Source of the DNA: Chlorobiaceae bacterium
GTDB taxonomy: Bacteria; Bacteroidota; Chlorobiia; Chlorobiales; Chlorobiaceae
Direction: 5' to 3'
Length of the DNA stretch: 39,699 nucleotides
Assembly: GCA_013334485.1 (NCBI GenBank)
Contig: JAAXXL010000021.1
Location: forward strand, 1-39,699
This document shows positions 1 through 39,699 of the stretch, one piece after another. Made by a program: the position numbers and the translations under genes. The notes beneath the pieces were generated by a model. It was not told where the DNA came from. It did no database searches and worked only from the letters and a program-made list of their open reading frames with translations. Within the stretch, counting starts at the first letter, position 1; the number at the start of each line of letters is the position of its first letter.

Positions 1-3000
1 TTCTCCGCACCCGGCCTGAGCATGGCAACAGCTGCTCCTGTCCATGACCACCAGAAAAGCTCCCAGATTGAAACGTCAAAGGTTACCGGTGTTTTCTGTA
101 AAATAACATCACCGGCGCCGATAGGGAAGGTGCGCTGCATCCAGAGAATACGGTTGAGAACCGCGTGATGCTCAATCAGAACACCTTTCGGCCTGCCGGT
201 TGAGCCGGAGGTAAAGATGATATAGGCCGGATCATCAGGTTCGGCACGTGACACCGGATCGGCCTCTTCAGCGACCGAAGGAAGGGTAATGGCTCGGCAT
301 CGCCCGCTCAATAACGCCGGCAGCGGTTGATCAACGAGAACAAGGGGGTTTCGGAACTCGTCGATCATCTCACAAAGACGCTCGGCGGGGTTGCTTGCGT
401 CAAGCGGAACATAGACACCTCCGGCCATCAAAATGCCGAATATTGCGGCAAGCATATCCTCTGAACGGGGGAGCAGTATGATGACGGCTTCCGCGCGACC
501 GAGTCCGCTGCTCTCAAGCAGAGCTGCCACGGCTGCGGCCCGGCGGGAAAAATTGCGGTAGTTCTGTGTGATACCGTCATGAGCGATTACCGCACGCTCA
601 GCAGCATGAGTGGCCGAGATCTCAAGAAACGGTTCAATAATCGAACGGCGTGTCGGCAGGGAGACGGCGGTATTGTTAAAGCTTTCCATAACCTCTTTCT
701 CGCCCGGAATCCAGATATCGAGAAGCGAAACCGCTTCTACGGGCCTGGCGATGACTGAGCGGGCAAGCGCCTCAAGGCGCCGGACGATCCGTAGAGCGCT
801 CTCCTCTTCAAAAAGCTCTGTCGAGTACTCCAGGAAGAGCTCTATGTTACCATCCCGCTTCATGAAGTTGAATGCAAGATCGAACTTTGCAAACGGCAGG
901 CGGGCCTGATAACTCCGGGTCTCCAGACCCGAAAGTCGGGGGGGTTCGGGAAGAAGATCCTGCCAGGCTACGAGAACATCAAAAAGCGGATTGCGGGAGA
1001 GATCCCTTGGCAGATTCAGGCTGTCGACAAGTCGGCCGAAGGGGCACTGTTGATCACAGAGTGCGGCCTGCCACTCAAGGTTGACCGAGGCAAGATGGTC
1101 AAGAAAGCTCTGATCGGGTTCTATCCGGCAGGGGAGCACCAGGGTATTGACCAAAAAACCGGCAAGATCGGCCATCTCGCTCCCCTCACGCCCGGATGAG
1201 AGGGCTCCAAGAGCAAAAGGTTCTCTCCGATTGTAACCGGAGAGCCGGTAAAGAAGCAGCTCCGAGAGAGCAAGCAGCATGACATAGGGGGTAACGCCTC
1301 TCTCTCCGGCAAGCCGGTCCAGCTCTCGACTGACCATAGAATCAAACCGGATATCGACCGCTGCACCCTCGTAGCTGCGGATTGCAGGCCGCTGCCGGTC
1401 AGATGGCAGATCGAGAGGTTCCGGCGGGGGAGTCAGCCGTTGAACCCTGCGCAGTATAAGCTCTCTGCTCTCCCTGCTCTCAAGAAACCTCTTCTCTGCA
1501 GCAACATAATCCCAAAGAGAGAACTCTGCCGGAGGAGGCGGAGCAGAGGAGAACCCTCTTTCAAAATCGTAGAAGCGGGCAAGATCGTCGAGAAGGATGT
1601 TCAGGCTCCATCCGTCGCAGGCTATATGGTGTATGACCATTAAAAATCGCCACTGCTCTTCACCCAGCCTGAAAAGAAAGGTTCTGACCGGAGCTTCGGC
1701 CTCAAGACGGAAGGGACGGCTGATCTCCTCCTCCATCCGCCGGTCGGCTTCAGTTTCCGGATTGCCCGAGAGTCTGCATTCAACGGTCTGAGGCAGAACT
1801 CCTCCGGGAGGAAGCAGGTGGTGGCGCACTTCGGGATTTGTATCATCTCCCGGACGAATGACAAGCCGCAGCGCATGATGGCGCTTTTCAAGAGAGAGAA
1901 GAGCACTGCTGAATGCCGCTGAGTCGAGTTTACCCTCTATGGCAAAAGAGAGCGGAACATTGTAGAGTGCCGTTGCCGGAGTAAGCTGCTGCAATATCCA
2001 GAGCCGTTCCTCGTTGTTTGAAAGGGGAAAATCCTCCGGCTCCTCCCTCAGCATCTCCAGGAGAGCAGTGCGATCCTTTTTGCCGTTTGCATTGAGCGGA
2101 AAGTGCTCAAAAGTTATAAAACGGGCCGGCATCATATAGAGGGGCAACCGTTCGGCAATACGGTTTCGCCAGGCCATTTCATCAGGTTGAGATGAGGAGA
2201 CAAAGGCTACCAGCGCCATCCCTTCTCCCTTGCCATTCACCATGGCCAGTGAATCGTTTACCCCCTTGCACCCGGAGAGAACCGCTTCAATTGCCGGGAG
2301 CTCGACCCGGTGACCGCGCAGTTTGATCTGGCCGTCTCTGCGGCCGCAAAACTCAAGCAGACCATCCTCTCTGAATCGTGCAAGATCGCCGGTGCGGTAG
2401 AGACGCTCTTCAGGGTTGTCGGGGTGTGTTACAAATACCTTCGCGTCAAGATCCTCTCCTCCGGCGTAGCCGATTGCAAGGCCGTCTCCGGCAGCATAGA
2501 GTTCACCGATAATGCCCGTTCCGCAAGGGCGCATGGCGTCGTCAAAGAGATAGATCCTTGTTCCTGCAACCGGGCAGCCGATCGGCACACTCCTGCCAGA
2601 CAGATCCTCCGGACGGACACTGTGAATAGCCGTAAATGTTGTGTTTTCGGTGGGTCCGTATCCATTAATAACCTGAAGCAAAGGGCAGGATTCCATCACT
2701 CTCTTGAGATGCACAATGCTCATTGCTTCACCGCCGCTTAATAAAACGCGAAGCGGTCTGAATGCAAGGGGAGCGTAGTCAGCAATCCGGTTGAAAAGTG
2801 AGGCGGTCAGCCACATGGCAGAGATACTCTTTTCCTGAATATAGTTTCCGAGCTTCTCCGGCTCCATCAACAGCGCATCCTCAATGAATACAAGCGTTGC
2901 GCCGTTCAGCAGAGTGCTCCATATTTCGAGGGTCGAAGCATCAAAACCAAAGGGAGCAGTCTGCGCCATGGACTCTCCCGGCTGGAGCGAGAGCACTCTT

Positions 3001-4067
3001 TTGTCAAAGGCAAGACGGCTGACTCCACGGTGCGGAATGATTACCCCCTTCGGTTTACCCGTTGAGCCGGAGGTGAACATGATGTAAGCCGGTTTGTCAC
3101 CGAAACCTCGATGCAGTTCCGGAAGAGCGCTACCGGGTGCATCGCGCTTCAGCTCTTCAATATCAAGCAGCCTGATACCTCCCGGATCACCGAAACCCTT
3201 CTCTGCAAAGAACCGTTCACCGGTTCGTCGGTCCGTGATTATCCAGTGTGCATCACAAACATCAAGAAGCTCCCTGACCAGCCGGGGAGGTAATTTCTCA
3301 TCCAGCGGCAGATAGGCTGCACCGCATTTGAGCACACCAAGCAGTGCGGCAACTGCTTCAGGTTTGCGCGGCAGTGCAAGTGCCACAACGCTGCCCGGCC
3401 CTACACCAGCGGCTGCGAGTCCGGCCGCAAGAGCTCCGGACCACTCTTCAAGCGCTTGATAGCTGTATGATTCATTGCGGTAGATGAGTGCGGGAAGATC
3501 ACGGTATCGCTCAGCCGCTGTGTGCCACAAAACGGCAAGTGAACTGTCACGGGGCCAGGGGGATTCTGCCGGATTGACGCCGGAAATAAAGGGCTTTCCG
3601 GGAGTGGGTGCCGGAGGGGATGCACTCTTTTCCGGTAAAGGAGTGCAAACCGGAGCGGTACCGGAAAGCTCGATCAGCGCTGCCATCCTGCCAAGTGTTC
3701 GCGCCGCTATTGCCTCTGCCAGATCAATTTTGCCGAGTCCCGAGACTTCGATCCGGTGAACCAGCCGCATGAGCAGAAGACTGTGGCCTCCAAGAATGAA
3801 GAAATCGTCGTTACGACTGCTCACATCGCTCCGGAGAAATTCACGCCAGAGAGCGGCAAGCCGTTGCTCCGTGTCCGTCAGTGGCTCTTCACTGCCACCG
3901 CACTCCTGCTGCAGAAATGCAATGAGTTCCGGCTTTGACTCCAGCACTTTTTGGCGGAGATCATCATTGAAAACCCCCTCCGGAGCATCAAAACAGAGGG
4001 TTCTGTTTTCAACACTGAGCTGTATATCGAGTGCCGAAAGCTCGGCAAGAAGCTTTTGAATCGACAT
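1..4067 (-). CDS. Nonribosomal peptide synthetase, docking-T-A-C-A (5' complete, 3' beyond window)
   Basis: Starts at ATG 4067, 6 nt after the exporter stop, and stays open to the left edge (1,355 codons visible). Order read from the translation: a TubC-like N-terminal docking domain (residues 1-55); a carrier (T) domain with the phosphopantetheine serine in GGHS at Ser96; an adenylation domain (about 165-665: FTSGSTGKPKG, Asp376 in FDAS, GYGPTE, YRTGDL, Lys663 in NGKKDR); a condensation domain (about 675-1090; HHIACDG at 813-819); and a second A domain (FTSGSTGRPKG, Asp1331 in FDVS) cut by the edge. No carrier lies between the first A and the C domain: about 12 residues separate NGKKDR from the C1-like motif. 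By-eye pocket residues of the first A give DALWLGGTFK, close to the published Val code DAFWIGGTFK. The second shows only Asp-Val-Trp at positions 235/236/239, as in Ser-type pockets. Product class is certain; substrates are inferences. Confidence 0.96.
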   Translation of the reverse strand, partial: MSIQKLLAELSALDIQLSVENRTLCFDAPEGVFNDDLRQKVLESKPELIAFLQQECGGSEEPLTDTEQRLAALWREFLRSDVSSRNDDFFILGGHSLLLMRLVHRIEVSGLGKIDLAEAIAARTLGRMAALIELSGTAPVCTPLPEKSASPPAPTPGKPFISGVNPAESPWPRDSSLAVLWHTAAERYRDLPALIYRNESYSYQALEEWSGALAAGLAAAGVGPGSVVALALPRKPEAVAALLGVLKCGAAYLPLDEKLPPRLVRELLDVCDAHWIITDRRTGERFFAEKGFGDPGGIRLLDIEELKRDAPGSALPELHRGFGDKPAYIMFTSGSTGKPKGVIIPHRGVSRLAFDKRVLSLQPGESMAQTAPFGFDASTLEIWSTLLNGATLVFIEDALLMEPEKLGNYIQEKSISAMWLTASLFNRIADYAPLAFRPLRVLLSGGEAMSIVHLKRVMESCPLLQVINGYGPTENTTFTAIHSVRPEDLSGRSVPIGCPVAGTRIYLFDDAMRPCGTGIIGELYAAGDGLAIGYAGGEDLDAKVFVTHPDNPEERLYRTGDLARFREDGLLEFCGRRDGQIKLRGHRVELPAIEAVLSGCKGVNDSLAMVNGKGEGMALVAFVSSSQPDEMAWRNRIAERLPLYMMPARFITFEHFPLNANGKKDRTALLEMLREEPEDFPLSNNEERLWILQQLTPATALYNVPLSFAIEGKLDSAAFSSALLSLEKRHHALRLVIRPGDDTNPEVRHHLLPPGGVLPQTVECRLSGNPETEADRRMEEEISRPFRLEAEAPVRTFLFRLGEEQWRFLMVIHHIACDGWSLNILLDDLARFYDFERGFSSAPPPPAEFSLWDYVAAEKRFLESRESRELILRRVQRLTPPPEPLDLPSDRQRPAIRSYEGAAVDIRFDSMVSRELDRLAGERGVTPYVMLLALSELLLYRLSGYNRREPFALGALSSGREGSEMADLAGFLVNTLVLPCRIEPDQSFLDHLASVNLEWQAALCDQQCPFGRLVDSLNLPRDLSRNPLFDVLVAWQDLLPEPPRLSGLETRSYQARLPFAKFDLAFNFMKRDGNIELFLEYSTELFEEESALRIVRRLEALARSVIARPVEAVSLLDIWIPGEKEVMESFNNTAVSLPTRRSIIEPFLEISATHAAERAVIAHDGITQNYRNFSRRAAAVAALLESSGLGRAEAVIILLPRSEDMLAAIFGILMAGGVYVPLDASNPAERLCEMIDEFRNPLVLVDQPLPALLSGRCRAITLPSVAEEADPVSRAEPDDPAYIIFTSGSTGRPKGVLIEHHAVLNRILWMQRTFPIGAGDVILQKTPVTFDVSIWELFWWSWTGAAVAMLRPGAE

Positions 4068-4073
4068 TTTTTT

Positions 4074-5708
4074 TCAAATCTGGGTTGCACCATCCGGTTC
4101 ATCGATCTGACCCTCATGCATCCTGTACATTCGATCAGCGAGATGGAACCATCGATCATCATGGGTGACCGAGATGATGATCTTGCCACGAGCCTTGAGA
4201 TCCGGCAGAAGCTCTTCATAGAAGATTCCGCGAAAATAGGGATCCTGGTCAGCCGCCCACTCGTCAAGTACAATGATCGGTTTGTCTTCAAGCTCCGCAA
4301 CAATGAGTGCAAGGCGCTTCCTCTGACCCGACGAGAGATCAATGGTGCTGAAGGTGCCGTTGATCACGCTGACTTTATCCTTCATTCCGAACCGCTCAAG
4401 CATCATGCTGATTTTTTCCTGATCCGTCTCATCGATTGAAGTGAGGCGTCGCGAGAGATGGAAATCGGAGAATATGGCGGAAAACTGGTTGCGGTAATCC
4501 TGCATCTGCCCGGTTCTAAGCTCAAGCCGGTCGGCCAGAAGGGAACCTGAATCAAGCGGAATAAGGCCTGTAAGCATCCGCAGCAGTGTCGATTTGCCTG
4601 AGCCGTTCCCTCCGGTGATCATGGTGATCTCTCCGGCACAAAACTCTGCATTGAGCGGGCCGACCTTGAAGAGAGAGTGACCTTTCTCGTCACGGAAAGA
4701 GAGTTCTGCCATTTTGAGGGCAATCGACCGGGGAGTTTTTTCAAGCAACTCGCTCTCCTCACTTGATGCGGATTTAGCGGCTGAAAAAAGCCTCTCCTTG
4801 ATTTGCTCAATATTTTCAAGTGCCATTTCCGCCTTGGTCACAAGCGGCGTTACAAAAGATACGGTACTTACCGGTCCCGAAATAAAAAGAACGGCAATTG
4901 TGGCAGGAAGAATAACGGCATGAAAGCCCGCAACCCATAATGGAACAACAAAAACCATAATGCCAACCAGTGAAAAGAGCATGGCTTCAATAACCGCATA
5001 ATTTCGACCCCATTGCGCTTTCAGAAGTGAACTCGACGTGCGGGACTCACGGGAGGCATCTGCCAGAGTGCTGGTCACATCATCGGCACGCATTCTGTTC
5101 ATCCTGATCTCCTTGAACCCGTGCAGAAGTTCGGTAAGAGCGTCAAAAACCCGCTTTTCAGCATCATCAGCCGCCTTCATCATGATGCGAAGAGCCCTGA
5201 CACGTGAAAAGCGTATGGCAACAGTCAAACCGGCAAGACCGAATGCAAGCAGACATGCCAACGGGGAGAGCCATGCAAGGTAGGCTGCCAGAAAAAGCAG
5301 CATGACCGCCTGCTGAAACCCGATCACCACCATGGGAAGCACCTCTGCAAGAATCTGGGTATCCTGGGTCAGCACACCCTGAAGCGCTGCATGGCCTATC
5401 TTCTCAATGGTCACCAGATCGGTTCGGCGGATAAGGTCGAAGAGGCCGGTACGAAGTTTGTGTATGAGCCGCTCGGTATCCCTGGAGGCTGTTACAAGGG
5501 TATAGATGTGTGTTACATGGTAGAGTGTAACTGTTATGGCAAACATCAGCATAAGGCGTCCGCTGATCTGACCTGTTCCCCCCTCATTTGCCGCAGTTGA
5601 CACAAGAGCAACAAGCGACATTGTTGCAACCGCCGACAGGATATTCATCAAGAGGAGCGGCTTCAGATTTTCAGGTATCTCCTTCAAAACCGCCTTGTAT
5701 AGTCTCAT
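4074..5708 (-). CDS. Cyclic-peptide-type ABC exporter, TMD-NBD half transporter (second of pair)
   Basis: A 544-residue fused ABC half-transporter. About six hydrophobic segments fill residues 1-290, followed by a nucleotide-binding domain with Walker A GGNGSGKST near residue 368, signature LSSGQRKRLAL near 457 and Walker B IIVLDEWAADQDP near 480. The DEWAADQDP form is typical of the PvdE/SyrD family, which exports nonribosomal peptides and siderophore precursors across the inner membrane. The ATG at 5708 overlaps the stop of the preceding exporter gene (ATGA), and the stop is 6 nt before the NRPS2 start. This points to translational coupling and co-expression with the synthetases. The likely role is export of the cluster product, probably as a heterodimer with its neighbour. 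The substrate cannot be read from the sequence. Confidence 0.93.
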   Translation of the reverse strand: MRLYKAVLKEIPENLKPLLLMNILSAVATMSLVALVSTAANEGGTGQISGRLMLMFAITVTLYHVTHIYTLVTASRDTERLIHKLRTGLFDLIRRTDLVTIEKIGHAALQGVLTQDTQILAEVLPMVVIGFQQAVMLLFLAAYLAWLSPLACLLAFGLAGLTVAIRFSRVRALRIMMKAADDAEKRVFDALTELLHGFKEIRMNRMRADDVTSTLADASRESRTSSSLLKAQWGRNYAVIEAMLFSLVGIMVFVVPLWVAGFHAVILPATIAVLFISGPVSTVSFVTPLVTKAEMALENIEQIKERLFSAAKSASSEESELLEKTPRSIALKMAELSFRDEKGHSLFKVGPLNAEFCAGEITMITGGNGSGKSTLLRMLTGLIPLDSGSLLADRLELRTGQMQDYRNQFSAIFSDFHLSRRLTSIDETDQEKISMMLERFGMKDKVSVINGTFSTIDLSSGQRKRLALIVAELEDKPIIVLDEWAADQDPYFRGIFYEELLPDLKARGKIIISVTHDDRWFHLADRMYRMHEGQIDEPDGATQI

Positions 5709-7354
5709 ACCTGGCCCTCCCGGTTTACGTGCAGTTCTGTCAGGCGTCCATACTCAAGGTGAAGACGGCGGTCTGCTGCGTCAAAATACCGGTCATCATG
5801 CGTCACTGCAATAATGGTCAGGCCCCTGCGCTTTAGTTCAGGCAGGATCACCCGATAGAACTTCTTCCTGAAATAGGCATCCTGGTCTGCGGCCCACTCA
5901 TCAAGAATCAGTATCGGCTTTTTCTCAAGCAGCGCAGCTACAAGAGCAAGACGTTTGCGTTGCCCGGTTGAAAGCTCTGTTCGGGTAAACTGGTTGCCGG
6001 TGATAGCGACCACTTTGTCCATCTCCATCCACCCGAGCAACTCTTCGGCTGCAGGGGAGTCGACCTCTCCGAGGCCGTAAAGGTGCGTAAAGAGATGAAA
6101 GTCAGAAAAGACCGGTGCCATGAGGGCACGATATCCGACAAGCAGGGAAGGAGTTATAACCAGCTTGTCCTGATAGAGATGGCCACGATCGGGATGATAG
6201 AGAGAGGTCAGCAGTTTTATCAAACTCGACTTTCCGGAGCCGTTGCCGCCGGTTATGAAAACCACCTCTCCCCGTTTGATGGTTACGTTGAGAGGTCCGA
6301 GAGTGAAGGGTGTTTCACCCTCAGGCGCCGGATAGGCAAACTCCATATCTTCCATACGTATCTCACTGAACTCAGGCGAAAAGCTCTCCCGAAGCTCCTC
6401 GCTGCAGGGCTCAACAATATTGATCAGTTCGCCCTCAAGCTCCATCATACGGCCTGCGGCAGCTTTGGCGGCACGTAGTACTGTCAGGGATTGCATCAAC
6501 CCGAAAACAGGAGGAACCATAAAGAGCACCGCTGCCGATATCTTGACCAGCTCGGTGCGCACCGAAGGGGAGTAGAGAGGAATAACAAAAACCACAAGCC
6601 CCAGCATGAGATTGAACATGGTTTCGCCGAATACAAACTGCTGCCACCCCTGGCGGTGCATTTCACTGCGTGAGGAGACCGTATGCAGTGATAGCTGATT
6701 GAACTCCTCACCAAGAGCTCCGCTCCGTCGGGAGGAGAGACGCTGCTCCTTGAATCCGTCAAGAAGGTCGGTAACACATTCGAAAAGTTTCCCTTCATCA
6801 CCGGCCAGCACCTCCTGACACTTCTCCAGAGAGAGCCCGAGGCGATAGTAGACTGTTGTTGCTACGGCAAGCAGCGCCGTCAGCATAATGCAGGAGAGCA
6901 GGGAGACTGTTGCAATATAGATGAGAATCATCCCGATCTGGATAACCGATCGGGTCGTCAGTGCAAGGTATTGGGAGTTTGATGAAACAACCTTGCAGCT
7001 CTGGGTGATGTTTGTAAAGAGCCTGCTTTGACCGAAGTGCTCCAACTGCCAGAGATCAGCATGACGCAGCCGGTAGATCAGCTTCATGCGAAGCAGATCT
7101 ATCGCCTGTTCGATATCGGCGGCAAAGCGCTCAACCAGACGTGTTTCAAAGATCACATAAGTCAATAGAGCGACAAGAAAGAGCGCGGCAAGCGGCAGAT
7201 TAACGAACTCCTCACGGGTTCTGTCGATCTCTTGGGCAGCAAAGGTAACCACTGAAAGCACAAGAGTGGTGCTCAGTGCCGAGGCTGAAGCAAATGCAAT
7301 AAGCTTCCGCAGAGGTTTGCCACCGATCAGATGCAGGAGACGAAGTAAAGACAA
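5705..7354 (-). CDS. Cyclic-peptide-type ABC exporter, TMD-NBD half transporter (first of pair)
   Basis: A 549-residue paralogue of the next gene, with an N-terminal membrane domain (about residues 1-300) and a C-terminal ATPase. Walker A GGNGSGKSS lies near residue 372, signature LSTGQRKRLAL near 463 and Walker B ILILDEWAADQDA near 480, with the switch His in VTHDDRY. The start is TTG at 7354. A strong AAGGAG lies six bases before it, and no in-frame ATG is better placed. It precedes its partner with an ATGA overlap, which suggests stoichiometric production of a heterodimeric exporter of the PvdE/SyrD type. A 232-nt gap separates it from the epimerase gene upstream, so an extra promoter for export and NRPS2 may sit there. 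Confidence 0.93.
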   Translation of the reverse strand: MSLLRLLHLIGGKPLRKLIAFASASALSTTLVLSVVTFAAQEIDRTREEFVNLPLAALFLVALLTYVIFETRLVERFAADIEQAIDLLRMKLIYRLRHADLWQLEHFGQSRLFTNITQSCKVVSSNSQYLALTTRSVIQIGMILIYIATVSLLSCIMLTALLAVATTVYYRLGLSLEKCQEVLAGDEGKLFECVTDLLDGFKEQRLSSRRSGALGEEFNQLSLHTVSSRSEMHRQGWQQFVFGETMFNLMLGLVVFVIPLYSPSVRTELVKISAAVLFMVPPVFGLMQSLTVLRAAKAAAGRMMELEGELINIVEPCSEELRESFSPEFSEIRMEDMEFAYPAPEGETPFTLGPLNVTIKRGEVVFITGGNGSGKSSLIKLLTSLYHPDRGHLYQDKLVITPSLLVGYRALMAPVFSDFHLFTHLYGLGEVDSPAAEELLGWMEMDKVVAITGNQFTRTELSTGQRKRLALVAALLEKKPILILDEWAADQDAYFRKKFYRVILPELKRRGLTIIAVTHDDRYFDAADRRLHLEYGRLTELHVNREGQV

Positions 7355-7360
7355 TGGACT

Positions 7361-7366
7361 CTCCTT
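7361..7366 (-). promoter_or_regulatory. Shine-Dalgarno supporting a TTG start
   Basis: On the minus strand AAGGAG occupies these positions, with a 6-nt spacer before the TTG at 7354-7352. It decides the start of the first exporter gene in favour of TTG. Confidence 0.75.
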
Positions 7367-7479
7367 GTTATTAAGACAGGGTTTCGTACCCGCTCTTTCA
7401 GAAACAGCAATGCAACTGTAAATTCGTAAAAAAACAGAACAATAAGAGAAAATAACCCCGTATTTTTATCTGCGGCTCC

Positions 7480-7502
7480 GTTTGCTTTACCATAAAGCGA
7501 AC
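7480..7502 (-). other. Ten-base-pair hairpin in the 232-nt gap of the NRPS operon
   Basis: Positions 7480-7489 pair with 7493-7502 (one G-T pair) around a 3-nt loop. The hairpin lies between the epimerase stop and the exporter start. No U-run follows it on the transcribed strand, so it is not a standard terminator. It could be a processing or stabilising structure that separates expression of the export half from the synthetase half. The rest of the gap is AT-rich and shows no ORF. Confidence 0.35.
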
Positions 7503-7586
7503 AATGCAGGAAGCAACGTCAATACAGAAAAAAATAACCATATTCCCTCAATAAAAAACATTTTACCGCTCTAAACCTCTAATCTT

Positions 7587-8831
7587 TCAACGATATATCA
7601 ACTGCACGGCTTCCTCAACGTGACTCCTGAAAGAGTCACAGAGCAATTTGTGACGATCTTCCTGCAGTGAGCTTTCAAACCAGAGCCCGATTTTCCCTTT
7701 CCGGCCCAGTCCATTTATATCGACAATGTTTCCGAACCGGTTAAGTGGGCTCATGCTTTCACCGCTGGGCTCCTCAATGCAAATCTGCCAACTGCTCTCG
7801 TCAATGCCGATGAGCCGTTCAAGATAGTTAAAGAGAATCCCGGGAAGCTTCTCATAACTGTATAATGCCCCGTATCCGATTCCCTGGGCGGGAACGGCTC
7901 TTAACCTTGCCCTGTTCATCCTGATTGTCTCTTCAATACCGCTGCCGACAGTCAGACAAAGAGGAAAAAGCGTTGTAAACCATCCGACTGTCCGGCTGAC
8001 ATCAAGAGGCACAGAAACTCCCTCCCGTCCCGGTTTTTCAACGGTTATCCAGTTCTCCTTTTGTCCGCTCACTTCAAACATTGCACAGGCCAGAGCACCG
8101 AGCAGCAGATCACTTATTTGCGGAGTGCCGTATGCAGGAGCTGGCTGCTGTAAGGTCGAAACTATCTCCGGAGAAAATTCAACCCTGTTGCATTGCATCG
8201 GAGAGTTACCCGCTTCACTGAGTTTCTGCCAGAGCTTTTGGCCCTCCTCCTCAGCCGATCGTGACTTCTCCCAGTAGCTCCGCTCTTCTTGCGTTGCCGT
8301 CAGGGCGTATGACTTTACGGCTTCAACCCACTCCCGGTAACTGCAGCTCCTCTTTTCGGGCTCTCTCTCCAGGTAGAGTGCTTTCAGATCCTCACGGATG
8401 ATCGACCAGCTTGCCGCATCAACCACCATGTGGTGTATCGCAAGAAAAATCCTTTCACTCCCATCTGCATACCCTCCGAGAATCCCGCTCTGCCAGAGAT
8501 AGCCACGTTCAAGGTCAAAGTGGTTTTGCCATCTCGTCAGCGTTTCAACTATCTCCAGCTCACTTTTCCCTTCTGTATCAAGCTCCTTCAGCTCAACAGC
8601 CGTGCTCTCTTTCAATAAGCACTTGCCCCCGGCAGGATAGTGTGCCCTGAGCATTCCATGCCTCAGGCTCAGCTTCTCCAGTGCAACCACCAATCGCTGT
8701 TTGTCAATCGGCTCATTGACGCGGAATAGAAAGGAGTGGTTGAAGTGATTGCGCTTTTCAAGCGGTCTCGTCATAAACCACTCCTGAATGGGCAGATAAT
8801 CGAATGTTTCTGATGATGTCATAATACTCAT
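7587..8831 (-). CDS. Free-standing NRPS epimerization domain
   Basis: A 414-residue single-domain protein with the E-domain motif series in order: LPIQEWF (E1, start of the protein), HHMVVDAASW (E2), SDLLLGAL (E3), VEKPGREG (E4 region), RTVGWFTTLFPL (E5), PAQGIGYG (E6) and FNYL (E7). RTVGWFT, GIGYG and FNYL distinguish E domains from condensation domains. E domains epimerize the alpha-carbon of carrier-bound aminoacyl or peptidyl thioesters and are normally embedded after a T domain. This one is separate and would have to act in trans. The usual Gly of HHxxxDG is Ala, and the His of EGHGRE is Pro, but the catalytic His pair and the Glu are kept. The ATG overlaps the NRPS1 stop by 4 nt (ATGA), so it is probably translationally coupled. 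A C-type function is less likely. Confidence 0.88.
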   Translation of the reverse strand: MSIMTSSETFDYLPIQEWFMTRPLEKRNHFNHSFLFRVNEPIDKQRLVVALEKLSLRHGMLRAHYPAGGKCLLKESTAVELKELDTEGKSELEIVETLTRWQNHFDLERGYLWQSGILGGYADGSERIFLAIHHMVVDAASWSIIREDLKALYLEREPEKRSCSYREWVEAVKSYALTATQEERSYWEKSRSAEEEGQKLWQKLSEAGNSPMQCNRVEFSPEIVSTLQQPAPAYGTPQISDLLLGALACAMFEVSGQKENWITVEKPGREGVSVPLDVSRTVGWFTTLFPLCLTVGSGIEETIRMNRARLRAVPAQGIGYGALYSYEKLPGILFNYLERLIGIDESSWQICIEEPSGESMSPLNRFGNIVDINGLGRKGKIGLWFESSLQEDRHKLLCDSFRSHVEEAVQLIYR

Positions 8832-11800
8832 CTCCCGGCCACCTCCATGGCCATAGCCAATAGTGCATTGAGTCCCTCCTTTGGTATCGAAGGCCAGGTG
8901 ATACCGAAATTTTCAAGCAGAAGCAGGGTCCTCTTCGAGACGACCATAACCTTGTGTCGTCCTGCCAGTCCAGGGTTGGCGGATTGAAGCCCGAAATTCT
9001 CAACGGTTTCTGCAACTGCCGACTCCATCTCATGTTCGCCTGTGGCCTCTTGCAGCCTTGCGAGAAAATCACCGAAACTGCATGCCCTGACACTCTCTCT
9101 CATCCCTTCGGCTGGGAGAATAACATCTGCCAGAGAGTCACGGCGGGATGTCTCAATATGGTGAATCTCATTGGCTAATGACTCTCTCTCTGAAAGTGCA
9201 ATAATTGATCGGGCAACCAGATCGACATGGGAGAGCGATGCCGGAAACTCCATCGGCACAACACCGAGACGGATGAATGCCGCAAGCTGCCGGAAAAATG
9301 CATTATCACGGATGTTCTGCTGGAGCCTTGACCCCTTTGCGGCAAAGGAGATGTTTCCGACCCGGTGGATGGTGCAGTCGGGAAGCTCTGATCGGTATGC
9401 AAGGACAAGCCGTTCAGCCTCCTGCTTGGAGCGGATATAGTAGTTGTCATCGAGAACCTCTGGAGGAGAGTCATACTCGGTAAAGAGCCTGCTTTCGCCA
9501 TAGAGAGCACTTGCTGCAACTGAAAGGGTGGAGACAAAATGAAAATCAGCACTCTTTCCGCTTTGTTGCGCAGCCAGACGGAGAAGGTGGCGTGTTGCCG
9601 AGACATTGTCAGCAAGAAAATCACGGTAGTGACCGATATGGTTTACATTGGCAGCACAGTGGTAGATGGCATCAACTGTGTCCGAAAGCAGGCTGTAATC
9701 ATACTCCCGAAGAAGCAGTTGCGCATGACGGAGATCACCTGAAAGAAGCTTCAGTCGCGGATTTTCAAGCAGTGCACTTCCCTCATCAGGACCGAAATAC
9801 CAGTTCAGAACCTGCGCCAGCCGTCTCCGCCCGGCAACAGTGTCGCTGCTCCGCACCAGCACCGTTACCTCAACACTCTTGTCGGCAAGCAGTTCACGCA
9901 AGAGATAGCTTCCCAGATAACCGGTTGCGCCGGTAAGCAGCAGATGGCGGTATGATCGGCAAAGCCTGAGATCACGTTTCAGATCGGCCGCTACTCTCTC
10001 TTCATAGTGGAGTCGCTGAGGACGCAACAGCTCCTCCTGATCATAACCTGCATCCTGCTGAAGGCTCTCTGAACACTCCTGTTCTATAGAGAGACTCAAG
10101 AGAAGGTTGCGCAGATGATCGGGTCGGGGATTGCAGAGAAGGGCAAAGTCAGAAAGCACCGGGTGTTCGTAAAGGTTATTGACGGTACACTCAAACTCAC
10201 GGCCAAGACGGTTTATGACAGCTATAGCCTTCAGGCTGTCACCGCCAATGTCAAAAAAATGATCCTCCCGTGAGAGCATCGGCTTGCGGAGCAGTTCCGA
10301 CCACACCTCTGAAATCCTTTTTTCAATGGCGCTCTGCGGGGGTGTGCGATTGAATTGATGCTCGCTCTCCGATCCCTCATCCGCGAGCGGAAATGCCATT
10401 TGTGATTGCGATTCAAGCAGCGCCTCCCTGTCGACTTTCCCTGCCGGCGTGAGCGGTATTGAAGGGATCCGGATTATTGACGCAGGAATCATCCAGGAGG
10501 GGAGTGTTGCCGAGAGCCAGGTGGTCCACTCCACGTAAGTTGGAATTGAGGCCTCTTCATCAGCGGTAACAAATGAACGGAGAAACTGGCTATGGTCAGC
10601 ATCTGTTTCCACGATGGTAACCGCCTGCTGTATGCCCGGCCAGGAGGCAAGTCGGTGCTCAATTTCACCGAGTTCGACACGCTGACCGCGTAATTTCACC
10701 TGTGTGTCCCTTCTCCCGAGAATCTGCAGTTCGCCTGATGGAAGCCACCTGCCGAGATCGCCGGTTCTGTATCGTCGCTCTCCCTTCACGAAGAGGAATG
10801 CCGAAGCTGTAAGATCGGGTCTGTTGAGGTAGCCTTTAGCCAAACTCGCTCCTCCGACCCATACGTCACCGATAGAGCCGGGCGGAAGTGGTTTGCCCTC
10901 TTCTGAGGTTATATAAATTGTGGTGTTGGGAAGGGGACGACCGGTATGGATCGCTTCTTGATCGGGAAGAATACGACCGAGAGAAGAAGCCGCCGTATTC
11001 TCGGTAGGACCGTAACCATTGAAGTATGAAAGCTTTGGTGCGTAATAGCGGGCATCATCACTCACCGGCGACTCACCAACAGTCATGATAAGGCGGAGGT
11101 GGGCAGGAAATTCAGCCTGTTCAAACAGTCGAAGATAGGAGGGGGACATCGTTGCAATGGTGACCCCCCTGTGCCGGATCAAATCATGCATACAGGGAAT
11201 ATCATTCATCTCTTCACGCCTGACCGGCACCAGCGCTGCACCGGCGGCCCATGATACGGCCAGATCGCTTATCCAGAGATCAAATGAGGGCGAAGCGATC
11301 TGCATTACCCGGTCATCACTGTGGAGATCAAAAATTTCGGACTCGCCGAAACCGAGATTGAGCAGCCCCCTGTGGGAGAGCACAACACCTTTTGGCAGGC
11401 CGGTGGAACCTGACGTATAGATGATATAGGCAGGATCGTCAGGTGCAACTGTTCTGTCAAGTTCCCCTGAATCAGCCGGATCGTTGGGCATCTCTTCCGG
11501 TCGCACTATATGGAACTCATCACCGCCGAGTTCCGGTGGGAGGGGAAGCTGGTCAAGCGCAATGATAACTCGCACGCTGCACTCCCTGGCCATGAAGGCA
11601 AGCCGCTGTGGCGGCAGATCGGCTGAAAGTGCCAGATAGCATGCACCGGCTTTCCAGATTGCAAGCACCGTCTCCTGAAGTGTTGTGGAGCGCTCCGTCA
11701 ACACCGCGACGGTATCACCCGGCTGCACATCACGTTTCAGAAGAACACGGGCCAGGGTTTCAGCCCGGGTGTTGACAAGGTGGAAGCTCAACTCCGCCCC

Positions 11801-14800
11801 GGCAGTAACCACTGCGGGCCGCCCGGGGTAGAGCGAAGCGATCCTCAAGAAATGCTCGGGAAGAGTCTTTGCCGGCCAGGTACGGAGTGCACCCTGTTGC
11901 CAGCATGCAAGTTGCGCCTCCTCTTCAGGCAGCAGAAGCGGCAAAGGAGGTGATCCGCCATTGTTCTCCATGCTTAAAAACCGCATCCAGCCAATCAGGG
12001 AATCAAACATTCGGCGGGCACTACTCTCGCTATAGATGACGGCATTGACATAAAAGGTAAGAACAACTCCTCCATCTGCCTCTCCCTCATGCACCAGCAC
12101 CATGTCCTGAGCAGGCGCATTTTTTCGAACTTCATAGCCAACCACGCCATACTCAGGAAGGCCAAGCCCGCTGAAAAGGGGCTCCCGCTCTTCAGACGGA
12201 GTGAATGGCGGATTTTCTGTAACAGCAATATCAAAAAGAGGATAACGACCAGGATGCACTCCCGGCTCCTGATTACGACGAAAATCACTGTAGATTCTCG
12301 AAAATGGGTATCGGGAGTGCTGAAGGGCTTCAGCAAGCTGATGCTGCATCTGCTGCACCACAGCATCAACTGAAGGTGATTCAGGTGCGCGGAAAACAAG
12401 CGGAAGCATGTTTATAAAATATCCTATGGTTCGCATCTCGTCACCTGATTGCCGTGTAGAGGCGGCAGTACCAAGCATAAAACTGTTTCGACCAGTACGG
12501 CGGCGAACTTCAAGCCCGAGCAGGGCGAGCATGAAGGCGTGAAGCGTTGAGCGGTTTCTTTTGGCAAGTGAACGCAGTCCATTTGCGGTCTCCCTGCCAA
12601 GAATGGTTCGCAAACAGTGGCTTCCGACGCAGGAGGAGGCGGAACGTGAGTTTGGACGCAATGAGTCAAGCGGCCACTCATCAAAGGCTTCAGGCGAATG
12701 TTTCAGAAGGCCGCCGGTGAGATTGTTCCAGTACTCAGCGTCGAAGAGTGCACTGCTGCTCTCCAGATAGGCGGCTTCACGCGCTGCCGGGCGATCGAAA
12801 CCGGCGCTCAGCACTGAGAGTGCGCTGCCTGTGAGCAGAGCCGAAAGTTCATCGATGAGAATGCCGAGCGAGAGCCCGTCGCCGACAGCATGATGCATTA
12901 CAAACCAGAAAACGCTCTGCGGGTTTTCACCAACAGTTATCAAACCTGCACGCCAAAGCCCCGGCTGGCTCATGGAAAAGGGTTCACTTTGGAAGCTGTT
13001 GGCAAGTGCACGGGCCTCTTGAAGCGTTGAGGAGAATTGAAACAGCGGGAGGGCATCAACCTTGTCAGAGACCACCCGCCGAAGGAGTCCTGATTCATCC
13101 TCAAGAAATCCGGTACGAAGGGCTTCATGCCGCTCGATCAACTCACTCCAGAGTGCGCTGAACTTTTCCGGAGAGGGCGCTTCGAGATGCAAAAGCAGCG
13201 TCAGGGGGATATTGAATCCGCTGGTGTCAAGCCCTGCATGCTCGGCCGTCCAGAACTCACGCTGCCCCTCTGTAGCAAGGTCTGAAAGGCCGTCAAGGGT
13301 TCCCTCCTCTGTGGCTCTCAACTCGCGAACCCTTTCAGAAAAACCGGCAAGGGTTGGTTCCGCAAAGAGTTCGCGAGCGGGAACTTCACGCCCGAGTTGT
13401 TTTTCGAGTCGATGGGCAACAGAGATTGCCAGCAGACTGTGACCGCCGAGAGCAAAAAAGTTGTCTTCGCGATGGATCGGAGTTCGTTTCAACAGATCAC
13501 TCCAGATCCCGGCAATAGAGCTTTCCAGCTCATCTTCTGGCAAAGTCAGCCCGGAGTTCAAAGGATGAAGATCCAGCAGGTCAAGAAGTGCCCCCCGGTC
13601 CACCTTGCCTGAAACCATCAGGGGAATGGAGTCCACCGAAATCACTCCGGAGGGGATCATATGAGAGGGCAGGCGCTCCATCAGGAAGGTTTTCCACGCA
13701 TCCATTCCGGGCATCTGCTCTCCCGGAGCAGGCCGAACAACTCCCCATAAACTCTTTGCTCCCCCTGGTTGCTCCTGCAGAAGAACCACCGCCTGCGAGA
13801 TTGCCGGATGCAGCATCAGAGCGTACTCTATTTCGCCAGGTTCAATGCGAATTCCGTTCAACTTCACCTGCTCATCAATACGCCCGATAATCTCAATAGT
13901 TCCATCCATGTGCCAGCGGCCAAGATCTCCGGTACGGTAGAGACGACCATGCGGACTCTCCCTGAAACATGACGCATTGAGTTCCGGACGGTTCAGGTAC
14001 CCCTGGCTGATTCCGAGGCCTCCCAGCCAAACCTCTCCCGCAACCCCAGGGGCGAGTGCGCTGCCCTCTTCATTGCAGACAAAGAGTGTAGTATTCGGCA
14101 GGGGACGACCGCATGAGAGAAAACGGCGATCATCACCCGTCAGAACGCCCATGGTGCTGGTTATCGTATTCTCTGTTGGACCATAGGCGTTGAAATAGCT
14201 CAGCTTCGGAGCATACCGATACACATCGGCCGGCAGCGGAGCTTCGCCCCCGGTTACCAGCACCCGCACAGAGGAGGGGAGCTCCATCCCCTCGAAGAGT
14301 CCGAGATAGGTTGGGGTAATGTCTGCCACCGTGATACGCATCTCCTGCAGAAAATCAAGAAAACGCTTTGGTGACTCAATAATATGTTTCGGCACAGCAC
14401 AAATCGTACCACCTGTCAAGAGCGGTAAACCTATATCGGAGAGGGAGACGTCAAACGATGGGGAGGCGAACAGGAGAGAGCGGTCATCGGCATTGAAACC
14501 AAGAATTGCGGCGGCACCGAGCACCATATTCACCAGACTTTTGTGTGCAATCAGTGTTCCTTTCGGCCTGCCGGTCGAGCCCGAGGTATAGAGGATGTAG
14601 GCCGTATCCTCCGGGTCACCAACATTTTCAGCTCTTTGCGCATATTGCTGCAGATATTCTCCGGTCAGCTCCTCGGGCCGCAACGGATCGGAAAAGAGGC
14701 AGGAAAGCACTTCAGGCAAGGCCACGCCGTCAAGAACAATGAGATGAGTTGCCCCGGCATCTTCAGCCATAAAGCCGATCCGTTCCGGCGGCAGTTCAAC

Positions 14801-17800
14801 GGAGAGGGGCAGGTAGATGGCACCACTTTTCCATATACCCAGCAGTGCTGCCGGAAGGTTCGGTGAACGACCGGTCAGAACCGCTACCACACTCCCTTTT
14901 GAGACTCCGCATTCTGAAAGTGCGTGAGCAATGGCGTCAGCCTCATTATCAAGCTCCCTGTAGGTGATCTGGCGATCCGGTGTTATGACTGCCGGCCTGC
15001 CAGCCTGACCCGGCAGACCAGTGATACGCTCAAAAAGGTGGTGAACACAGAGTTGCGGGCGCTCGATCATCTCTCCCTGTTGCCATGCGCCAAGCATGCA
15101 CAACTCCTCCTTGAGGAGAGAGGGAAGGGGACGATCCGCATTTTCCTTGCTTTCCGCAAGCCATCGAGCCCATCCTCTCAGCGCTTCAAGCCAGATCCGG
15201 GCCGTCTCCTGACTGTAAATGGCGGCATTGACATGCCATTGCAGCAGAATTTCCCCTCTCTCCAGATTCTCATGGATAAGCACCATATCCTGGCCGGGTG
15301 AATTGCCGGTAAATTCATACCGGATTGATTCATCCGGATTTCGGGAGCGTGAAAAACAAGAGGCTCCACCAACCCTGTTGCTGCCTGGATTTTCCGTTAC
15401 TGCAATATCAAAAAGGGGATAGCGCTGTGGATTGCGCAGTTGCGGACGATCGTTCCAGAAAGAGTGGCAGATGCGGGAAAACGGGAGCCTGGCATGCTGC
15501 AGTGCCTCGGCGAGGTGTTGCTGTGTTGATTGAAGGAGTTCGCTGAAGGTTCGCTGACGTTCTGCCTTGAGATGGAGGGGGAGCATATTCACTCCATAGC
15601 CGACTATCAGTGAGTCGGACGCTCGCTCCCGGAGAGAAGCCGTGGTACCGATCATGATGTCGCTCCTGCCGGTGCGCCGGCCGGCTTCGAGTGCGAGAAG
15701 CGAAAGAATCAGCGAGTGTAGCGTTGCACCATTATTGCGCGCAAGAGCTTTGAGCACATCGGCTGTCCGGCACTCAAGGAGTAGCTCAAAACGATGGCTG
15801 CCCGTTGCACTCCTTGAGGATCGAGCCATGTCGAGAGGCCACTCCTCAAATGCCGGATCCGGTACCTGATGCAGGAGGTTTTTCCAGTGGAGCGCCTCTT
15901 TTGTCGCCTCCGGAGAAGCAAGATAGGAATACTCACGTGCAGCAAAGAGTTTCCCGCCTTTCACCTGCCCTGAGAGCTCACCCGCCTGAAGCAGGGTGGT
16001 CAGTTCACTCAACAGGGTAGCGATCGACTGCCCGTCACCAAGAGCGTGATGAAGCGCCAGCCAGAAAAAACGCTCCTGCCCCTCTGCGGTTTCAACAAGA
16101 CCGGCCCGCCACAGAGGAGTTGCACTCATCGAAATGGAGGTGAACTGCCGTTCGCGTATCAGGCCGAGAGCATCGGCCCGGGAGAAGGTCTGTGAAGATT
16201 CAAGCGTCCACTCAACATCATCAGCAATATGGCGTCTTAATTGTCCGGTTTCATCCTCCGCAAAACTGCTCCGTAAAGCTTCATGGCGCTTTACCAGAAT
16301 CGCCCATGCACTCTGGAGGCGATCTGTTGTAATCTCTCTGCTTATGAGATAGTCAACCGGAATAATGAAATTACGGGTATCAAGTCCGGCTGACTCTGCA
16401 ATCCAGAACTCATGTTCACCTTCAGAGGCAAGAGCACTCTCCTCTTCGACAGCATCCTCCTGGGAGAGCGGCTCCAGGGTTGCTATTGTTGCGACAAACA
16501 TCCTCAGTGTCGGAGCCGCAAAGAGCGCGCGTGCAGAGACCGGCAACCCGAGTGTTTCTCGTATGCGATGAGCCACGGTTACGGCAAGCAGACTGTTACC
16601 GCCGAGGGCGAAGAAGTTGTCGCTTCCGACAACACTCTGCTCAAGCAGATCGGCCCAGATGGCACCTACCTTTCGTTCAAGCGGACTCTGAAGCATCTCC
16701 ACATGAACGTCACTCTTTCGCTTCTCCTGCAGAGAGCTGAAGAGTGCCATCCGGTCAACTTTTCCGGAAGGGGTAAGCGGAATAACTGCTACCGCCATGA
16801 TTGAAGCCGGAACCATATGCAGCGAGAGGTGCCCGGATAGATAGTCAAGAAGCTTTGCCTCGGAAAACAGGCTCATATTTTCGGGTTGCACAAAAGCCCT
16901 AAGCACCTTCACTCCGCTCTGCAGCTCATCGGCAAGCACAACAGCAGTGACAACTGAAGGGTGCAGGGAGAGCATCTGCTCTATTTCGCCAGGCTCAACA
17001 CGCTGACCGTTCAGCTTGATCTGCTGATCGATTCGACCGCTGATTTCAAGTTGACCTTCCCTGCTCCATCTACCATAGTCGCCTGAGCGATAGAAGAGGC
17101 CTTCCGGGCTCTCTACAAAGTGCATCGCACTCTCCTCAGGCTGATTGAGATATCCCCGGGCGATCCCCAGACCGCCGAGCCAGATCTCACCCTCTGCGCA
17201 GGGAGGAACCGGAGAGCCGTCATCCCTACGGACAGAAATCTGCATGTTGGAGAGGGGAGTGCCCACGCTGATGGGGCATCGAGGATCGTGGTCACCCGGA
17301 ATCAGAGCCCCCGACACCACAATGGTCGCCTCGGTAGGGCCATAAAAATTCCAGAATGCGACACTGCCTGCGTAGAGCGCAACATCGTTATGGTTCGGAG
17401 CCTCTCCTCCGGTGAGCAGAATACGCAATCCTTCGAACGGCAGTTTCTCGCTGACCCTGAGGTATGACGGCGTATGAAAGGCAACGGTGACGCCAAGATC
17501 GCGATAGTATGGCTTCATCTGCCACGGATCTTCACGAAGTGCGGGGGCAACCGGAACCATAGCAATCCCGCTGAAAAATCCGTGGCCCATCTCCCAGAGG
17601 GATGCATCAAAAGTGATGGTCGAAACAAGTGCGATACGGTCATCATCTCGAAGCCCTATGCGCTCTGCAACACCAACTATTGTATTGATATATGCAGCAT
17701 GTGTTACGGGAACCCCTTTTGGAGTGCCGGTCGTTCCCGAGGTATAGATAATGTAGGCAACATCATCCACTGTTCCGTCAATCTCCGGTCGCAGCGCTGA

Positions 17801-20800
17801 AGGTGAAGAATCCTCCGGTCGGATAATGGCATCAAACTCCCGCGAGAGAGCCTCTGGCGTGGTGAGACCGTCAAGGACAATAAGATGCTTTGCGCGGGCA
17901 TCTCTGGCCATTGTTGCCAGTCGAGCTGCGGGAATATCAGCAGAGAAGGGGAGATAGGATCCTCCTGCTTTCCATATTGCGAGCACTGTAGCCGGGAGAT
18001 TTCCGGGAGCTGAAGCAAGTACAGCAACAACTGTACCCCGCACCACACCGTGACTCTTGAGGCATGCTGCAATGCCGTTTGCCCGGAGATCAAGATCCAT
18101 GAAGGATTCGAACTTCTCTCTTATGATAATTGCCGGACGACATGGATTGTGATCAACAATAACTTCGAAAAGTTCATGACTGCGCCGCTCTGTCCGGATC
18201 TGCTTCGCCCCGTTTTCCCATATCCGGAGCAGCTCCTGCTCTTCCGGAAGCAGTGCGGGCAGCGGCTGCTCCATCCTTTCAGGATCTTCAGCCAGCCATC
18301 GAGCCCATGCAGCAAATGAAGAGAGCCACGCCCTGGCGCCCTCAATCGAGATCACTTCAGCGTTCCAGCTCAACAGCAGATTCAAGGCGCCACTCTCTTC
18401 AGCAGAAGGTTCATGACTGAAGGAGAGATCAAGACCGGCGGCCGGATGCCTGTCTTCTCCAGTGAGAGTAAGGGGCTCCAGCGTGATACCGCTCTTGCGG
18501 TCAATGCTGGTGCGGGAAGGAATTGCGGTCAGGGCAATATCGAAAAGTGAAGTCCGGGATGGTGCGCGAAGGTCGGGATAGCTCCGGCGAAACTCTCTGT
18601 AGAGCATGCCTGCTGGATAAGCTGCATGTTCAACGGTTTCAGTCAATGCTGACTGGGTAGTGCGCAAAAGAAGCGAAAAGGGGAGATCGCCATCCTTCAA
18701 AAGAATAACAGGAAGGAGGTTGACGAAATGGCCGACTGCGTTCTCATCCCCGGCAGGTCTGATGGTAATGCCGCTTCCGATCAGAATGTCACTTTTTCCG
18801 GAGCGGCGCCTGATCTCCGAAGCGAGAACGGCCAGAAGCAGGGCATGCAACCCGGTTCCGCAGCGTTTAGCCAGCCGCCCGAGAGTGCTCACCGTCGCTG
18901 CATCAAGCTGCTCCACAAGAGGCTCATCGCCATCTGATCCGGACAATGCGGGACGCTGATGTTCCGTTACATATTCACTGAAGGCACCGCTCGCTCTTGC
19001 GGCTAAAGCCTCCAGACTGCTCGACCAGAATATGCGGTCGCGTTCGGCTTTTCCAGAGTGCAGATAGAGACGCTCTGCCCTGCTGGCCATGGCAATGCCG
19101 TTTGGTGCCGTTTGCAGCCGAACTCCGCCAAGCAGAGAGAGCAGATCATCCTGTATGATTTTGGCGGATGTGCCGTCCACAACAGAGTGGTGGAGCACGA
19201 ACCAGAAAAGTGTTTTCCTGCTTTCCTCAATCCTGACAATACCAGCCCTGGCTAAAGGGGGATCATCAAGCTTGAACCGATCATTTGCCCGGCGTTCAGC
19301 GATGCTGCGGCCCTCTGCTCCTGAATGACAATGATCAATCCGAAGTGCTGCGTGAGCGGATAACTCGCATGAGGAAACGGTTCGCCAGCAGATCCGGCCC
19401 GATTCATCTGCATATAACGCTGTTCGCAGCGCAGCATGGCGATCAATCAACCCTGCCCAGGCCGATTGCCATGCATTATTTGAAAATTCGCGACCTCTGA
19501 CATAGAGAACGCGCACAATGTGTGACGCTGCCGGATCAAGATCGAGCTCCGAGGCAATCCAGAAATCCTCCTGGTCTGCCGTTGCAATATCAGAAACAGT
19601 CTGATCCTGGTTGCCGGGAAGTTCAGGTTGCAGCTCAATCTCAGAGATCTTTTCTGCAAGTCCCCTGATGCTCAGGGTGCTCAGAACCATCTGCACCGGA
19701 ACATGGTAACCAAGCAGATGCAAACGCTGACTTACAGCAATGGCAAGCAGACTTGTTCCGCCTGCGGCAAAGAAGTTCTGCTCTCTCATGATCGGTCGGA
19801 CATCAAGAAGCTCCTCCCAAATTGAGGCGATGGCCTTTTCAATATCTCCCTCCGGAGGGGTAGAGCAATCTCCTTCTCCAGCGCCGTTAAAGAGGATACC
19901 TTCTGCAATCTCCTGAAGGGCTCTCTGGTCAACCTTGCCTGCCGAGCTTAACGGCATCTTCTCCAGCACGACAACATGTGCAGGAATCATATAGGAAGGT
20001 AGAGTCCTTTGAAGAAACTCACGCCACGCTATCGCTTTCGCATCTGCTAAATCATGGGACTCGACAAAGGCATAAAGCATCTTTTTAAGATGTAAAACCT
20101 TTGCGATCTTAACTGCAGGATGGCGCTGGAGCGCAAGCTCAATCTCATCAAGCGAAACCGCCTGCCCGGAAATTTTTACCGCATTGTCTGATCTTCCGAG
20201 TGTTTCAAGTTCACCGTTGCTGTTCCATCGGGCAAGGTCACGTGAACGGAAAGCTCGCCCATAACGTGTTTCAATAAAATACTCTGCGTTCAGTTCAGGT
20301 TGCTTCAGATAGCCTGGAGAAACACCGACACCAACAACATGAACTTCACCGATTTCGCCTTGCGGCACCTCATTTCCCTCCTCATCGAGCAGATAGACCT
20401 CCGTATTTGCAAACGGCCGGCCGCTCAACACAGTACCCGTTTCATCGGGATCGACATGATGCATGCAAATGGTACCGCACACCTCAGTTGCGCCGTGTAC
20501 ATTCCAGTAATCAACATATTCGGCATAATATCTCGCATCATCAGCATTCGGCAGTTCACCGGCAGTTATGACACAGCGAAGCCCCTCAGGAACTGCCCTG
20601 TCAAGAAGATGAAGGTATGATGGGGTAAAAAGCGCGATTGAAACATGGTGGCGACTCATCAACTCAATCAGGAGATCAGGTCTGTCTACTACAGATCGTG
20701 ATACCGGGACAAAGGCTGATCCTGAAATCAGGGGAATGCAGAGCGTTCGGAAACCAAGAATAAATACAGGAGAGGAGGAGAGCAGGATGCGGTCTTCACT

Positions 20801-21391
20801 GGTGATATGATGCGCCTCTATATGACCAAGTACCATATTGACACAGGCGGCATGGGTCAGGGGTACCCCTTTCGGAGTCCCGGAAGAGCCGGAGGTAAAG
20901 AGAATTGCCGCAAGAGCATTGGCTCCGCCGTTCCGCTCCGCGGAGGTAAGGCTCTTTGTTCCCGGCGGACTCAACTCCCCGGGTCTCAAAACCGCATCGG
21001 ATGGAGAAATGGCTCCGTTGTGTAAAAGAGCCTCTGTCAGCACCGAAGGAACAGCAATACCATCAAGAACAATCAGAATGCGCAGAGCGGCCTGTTCAGC
21101 CATGTTAGCAAGGCGCTCCGGAGGCAGGTCGGCCGCCATGGGGACATAGACACCGCCCGCTTTGAGAATTGCAAGAAACGCTGCCGGCAGATCTGCTGAC
21201 CGTTCTGTGAGAACACCGATTGATTCTTCAGACATGATTCCACGGGATTGCAGTGCAACGGCAAGCCTGTCGGAAGCTGCGTCCAGTTCGCTATAGGTTA
21301 AAAGAAGATCATCAGTAATAATTGCGGGTGCGGAGGGCTGGAGGCTCGCTGATATTTTGAAATAGTCATCTATTTTCTGGTGATACTGCAT
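8828..21391 (-). CDS. Four-module NRPS with terminal thioester reductase (A-T-C-A-T-C-A-T-C-A-T-R)
   Basis: A 4,187-residue synthetase that starts with no C domain. A1 spans about 20-500, with T1 at Ser547. C1 carries HHSVVDG (734-740). A2 has FDAS Asp1262, with T2 at Ser1600. C2 carries HHALGDG (1781-1787). A3 has FDVS Asp2314, with T3 at Ser2652. C3 carries HHAVGDG (2833-2839). A4 has FDLW Asp3371, with T4 at Ser3719. An R domain follows: GATGYLG from 3821, and YxxxK at Tyr3985/Lys3989. R domains use NAD(P)H to release the thioester as an aldehyde or alcohol. Pocket residues read by eye: A2 DAWFLGFIVK (near the Leu code DAWFLGNVVK); A3 DVSDVGAITK and A4 DLSTMVGAAK (no code I recognise). A1 has Ile211 in place of the invariant Asp. 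The ATG at 21391 lies 6 nt after the radical SAM stop. No E, MT, Cy or TE domain is present. Confidence 0.97.
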   Translation of the reverse strand: MQYHQKIDDYFKISASLQPSAPAIITDDLLLTYSELDAASDRLAVALQSRGIMSEESIGVLTERSADLPAAFLAILKAGGVYVPMAADLPPERLANMAEQAALRILIVLDGIAVPSVLTEALLHNGAISPSDAVLRPGELSPPGTKSLTSAERNGGANALAAILFTSGSSGTPKGVPLTHAACVNMVLGHIEAHHITSEDRILLSSSPVFILGFRTLCIPLISGSAFVPVSRSVVDRPDLLIELMSRHHVSIALFTPSYLHLLDRAVPEGLRCVITAGELPNADDARYYAEYVDYWNVHGATEVCGTICMHHVDPDETGTVLSGRPFANTEVYLLDEEGNEVPQGEIGEVHVVGVGVSPGYLKQPELNAEYFIETRYGRAFRSRDLARWNSNGELETLGRSDNAVKISGQAVSLDEIELALQRHPAVKIAKVLHLKKMLYAFVESHDLADAKAIAWREFLQRTLPSYMIPAHVVVLEKMPLSSAGKVDQRALQEIAEGILFNGAGEGDCSTPPEGDIEKAIASIWEELLDVRPIMREQNFFAAGGTSLLAIAVSQRLHLLGYHVPVQMVLSTLSIRGLAEKISEIELQPELPGNQDQTVSDIATADQEDFWIASELDLDPAASHIVRVLYVRGREFSNNAWQSAWAGLIDRHAALRTALYADESGRICWRTVSSCELSAHAALRIDHCHSGAEGRSIAERRANDRFKLDDPPLARAGIVRIEESRKTLFWFVLHHSVVDGTSAKIIQDDLLSLLGGVRLQTAPNGIAMASRAERLYLHSGKAERDRIFWSSSLEALAARASGAFSEYVTEHQRPALSGSDGDEPLVEQLDAATVSTLGRLAKRCGTGLHALLLAVLASEIRRRSGKSDILIGSGITIRPAGDENAVGHFVNLLPVILLKDGDLPFSLLLRTTQSALTETVEHAAYPAGMLYREFRRSYPDLRAPSRTSLFDIALTAIPSRTSIDRKSGITLEPLTLTGEDRHPAAGLDLSFSHEPSAEESGALNLLLSWNAEVISIEGARAWLSSFAAWARWLAEDPERMEQPLPALLPEEQELLRIWENGAKQIRTERRSHELFEVIVDHNPCRPAIIIREKFESFMDLDLRANGIAACLKSHGVVRGTVVAVLASAPGNLPATVLAIWKAGGSYLPFSADIPAARLATMARDARAKHLIVLDGLTTPEALSREFDAIIRPEDSSPSALRPEIDGTVDDVAYIIYTSGTTGTPKGVPVTHAAYINTIVGVAERIGLRDDDRIALVSTITFDASLWEMGHGFFSGIAMVPVAPALREDPWQMKPYYRDLGVTVAFHTPSYLRVSEKLPFEGLRILLTGGEAPNHNDVALYAGSVAFWNFYGPTEATIVVSGALIPGDHDPRCPISVGTPLSNMQISVRRDDGSPVPPCAEGEIWLGGLGIARGYLNQPEESAMHFVESPEGLFYRSGDYGRWSREGQLEISGRIDQQIKLNGQRVEPGEIEQMLSLHPSVVTAVVLADELQSGVKVLRAFVQPENMSLFSEAKLLDYLSGHLSLHMVPASIMAVAVIPLTPSGKVDRMALFSSLQEKRKSDVHVEMLQSPLERKVGAIWADLLEQSVVGSDNFFALGGNSLLAVTVAHRIRETLGLPVSARALFAAPTLRMFVATIATLEPLSQEDAVEEESALASEGEHEFWIAESAGLDTRNFIIPVDYLISREITTDRLQSAWAILVKRHEALRSSFAEDETGQLRRHIADDVEWTLESSQTFSRADALGLIRERQFTSISMSATPLWRAGLVETAEGQERFFWLALHHALGDGQSIATLLSELTTLLQAGELSGQVKGGKLFAAREYSYLASPEATKEALHWKNLLHQVPDPAFEEWPLDMARSSRSATGSHRFELLLECRTADVLKALARNNGATLHSLILSLLALEAGRRTGRSDIMIGTTASLRERASDSLIVGYGVNMLPLHLKAERQRTFSELLQSTQQHLAEALQHARLPFSRICHSFWNDRPQLRNPQRYPLFDIAVTENPGSNRVGGASCFSRSRNPDESIRYEFTGNSPGQDMVLIHENLERGEILLQWHVNAAIYSQETARIWLEALRGWARWLAESKENADRPLPSLLKEELCMLGAWQQGEMIERPQLCVHHLFERITGLPGQAGRPAVITPDRQITYRELDNEADAIAHALSECGVSKGSVVAVLTGRSPNLPAALLGIWKSGAIYLPLSVELPPERIGFMAEDAGATHLIVLDGVALPEVLSCLFSDPLRPEELTGEYLQQYAQRAENVGDPEDTAYILYTSGSTGRPKGTLIAHKSLVNMVLGAAAILGFNADDRSLLFASPSFDVSLSDIGLPLLTGGTICAVPKHIIESPKRFLDFLQEMRITVADITPTYLGLFEGMELPSSVRVLVTGGEAPLPADVYRYAPKLSYFNAYGPTENTITSTMGVLTGDDRRFLSCGRPLPNTTLFVCNEEGSALAPGVAGEVWLGGLGISQGYLNRPELNASCFRESPHGRLYRTGDLGRWHMDGTIEIIGRIDEQVKLNGIRIEPGEIEYALMLHPAISQAVVLLQEQPGGAKSLWGVVRPAPGEQMPGMDAWKTFLMERLPSHMIPSGVISVDSIPLMVSGKVDRGALLDLLDLHPLNSGLTLPEDELESSIAGIWSDLLKRTPIHREDNFFALGGHSLLAISVAHRLEKQLGREVPARELFAEPTLAGFSERVRELRATEEGTLDGLSDLATEGQREFWTAEHAGLDTSGFNIPLTLLLHLEAPSPEKFSALWSELIERHEALRTGFLEDESGLLRRVVSDKVDALPLFQFSSTLQEARALANSFQSEPFSMSQPGLWRAGLITVGENPQSVFWFVMHHAVGDGLSLGILIDELSALLTGSALSVLSAGFDRPAAREAAYLESSSALFDAEYWNNLTGGLLKHSPEAFDEWPLDSLRPNSRSASSCVGSHCLRTILGRETANGLRSLAKRNRSTLHAFMLALLGLEVRRRTGRNSFMLGTAASTRQSGDEMRTIGYFINMLPLVFRAPESPSVDAVVQQMQHQLAEALQHSRYPFSRIYSDFRRNQEPGVHPGRYPLFDIAVTENPPFTPSEEREPLFSGLGLPEYGVVGYEVRKNAPAQDMVLVHEGEADGGVVLTFYVNAVIYSESSARRMFDSLIGWMRFLSMENNGGSPPLPLLLPEEEAQLACWQQGALRTWPAKTLPEHFLRIASLYPGRPAVVTAGAELSFHLVNTRAETLARVLLKRDVQPGDTVAVLTERSTTLQETVLAIWKAGACYLALSADLPPQRLAFMARECSVRVIIALDQLPLPPELGGDEFHIVRPEEMPNDPADSGELDRTVAPDDPAYIIYTSGSTGLPKGVVLSHRGLLNLGFGESEIFDLHSDDRVMQIASPSFDLWISDLAVSWAAGAALVPVRREEMNDIPCMHDLIRHRGVTIATMSPSYLRLFEQAEFPAHLRLIMTVGESPVSDDARYYAPKLSYFNGYGPTENTAASSLGRILPDQEAIHTGRPLPNTTIYITSEEGKPLPPGSIGDVWVGGASLAKGYLNRPDLTASAFLFVKGERRYRTGDLGRWLPSGELQILGRRDTQVKLRGQRVELGEIEHRLASWPGIQQAVTIVETDADHSQFLRSFVTADEEASIPTYVEWTTWLSATLPSWMIPASIIRIPSIPLTPAGKVDREALLESQSQMAFPLADEGSESEHQFNRTPPQSAIEKRISEVWSELLRKPMLSREDHFFDIGGDSLKAIAVINRLGREFECTVNNLYEHPVLSDFALLCNPRPDHLRNLLLSLSIEQECSESLQQDAGYDQEELLRPQRLHYEERVAADLKRDLRLCRSYRHLLLTGATGYLGSYLLRELLADKSVEVTVLVRSSDTVAGRRRLAQVLNWYFGPDEGSALLENPRLKLLSGDLRHAQLLLREYDYSLLSDTVDAIYHCAANVNHIGHYRDFLADNVSATRHLLRLAAQQSGKSADFHFVSTLSVAASALYGESRLFTEYDSPPEVLDDNYYIRSKQEAERLVLAYRSELPDCTIHRVGNISFAAKGSRLQQNIRDNAFFRQLAAFIRLGVVPMEFPASLSHVDLVARSIIALSERESLANEIHHIETSRRDSLADVILPAEGMRESVRACSFGDFLARLQEATGEHEMESAVAETVENFGLQSANPGLAGRHKVMVVSKRTLLLLENFGITWPSIPKEGLNALLAMAMEVAGR

Positions 21392-21397
21392 GCGATC

Positions 21398-22708
21398 TCA
21401 GACCGTACCGTTTTTCTCGGGAAAAAGAGCTGTCTGGTAGCCGAGACAGCGGTATCCGTTTGCTGCAGAGTCGTGATCAATACTCCTCACCCATTCCCCG
21501 TTTTTACCCAGCTCCTGCTTTACCCAGTTGCATATGCTGATCGTTATGCCATATTCAGTAGCCGAGTTCCTGATCTTCTCCAGATAGCCTACACAGATGC
21601 TTCGTTCAGGGGCGAGCCTGGAGCGCTGTTTGATATGGTTCTGATTTTCGCCTGACAGATAGGGCCTGAAAAACTCACCGATGAGTTCAGGATCGAAGTG
21701 ATTGATGTAATTTGCAAGAATTACCAGATTGCGTATTTCGGTAGTCAGAAATTCCGGCTTGATATTTCGTATACCGGCTGAAGCCAGATGTGACATGTAT
21801 CGGTCGATGTTCTCTTCGGTAAGGTAGGGGAGCATAAGCGGCTGACAGAGCACTGACTCGGCAAACATACCAAGCTCCCGGCATTGCACCAGAGTCTCAA
21901 GACGCTCCTCAATGGAGGCTGCATTTGGTTCAAGTACATCGCGAAGATAGTGCGGCATAATGCCGATGCTGCCGTTTATCTGGATTTTTGATGCAATTTT
22001 GCCCATCAGAGAGAAAAGTGTATCCCCCTTGTGCATCACCTGCAAATGTTTTGGCCCTGCTTTTGTAGCAATAAAAATACGCACCGGAGAGTCAGGGTAT
22101 TTATTAAAATGGCTAATAAAGGTCCGAAAAATATCGTGGGCTATACCATTGTAGAGGTGCGGCTCGGAGAACGCTTCGGTTTTCGGCGAAAAGTAGTAAA
22201 AGAGCGCCTTCTGACGATTCTCTTCAAGCGAGTTGGCCAGCCGGTCTGCATAGTTGGTGTAGACCGTGATCGGTTTTACATGGTTGCCATCGGTAACAAG
22301 GCAGTACTGGCAGGCAACCGCACAGGAGCCCGAAGAAGGGGAGACCTCAAGAACATTTGTAGGGCAGAGACCTGTGTAGTTATGAATCTCCAGTGGCTCA
22401 CCGGGATCTGTAAGCGCTTCCTCGAAATGATCGCCGGGAGTAAGATTATTGTTTTCATAAAGTTTGCGAAACCACTCTGAACCAATTTCAAGACGGGATG
22501 CAACGTCGGGAGTAATCTCATAGTCCAGACCAAGATTGATGAGCAGTTTACTGTCGATTTTCAGGGGCACAAAGCCCTTCAATTCAGTACAGTCCGGTCG
22601 ATGTGCTATGTAGCTGAAAAGCGTGTGTACAGGCATTGGTGCCTGTTTTGAATTGCTGTCTGAGTGGGCGGCGAGATTTGTTTCAGGGGGCATAAACGGG
22701 GGGTTCAA
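21398..22708 (-). CDS. Radical SAM protein at the head of the NRPS operon
   Basis: A 436-residue protein with the radical SAM cluster motif CAVACQYC (Cys129, Cys133, Cys136), which binds a 4Fe-4S cluster and cleaves S-adenosylmethionine to make a radical. The overall look, with the motif preceded by a long N-terminal region and followed by further Cys residues, recalls spore-photoproduct-lyase-like (SPL) radical SAM proteins. That assignment is only by eye. Its stop is 6 nt before NRPS1, so it should be co-expressed and may modify the peptide, a building block or the starter unit. The start is TTG 22708, with an AAGGG about 11 nt upstream. ATG 22693 (five codons in) is the alternative. There is no clear SPASM domain, though C-terminal cysteines exist. 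The reaction is unknown. Confidence 0.85.
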   Translation of the reverse strand: MNPPFMPPETNLAAHSDSNSKQAPMPVHTLFSYIAHRPDCTELKGFVPLKIDSKLLINLGLDYEITPDVASRLEIGSEWFRKLYENNNLTPGDHFEEALTDPGEPLEIHNYTGLCPTNVLEVSPSSGSCAVACQYCLVTDGNHVKPITVYTNYADRLANSLEENRQKALFYYFSPKTEAFSEPHLYNGIAHDIFRTFISHFNKYPDSPVRIFIATKAGPKHLQVMHKGDTLFSLMGKIASKIQINGSIGIMPHYLRDVLEPNAASIEERLETLVQCRELGMFAESVLCQPLMLPYLTEENIDRYMSHLASAGIRNIKPEFLTTEIRNLVILANYINHFDPELIGEFFRPYLSGENQNHIKQRSRLAPERSICVGYLEKIRNSATEYGITISICNWVKQELGKNGEWVRSIDHDSAANGYRCLGYQTALFPEKNGTV

Positions 22709-23095
22709 TTGTTTGTTATCCCTTCACATCATACTGCGCAGAAGCTCTTTCCTTAATTGTAAATACCTTCTACCGGAACAACCCAGCCGTACTGAATACA
22801 GGCCTTCTCTTGATCAGCAATTCTGTGCCGCAAGAATCCAAAAGCCAGAAACAGAATCCCGGAATTTACTTTTAAAAAAAGAGATACATACCATACTGTA
22901 AAAGTAATATAATGACACTCCAATTGAAAGTGGAGAATTTTATTTGTAATGATTTTTCTTTATAATGGAATCGTTAACGCTTTATGGGGATAACGTTTCT
23001 GTCATGTTATAAATGATAACATCTCCCTTGAAGCCTGTTTGATGTATGCGCTCTCAGTACATATTCTGCGGAAGTAGTATTTAGCTACATGAAAT
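22709..23095. promoter_or_regulatory. Divergent intergenic region between the NRPS operon and the SPFH gene
   Basis: A gene-free stretch of 387 nt, AT-rich towards the right. It must hold the promoters for the 22-kb minus-strand operon and for the plus-strand SPFH gene. TATAAT occurs at 22908-22913 and 22961-22966 on the plus strand, but neither has a convincing -35 at the usual spacing. A palindromic CGTTAACG lies at 22972-22979, and an inverted repeat lies at 23004-23022. No ORF or RNA gene is recognised. Confidence 0.5.
23004..23022. promoter_or_regulatory. Inverted repeat, candidate operator
   Basis: ATGTTAT and ATAACAT arms (7 bp, perfect) flank a 5-nt spacer about 75 nt upstream of the SPFH start. 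GTTA/TAAC half-motifs also occur at 22972-22979 and 22991-22995. This could be a repressor or activator site; the regulator is unknown. Confidence 0.35.
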
Positions 23096-23977
23096 ATGAT
23101 GAACTCCATATTGAAACGTCTCCGCGAATGGTTCGCCAAATTCAACTCCTTCACTAAATCTTTCGTCCGCCAGAACGCACTTCCGCTGATTTCAACGGTT
23201 TTACTGGCTCTTCTTGTAATCCTCTTCTTTTTTGACCGGACCGTCATTTCGATTCAATCGGGTCAGAGGGGTGTTCTCTGGAGGTGGCTCGGTGCCGGCA
23301 CTGTTATTGACACTGTCTATCCGGAAGGTGTTCACCTGATTCTGCCATTCAACAAGATGTTCATATACAATATCCGCAAGCAGCAGTTCAGTGATTCGAT
23401 CGATGTTCTTACAGTTGACGGACTCACCGTAAGGGTAAAGTACACGGTGCGCTATTACCTTGAACCGACAACACTTCCTCTGCTCCATCAGTTCGTCGGC
23501 CCCGACTTTGTCAACGTAGCAATTCGTCCGGATATCCGCTCGGTTGTCCGCACCCTCTTCGGACAGTATAAACCCGAAGAGATTTACACCTCGCAAAAGG
23601 CGATCCAGTTACTCTTCAGTGAAAAATCCAAGGTCCACCTCGCTGCCCGCTTTGTAAAGATAGACGATGTTCCCATTGAATCGATAACCCTGCCGACAAG
23701 CATCTCCAAAGCCATTGAAGAGAAGATGGTTCAACAGCAGCGGGAGGGTGAATATGTCTACCGTCTTTCGATTGCCGAGAAAGAGGCCGAGCGCCTTAAG
23801 ATTGAATCCGATGGAATTCGTGTCTACAATGAAACCGTAAACAAGAGTCTGACGGCTTCAGTTCTGAAATGGGAAGGCATTCGCGCTACGCGTGAACTGG
23901 CAAAATCTCCGAATGCAAAGGTTGTCGTGATAGGTTCCGGCCAATCCGGTCTGCCGATCATTTTAGGCAAGGATTGA
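23096..23977 (+). CDS. SPFH/prohibitin-family membrane protein
   Basis: A 293-residue protein with one transmembrane segment (about residues 28-50). An SPFH (band 7/prohibitin) domain of about 55-230 follows, then a charged helical stretch rich in Glu/Lys/Arg (REGEYVYRLSIAEKEAERLK) typical of prohibitin-type oligomerization helices. Such proteins form membrane-bound rings that scaffold or protect membrane complexes and often control proteases. Two consecutive ATG codons at 23096 and 23099 could each be the start. The next gene begins 3 nt after this stop, so the two are an operon and the binding protein may depend on this scaffold. The family call is solid; the cellular partner is unknown. 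Confidence 0.85.
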   Translation: MMNSILKRLREWFAKFNSFTKSFVRQNALPLISTVLLALLVILFFFDRTVISIQSGQRGVLWRWLGAGTVIDTVYPEGVHLILPFNKMFIYNIRKQQFSDSIDVLTVDGLTVRVKYTVRYYLEPTTLPLLHQFVGPDFVNVAIRPDIRSVVRTLFGQYKPEEIYTSQKAIQLLFSEKSKVHLAARFVKIDDVPIESITLPTSISKAIEEKMVQQQREGEYVYRLSIAEKEAERLKIESDGIRVYNETVNKSLTASVLKWEGIRATRELAKSPNAKVVVIGSGQSGLPIILGKD

Positions 23978-23980
23978 GCG

Positions 23981-25132
23981 ATGAAAAAAAAGCTTTTCTG
24001 GGGTGTTGCCGCCATTTTGCTTGCTCTCCTCTTCTATACCCAGCATGGTTCCTATGAAGACAAGTGGAAGCGCCGGTTCAAGGTATTGAACGAGCCATCC
24101 GATGAGGTGCTTATCGGTGTTTGCTGGCCATTTTCCGTAAACCGTGACGGTATGGCGGACGGTATTCATCTGGCACTGGATGAGATAAACTCCCGCAGGC
24201 TTGCTGGCAGATATACTTTTCGCCTGATTGAACGGGATGATGAGTTTGACAGCAAAAAGCAGAAAAGTATTGCAAGGGAGTTTGCCGACAGAGCTGATAT
24301 GAGCGCTGTTCTGGGCTACTATGATGACGGGCCTGCAATCAGGGCATCATCGATCTATGAGTCGAGCCGCCTCCTGCATCTGATGATCGGCGCCAACAAT
24401 ACCGATATGACCTCGCACGGCTTCAACTATATCAATCGCACCATTCTGTCAAGTGACCGGATCGCATTGAAACTGGCCAAACTGACAACCGATCTCGGTT
24501 ACCGTAAAATCGTTGTTTTATGGGAGGAGGATGCCTATGGTGAGGATCTGGCATATCAGTATCAGGCCGGTCTTGATCAGCTCAATGCCCAGGTTGTCTA
24601 TCAATGGTCCTTTTCAAGAAAACATGCTGATTTTCGGCTGCTGGTCAACGATCTGAAAATGGTGGATGCTGATATGATCTTTTTCAGCGCCCTCGAACCG
24701 ATTGCCGGCGATTTTTTACGAATGGCCCGCAAGGTCGGACTGAAAACTCCCGTTCTCGGAGCATTCAGCAATACTCCCGAGATGCGGGAACATGCCGGTC
24801 CGACAGCATATGAGGGCGCGATGATGTTTGACTTCTATAACCCCCATTCCCCGAGCCCGGAAAACCAGCTCTTTGTCAACAAGTTTGTTGCCCGATATGG
24901 CCGTTATCCGGATGCCTGGGCGGCGCAGGGCTATGATGCGCTCAATCTCATAGCAAGGGCAGTAAGGTTTACCGGATCACGCAACCCCCTTGATCTCTCC
25001 TATGCGATCAGGTATGGAGATGCCTTCAACGGCGCTAATGGCAGATACAAGTTTGACCGTGCGGGCAATCTTGAAGATAAGCCCATATACCTTTACAGGA
25101 TTCAGAATGGCGTACCGGTACTTATTGAATAA
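23981..25132 (+). CDS. Type-1 periplasmic binding protein (Leu/Ile/Val-receptor-like)
   Basis: A 383-residue protein with an N-terminal hydrophobic stretch (residues 5-19) that may be a signal or a membrane anchor. The receptor-like fold matches amino-acid/urea-type ABC binding proteins (Peripla_BP_6 style): a DGIHLALDEINSR element near 60, SAVLGYYDDGPA near 110, the YRKIVVLWEEDAYGED strand-loop near 170, and the C-terminal AQGYDALNLIARA helix. No permease or ATPase genes adjoin it, so it may be a receptor and not part of a transporter. AAGGA sits ahead of ATG 23981, 3 nt after the SPFH stop. The ligand is unknown. Confidence 0.82.
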   Translation: MKKKLFWGVAAILLALLFYTQHGSYEDKWKRRFKVLNEPSDEVLIGVCWPFSVNRDGMADGIHLALDEINSRRLAGRYTFRLIERDDEFDSKKQKSIAREFADRADMSAVLGYYDDGPAIRASSIYESSRLLHLMIGANNTDMTSHGFNYINRTILSSDRIALKLAKLTTDLGYRKIVVLWEEDAYGEDLAYQYQAGLDQLNAQVVYQWSFSRKHADFRLLVNDLKMVDADMIFFSALEPIAGDFLRMARKVGLKTPVLGAFSNTPEMREHAGPTAYEGAMMFDFYNPHSPSPENQLFVNKFVARYGRYPDAWAAQGYDALNLIARAVRFTGSRNPLDLSYAIRYGDAFNGANGRYKFDRAGNLEDKPIYLYRIQNGVPVLIE

Positions 25133-25249
25133 ACAGCCCGGTTTTCACTCTATTTTTGCCTCCATCTCTGGAATCGGTTATATTTTACTATATTTATTTA
25201 TGAGTATTTACGTGTAATAAGTGCAATCAACTTTACAACAAATTGAATA

Positions 25250-25255
25250 AAGGAG
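25250..25255 (+). promoter_or_regulatory. Strong Shine-Dalgarno for the DUF697 gene
   Basis: AAGGAG with a 7-nt spacer to ATG 25263, one of the best ribosome sites in the window. It fixes the start. Confidence 0.75.
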
Positions 25256-25262
25256 ATTACTT

Positions 25263-25799
25263 ATGAAAGAGAACACAGATGAAACCTATGCTGAAGTAGT
25301 TGCAGAAAGTGTAAACGACACTCTGGATCGTGATCAACGTGTTGAGAAACATGCAAGAAATCACATTCTGACAGCAATGGGCATAGGACTTTTCCCGCTT
25401 CCGATCATTGATATGGTTGCGCTGGTGGGTGTGCAGCTTGATATGATCAGGACGATTGCAAATGAATACAATGTTCCATTCAGACGTGATCTCGGAAAAT
25501 CCGTTATCACAACCCTGCTTGGTGGTTTTGTTCCCGTCGCACTTGGAGGAACTCTTGCCAGTTTGATTAAATGTATTCCCCTGATTGGACAGTCTGCTGG
25601 CGCAGTTACCATGCCGGTTGTCGCCGGAGCAGCTACCTACGCGATTTCCAGGGTATTCATCCAGCACTTTGAATCAGGCGGAACTTTTCTTGATATGGAT
25701 CCCGCGAAAGTGAAGTCCCATTTTGCCGAACAGTTCGAAAAAGGGAAAAAGGTAGCGACCGATTTGAAGAAAGAGGGCAAGGCAAGTCCGGCTAACTGA
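25263..25799 (+). CDS. DUF697 family membrane-associated protein
   Basis: A 178-residue protein with an acidic N-terminus and a central domain that resembles DUF697 (the domain also found at the C-terminus of YcjF-like and GTPase-linked proteins). The GIGLFPLPIIDMVALVGVQL segment near residues 40-60 and two later Gly/Ala-rich hydrophobic stretches (about 80-100 and 115-130) are the key features. The C-terminus is Lys-rich. A good SD precedes ATG 25263, and a strong terminator follows at 25829, so this is a monocistronic unit. The molecular role of the family is not established. Confidence 0.72.
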   Translation: MKENTDETYAEVVAESVNDTLDRDQRVEKHARNHILTAMGIGLFPLPIIDMVALVGVQLDMIRTIANEYNVPFRRDLGKSVITTLLGGFVPVALGGTLASLIKCIPLIGQSAGAVTMPVVAGAATYAISRVFIQHFESGGTFLDMDPAKVKSHFAEQFEKGKKVATDLKKEGKASPAN

Positions 25800-25828
25800 T
25801 TGTCTGGTTAAGGCTGATTAAAGATTTC

Positions 25829-25871
25829 AAAACAGTGCAGAAAAAAGAGTTCTGCTCTTCTGCACTGTTTT
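25829..25871 (+). terminator. Rho-independent terminator after the DUF697 gene
   Basis: A 12-bp perfect stem (25829-25840 with 25860-25871, AAAACAGTGCAG and complement) has an inner AAGAG/CTCTT pairing in the loop. CCCTTTTT follows a few bases later. The A-rich left arm means it could also work in reverse. Confidence 0.8.
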
Positions 25872-25918
25872 GACCCTTTTTGTATTCTCGCCTGAATTCA
25901 ACTGGAAACTTTTGTGAT

Positions 25919-26140
25919 ATGGCTACCTTTATCTACTTTGCACTCTGTTTACTGATTGCCACTCTTGGCAAAAACAGAAAATTCGGTTTCTGGGGCTATT
26001 TTTTCTGCTCTCTTTTCCTCTCTCCTGCTGTTGGAGCACTCCTCTTTATCGCTTCTGACCCTCGTCCAAAAGATGAAAATAAATCCCGGGATGCCTCTGC
26101 TCATTCCGAACAGGAAGCAAAGAGGCATATTGACGCCTGA
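25919..26140 (+). CDS. Small membrane protein, hypothetical
   Basis: A 73-residue protein from ATG 25919: two hydrophobic segments (about 3-17 and 22-42) around a short basic turn (GKNRKF), then a polar, charged tail. An upstream in-frame ATG at 25880 gives a 13-residue longer version, but the hydrophobic helix begins directly at 25919, and the longer start would overlap the terminator region. There is no clear ribosome site. The shape resembles small YqaE/superinfection-type two-helix proteins only loosely, and no family is claimed. Confidence 0.5.
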   Translation: MATFIYFALCLLIATLGKNRKFGFWGYFFCSLFLSPAVGALLFIASDPRPKDENKSRDASAHSEQEAKRHIDA

Positions 26141-26245
26141 CAAACGATCCTCTCTTCTGTAGAGCTATCACAAATCGATTACTTTGCATGAGCAGTTTTG
26201 TTTCAATCCCGTCGGGAGAGAAGTAACGGTAAAGTCGCCGACAGG

Positions 26246-26971
26246 TTAGTGGCAAGCTGAACATGACTTCGTTGTGCGACGATGCAGTTCATCATCCGGT
26301 GCCTGAGAACTATTCATCTGTGAAGCACGATTTTCTGTTATTGTATCGGGAACTCTTTGGTTGTCGTTTGTAACTTCTTCCTGGAGATTTGTCAGTTCAC
26401 GAGTGCTTGACAGCGAAGATGTATCATCATAGCCATGACGATGGCGACGATGATATCCAAAACCCTCATCATCATCCGACCTTCGGCTTGTTATCTCCGG
26501 CTGATTCGAAAGCTCCGCCAGAGAGAGACCTCCGCGTTCAGGAGCTGCAACCTCAGGCTTCGCATCAGCGTCCCACGATTTTGAAATTCCTTTACCCAGT
26601 TCAATGATTCCCGAAAAAGGCTGAATCCCAAACAGGGTGCCAACGACTGTAAAGAGCGAAAGCAGCGCGATGATCGCCATCTCTGTTGGACGTTTCACTC
26701 CTGAGGCTGTCTTTGTTTTCAGATATGAGAAGAATGCCTTCCAGTTAATCAAAAAAAGATGGCAGAGCGAGAAGAGGGAAAAGGCAAATCCAAAAATGAT
26801 ATGCTGGTGCTGCCATGCCGGTTTTGTAAGTCCCCCCATCTCCCATACAAATCCGCTACCGCGGCTTCCGGGAAAGATATAGAGTATCACTCCGGAGAGT
26901 AAAATCATAAGAAATGAGAGGAAAAGACCGAAGCTGGTAAATTTCCGCCAACTGAAACTGTCCTTGTTCAT
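26246..26971 (-). CDS. DUF4405-like membrane protein with C-terminal CxxCH haem motif
   Basis: A 241-residue protein from ATG 26971; an ATG at 27022 would add 17 poorly hydrophobic residues. Three or more membrane segments lie within residues 10-125, with His in WQHQHIIFG and CHLFL, as in DUF4405 cytochrome-b-like proteins. A polar tail of about 115 residues follows, rich in Asp, Arg and His (YHRRHRHGYDD). The tail ends exactly with CSACH before the stop, a perfect c-type haem attachment motif. This suggests a membrane protein that carries b-type haem and a covalently bound c-type haem at its tip, placed for electron transfer at the outer face. The family call is by eye; the CSACH terminus is read directly from the codons. 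Confidence 0.7.
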   Translation of the reverse strand: MNKDSFSWRKFTSFGLFLSFLMILLSGVILYIFPGSRGSGFVWEMGGLTKPAWQHQHIIFGFAFSLFSLCHLFLINWKAFFSYLKTKTASGVKRPTEMAIIALLSLFTVVGTLFGIQPFSGIIELGKGISKSWDADAKPEVAAPERGGLSLAELSNQPEITSRRSDDDEGFGYHRRHRHGYDDTSSLSSTRELTNLQEEVTNDNQRVPDTITENRASQMNSSQAPDDELHRRTTKSCSACH

Positions 26972-27274
26972 CGTAATGTATTTATAAATCATTTTTGCAT
27001 AGACCTTGTCTGAACTCTTCACAACATTCGACGCTCACTGTTCACTTTTCATGTGCCGACGGAAAAACTATCTCGCTAAACAAGTAATCACAGAGTAGCT
27101 CTCTGCAGTCCGAATAGTTTTTACATAAAAAACACTCGGCATCGACACGGAGGAACGTTTTATGGTCGTACTTTGTATATTAAAGTATAGGTTAAAGAAG
27201 AGGAATGGATCGGCCACAAGAACGGAATATCGTTTTTGTAAAGTGATCTTCAGTTCACTTGAACGGAGAAAAAA
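26972..27274. other. Intergenic region, no gene seen
   Basis: About 300 nt between the divergent DUF4405 and small-membrane-protein genes. It is AT-rich, with no convincing ORF, hairpin or RNA. It must hold promoters for both neighbours; none can be assigned with confidence. Confidence 0.5.
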
Positions 27275-27424
27275 ATGCCTGAAATCATAGCAATTTTAAT
27301 ATCTGTGCTCTGGATGCTCTGCATAGCTTTCTCATTTACCATAGGGGGAGTCATTCACCTACTCGTAGTATTTCCTCTTCTGCTGATTCTCTACCGTGTA
27401 GCAATGAAAGAGGAGTGTTATTAG
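27275..27424 (+). CDS. Small lmo0937/DUF5670-like membrane protein
   Basis: A 49-residue protein from ATG 27275 with GGAG six bases upstream. It consists almost entirely of two hydrophobic helices joined by a short turn: an N-terminal helix ending in LWMLCIAFSFTIGG, then a second helix through VIHLLVVFPLLLILYRV. The helix-TxGGxIHLL-helix pattern matches the lmo0937 family of very small membrane proteins found beside stress genes in many bacteria. The function is unknown. Confidence 0.7.
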   Translation: MPEIIAILISVLWMLCIAFSFTIGGVIHLLVVFPLLLILYRVAMKEECY

Positions 27425-27543
27425 GAAGAACAACGTTGTTCAGCTTTGAACGTCAAGCCGGGAACAAAGTTTATCGCTCATAGTTCCTGCACGTTGTACT
27501 TCACCCTGAAGCCATCATATAGAAACAGGTTAACTTTCGCCAT

Positions 27544-28134
27544 ATGAAAAAGGATATGACAGTATCAGCAACATTCATCAATGGGCGTAGTGCAAAAGAA
27601 AAAAGAGTTGATGATCGCAGAAAAGCAGACCGACGGGCTGGATCATCGCCTGAAGAGATGCACCGATTAATCCATGAAATGGCTATTCAGAAATTTGAGC
27701 TTGAGATGCAGAATGAGGCGCTTCTACAGTCAAGAGATGAGCTGAAAGAGGGGCTGGATAGATTCACCAGGCTTTATGACTTTGCGCCCATCGGGTATCT
27801 GACGCTTGCGCGTGACAACACCATAATAGAGGCGAATCTGACCGGAGCGAAGATGCTGGGCATAGAAAGATCACGGTTAACCGGTGATCGTTTCGGAAGG
27901 TTTATTGCGCCGGGAGATCGCACAATTTTTAACGCGCTGCTCGACAGGGTGTTCAATCTGAAGGAGTCGGGGTGTTGTGAAGTTTTGCTCCAGAATGAAA
28001 ATGCTTCAGAACAACCACAGGGAAGTCACCCCACCCCGAATCCGGACAAGGCAACGCAACGAAAGATTCGTATTGAGGCCGTCGTAAGTGACGACAGTCA
28101 GGAGTGCCTGATGGTTATCTCTGATATCCGATGA
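27544..28134 (+). CDS. PAS-domain sensor protein without an output domain
   Basis: A 196-residue protein with a basic N-terminus (RRKADRRAG), a coiled-coil-like helix (about 45-75) and one PAS domain (about 75-165, with FAPIGYLTLARDNTIIEAN and MLGIERSRLTGDRF). No kinase, GGDEF or DNA-binding domain follows. Its stop overlaps the start of the next gene by 4 nt (ATGA), which couples it to a substrate-binding protein. In many bacteria NMT1-type binding domains and PAS domains are parts of one sensor kinase; here they are separate genes. The start codon choice is uncertain, since an ATG also occurs at 27556. Confidence 0.8.
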   Translation: MKKDMTVSATFINGRSAKEKRVDDRRKADRRAGSSPEEMHRLIHEMAIQKFELEMQNEALLQSRDELKEGLDRFTRLYDFAPIGYLTLARDNTIIEANLTGAKMLGIERSRLTGDRFGRFIAPGDRTIFNALLDRVFNLKESGCCEVLLQNENASEQPQGSHPTPNPDKATQRKIRIEAVVSDDSQECLMVISDIR

Positions 28135-29123
28135 GATCCCGGCGAAAAATAACCCTCAAAGCTGTCTGTGCGGTTGTTGTCGAAGCAGCCGCATTGTGCG
28201 TGTTACTGCTACCTTTAAAAATTTATGGCGAGCCGCTTCCGGCAACTCTACGGATGGATTATACCAATTACAATCAGCTCAGTCTGGTGTTAAAAAAATT
28301 TGGCTGGCTTGAAAAGGAGTTTAAGCGCGACAATATGCCAGTGCAGTGGATTGACAGTGGAAAAAGTATCGATGGAATTGATTTTTTGAAAAACGGAACT
28401 GTCGATTTTGCCTCTACCGATGCATTAGGTGCTTTCATCAGCAAAGCAAATGGTTACCCGGTCAAGACAGTCTACATGTTTTCGCGGCCGGAATGGACAA
28501 TGCTGCTGGTGACTCGGGACTCTCCCTATAACTCTATCGGGGATCTGAAAGGGAAGAAAATTGCCGCATTAACGGCAAGCTACCCCTATTATTTTCTGCT
28601 GCGAGCACTGCATGAAGCCGGTTTACAGAAAAAAGATATCACTATTCTGCCATTGCAGCTCCAGGAAGGACTTACTGCGCTTGAACAGTTGAGGGTGGAC
28701 GCTTGGGCCGCTGCTGAACCATTTACAGCAACCAGTAGACTGGAACGTGGTTGCAGAGCGATATACCGAAGCACTGAATGCAACAGCTACGGGTTTTTAA
28801 ATACAACAGAATCCTTTGCTGCACAATATCCAGAAGTGGTCGCCCGTGTTATCAGAATTTATGAATTGGTCCGCAGGTGGGCAGTCCGTCATCCAGATGA
28901 GCTTGCTGAGATCTATGCTGATGAAACAGGACTCTCTTTGCCTGTTGCTCAATTGATCATCAGTCAGATTGATTTGTCGCACCCACTTCCGAACCAAAAG
29001 GATTTGAAAATATTGATGGATGCCGCACCTCTCCTGGAAGCAGAAAATATGATTAAACAAGGAACAGAGGTGACTCGGGTAATAGGGGATCTGGTTGATT
29101 ACAGTTATCTGACAAGAAAGTAA
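28131..29123 (+). CDS. NMT1/SsuA-like periplasmic substrate-binding protein
   Basis: A 330-residue protein with an N-terminal signal or anchor (residues 8-30, ending near GEPLPA). The binding-protein fold of the NMT1/THI5/SsuA group follows: WLEKEFKRDNMPVQWIDSG near 60, the NGTVDFASTDALGAF loop near 90, SIGDLKGKKIAAL near 135 and VDAWAAAEPF near 185. Such proteins bind sulfonates, taurine or pyrimidine precursors for ABC importers. No permease or ATPase is next to it. The ATG overlaps the PAS gene stop, so a joint sensing role is plausible. The ligand is not predictable. Confidence 0.82.
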   Translation: MRSRRKITLKAVCAVVVEAAALCVLLLPLKIYGEPLPATLRMDYTNYNQLSLVLKKFGWLEKEFKRDNMPVQWIDSGKSIDGIDFLKNGTVDFASTDALGAFISKANGYPVKTVYMFSRPEWTMLLVTRDSPYNSIGDLKGKKIAALTASYPYYFLLRALHEAGLQKKDITILPLQLQEGLTALEQLRVDAWAAAEPFTATSRLERGCRAIYRSTECNSYGFLNTTESFAAQYPEVVARVIRIYELVRRWAVRHPDELAEIYADETGLSLPVAQLIISQIDLSHPLPNQKDLKILMDAAPLLEAENMIKQGTEVTRVIGDLVDYSYLTRK

Positions 29124-29283
29124 TCATGCTAAAATCACCTCCTGAGGGTAAAGACAGGTGGTTTGATAGATGGAGGAGACAAGCCGCGCCGAGCAGAAAA
29201 ATAGAACGGCCAGACAAGTTTATTTTACACAAAACGATACGTCTTATCTTATTAATGCAATGGATAGTAACCGGAGAATTACC

Positions 29284-29694
29284 ATGAAAAACACCAGATT
29301 ATTTTTATTAGCCGGAGTACTGTTTGGCTCACTGTCTCTCAATGCTCTTGATGGACTGGCCATGAGCTCTGAAGGAGGAGGTACATCAATTGTTATCAGT
29401 TCACAACCACGGTTTATCAACATTCCGGATCAAGGGTTCTCTGTATCAATAGGAAGTCCTTATGATATAGTCAGTTACGATAATCGATACTATCTCTACC
29501 AGAATGGTTCCTGGTATAACTCAAGGGATTACCGGGGGCCATGGCAGGTAACTCGCGAAAGCAACCTTCCTGATAAAATAAGAAGACATCGTATAGGCGA
29601 TATTCGACGCTATCGTGATACAGAGTACAGCAAGCGTGGAAATAATGGTCAGAATCAGCGGAATAACAACAATAACAATCGACGGGAACGGTGA
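29284..29694 (+). CDS. Secreted protein with YYLY...RGPW domain (short paralogue)
   Basis: A 136-residue protein from ATG 29284 (GGAGAA lies 7 nt upstream; an earlier in-frame start at 29170 would hide the signal peptide). It has a signal peptide of about 1-27 (ending near LDGLA). A compact domain of about 35-115 carries YDIVSYDNRYYLYQNGSWY and SRDYRGPWQV, and an Asn/Arg-rich tail follows. The same domain occurs in the protein at 31241, so these are paralogues. No family name is recognised. The Arg/Asn tail suggests binding to a polyanion or a surface, which is inference. Confidence 0.7.
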   Translation: MKNTRLFLLAGVLFGSLSLNALDGLAMSSEGGGTSIVISSQPRFINIPDQGFSVSIGSPYDIVSYDNRYYLYQNGSWYNSRDYRGPWQVTRESNLPDKIRRHRIGDIRRYRDTEYSKRGNNGQNQRNNNNNNRRER

Positions 29695-29770
29695 AGGTTT
29701 CAGATAATGAATAACAGAAAGACGTAGAATAATAACAAGAAGTTTTCGATAAAATAATCAGGAGAAAAGT

Positions 29771-29905
29771 ATGAAACACTATGCACTTTTAATTTTACTC
29801 GCCGTAGCTCTTGCCGGATGCTCATCATCACTCAAGGGTAGCGTAGGAAGCACCAGTAATCCTGAGCCGACAAAAACAGGCAGCAACATGACCGCCGCCA
29901 AGTAA
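29771..29905 (+). CDS. Small lipoprotein, hypothetical
   Basis: A 44-residue protein from ATG 29771 with GGAGAA nearby. A hydrophobic signal (residues 4-15) is followed by a clear lipobox LAGC (Cys17). A short Ser/Thr/Pro tail remains after processing. It resembles entericidin-sized lipoproteins only in size. The gene is followed by a strong terminator. Confidence 0.7.
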   Translation: MKHYALLILLAVALAGCSSSLKGSVGSTSNPEPTKTGSNMTAAK

Positions 29906-29924
29906 AGAAGAGAAAACGATAGCC

Positions 29925-29958
29925 AACAAAGCCCCGAACAGAATACCGGGGCTTTGTT
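29925..29958 (+). terminator. Rho-independent terminator
   Basis: A 12-bp perfect stem (29925-29936 with 29947-29958, AACAAAGCCCCG and complement) has a 10-nt loop. It begins 19 nt after the lipoprotein stop and is GC-rich next to the loop with T-rich right flank. It probably ends the transcript that contains the RGPW protein and the lipoprotein. Confidence 0.8.
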
Positions 29959-30100
29959 GTATAATATATATTATGTAAAGCTGTAGTTGTGAAAGAAATA
30001 TTCTCCGAATTCGCTGAACGGAACGCGCTTTTGATGCGTTATGCGTTTGTTACGTATTCTGTGTTGATAATTCCGGTATAAACTAAACTACGGGGGTAAC

Positions 30101-30916
30101 ATGAACAGAAAGTTTGATTTGTCAAGGCTCTTGAGGATTACAGTTCTGCTGGGCCTGTTCCTGAACATGTCGGGAATGGCTGTTGCGAACAATTTTTTTG
30201 CGGCCTACAACGTAGCGCAGCAAGGTGTTACGGTCAGAACTCTGAATCTGCAACAGGTCGGTGTTATCCCGACAACACATCCGGTTAATGGTGTTGCCGC
30301 AGGACCGAATAATGATCTCTACATGGTCAATCAAAATCATATCTATAACTATTCGGTTACCGGACAGCTCATCAAGGATATGAATTTCCCTGATGCAGGT
30401 GTGAATTATACTGATATTTCAGTTCGTGGAAACCGCGTCTATGCCTCCTATAATGGATCTCAGAAAGGATTTACTGTTCGCGATCTTGCTTTGAACCAGC
30501 TCGCTTTTTACCAGACCGGCTTCAGTATTAACGGTATCGCTGCAGGTATAAACAACGATCTATACCTTGCATCCGGTAACAAAATATACCGGTATGGAAC
30601 CAACGGTGTTCTTCTGAAAGTCATGACATTTCCTGATGCAGGCATTATCTACAACGATGTTGCTGTTATCTGCGGAAGGCTACTGGCCACATACAGTGGT
30701 TCCCAAAAAGGGTTCACCATCAGGGATCTCGTCACCCTGGACCAGTACTCATTTGTCCAGACTCCTTTCGATATCGGTGGAATAGTTGGTGGCTCCAATA
30801 ATGATGTCTACATAAGCGGCGCAAACAAACTCTACAACTACACTCTTGCAGGCCAGCAGATACAGTCATTCACCTGGCCGCAGGCAAACCTTGTTTATGG
30901 TGACCTGACTCGTTAG
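30101..30916 (+). CDS. Secreted protein of three 81-residue repeats
   Basis: A 271-residue protein with a signal peptide (residues 1-29, ending near AVANN). Three tandem repeats then start at residues 34, 115 and 196, with an exact 81-residue period (the third is 76 long). Each repeat has QxGxTxRxL, a GxxxGxNNDxY loop and an FPDAGxxYxD turn (replaced by WPQANLVYGD in the third). The pattern resembles beta-propeller blade repeats, two or so per repeat. The protein may be exported to the periplasm or surface. No catalytic motif is seen. GGGGG before ATG 30101 could be the ribosome site. Confidence 0.75.
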   Translation: MNRKFDLSRLLRITVLLGLFLNMSGMAVANNFFAAYNVAQQGVTVRTLNLQQVGVIPTTHPVNGVAAGPNNDLYMVNQNHIYNYSVTGQLIKDMNFPDAGVNYTDISVRGNRVYASYNGSQKGFTVRDLALNQLAFYQTGFSINGIAAGINNDLYLASGNKIYRYGTNGVLLKVMTFPDAGIIYNDVAVICGRLLATYSGSQKGFTIRDLVTLDQYSFVQTPFDIGGIVGGSNNDVYISGANKLYNYTLAGQQIQSFTWPQANLVYGDLTR

Positions 30917-31240
30917 GCTTTTCGTCTCATCTGCGATCTCCCCGACGGTAATGGCTTCAAAAGCATAAAACCGTCGGGCAGAGATTCTGAATCACCTTTC
31001 TCTTGACGATTTCTGCTTCGATAACCCTCTCCGGATTGTTCTATAATGGAATCTATTCCACCCTCCGATTCCCTGCAACTATGACCCCTTGCACTTTATC
31101 ATTTAAACCATATTTCACGTATATTGACTGTTCGGGAGAACGCAGTAGTCGGGTTTCGGAACAAATAAATAAAGATGCTCTGCATTCAGGAAGAACAGGA
31201 TGGGAACGTGCAACTAACGGTTAAACTGATGAGCATAACG
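30917..31240. other. Intergenic region with a hairpin, no gene accepted
   Basis: A 324-nt stretch between the 81-residue-repeat protein and the 13-residue-repeat protein. It contains the hairpin at 30941-30978. A 73-codon open frame at 31003 overlaps the next gene's leader and has no supporting features, so it is not accepted. Confidence 0.5.
30941..30978 (+). terminator. Hairpin, possible terminator of the 81-residue-repeat gene
   Basis: Arms CCCGACGGT (30941-30949) and ACCGTCGGG (30970-30978) form a perfect 9-bp stem with a 20-nt loop that has a small internal GCT/AGC pairing. No T-run follows, so the terminator call is tentative. Confidence 0.5.
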
Positions 31241-32158
31241 ATGAAAAAATCAATCTGGCTTGCAGCAGGTATTTCATGCCTGATTCTTGGCAATCCCGCC
31301 ACTGATGCTCAAGCAGAAATCAGTGTAGAGATCACAAAGGCCTCAAAACCGACGTTTGTTATTGATTCACGTCCAACGTTCGTCAAGCCCCCTGGCTTGG
31401 GATTATCAATAGCTTCAGTGGGTTTTTATGATCTTATCTACGATGGTAACAGTTATTACCTTTACAGTAACAACGTCTGGTACCGCTCTTCAAACTATCG
31501 AGGCCCATGGAGTGTATTACAGAAGAACAATCTGCCACTGAATATCAGAAAGCACACCATTACTGCGATAAGAATGTATCGTGATAATGAAAATCGCATG
31601 CTGAAGAGCAGAAGCAATCTCCTCAAACAGCAGGAAGCGCTAAAATTCCTGCGAACACAGGAGCAGAAGAAAAGCGATGAACGCTACAAAAGAACGCTTC
31701 AGGAGCAGCGTACTGACGAAAACACCCAAAGAACACTCGACGAGAAACGCGGTGATGCAACGACCAAAAGAACTCTCGATCAGCAGCGCAGTGATGACAC
31801 AATAAAAAGAACCCTCGACGAGAAGCGTACGGACGAAACCTACAAGCGAAATCTTGATCAGCAGCGTAGCGATGAAACAATAAAAAGAGATCTTCAAGAG
31901 AAGCGTACAGATGAGGACTACAAGCGGAATCTCGATCAGCAGCGAAGAGACGAAACAATAAAAAGAGATCTTCAAGAGAAACGCACTGATGAGAACTCCA
32001 GGAGAGATCTTGATCAAAAACGCAGCGATGAAAATATCCAGAGAACTCTTGATGAAAAGCGTACCGATGCAACGGATAAAAGAAATCTTGAACAGCAGCG
32101 CACTGACCAATACAACCAGAAAATACTCGACGAAAAACGCAGTAACGAAAACAACTGA
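31241..32158 (+). CDS. Secreted protein: RGPW domain plus charged 13-residue tandem repeats
   Basis: A 305-residue protein from ATG 31241; upstream in-frame starts would bury the signal peptide. It has a signal peptide of about 1-25 (ending near DAQA). A domain shared with the 29284 protein follows (YDGNSYYLYSNNVWY, SSNYRGPWSV, about 35-110), then a linker, then about 168 residues of tandem repeats to the C-terminus. The repeat consensus is R-x-L-D-E/Q-K/Q-R-x-D-E/A-x-x-K. The tail is almost free of hydrophobic residues other than one Leu per repeat, so it may be a long charged single helix or disordered, reaching from the membrane or surface. The role is unknown. Confidence 0.72.
   Translation: MKKSIWLAAGISCLILGNPATDAQAEISVEITKASKPTFVIDSRPTFVKPPGLGLSIASVGFYDLIYDGNSYYLYSNNVWYRSSNYRGPWSVLQKNNLPLNIRKHTITAIRMYRDNENRMLKSRSNLLKQQEALKFLRTQEQKKSDERYKRTLQEQRTDENTQRTLDEKRGDATTKRTLDQQRSDDTIKRTLDEKRTDETYKRNLDQQRSDETIKRDLQEKRTDEDYKRNLDQQRRDETIKRDLQEKRTDENSRRDLDQKRSDENIQRTLDEKRTDATDKRNLEQQRTDQYNQKILDEKRSNENN
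31652..32155 (+). repeat. Tandem 39-bp repeats encoding a 13-residue unit
   Basis: Twelve full units and one 12-residue unit, in frame, with consensus RxLDEKRTDExxK. Alternate units tend to carry LDQQRSDETIK and LQEKRTDE, which suggests expansion as 26-residue pairs. Degenerate first and last units fit older edges. Confidence 0.8.
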
Positions 32159-32247
32159 AATGATCGTTTGTTGTTCACTACTACCCTGTCAATGCCAAAG
32201 CTGGAAGCAGCGGGGACAAAACGACTGAACGGATTTCAGCTCTTCTC

Positions 32248-32586
32248 TTAAGCAGGAATCAGATATTTTCTTATTGATTCGTTCAGCACTCCCCTGTCAT
32301 GCTGGGACAAATTGCCCAGTTGTCGAACAATAAGATCTTTCGGCAGGGTAAAAAGCTTGAATCGGATCTTGCATGGAACCATCAACTGTGCAATTTTCCA
32401 GTCTCGAATCTCTGCATCACTGATCCATGAACTTATTTGAGAAGAGGTTATCATTGCAAGAGTAATATGATCATGACTCACGTTGAACAAGTGACTTGAT
32501 ATAATCACTGCCGGACGGTGTTTTGCCATCTTTTTCTCAGTGAAAGGAAATGGCACGACAACAATGTCATACTGTTCATAGCTCAT
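32248..32586 (-). CDS. MazF/PemK-family toxin (mRNA endoribonuclease)
   Basis: A 112-residue protein with the PemK/MazF signature: an N-terminal YDIVVVPFPFTEKK strand-loop (the G in GDIV is replaced by tyrosine-rich EQYDIV), then HRPAVIISS and IRDWKIAQLMVPCKIR, and a C-terminal helix. Such toxins cleave mRNA at specific sequences. ATG 32586 lies within the antitoxin gene (11-nt overlap), the usual toxin-antitoxin layout with the antitoxin first. It faces the repeat protein, with 89 nt between their stops. Confidence 0.88.
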   Translation of the reverse strand: MSYEQYDIVVVPFPFTEKKMAKHRPAVIISSHLFNVSHDHITLAMITSSQISSWISDAEIRDWKIAQLMVPCKIRFKLFTLPKDLIVRQLGNLSQHDRGVLNESIRKYLIPA

Positions 32587-32800
32587 GCCATGCCTTCTCG
32601 TCTTCGACTGAATTCCACTCAGTCAGAGTTTCCGAAATACTTTTCAGATAGTCATCAGAAGGAATTTTGATTTTTCGTATGATAACGGAATCATTTTTAA
32701 ACTCAAACGTAACTGTATCTCCTACTTGAAGCTTTGCTGCCTTACGGATGGATACGGGAATGGTAGTTTGTCCTTTAGATGTGATTTTCGCTATATCCAT
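32576..32800 (-). CDS. AbrB/MazE-family antitoxin
   Basis: A 74-residue protein. An AbrB-type swapped-hairpin DNA-binding domain occupies residues 1-45 (ITSKGQTTIPVSIRKAAKLQVGDTV). An acidic C-terminal tail (residues 48-74, TEWNSVEDEKAW) probably wraps the toxin. It should neutralise the neighbouring MazF-like toxin and repress the pair by binding upstream. An inverted repeat at 32825-32844 is a likely site. Confidence 0.88.
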   Translation of the reverse strand: MDIAKITSKGQTTIPVSIRKAAKLQVGDTVTFEFKNDSVIIRKIKIPSDDYLKSISETLTEWNSVEDEKAWHEL

Positions 32801-32824
32801 AAGAGTATTCCCATGTTTTATATT

Positions 32825-32844
32825 CTTACATGCAGGAATGTAAG
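32825..32844. promoter_or_regulatory. Inverted repeat, candidate antitoxin operator
   Basis: CTTACAT and ATGTAAG arms (7 bp perfect, 6-nt spacer) lie 25-44 nt upstream of the antitoxin start, the position expected for autoregulation by an AbrB-type antitoxin. Confidence 0.5.
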
Positions 32845-32971
32845 GAGATTTTATAATTAAAAAAAAACAGCGAAACCCACAAAAGCGTAACGGATTACAG
32901 GATTTTTTGTTTTTTTATACCTGCATACGATTGATCCCATCGATATCATCTTCAATTACAAGAGTATAAAG

Positions 32972-33481
32972 ATGCCAAAACTCTCAAAGAAAGGGGTGAA
33001 ATGGCTGAAAGGGTTTCATCTCATTGCTGTGGGGTCATGGATAGGAGGAGCGGTCTCCCTGCTGGCACTCTATTTTCTGAAAAGTAATGTTGCTGATGGC
33101 GGGGTTTTGTTCGGAATAAACCGGAGCATCCATCATGTCGATATGAACATTGTGGTGATTCCCGGTGCCATCGGAAGCCTCGTGACCGGCCTTTTCTACT
33201 CCACCTTCACGCAGTGGGGATTCTTCAAACACAACTGGCTGACCGTCAAGTGGATTGTAACCCTCACAGCAATTCTCTTCGGAACCTTCTATCTTGGCCC
33301 CTGGGAAACCACCATGATGGAGATCTCCGGCAAAATCGGGATTGCATCATTAACCGATCCCGCTTACCTCTACAACCAGAAGATGAACCTTATGTTCGGA
33401 ACCGTCCAGGTTCTGGTGCTGATGGTCACCATCTTCATCTCCATTTTCAAGCCCTGGAAGGGGAAAAAACAGGCAAAGTAA
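32972..33481 (+). CDS. Four-helix integral membrane protein (DUF2269-like)
   Basis: A 169-residue protein with four predicted transmembrane helices (about 12-33, 55-75, 90-108, 137-160) and conserved-looking histidines: FHLIAVGSWIGG in helix 1 and SIHHVD before helix 2. The His-SWIGG start recalls DUF2269 and related copper- or haem-associated membrane families, so it is a tentative match. The ATG at 32972 has no strong ribosome site. Its 3' end overlaps the convergent kinase gene by 35 nt. Confidence 0.65.
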   Translation: MPKLSKKGVKWLKGFHLIAVGSWIGGAVSLLALYFLKSNVADGGVLFGINRSIHHVDMNIVVIPGAIGSLVTGLFYSTFTQWGFFKHNWLTVKWIVTLTAILFGTFYLGPWETTMMEISGKIGIASLTDPAYLYNQKMNLMFGTVQVLVLMVTIFISIFKPWKGKKQAK

Positions 33482-35258
33482 AATGAAAAACAGATCCTGT
33501 TTTGGGGTCGCTCTCAACACCAACGGTTCCTCCATGAGCTTCAACAATCTCCTTGACAATGGAGAGCCCCAGCCCGATACCACTCTCTTCCTCCTGTCCG
33601 GGCACCCGGTAAAACTGTTCAAAAAGGTGCTCCATATGTTCAGATGCAATACCCTCTCCACTGTTTGCAACAGAAAAAATGACGGTATCCTTATCCTCAC
33701 AAGCGCTTATGGTTATTGATCCGTCTGGCAGCGTAAAGCGCAAAGCGTTTGATAAAAGATTGGCAAAAACATGGCGGATACGCTCCCGATCGGCCATAAC
33801 TTCCGGGACTCCTTCCCGAACAGTGTTTACAAGATTCACCCTTTTATCGCGGGCTTCGGATGTAAAAGGATCAACGCCTTCTGTCGCAAGACAAAAAGGA
33901 GAAGCTGGCTGAATGTTGAGATGTGCTTTACCGGACTCTATTCTGTTGAGGTCGAGCAGATCATCAATTATATGGGAGAGTCGTTCACTCTCTTCACTCG
34001 CAGCATTCAGCAGCTCTTCCTGCTTGCTGTTCAGAGATCCGATGCGCTCTTCAAGCAGCAGATAGATTGACATTCTGAGTGAAGTAAGCGGTGTGCGGAG
34101 CTGATGGGAAACGGTCGCAATAACACTTCGTTTCAGCTCAAGCTGCTCTATAATTTGCGTAACATCCCTCAGAATCAGTGCAGTTCCTGCGGGTACAGGC
34201 ACTGCCTGCGGCAGAAAAAAGCACTCCCTGCCACCGGCAAAATGCTGGATATAACGTTTGTTTTCACGAGTGTCACCGCCATATTCCTGAGCATCGTTGT
34301 TCTGCAACAACTCCGCAATCCACTCATGACCAAGATCACGTACATTTACGCCGGGTTTCAGGCCGAAATACTCCTCAGCCGTTTCGGTTGACACCTCAAT
34401 CCCTCCATTCTGATCAAGCAAAGCTATCGGGACTGGCAGAGCCTTGAACACCTCCTGTGTGGCACTTCTGGTTCTCAAAAGGGTATCCATATCGGTTTTG
34501 CGAACCTTGCGCAGGGTCGCAGCCATGTCGTTAAATGACCGTGAAAGCTGCCCGATTTCATCTTTTGAAGAGGTATCAAGCACAAGATCAAGGTTACCCC
34601 GGCTGATCTCTTCAGCAGAAGCAATCAGTTTTTTAATCGGCATGAGAATCCATCGATGTGCCTGAAAGCTGAAAAGCAGGGCAATAACTGCACAAAAGAG
34701 AATTGCTGCCAGCATCGTGTTGTGTGCAGATGCAGCCATCTGGCGGGCGTTATCATTCGCTCTGTTCATATTCGCCTGATTCATTTCAAGAACCTGGCTG
34801 GAAAACTGCTTGATTTCCTGAAACAGAGGCAGAAGAGTCATGAAATATCGATTCTGCCGCAGAGAAAGATCCAGTGAAGGGTTGGTAACCTGATCGATAA
34901 CCCGCGAATACTCCATGAACAGCTCCCTGATCCGCATAGCTTTCTGATGTTCACCGGGCAAGGTAATGTTGCCAAGTTCTATCTGCAGTGCATTCCGGAA
35001 ATTATTTTCATGCAGCCTGATGGCATGCATCCCTTCGTCGTAATGGCCGGCAAAGGTAAGCAGAACACCCCTGTCAATCTGCTCCAGCGACTCTTTCATT
35101 TTCTGGCACGCAACCACACTGCGATAGTTCTGCCGGAGAATGATGTCTATGGCTCCACCAAGAGAGTCTATCTGGCGGATAGTGAGCACTCCCATGACTG
35201 CAACCATCACAAGCAGGCCGCTGAATCCAAGTATCAGTTTTTGACGTATCCCGATCAT
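33447..35258 (-). CDS. Sensor histidine kinase, KinB-like
   Basis: A 603-residue kinase. It has TM1 (about 8-26), a periplasmic helical sensor (about 30-175), TM2 (about 180-200), a HAMP domain (about 200-255), a PAS domain (about 265-370), a dimerization domain with phospho-acceptor His385 in VSHQLRTPL, and an ATPase domain (NLLSNALRF N-box, SGEGIA G1, GIGLGLSIVKEIV G2). The architecture parallels KinB of the KinB-AlgB pair. It lies 47 nt downstream of the permease gene, and an AlgB-like regulator lies just upstream of that. SD GGAG precedes ATG 35258. The signal is unknown, but the co-located K+-type permease hints at an ionic or osmotic input. Confidence 0.9.
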   Translation of the reverse strand: MIGIRQKLILGFSGLLVMVAVMGVLTIRQIDSLGGAIDIILRQNYRSVVACQKMKESLEQIDRGVLLTFAGHYDEGMHAIRLHENNFRNALQIELGNITLPGEHQKAMRIRELFMEYSRVIDQVTNPSLDLSLRQNRYFMTLLPLFQEIKQFSSQVLEMNQANMNRANDNARQMAASAHNTMLAAILFCAVIALLFSFQAHRWILMPIKKLIASAEEISRGNLDLVLDTSSKDEIGQLSRSFNDMAATLRKVRKTDMDTLLRTRSATQEVFKALPVPIALLDQNGGIEVSTETAEEYFGLKPGVNVRDLGHEWIAELLQNNDAQEYGGDTRENKRYIQHFAGGRECFFLPQAVPVPAGTALILRDVTQIIEQLELKRSVIATVSHQLRTPLTSLRMSIYLLLEERIGSLNSKQEELLNAASEESERLSHIIDDLLDLNRIESGKAHLNIQPASPFCLATEGVDPFTSEARDKRVNLVNTVREGVPEVMADRERIRHVFANLLSNALRFTLPDGSITISACEDKDTVIFSVANSGEGIASEHMEHLFEQFYRVPGQEEESGIGLGLSIVKEIVEAHGGTVGVESDPKTGSVFHFTLPVFSPSRA

Positions 35259-35305
35259 CAGGAGGCTCCGATACGGTTACGAACAGGTGATAAAGAGATG
35301 GTCGG

Positions 35306-37300
35306 TCATACCTTGATCGGTAAAATCACAAAGGGAATACCATGAACATAGAGGTTCCGCTGTATGGCAAAAACCGTATAGTTGTGCAACCAGCGGTCCA
35401 TCAAAGACTCTTTGCTGAATACAAGCTGACCACCGAAAAATACGATATCCGGAAACTTTTCGGTAATAGCCGGAACAAGTTTGTTGACCTCTTCAACCAC
35501 ATCGGTACCGATAGAATAGAATGCTTCCGAATAGTAGCCGTGCGCTTTCATATAGTCCATATATTTGTTCGTTTCGTTACGAACAAAACTGCCGAGATGG
35601 TCAATTTCATCCGCCCCCTTGAAGTTTCCGGCATCAATGGAACCGATCTCAACAAAAACATAATTTTTGTAGCTGTTCCCGAACAGACGGAAAACACTGA
35701 ACAAGGTATGCAAGCCAAGTCCGTTAAAGCCGTTAACCAGTATAGCAGCGGTTTTGCCTTTCGGATCAAATACAGGAACCGGAGTGGATTTATCGCTCTC
35801 CATGTCGTGAACATCCGACCCCGACAGCACCGCAGCCTCAACAATAACTTCAAGCCGTTTAAGAGAATGAGCGGTCTTGTTATAGTGATTCTTTATGTAA
35901 AAAGCCCCCATGACCAGAATGCCGGTAATCAGAATGGTAACCCACCCCCCTTCATTGAACTTGAGTATCAGAACCGAAATCAAAATAAATGTTGTCAGTG
36001 TCAATCCAACGCCATTGATCATCAGTTTCTGCAGCCACCCCTTCTCCGTTCCTCTTTTCTCCCACCAGTGCCTGACCATACCGAGCTGCGAGAGGGTAAA
36101 GGTTATAAAAACATTGATACTGTAGAGAACAATCAGAAAATCAACGGATCCATTTGAAGCAATCATCATAATGAGGGATGCAAATCCCATAACAAGAATG
36201 CCCTTTTCTGTCACCAGACGGTCACTCAGCATGGCAAAACGGGTTGGCAGCCACTTGTCGAGCGCCATGTTTGCCAATACCCTCGGCCCGTCAAGAAAGC
36301 CCGTCTGTGCTGCAATAAAGAGCAGAACTGCCTCTGAAAAAAGGGTAACCCAGACAAAACCGACACCATAAAAACCACCCCATGAAGCCGTAATGCTTTC
36401 AAAAAGAATGGCATTCATGGTCTTGCCCGGCGTGTCACGGACATCGAAAAGAATGTATGCGAGCATCAGTCCCATTACGGTCACGGAAAGAGAGATCGCC
36501 ATGTACTTCATGGTTTTTTTTGCCGTCTCGACCTTCGGCTCCCTGAGAACAGGCAGACCGTTGCTGACCGCTTCAATACCGGTAAAGGTACCGGCACCAA
36601 GACTGTAGGCTTTCAGAACCAGAAAGAGCACCCCGAAAACACCAAGGGTGTTAAATGAAGTGGCAAGTTCACGACCGGTCTCGTGATAGACTGCGCCGAA
36701 GTTCCCCGCGTGGGAAAACACGGCATAGACTATGACAATGAGGTGTGTAACAACAAAAAGGAGGAACACAGGAACAAGCGGCATAACGGCCTCCTTGATT
36801 CCCCGAAGGTTCAAAACAAGCAGTATAGAGACTCCGAATACGGCGAACCAGATTTTATAGCCGATCAGAGTAATGGGAAGAAAGCTGAAAATGGCATCTG
36901 CACCGCTGGCAATCGAAATCGTAATGGTGAGGATGTAATCAATAAGCAGGGCGCTTCCGGAAATAACACCCATCTCGGGAGAAAGAAGTTTGCTGGCCAC
37001 AAGATAACCGCCACCGCCATGAGGAAAGAGTTCGATGATATGGGAATAACTTGACGCGATGATCAGAATGGTGATTCCTGTTCCTAACGCTACAAAAATA
37101 CCGAGTGTGGGATGCCCCTGGAGCGCCTTGAAGGCTTCAGCCGGACCATAGCAGGAGGAGGAGAGACCATCAGAACCAAGCCCTACCCATGCCAGAAAAG
37201 CGGAGAGAGCAAGCTGATGAAAAATCTTGTGATCACGAAAATCTCTTGCGCCGCCAATAAAAAAAGTTTTTATCTGCCTGACTGCCTTGTAAATAGCCAT
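35306..37300 (-). CDS. APC-superfamily permease, KimA/YdaO-like
   Basis: A 664-residue protein from ATG 37300; an upstream in-frame ATG at 37369 adds 23 implausible residues. About twelve membrane helices fill residues 20-480, with APC-type motifs (GLGSDGLSSSCYGPAEAF in helix 1, AYSLGAGTFTGIEAVSNG mid-protein). A soluble C-terminal domain (about 500-664) contains AILVNGFNGLGLHTLF and DIVFFGGQLVF. The combination of an APC core with a cytosolic tail is that of KimA-type potassium/proton symporters and close relatives. The substrate is inferred, not shown. It sits between the response regulator and kinase genes, in the same orientation. Confidence 0.85.
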   Translation of the reverse strand: MAIYKAVRQIKTFFIGGARDFRDHKIFHQLALSAFLAWVGLGSDGLSSSCYGPAEAFKALQGHPTLGIFVALGTGITILIIASSYSHIIELFPHGGGGYLVASKLLSPEMGVISGSALLIDYILTITISIASGADAIFSFLPITLIGYKIWFAVFGVSILLVLNLRGIKEAVMPLVPVFLLFVVTHLIVIVYAVFSHAGNFGAVYHETGRELATSFNTLGVFGVLFLVLKAYSLGAGTFTGIEAVSNGLPVLREPKVETAKKTMKYMAISLSVTVMGLMLAYILFDVRDTPGKTMNAILFESITASWGGFYGVGFVWVTLFSEAVLLFIAAQTGFLDGPRVLANMALDKWLPTRFAMLSDRLVTEKGILVMGFASLIMMIASNGSVDFLIVLYSINVFITFTLSQLGMVRHWWEKRGTEKGWLQKLMINGVGLTLTTFILISVLILKFNEGGWVTILITGILVMGAFYIKNHYNKTAHSLKRLEVIVEAAVLSGSDVHDMESDKSTPVPVFDPKGKTAAILVNGFNGLGLHTLFSVFRLFGNSYKNYVFVEIGSIDAGNFKGADEIDHLGSFVRNETNKYMDYMKAHGYYSEAFYSIGTDVVEEVNKLVPAITEKFPDIVFFGGQLVFSKESLMDRWLHNYTVFAIQRNLYVHGIPFVILPIKV

Positions 37301-37500
37301 AATGAAAAAATAAAAATAAGGCCGGGGATATGAGGATACGAATTGCACGCCATCAACATAATCCAGCAAAAATCCTGAACACCTTAGCGGCTGAAACCGC
37401 CGTCAAGTGAAAAACATAACGAAAGGGTGCAGAAGAACATCTTGCAGAAAACAAGGGTATGGCAGAAAAAGTATTGAATTTTGCAAGGCGGCGTTTTGAT

Positions 37501-38838
37501 TTAAATGCCGTATTGCTTCCTTTTTCTCCACAGTGTTGCCTGGTCGATACCGAGAGTATCGGCAGCTTCCTGAAGAGATTTGGATGAGGCGAGAATTCGA
37601 CGGATATGGTTTTCTTCTATCACATCGAGGGTTATGGGGTCACCAATACTTACCGGATGCGTTTTGCCTACGATGGAGTCCGGGAGAAGTTCAATGCCGA
37701 TCTTACCGTTTCTGCCAAGAATGACAGCTCGCTCCATCACATTGCGCAACTCCCGGATGTTGCCCGGCCATGAATACTTTCGCAGTGAAATGCGTGCCTC
37801 TTCGGTGAATCCATCAAGATTTTTCAGATTCTGGGCTGCAAAGAATTGCAGCATATTCAGGGCAAGTTGTTCCACATCATCAGGCCGGCCTGCAAGAGGC
37901 GGAAGGTCTATCTGGATGCCGTTAAGGCGGTAAAAGAGATCTTCCCTGAAATCCCCTTCCCTGACAGCAAGATCCAGATTGGTACTTGTTGCAGCAATTA
38001 TGCGCACGTCAGCTTTACGTGTTTGATGATCTCCGATACGCTCATATTCACGATCCTGCATAAAGCGCAGAAGCTTTGGCTGAATGGAAAGAGGAAGATC
38101 GCCGATCTCATCAAGAAAGAGCGTACCCCCTTCGCAGAAGGTTACTCTGCCGGGTTTATCACCGGTAGCACCGGGAAACGAACCTTTGAGGTGTCCGAAA
38201 AGCTCGCTCTCAAGCAGTTCCGGACTCAGGGAGGGACAGGAGACCACACCAAATGGCTGCTCCTTTCTCTGGCTCCAGTTATGAATTGAACGGGCAAGAA
38301 CAGTTTTACCAGTTCCGCTCGGACCCCGCAAAAGAACAAGCGCGTCGGAGAGTGCAACCTGACGGGCAAGCTCTATGGCTCGCTGCATTGAAGGGTATCT
38401 TGAAGTAAAATAGACCTCCGGATGCATACGGTTCAAATCTTCCTGCAAGGAGGCAATACGCATCTCCATAGCACATACTTCTGCAAGGCGAGAGGTAATC
38501 TGTTCAAGCTGGTCGGGCGTAAATGGCTTGGCAATATAGTCCGATGCACCTCGTTTCATCGCTTCAACAGCAGTCTCTATCGAAGCATAGGCTGTGATAA
38601 CAACTATTTTGATCCAGGGGCATGCATTCTGGAGTTGCGGTACCAGGTCAAGACCGCTTGAGGTACCTAACCGGATATCAACAAAGGCAATATCAAAAAC
38701 CTGTTGTTCAGCCTCAGCACATGCATCCCGTGAGTTACTGACCGCCTTGACACGATGGCCGCGTGACTCCATGAAAACCGTCAGTGTTTTGCGGATATTG
38801 GCTTCATCATCGACAATCAGGACATTGAGCGATTGCAT
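37501..38838 (-). CDS. NtrC-family response regulator, AlgB-like, with altered GAFTGA loop
   Basis: A 445-residue regulator. It has a receiver domain (about 4-120; acidic pair Asp10/Asp11, phospho-acceptor Asp54 in FVDIRLG, Lys104 region AKPFTP). The AAA+ domain (about 145-375) has Walker A GPSGTGKT and Walker B GGTLFLDEIGD. A Fis-type helix-turn-helix (about 405-445) ends with ADTLGIDQATLWRKRKQYGI. The sequence is strikingly AlgB-like, matching the KinB-like kinase next to the permease. The loop that contacts sigma-54 reads GSFPGA (219-224), so the consensus threonine is proline, which makes sigma-54 activation doubtful. ATG 38838. Confidence 0.92.
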   Translation of the reverse strand: MQSLNVLIVDDEANIRKTLTVFMESRGHRVKAVSNSRDACAEAEQQVFDIAFVDIRLGTSSGLDLVPQLQNACPWIKIVVITAYASIETAVEAMKRGASDYIAKPFTPDQLEQITSRLAEVCAMEMRIASLQEDLNRMHPEVYFTSRYPSMQRAIELARQVALSDALVLLRGPSGTGKTVLARSIHNWSQRKEQPFGVVSCPSLSPELLESELFGHLKGSFPGATGDKPGRVTFCEGGTLFLDEIGDLPLSIQPKLLRFMQDREYERIGDHQTRKADVRIIAATSTNLDLAVREGDFREDLFYRLNGIQIDLPPLAGRPDDVEQLALNMLQFFAAQNLKNLDGFTEEARISLRKYSWPGNIRELRNVMERAVILGRNGKIGIELLPDSIVGKTHPVSIGDPITLDVIEENHIRRILASSKSLQEAADTLGIDQATLWRKRKQYGI

Positions 38839-38925
38839 GTAAATGCTGATATGATTTATCTATGCGTGATACCTTTAAAGTATAAATAAATAATAACGGA
38901 TTTCGCTGCCATCCCAGGAACAGTT

Positions 38926-38944
38926 TTATCAGTTCGATTGATAA
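38926..38944. promoter_or_regulatory. Inverted repeat upstream of the response regulator
   Basis: TTATCA and TGATAA arms (6 bp) flank a 7-nt spacer about 90 nt upstream of the regulator start. It is a weak candidate operator in a 207-nt gene-free gap. Confidence 0.25.
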
Positions 38945-39045
38945 TAATGGCCGTTACTGCTTTCAAAAAAAAACGGTCGGGAAATTGATGGCCGCATAAG
39001 TAATGCCAGGTAATCCCGCTCTGCTGGCCAAAACACTTGCCCCTG

Positions 39046-39276
39046 TCATATCAATTTCAAATGTACTTCAGCACCCGGAAATTTTTCTTTCACTGACTGG
39101 ATTAACAAATCCTCTTCAAAAGTCCCGAAATCTTCAACATCAATCGGAAAATCAGTACTATCACTATTGAGGATAAACTCGTGTTCTCCTTCACAGTTTT
39201 TCTTCATAACTTCAACGTGCCACTTCTCCGGATTAATGTTCGTGTTCCACCAGATATGTATCTTGTTCTGTGACAT
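39046..39276 (-). CDS. Small hypothetical acidic protein
   Basis: A 76-residue soluble protein, rich in Glu/Asp, with Trp residues near the N-terminus (IHIWWNTN, KWHVEV). An AAGGGGG ribosome site lies 6 nt before ATG 39276. No signal peptide, helix-turn-helix or known domain is visible. Confidence 0.65.
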   Translation of the reverse strand: MSQNKIHIWWNTNINPEKWHVEVMKKNCEGEHEFILNSDSTDFPIDVEDFGTFEEDLLIQSVKEKFPGAEVHLKLI

Positions 39277-39334
39277 TTGCCCCCCTTATTCCTGTTTTAC
39301 AATTTTTTCAAGGAACTTTTTTAATACACGAGGT

Positions 39335-39699
39335 TTATCTCTTTTTCTGACCGGCAATCCAGTGCCGGAGAATCTGTGTAACTTCTATTTCCGATTGAGC
39401 CTGATGCATGGCTGCTCGCCACTGGCTGTCGCCTGCCATTTTACTGATCATCCCGAGCAGCTTGATATGGCTGTCCGGACGATTAACGGGAGAAAGCATA
39501 AGGAACATGATCTTTGCAGTATTCTGTGAATCCGGATCATAAATCCCGAGCTTGCTTACCCCGATTGCAAGTACGGTTTCGTTGATTCCTTCGAGCCGGG
39601 CATGGGGAATGGCAATCTCTTCGCCAATAAAGGTTGCACCCTGTTTTTCCCGTTCGAGGAGTGCTCTCCATGCATAATCGAACGGAATGTCGGAGTGTG
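39335..39699 (-). CDS. PTS EIIA (type-2) domain protein, partial (5' end outside window)
   Basis: The open frame enters from the right edge and stops at TAA 39337-39335 (about 121 residues visible). It carries the type-2 EIIA core GEEIAIPHAR, whose histidine accepts phosphate from HPr or NPr, followed by the expected KIMFLMLSP and SHIKLLGMISKM elements. The usual EIIA-Ntr/fructose IIA length is about 150 residues, so about 30 N-terminal residues, or an extra domain, lie outside the window. A regulatory PtsN-type role is as likely as sugar transport; no permease is visible. Confidence 0.85.
   Translation of the reverse strand, partial: HSDIPFDYAWRALLEREKQGATFIGEEIAIPHARLEGINETVLAIGVSKLGIYDPDSQNTAKIMFLMLSPVNRPDSHIKLLGMISKMAGDSQWRAAMHQAQSEIEVTQILRHWIAGQKKR

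Follow-up and report, generated by a model that had tools for sequence, protein, structure and literature searches.

The window analysed here is the whole of one contig (C97; 39,699 nucleotides) of a Chlorobium metagenome-assembled genome (MAG) that comprises 2.59 Mb in 130 contigs. Its placement in this genus is based on relatives of the encoded radical SAM protein: one relative, with 89% identity, comes from Chlorobium ferrooxidans DSM 13031, and the other close relatives stem mostly from MAGs of the Chlorobiaceae. All five condensation-domain matches of the MAG are located on the window. The coordinates of the open reading frames (Table 1) bear out the contiguous series of minus-strand genes described in a first-pass annotation: intervals of only 6 nt separate the radical SAM gene from NRPS1 (21392-21397) and ABC2 from NRPS2 (4068-4073), ATGA overlaps link NRPS1 to the epimerase gene (8828-8831) and ABC1 to ABC2 (5705-5708), and a single gap of 232 nt (7355-7586) lies between the epimerase gene and ABC1. 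Since the identical gene order recurs in many Chlorobium genomes, with protein identities mostly between 55 and 90%, the arrangement is not due to chance. Moreover, the cluster extends further than first annotated, up to about position 25799, as three divergently oriented genes that co-occur with it had been overlooked. The G+C content is about 0.50-0.56 at positions 1-22000 as compared to 0.42-0.49 at positions 25000-39699, and this contrast between the cluster and its right flank would fit an acquisition by transfer. A gene for a PemK/MazF-like toxin is present on the minus strand at 32248-32586.

Table 1. Genes and domains of the peptide synthetase locus and their positions in the window.
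Feature	Position	Strand	Remarks
NRPS2	3..4067	-	Cut off by the end of the contig; TubC_N-T-A-C-A...; 1355 aa present, relatives about 1720 aa long
ABC half-exporter 2 (ABC2)	4074..5708	-	TIGR01194 cyclic peptide exporter, 330.2 bits (cut-off 286.2)
ABC half-exporter 1 (ABC1)	5705..7354	-	PvdE/SyrD-like; TIGR01194 278.6 bits (cut-off 286.2)
Stand-alone epimerization (E) domain	7587..8831	-	414 aa; HHMVVDA, GRE, RTVGWFT; optional
NRPS1	8828..21391	-	4187 aa; A1-T1-C1-A2-T2-C2-A3-T3-C3-A4-T4-R; core gene, predicted reductive release
NRPS1 R (thioester reductase) domain	8831..10081	-	TGATGYLG, YIRSK
NRPS1 A1 domain (approx.)	19890..21391	-	Pocket code ILRLIAVGT; Asp235 missing, Arg at 239
Radical SAM enzyme	21398..22693	-	Spore-photoproduct-lyase-like fold, CxxxCxxC; ORF opens at TTG 22708; proposed optional tailoring gene
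SPFH/Band-7 membrane protein	23096..23977	+	Weak HflK/HflC similarity; co-occurs with the cluster
LivK-like periplasmic binding protein (Peripla_BP_6)	23981..25132	+	Adjoins the SPFH gene in relatives
DUF697 protein	25263..25799	+	Third gene of the divergent set

The domains of NRPS1, of the epimerase and of the exporters were confirmed by Pfam, NCBIfam and motif scans. NRPS1 is indeed the four-module, reductase-terminated synthetase that had been annotated: it contains four A, four T and three C domains and one R domain, and every core motif is intact (HHxxxDG, GGxSL, the A-domain motifs, the Rossmann motif and YxxxK). The terminal R domain exceeds the cut-off of PF07993 (139.8 versus 20.1 bits) and stays below that of the TIGR01746 thioester reductases (176.1 versus 213.35 bits); it is also matched by the NCBIfam models for MxcG and AusA, and among solved structures it comes closest to MxaA and the AusA R domain. 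NRPS1 thus belongs to the synthetases with complete A, T and C domains and a terminal Rossmann-type reductase. It shares the NAD(P)-dependent terminal thioester reductase, and thereby the predicted release of an aldehyde or alcohol, with AusA (aureusimine), MxcG (myxochelin) and the pyrazine synthetase ATRed (PMC7586950). It differs from these systems in having four modules and an A1 domain devoid of Asp235, and in being accompanied by an epimerase presumed to act in trans, a radical SAM protein and the divergent SPFH/LivK-like set.

The pocket codes of the four A domains vary little between the genomes: ILRxxAxGT for A1, DAWFLGFIV for A2, DVSDVGAIT for A3 and DLSTMVGAA for A4. These codes were extracted with a GrsA reference segment, and this reference reproduced its own known code. 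The A1 domain lacks the amine-binding Asp235, so the starter may be something other than an alpha-amino acid. We take the A2 code to resemble those for leucine, and the A3 code presumably resembles those for arginine. Most likely, NRPS1 joins four building blocks, with the unusual A1 domain selecting the first, and the R domain would then use NAD(P)H to free the product in its aldehyde or alcohol form. Our guess for this product, to be taken as a lead and not as a result, is the aldehyde or alcohol of an acyl-Leu-Arg-X peptide. Leupeptin-type aldehydes as well as the cyanobacterial spumigins and aeruginosins are reductively released peptides, several of which carry Arg-like residues. The aeruginosins are also treated in PMC3765200. 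The likeness of the predicted product to these compounds rests on the Leu- and Arg-like codes of NRPS1. A different outcome, which we consider possible even if somewhat improbable, is that the R domain yields a cyclic imine or pyrazinone, or by four-electron reduction an alcohol, and that the peptide functions in signalling or metal binding instead of inhibiting proteases in the manner of leupeptin. This idea is in line with MxaA and the AusA reductase being the nearest solved R domains, and with the pyrazines and pyrazinones that are made by ATRed-type synthetases (PMC7586950). However, the tetramodular layout and a possibly blocked N-terminus, as expected from an A1 domain without Asp235, would disfavour a head-to-tail imine, and the sequence does not separate an alcohol from an aldehyde.

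The proposal, made at first sight of the locus, that it makes and exports a small reductively released peptide is supported; the catalytic motifs are intact throughout, and the product itself is a prediction. Both proteins match the pyoverdine/syringomycin-type exporters (TIGR01194) over nearly their whole length, ABC2 above the cut-off of this family and ABC1 just below it. In contrast to these exporters, ABC1 and ABC2 are two different adjoining genes, and they probably form a heterodimer that would export the peptide.

The analysis of 65 Chlorobium genomes identified the ABC pair in 16 and the NRPS1 R domain in 15 of them; in the sixteenth genome with the ABC pair, G348, NRPS1 is cut by the end of a contig. 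The four-module NRPS1 and the ABC pair are the core of the cluster. The SPFH gene (at least 80% identity) was found in 15 of the 16 genomes with the ABC pair but in none of the 49 others, which indicates that the divergent trio goes with the cluster. In relatives, the genes for the LivK-like and DUF697 proteins normally come after the SPFH gene. G348 has a broken piece of the SPFH gene next to the cluster and an intact copy on another contig. The region of the divergent promoters is only partially conserved. We suggest that the trio may serve the same product, be it in sensing, immunity or membrane handling.

The truncated NRPS2 lies within the stretch that had been read as one complete unit. 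This part of the first-pass annotation is not supported as it stands: in intact relatives, NRPS2 is the first gene of a separate NRPS-PKS line that ends in a thioesterase (TE). In the window, a carrier domain precedes the first A domain of NRPS2, and none is recognisable after the second. NRPS2 is present in what we call type I clusters (the window, G007, G015, G012, G021, G069, G010 and G348), and where the contig extends further, it is followed by NRPS3, a phosphopantetheinyl transferase (PPTase), NRPS4 (KS/DH/KR/C/A) and NRPS5. NRPS3 consists of an A domain with an inserted methyltransferase (seen in L018:1358-6541), a T domain and a TE. Type II clusters (G016, G032 and G227) carry a completely different second line, i.e. 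two unrelated NRPS-PKS genes on the opposite strand, again with a TE. Finally, no second line is present beside the exporters in G091, G304, G277 and G352; at least four genomes thus carry the core without another assembly line. As the second line can be swapped or absent while NRPS1 is conserved, NRPS1 and the exporters are an independent unit, and NRPS2 would begin a second, independent assembly line. One might object that NRPS1 to NRPS5 form a single long line for one compound, given that they are encoded on the same strand with short gaps in the type I clusters and that there is only one exporter pair. We regard this as very unlikely: NRPS1 ends with a reductase and NRPS3 with a TE, and NRPS1 is conserved both next to the unrelated gene pair of type II clusters and in the four genomes that have no second line.

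The radical SAM protein probably starts at the ATG at 22693 rather than at the TTG at 22708, since this codon, corresponding to Met6 of the open reading frame, is invariant in all eight orthologues (8/8). The match of the protein to the Pfam model is below the cut-off (17.3 versus 29.5 bits). Nevertheless, the original assignment is right as judged by the CxxxCxxC motif and a predicted radical SAM barrel, and the predicted function is the cleavage of SAM to the 5'-deoxyadenosyl radical. The motif is invariant, the invariant cysteines being C115, C129, C133, C136, C393 and C421; for C115, C393 and C421 this was assessed with 23 relatives. In a structure comparison, the AlphaFold model (pLDDT 82, pTM 0.83, 23 sequences) was clearly most similar to spore photoproduct lyase (SPL; Z 19.5, rmsd 3.5 over 279 residues), followed by the next family with a Z of 14.3. 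The closest fold is thus that of SPL, and there are weak profile matches to SPL and the SPL-like families Rv2578c and PA0069, whereas the identity to these proteins is only about 10% and no family cut-off is reached (17.2 versus 437.55 bits for TIGR03886, the SPL family). A sequence search of the PDB with this protein returned chance antibody matches only.

The second putative tailoring protein is a lone E domain, again as first annotated. It is E-like rather than C-like and has the E motifs, and all its PDB matches with E values of 1e-10 or better are synthetases that bear E domains (PvdL and the bacitracin, gramicidin and tyrocidine synthetases); its score against TIGR01720 is 36.5 bits (cut-off 74.2). 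As compared to the fused E domains of these synthetases, it has kept the motifs GRE and RTVGWFT, but it is a separate protein without a carrier domain of its own, and HHMVVDA replaces HHxxxDG. A literature search on stand-alone epimerization domains found nothing.

These two genes do not belong to the core. Nine genomes contain both the radical SAM and the E gene, in the case of G277 on two different contigs. Two genomes have the radical SAM gene without E: G033, with an E remnant of 25 residues, and G227, in which any remnant is weak at best. Three genomes (G091, G304 and G010) have neither, and G091 and G304 contain just NRPS1, ABC1, ABC2 and the PPTase gene, with no second line. In G352, there is no E gene between NRPS1 and ABC1 and the position of the radical SAM gene is not visible; in G348, the position of the E gene is not visible. 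An E gene without the radical SAM gene was not seen among these Chlorobium clusters. As judged from the NRPS1 tree, the simplest history has the joint absence of both genes arising on two or more occasions, once in G010 and once in the pair G091/G304. The trees of NRPS1 and of the exporters disagree on G010: with strong support in each case, the NRPS1 of G010 groups with those of G016, G032 and G227 but its exporters with those of G012, and this conflict indicates that NRPS1 was probably exchanged there by recombination. The radical SAM and E genes are thus dispensable, optional add-ons. Of the complete make-modify-export unit that had been proposed, the NRPS1/exporter core stands, whereas the modifying enzymes are dispensable (both in G091, G304 and G010, E alone in G033 and G227). 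As most of the genomes are MAGs, the absences could be assembly errors. Moreover, the presence of the two genes in most clusters, and of a radical SAM-NRPS1 pair in a MAG of the Prolixibacteraceae, may mean that they carry more weight than the word optional implies. With a probability of roughly two in three, we conclude that this is a locus of interchangeable blocks: the core of NRPS1 and exporters, the optional radical SAM and E genes, and the separate line that begins with NRPS2.

How might the radical SAM protein and the epimerase act? Most likely, they form an optional tailoring block that would modify the peptide either on its carrier or after release. A narrower idea, which we consider less likely than not, is that the SPL-fold radical SAM protein and the free E protein act in trans on the synthetase-bound peptide, as a block that is gained and lost on an otherwise fixed, reductase-ended NRPS1. 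The codes of A2 to A4 and the ILR-type code of A1 are near-constant in NRPS1 proteins with or without the two enzymes, and this makes tailoring likelier than the supply of a precursor, even if a nine-residue pocket code can miss a change of substrate. A comparison of per-domain identities between NRPS1 proteins from clusters with and without the radical SAM and E genes revealed no domain that stands out as the module acted upon. It is likewise conceivable, if doubtful, that the radical SAM protein makes a free precursor, an unusual acid or amino acid, for A1 or A4. Elsewhere, members of its family are encoded beside Cp1B-like ligases, DegT aminotransferases and glycosyltransferases or beside a C-A-T-TE NRPS, and Cp1B itself joins a non-amino acid with an amino acid (PMC12568646). 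In addition, A1 lacks Asp235, and the A4 code fits no assigned substrate. On the other hand, clusters devoid of the radical SAM gene show hardly any change in the A1 and A4 codes, and no aminotransferase or precursor gene is fixed beside this gene in Chlorobium. The feeding of A1 in particular is weakened by the constancy of its code.

At an E value of 1e-60, a phylum-wide genome sample contained no relative of the radical SAM protein outside of Chlorobium, and a search of a plasmid collection gave one weak match. In a scan of genome contigs, relatives were detected in Bacteroidales, Thiotrichaceae and Bacillota. The one MAG of the Prolixibacteraceae encodes a pair of radical SAM (65% identity) and NRPS1 (51% identity) proteins, and in Bacillota the relative is located beside a different NRPS (C-A-T-TE). 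In Bacteroidales, the family occurs with a glycosyltransferase, a DegT aminotransferase and a ligase related to Cp1B, an ATP-grasp amide ligase that couples a non-amino acid with an amino acid (PMC12568646). This set, consisting of the radical SAM, Cp1B-like ATP-grasp ligase, family-2 glycosyltransferase and DegT aminotransferase genes, recurs around 8-15 kb in loci L045, L046, L049, L050 and L051, and may serve to attach an unusual acyl or amino acid group to sugars of the cell surface. The common theme of the three settings is amide-bond formation: the neighbours are amide-bond-forming enzymes and not DNA-repair genes, which sets the family apart from SPL, Rv2578c and PA0069.

In agreement with the first-pass annotation, our literature search found no described cluster with the same combination of genes and no published description of this one, and a search on radical SAM proteins with reductase-terminated NRPS found nothing either. 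The nonribosomal peptides of green sulfur bacteria appear to have received little or no attention in the literature. Judged from the sequence, Chlorobium thus has a real and, as far as the literature search shows, undescribed variant of the reductase-ended NRPS loci, a gene set predicted to build, release and export a small peptide. The cluster recurs across the genus, including the named strain C. ferrooxidans DSM 13031, and the natural set of clusters with and without the radical SAM and E genes makes their chemistry readable by strain comparison. Finally, the radical SAM family with the SPL fold is linked to enzymes of amide-bond formation in each of its three settings, and may be a lead to a new reaction.

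Follow-up and report, generated by a model that had tools for sequence, protein, structure and literature searches.

We found that the gene directly following the large nonribosomal peptide synthetase NRPS1 in a Chlorobium genome encodes an epimerization (E) domain as a protein of its own. Judging from its sequence and its distribution among related genomes, we hold with moderate confidence that this E is a catalytically competent, translationally coupled separate domain that would act in trans on NRPS1, likeliest at its last carrier (T4) before reductive release. The window, that is the whole stretch of 39,699 nucleotides that was analysed, is contig C97 of a 2.59-Mb draft genome. At this locus Chlorobium ferrooxidans DSM 13031 is its nearest named relative, with 73% identity; from this and from close matches within the window's own genus we take the genome for a Chlorobium. 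The features of the locus are as follows.

3-4067, minus strand: NRPS2, TubC_N-T-A-C-A by Pfam, cut at the contig end; not a constant partner of E
4074-5708, minus strand: ABC2, cyclic peptide export ABC transporter (TIGR01194, 330.2 bits; cut-off 286.2)
5705-7354, minus strand: ABC1, subunit of the cyclic-peptide exporter type (TIGR01194, 278.7 bits, slightly under the cut-off of 286.2)
7587-8831, minus strand: E protein, 414 aa, with HH133-134, D138, E265 and F334-N335-Y336 kept (Pfam, PDB, tree and motif alignment)
8828-21391, minus strand: NRPS1, 4187 aa, A-T-C-A-T-C-A-T-C-A-T-TD by Pfam; presumed partner of E
8831-10003 (approximate), minus strand: TD, terminal thioester reductase of NRPS1 (NAD_binding_4; PDB MxaA and AusA reductase domains)
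10082-10351 (approximate), minus strand: T4, last carrier of NRPS1 (GGDSL), likeliest putative target of E (motif and T-type scoring)
21398-22708, minus strand: radical-SAM-like protein (Rv2578c-family radical SAM, E 2.4e-08, a weak match below the cut-off)
23096-25799, plus strand: Band_7 protein, periplasmic binding protein and DUF697 protein, which accompany the locus (Pfam)

Embedded E domains are usually read as acting on the carrier that immediately precedes them in the same chain. Unlike these ordinary domains, the 414-residue protein described in the initial annotation has no T domain ahead of it in the same polypeptide, and both its ORF and its ATGA overlap with NRPS1, in which the ATG of E shares its bases with the NRPS1 stop, were seen again here. 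Two starts are candidates, this first ATG or the ATG at 8822 (Met4), and the orthologue in genome G021 starts at the equivalent of Met4. The only Pfam match of the protein is Condensation, with 147 bits. The earlier statement that neither synthetase of the window contains a visible E domain also holds, as the domain list of NRPS1 (four A, three C and four T domains plus the terminal reductase) agrees with a search for the E4 motif, which was negative for NRPS1 and for NRPS2-NRPS5 of C. ferrooxidans, where these are complete.

By its motifs and its phylogeny, the protein is shown to be a true E domain with its catalytic residues intact and under purifying selection. First, all seven E-domain motifs that had been reported could be located in the sequence, namely E1 PIQEWF, E2 HHMVVDAASW, E3 DLLLGAL, E4 EKPGRE, E5 RTVGWFTTLFP, E6 PAQGIGYG and E7 FNYLE. 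Second, its matches in the PDB are E-domain stretches at 99-156 bits (PvdL, bacitracin synthetase 3, gramicidin S synthetase 1 and the tyrocidine synthetases), against at most 36 bits for condensation domains. Third, a tree of 78 C and E domains, computed by maximum likelihood with IQ-TREE and with the references labelled by their place in their synthetases, puts the stand-alone proteins within the E clade (100/100). Their sister group (100/98) consists of embedded E domains from a Vibrio plasmid and from a proteobacterial MAG, and the DCL, LCL and NRPS1 C domains lie apart. Clustering with C domains, which the initial annotation had singled out as contrary to its reading, is therefore not what the tree gives. 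Fourth, pairwise dN/dS values are 0.12-0.31 for E, roughly as for NRPS1 (0.18-0.24). The E-specific C-terminal model TIGR01720 scores the protein at 36.5 bits, under its cut-off of 74.2, and the embedded E domain of the MAG (L003) is also below it, with 66.3 bits. An AlphaFold2 model made from a three-sequence alignment had a mean pLDDT of 46 and was set aside.

In an alignment of nine stand-alone and 13 embedded E domains, H133, H134, D138, W142, E265 and F334-N335-Y336 are invariant, whereas the stand-alone clade differs from the embedded references at A139 (G or S in the references), A140 (V or I), S/P143 (R), K/R266 (G) and E/D338 (G). The two deviations noticed earlier are thus fixed in the family: the glycine of HHxxxDG is Ala in all nine orthologues, and the first Gly of EGHGRE is replaced in all nine by Lys (once Arg). 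Such deviations are less odd than they appear, since the glycine position of HHxxxDG is Ser, not Gly, in the closest embedded E domains. The G266K, R143S/P and G338E changes could reflect either altered carrier docking or altered activity. Given that residues invariant among the reference embedded E domains are changed, E might have lost catalysis and serve NRPS1 as a platform for docking or recruitment, in the manner of X domains, which are recruiting members of the C superfamily (PMC8949500). We regard this as improbable, for HH, D, E265 and FNY are kept in nine of nine orthologues; X domains, by contrast, have a mutated HHxxxDG motif according to the same paper.

A separate E ORF of 410-436 aa lies between NRPS1 and ABC1-ABC2 in nine of 65 Chlorobium genomes (the window, G007, G015, G016, G032, G012, G021, G069 and G277). 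Its junction with NRPS1 is an ATGA overlap in the window, G007 and G015, a 17-base overlap in G016 and G032, and a short gap in the other four. The initial annotation had warned that the ORF could be a fragment of a larger NRPS, severed by an assembly error or, one may add, a frameshift, and the short contig of the window, which ends within NRPS2, would fit such an artefact. However, the order NRPS1-E-ABC1-ABC2 is shared by nine independent assemblies, each E with its own start codon, and the ORF is under selection as described above. The separate ORF in nine genomes, together with an NRPS1 already closed by its reductase domain ahead of E, rules out an assembly split, to which we give a negligible probability.

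The initial annotation had proposed that a detached domain must recognise one or more carriers in trans. Action in trans does follow from the anatomy, but the partner could be narrowed to NRPS1, where either synthetase of the window had been left in play. NRPS1 is present in 15 of the 65 Chlorobium genomes; the nine E genomes are all among these 15, and the 50 genomes that lack NRPS1 all lack E as well. The E tree is congruent with the NRPS1 tree, so that strict co-occurrence and a congruent history, the pattern expected of a trans-acting tailoring enzyme of NRPS1, were both found among these genomes. Also, E stays beside NRPS1 in G016 and G032 while the neighbouring synthetases differ. In the G277 assembly, which is 88% complete, the only Condensation-family domains are those of NRPS1 and E, and the high-scoring amino-acid A domains are those of NRPS1 pieces, with only short single-domain ligases among the remaining matches. 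Since E is found only where NRPS1 occurs, the two trees agree and NRPS1 is the sole NRPS found in G277, the partner of E is almost certainly NRPS1.

The synthetases located downstream of ABC2 could in principle be served instead. NRPS2-NRPS5 follow ABC2 in six E genomes (the window, for its visible part, G007, G015, G012, G021 and G069), and the C-terminal C domain of NRPS5 lies near the DCL domains, on a long branch. Yet NRPS2 is not beside E in G016, G032 and G277: in the first two, ABC2 is followed by different synthetases on the opposite strand, and in G277 by an asparagine-synthase-like gene, with no synthetase found there. Conversely, NRPS2-5 are present without E in G010 and G033, and their carriers score as C-type by at least 9 bits (see below). 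We therefore judge service to NRPS2-NRPS5 very improbable.

Several features of this row were observed along the way. NRPS2 (window 3-4067, minus strand; G007 C37 26358-35074) has the odd order TubC_N-T-A-C-A with no closing T, and in NRPS3 a methyltransferase is inserted into the A domain, after which come a T domain and a thioesterase. NRPS2-5 are replaced by another large NRPS pair, convergent with the conserved unit, at G016 C46 102532-120425, G032 C122 24762-42658 and G227 C12 5002-22517. The window's contig begins within NRPS2, and the window's own assembly contains no further NRPS4 or NRPS5 C domains; the remainder of the row is probably unassembled in this genome.

We then compared the carriers of NRPS1 with those of reference synthetases, in which the T domain before an embedded E has the motif GGDS in 24 of 24 cases and the T domain before a C domain in seven of 28 (Fisher p 8e-9). 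HMMs of E-type and C-type T domains, evaluated leaving one locus out at a time, assigned 24/24 E-type and 25/28 C-type domains correctly. With these models, T1 (GGTS), T2 (GGNS) and T3 (GGHS) of NRPS1 score as C-type in every genome, by 6 to 28 bits, and T4, the sole GGDS carrier, is neutral in Chlorobium (-6 to +3 bits). Among four control carriers that precede reductases elsewhere, one is neutral and three score clearly as C-type (-15 to -26 bits); a reductase neighbour alone thus fails to explain the score of T4. GGDS itself, which we had at first read as a mark of E, favours T4 only slightly, as the T4 of E-less orthologues and of an Azospirillum NRPS1 carries it too; the latter scores -9.4 bits.

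NRPS1 would equally be the partner if E acted in trans on one of its internal carriers (T1, T2 or T3), the next C domain taking the D residue. Of the three, T1 looks least like a pre-C carrier, and an internal target would need D-accepting C domains. The three C domains of NRPS1 lie outside the DCL clade of the 78-domain tree, in a clade of their own that is not canonical LCL either, and D-acceptance is thus possible for them. We find an internal target rather unlikely, first in view of the scores and motifs of T1-T3, which are those of pre-C carriers. Second, C3 has its best matches in linear gramicidin synthetase and in a C domain of TycC (92 bits), with the PvdL C domain at 74 bits and that of tyrocidine synthase 2 at 34 bits. 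Third, a D-selective C domain would be expected to be blocked by the repeated loss of E. Action at T4 meets no such obstacle: no stereoselective condensation comes after this carrier, so gain or loss of E would not block the line, which fits repeated loss.

With T4 as the preferred target, we infer the following sequence of events, from catalysis to export. NRPS1 would assemble a four-unit chain; once the chain is on T4, E would bind this carrier in trans and epimerize the last residue at its alpha-carbon; the terminal reductase, through which NRPS1 is presumed to release its product, would then free an aldehyde or alcohol, and ABC1/ABC2 would export it.

The comparison of E-containing and E-less genomes shows that E was lost repeatedly in Chlorobium. 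Six genomes have NRPS1 without E (G010, G033, G227, G091, G304 and G352), and mapping presence and absence on the NRPS1 tree gives at least five changes, of which the one on the G352 branch could run either way. Remnants indicate the direction as loss in two of them: G033 retains the final 25 codons of E, with 76-80% identity to those of G021 and G012, and G227 retains an E6-E7 remnant within a 1.2-kb gap. ABC1 accompanies NRPS1 in every genome examined. In G304, ABC1 overlaps the NRPS1 end directly, by four bases, and NRPS1, ABC1-ABC2 and a PPTase form a self-contained unit with a gene order identical in G091. A search for NRPS1 sites changing with E loss gave 133 candidates, spread across all domains of NRPS1 with no hot spot. 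On contig C81 of G010 (L057, L058 and L053), NRPS1 groups with the G016/G032 lineage and ABC1, ABC2 and NRPS2-5 resemble those of G012/G021, as if recombined near the site of the missing E.

Outside Chlorobium, an Azospirillum brasilense plasmid (L086 6547-26466) carries a collinear NRPS1 orthologue, 52.5% identical over 4203 columns, with the same four T motifs and, for the three A domains that were read, almost identical codes; no close NRPS1 orthologue was found in 398 sampled Pseudomonadota genomes. The slot of E is occupied there by a gene for a TauD-family dioxygenase which, like E, is coupled to NRPS1 by a four-base ATGA overlap and is followed by orthologous ABC1 (56%) and ABC2 (61%), then by a hydrolase, DUF697 (37%) and Band_7/prohibitin (31%) genes. 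Unlike the epimerase-family E of Chlorobium, TauD is an oxygenase, presumably another tailoring enzyme. Band_7 and DUF697 genes thus flank the NRPS1 cluster in two phyla, and the radical-SAM-like gene is kept upstream of NRPS1 in those E loci that extend that far. We propose tentatively, leaning somewhat towards doubt, that the position between NRPS1 and the exporter is a plug-in slot for trans tailoring enzymes, filled by an epimerase in some Chlorobium, by a TauD oxygenase in Azospirillum and by nothing elsewhere. In such a slot, since E would act on the last carrier from outside, a lineage that gains or loses one small gene could change the configuration at the reduced end of its peptide, and the megasynthase itself would stay as it is. 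Separately, the specificity code of A1 (window 19800-21391, minus strand), ILRLIAVIC, is without the Asp that binds the alpha-amino group, as it is in Azospirillum and in every Chlorobium genome where A1 was read; the assembly line may therefore begin with something besides an alpha-amino acid.

Chlorobium E belongs to the same family as the embedded E domains of PvdL, BacC, GrsA, TycA and TycB, with the same seven motifs and catalytic residues, but it forms an entire protein that has no T domain, its gene lies behind the reductase end of the synthetase gene, and besides the HHxxxDG and EGHGRE changes it has FNYLE for FNYLG and SWS for SWR. Its closest relatives in the tree, on the Vibrio coralliilyticus plasmid pSNUTY1 (L062) and in the proteobacterial MAG, are 34-36% identical to it and, unlike it, sit behind a T domain inside larger synthetases (1177 and 962+ aa). 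With TIGR01720, which scores the stand-alone proteins at 26-40 bits and could miss divergent cases elsewhere, no comparable stand-alone E was found beyond Chlorobium in the sampled genomes (394 on the Bacteroidota side and 398 Pseudomonadota; a 684-aa frame of G242 left out). Its matches outside Chlorobium are long synthetase frames, and the short ones examined are contig-edge pieces. Two short E-matching frames, in G471 and G394, were rejected as stand-alone E domains, being apparently contig-edge fragments; that of G471 runs off its 3.4-kb contig.

A phrase search of the open-access literature gave no description of a stand-alone or trans-acting E domain; "standalone" in the two relevant hits denotes an embedded E domain as against a dual C/E domain. 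The passages on unusual NRPS organisation in the review PMC8949500 cover stand-alone A-T modules and trans-acting tailoring enzymes with no mention of a detached E, and the other routes to D residues without an embedded E given there (dual C/E domains, cyclosporin racemase and the nocardicin TE epimerase) do not include one either. We therefore consider the novelty of a stand-alone E as provisional.

Kept intact in nine Chlorobium genomes yet lost several times, E resembles a removable switch that sets a peptide's handedness (L to D). Product prediction assigns D residues to the preceding in-chain carrier, a rule that a conserved separate E breaks, so that it would be missed or misassigned. 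A naturally detached E could be used in studies of carrier recognition and for setting stereochemistry in trans in engineered synthetases, and the related genomes that have the same synthetase without E offer a ready comparison of products with and without epimerization. Finally, on an Agrobacterium vitis plasmid (L095 16358-18049), a separate condensation-domain protein of 563 aa is encoded directly after an E-containing synthetase.

Follow-up and report, generated by a model that had tools for sequence, protein, structure and literature searches.

An adenylation domain with isoleucine at position 235 and an invariant pocket arginine starts a nonribosomal peptide synthetase of the Chlorobium group

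Introduction

In the adenylation (A) domains of nonribosomal peptide synthetases (NRPS), the alpha-amino group of the substrate is anchored by Asp235 in GrsA numbering (PMC11355689), and the replacement of this residue has been tied to the activation of keto acids (PMC4558948). The keto-acid A domains StsA, HctE/HctF and HapC present a hydrophobic residue in place of Asp235, and the aryl-acid ligases EntE and DhbE, which are stand-alone enzymes of another branch, also do without the aspartate.

Keto-acid modules of the StsA/HctE type carry a ketoreductase, located either between A8 and A9 or in the module, the signature of aryl-acid domains is Asn235, and some beta-amino acid A domains, such as VinN, have an Asp at position 230 instead of 235. 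Residue 239, which lies at the floor of the GrsA pocket, is an Arg in those A domains of ACV synthetase and McyE by which a dicarboxylic amino acid is activated at its distal carboxyl, and a Lys in para-aminobenzoate A domains. A fungal domain, SidE A1, reportedly activates fumarate, giving fumarylalanine, and the aureusimine-type NRPS with a terminal reductase follow an A-T-C-A-T-R logic.

The window considered here, i.e., the whole stretch of 39,699 nucleotides that was analysed, is an entire contig (JAAXXL010000021.1) of a Chlorobium-group genome, of which Chlorobium ferrooxidans is a close named relative. It encodes an NRPS, NRPS1, whose starter domain, A1, shares its fold, its catalytic motifs and its position in the tree with GrsA, TycA, LgrA A1 and ApnA A1, and differs from them in Ile235, Arg239, the GATE of A5 and the loss of two Arg from A8. 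Like the keto-acid domains and the aryl-acid ligases, A1 is without Asp235, although it is part of a multimodular line, unlike EntE and DhbE. The likeness to SidE A1 is one of function alone, that is, of the dicarboxylic-acid starter without an amino group proposed for A1. NRPS1 has this A-T-C-A-T-R logic and reductive release in common with the aureusimine-type enzymes, but possesses four modules and another starter pocket, and falls below the family cut-off.

Organisation of NRPS1

The line and its domains are located as follows:

8828-21391, minus strand: NRPS1, 4187 aa by translation, domain order A-T-C-A-T-C-A-T-C-A-T-R
19838-21391, minus strand: A1, starter adenylation domain, pocket I L R L I A V G T K (GrsA alignment)
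19622-19837, minus strand: T1, carrier of the loading module, directly after A1, GGTSL
18242-19594, minus strand: C1, acceptor of the starter unit, HHSVVDG (Pfam)
16679-18187, minus strand: A2, code DAWFLGFIVK
13568-15049, minus strand: A3, code DVSDVGAITK
10394-11869, minus strand: A4, code DLSTMVGAAK
9209-9937, minus strand: terminal reductase (R) domain, NAD_binding_4, E 1e-40

The Pfam content comprises four AMP-binding, three Condensation and four PP-binding domains and NAD_binding_4, and the HHxxxDG, GGxS, Rossmann and YxxxK motifs are intact. From published codes, we take that of A2 to be Leu-like and that of A3 to be Arg-like. These codes are kept across phyla, as DAWFLGxIxK in most copies of A2, DVSDVGA[IV]TK in A3 and mostly D[LA]STMVGAAK in A4, and a single type of product would thus be expected, consisting of an acyl cap and three residues that are released reductively. 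In the NRPS1 of a Sphingomonadales genome, the stretch from A2 to A3 holds one condensation and one carrier domain more (locus L063, 14678-17977).

The substrate pocket of A1

Four features of A1 bear on its pocket and core motifs:

20747-20761, minus strand: codons of I211-L212-G213-F214-R215, GrsA positions 235-239, with Asp235 replaced by Ile and Trp239 by Arg
20471-20500, minus strand: A5 motif, V298-H-G-A-T-E-V-C-G306-T307
20150-20176, minus strand: A8 motif, K406-I-S-G-Q-A-V-S-L, with both usual Arg replaced and the Lys retained
19934-19936, minus strand: A10 Lys486, equivalent to GrsA Lys517, retained

The alignment of A1 with GrsA has no net gap between the position of Asp235 and A5, which places Leu212 at 236 and Arg215 at 239. 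The absence of Asp235, assigned by the original prediction to 20700-20800, was borne out, given that Ile211 (codon 20759-20761) occupies this position within an A4 stretch that translates as SSSPVFILGFRTLC, and so was the retention of the aspartate by A2 (FDAS), A3 (FDVS) and A4 (FDLW). The A5 motif does read HGATE, as had been claimed; its His is replaced by Tyr in several relatives, and GATE, without the Pro, is common to all. The A8 motif reads VKISGQAVSLDEIE, also given as KISGQAVSLDEIE, and here the reported loss of an Arg is real, but was undercounted, as both Arg of K-I-R-G-x-R are replaced.

A1 has the fold and the core motifs of an A domain (A3, the A5 Glu, the A7 Asp and the A10 Lys), with Ile in place of Asp235 in all 27 copies. 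Across 48 domains, no variation is seen in the P-loop, the A5 Glu, the A7 Asp, the A10 Lys or the Arg that precedes A8. The pocket, in GrsA numbering, is composed of I235, L236, R239, L278, I299, A301, V322, G330, T331 and Lys517. Its lining consists of Leu, Ile, Leu and Val, and the summed size of its residues is not below that of the GrsA pocket. A long fatty acid is unlikely to be bound in this pocket.

An acidic residue that could replace Asp235 was sought at the compared pocket positions 230-334, and none was found, the only acids of A1 in this stretch being Glu303, which is also present in A2-A4, the Glu327 of A5 and a Glu240 that several relatives have in common with GrsA. The Asp at 230 of the VinN type is likewise absent, this position being a Ser in the A1 of the window, while the other copies inspected have Ser, Thr or Ala. 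The net charge of the pocket is +1 in A1 and -1 or -2 in A2-A4, and the shift from -1 to +1 comes through Arg239. This invariant residue, the feature that bears most specifically on the substrate, was not mentioned in the original prediction.

Fold, phylogeny and conservation of A1

The AF2 model of A1 (mean pLDDT 90) has a normal A-domain fold, and its best structural matches are TycA, LgrA, ApnA A1 and GrsA, a likeness of fold that is no proof of function. A tree of 51 A domains unites the A1 family in a single clade (support 100/99), as it does A2, A3 and A4, each in turn, and places EntE and the one Fischerella domain that represents the keto-acid type outside the A1 clade, both on long branches. 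Given that A1 is one clade inside the amino-acid-type domains, Asp235 would have been lost once, within that type, and A1 is, by phylogeny and fold, best described as an amino-acid-type A domain that lost this residue independently.

Orthologues of A1, with 51-81% identity, are present in single copy in 16 of the 65 genomes of the genus. Outside the genus, they occur in Azospirillum, a Roseomonas-labelled strain, Magnetospirillum fulvum and further relatives from its order, Methylobacter tundripaludum, in whose family the Methylobacter genome is the only one of 237 that carries A1, and a Sphingomonadales MAG. This patchy distribution would be consistent with horizontal transfer. Identity to the Methylobacter and Azospirillum copies is 56-59%; the edge of the family lies at 51% identity, and the next A domains, at 34-36%, have Asp235. 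I235, L236, R239 and G330 are invariant in the 27 aligned copies, from two phyla, a pattern that is beyond chance.

Few domains of the line are as well conserved as A1, which has the highest identity (81%) to C. ferrooxidans and the lowest dN/dS (0.14) among the eight domains compared. A domain that has lost its activity, with T1 loaded by another enzyme or skipped, is highly improbable, even though Asp235 and both A8 Arg are missing, because A1 is strongly conserved under purifying selection and retains its catalytic residues, T1 and C1 downstream need a donor, and no stand-alone ligase is conserved adjoining A1.

Neighbouring genes and their distribution

NRPS1 is flanked by the following genes:

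4074-5708, minus strand: ABC exporter of the cyclic-peptide type, TIGR01194, 61% identity to an Azospirillum protein
5705-7354, minus strand: ABC exporter of the cyclic-peptide type
7587-8831, minus strand: stand-alone condensation-superfamily protein of the epimerase type, HHMVVDAASW, TIGR01720
21398-22708, minus strand: radical SAM protein, 6 bp upstream of NRPS1, weak similarity to the Rv2578c/PA0069 families
23096-23977, plus strand: SPFH/Band_7 protein
23981-25132, plus strand: periplasmic binding protein (PBP), Peripla_BP_6
25263-25799, plus strand: DUF697 protein

The radical SAM gene starts the NRPS operon. A second NRPS (3-4067), in which a TubC_N docking and a carrier domain precede the first A domain (T-A-C-A order), runs off the contig. 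Across the contig (1-39699), the NRPS genes have a G+C content of about 55%, and the right half has about 45%.

The SPFH and DUF697 genes are present in 15 of the 16 genomes with NRPS1 and in none of the other 49 of the genus (Fisher 7.7e-14, a value that overstates independence, given the common ancestry of related genomes), the exception being G076, where A1 lies on a short contig. The radical SAM gene is found in 12 of the 16 and in none of the 49. It accompanies the NRPS in Chlorobium, M. fulvum and G509, and a TauD dioxygenase gene, rather than radical SAM, does so in Azospirillum, Methylobacter, the Sphingomonadales MAG and G475. The two were found together in none of the loci examined, and a few loci have neither. 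In aerobic relatives, the gene found at the NRPS is TauD, and in the Azospirillum, Methylobacter and Sphingomonadales loci it takes the place after NRPS1 that the epimerase-type gene has in the window.

The tight link between an NRPS and SPFH, DUF697 and PBP genes is unusual, and no report of it was found in the literature searched. In Alphaproteobacteria, the ABC/SPFH/PBP/DUF697 set, which is conserved at the NRPS1 locus, also occurs away from NRPS1-type NRPS (L180-L183), and in G578 (L184) the SPFH, PBP and DUF697 genes adjoin a PKS-NRPS gene, for which reason this set seems to accompany such pathways more generally.

Discussion

Judged by its sequence, A1 probably is active and takes a substrate that has no alpha-amino group, which is the best reading given the lack of any acidic replacement for Asp235. 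That the altered pocket has been kept in unrelated bacteria also indicates that the peptide most likely does not start with an ordinary amino acid. The original prediction of a domain that is either inactive or activates an aryl, hydroxy, keto or fatty acid thus survives in part, in that a non-amino acid is the best reading, whereas kinship with aryl- or keto-acid domains found no support in the tree and inactivity is unlikely.

The invariant Arg239 suggests a substrate that carries an anionic group at its far end, as a small dicarboxylic acid would, and on the pocket floor this Arg would most likely grip a distal anionic or strongly polar group. We tentatively propose that this substrate may be succinate, fumarate, 2-oxoglutarate or a similar small dicarboxylic acid; the lack of an amino group we infer, and the dicarboxylate we guess. 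The Lys239 of the para-aminobenzoate domains means that a cation at this position is no proof of a carboxylate partner, and a gene for the synthesis of an unusual acid is not a constant neighbour of the NRPS across the lineages, which counts against our reading. The closest analogy, ACV synthetase, requires the alpha-amino group and refuses adipic acid (PMC7147772), which counts against a dicarboxylate.

The TauD-type dioxygenase that follows the NRPS in Azospirillum led us to consider an epoxysuccinate starter, by analogy with E-64, which is not preferred, given that the TauD gene is missing from the Chlorobium loci.

An alpha-keto or alpha-hydroxy acid, from pyruvate- to phenylpyruvate-like, as in StsA, HctE and HapC, is a somewhat doubtful alternative, in which the replacement of Asp235 in keto-acid domains, usually by Val (PMC4558948), has to be set against a search of NRPS1 with Pfam that yielded no ketoreductase in or after A1, a pocket, ILRLIAVGT, that has little in common with the keto code VGVWLAASA, and the separation of the keto-acid domain from A1 in the tree, albeit on a long branch. 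An aromatic acid of the benzoate, salicylate or para-aminobenzoate type is less probable again. The missing Asp235 and the Lys239 of the para-aminobenzoate domains would fit such a substrate, but A1 has Ile rather than the aryl-acid Asn at 235 in the GrsA alignment, EntE is separate from it (again on a long branch), the structures closest to its model are those of amino-acid A domains, its pocket has an aliphatic lining and residues no smaller in sum than those of GrsA, and no aryl-acid pathway genes lie beside it.

It is slightly less likely still that the substrate of A1 is an amino acid bound in an atypical way, for example, Asp or Glu activated through the side-chain carboxyl. Arg239 is what such distal-carboxyl domains have, yet they retain an Asp or Glu at 235, and A1 has Ile in every copy, with no acid replacing the aspartate.

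If a carboxylic acid without an alpha-amino group is indeed the substrate, A1 would load T1 with this small acid, and the peptide would receive an acyl cap, which C1 would couple to the residue of module 2 prior to the addition of two further residues. The R domain would then free the chain reductively, as an aldehyde or alcohol, and the two ABC proteins would export it. The predicted product is therefore an acyl-capped tripeptide with reductive release.

Taken to its full extent, this reading would assign A1 to a new class of loading domains, of amino-acid type by origin, in which the amino-group anchor has been swapped for a floor Arg and which load a dicarboxylic acid of central metabolism, to start a reductively released tripeptide that has spread between green sulfur bacteria and proteobacteria with an SPFH/DUF697/PBP set for export or self-protection, a proposal that is possible, if speculative.

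No description of the substrate of a starter class with the pattern ILRxxxxGxK was found in the literature searched, which also yielded nothing useful on nonribosomal peptides of C. ferrooxidans or on A domains connected with fumarylalanine. This pattern, with Ile-Leu-Arg at 235/236/239 and an invariant Gly330, is the mark of a starter-unit class that occurs in cultured bacteria, Azospirillum brasilense and Chlorobium ferrooxidans, and the substrate of A1, once established, would give A-domain prediction another rule.
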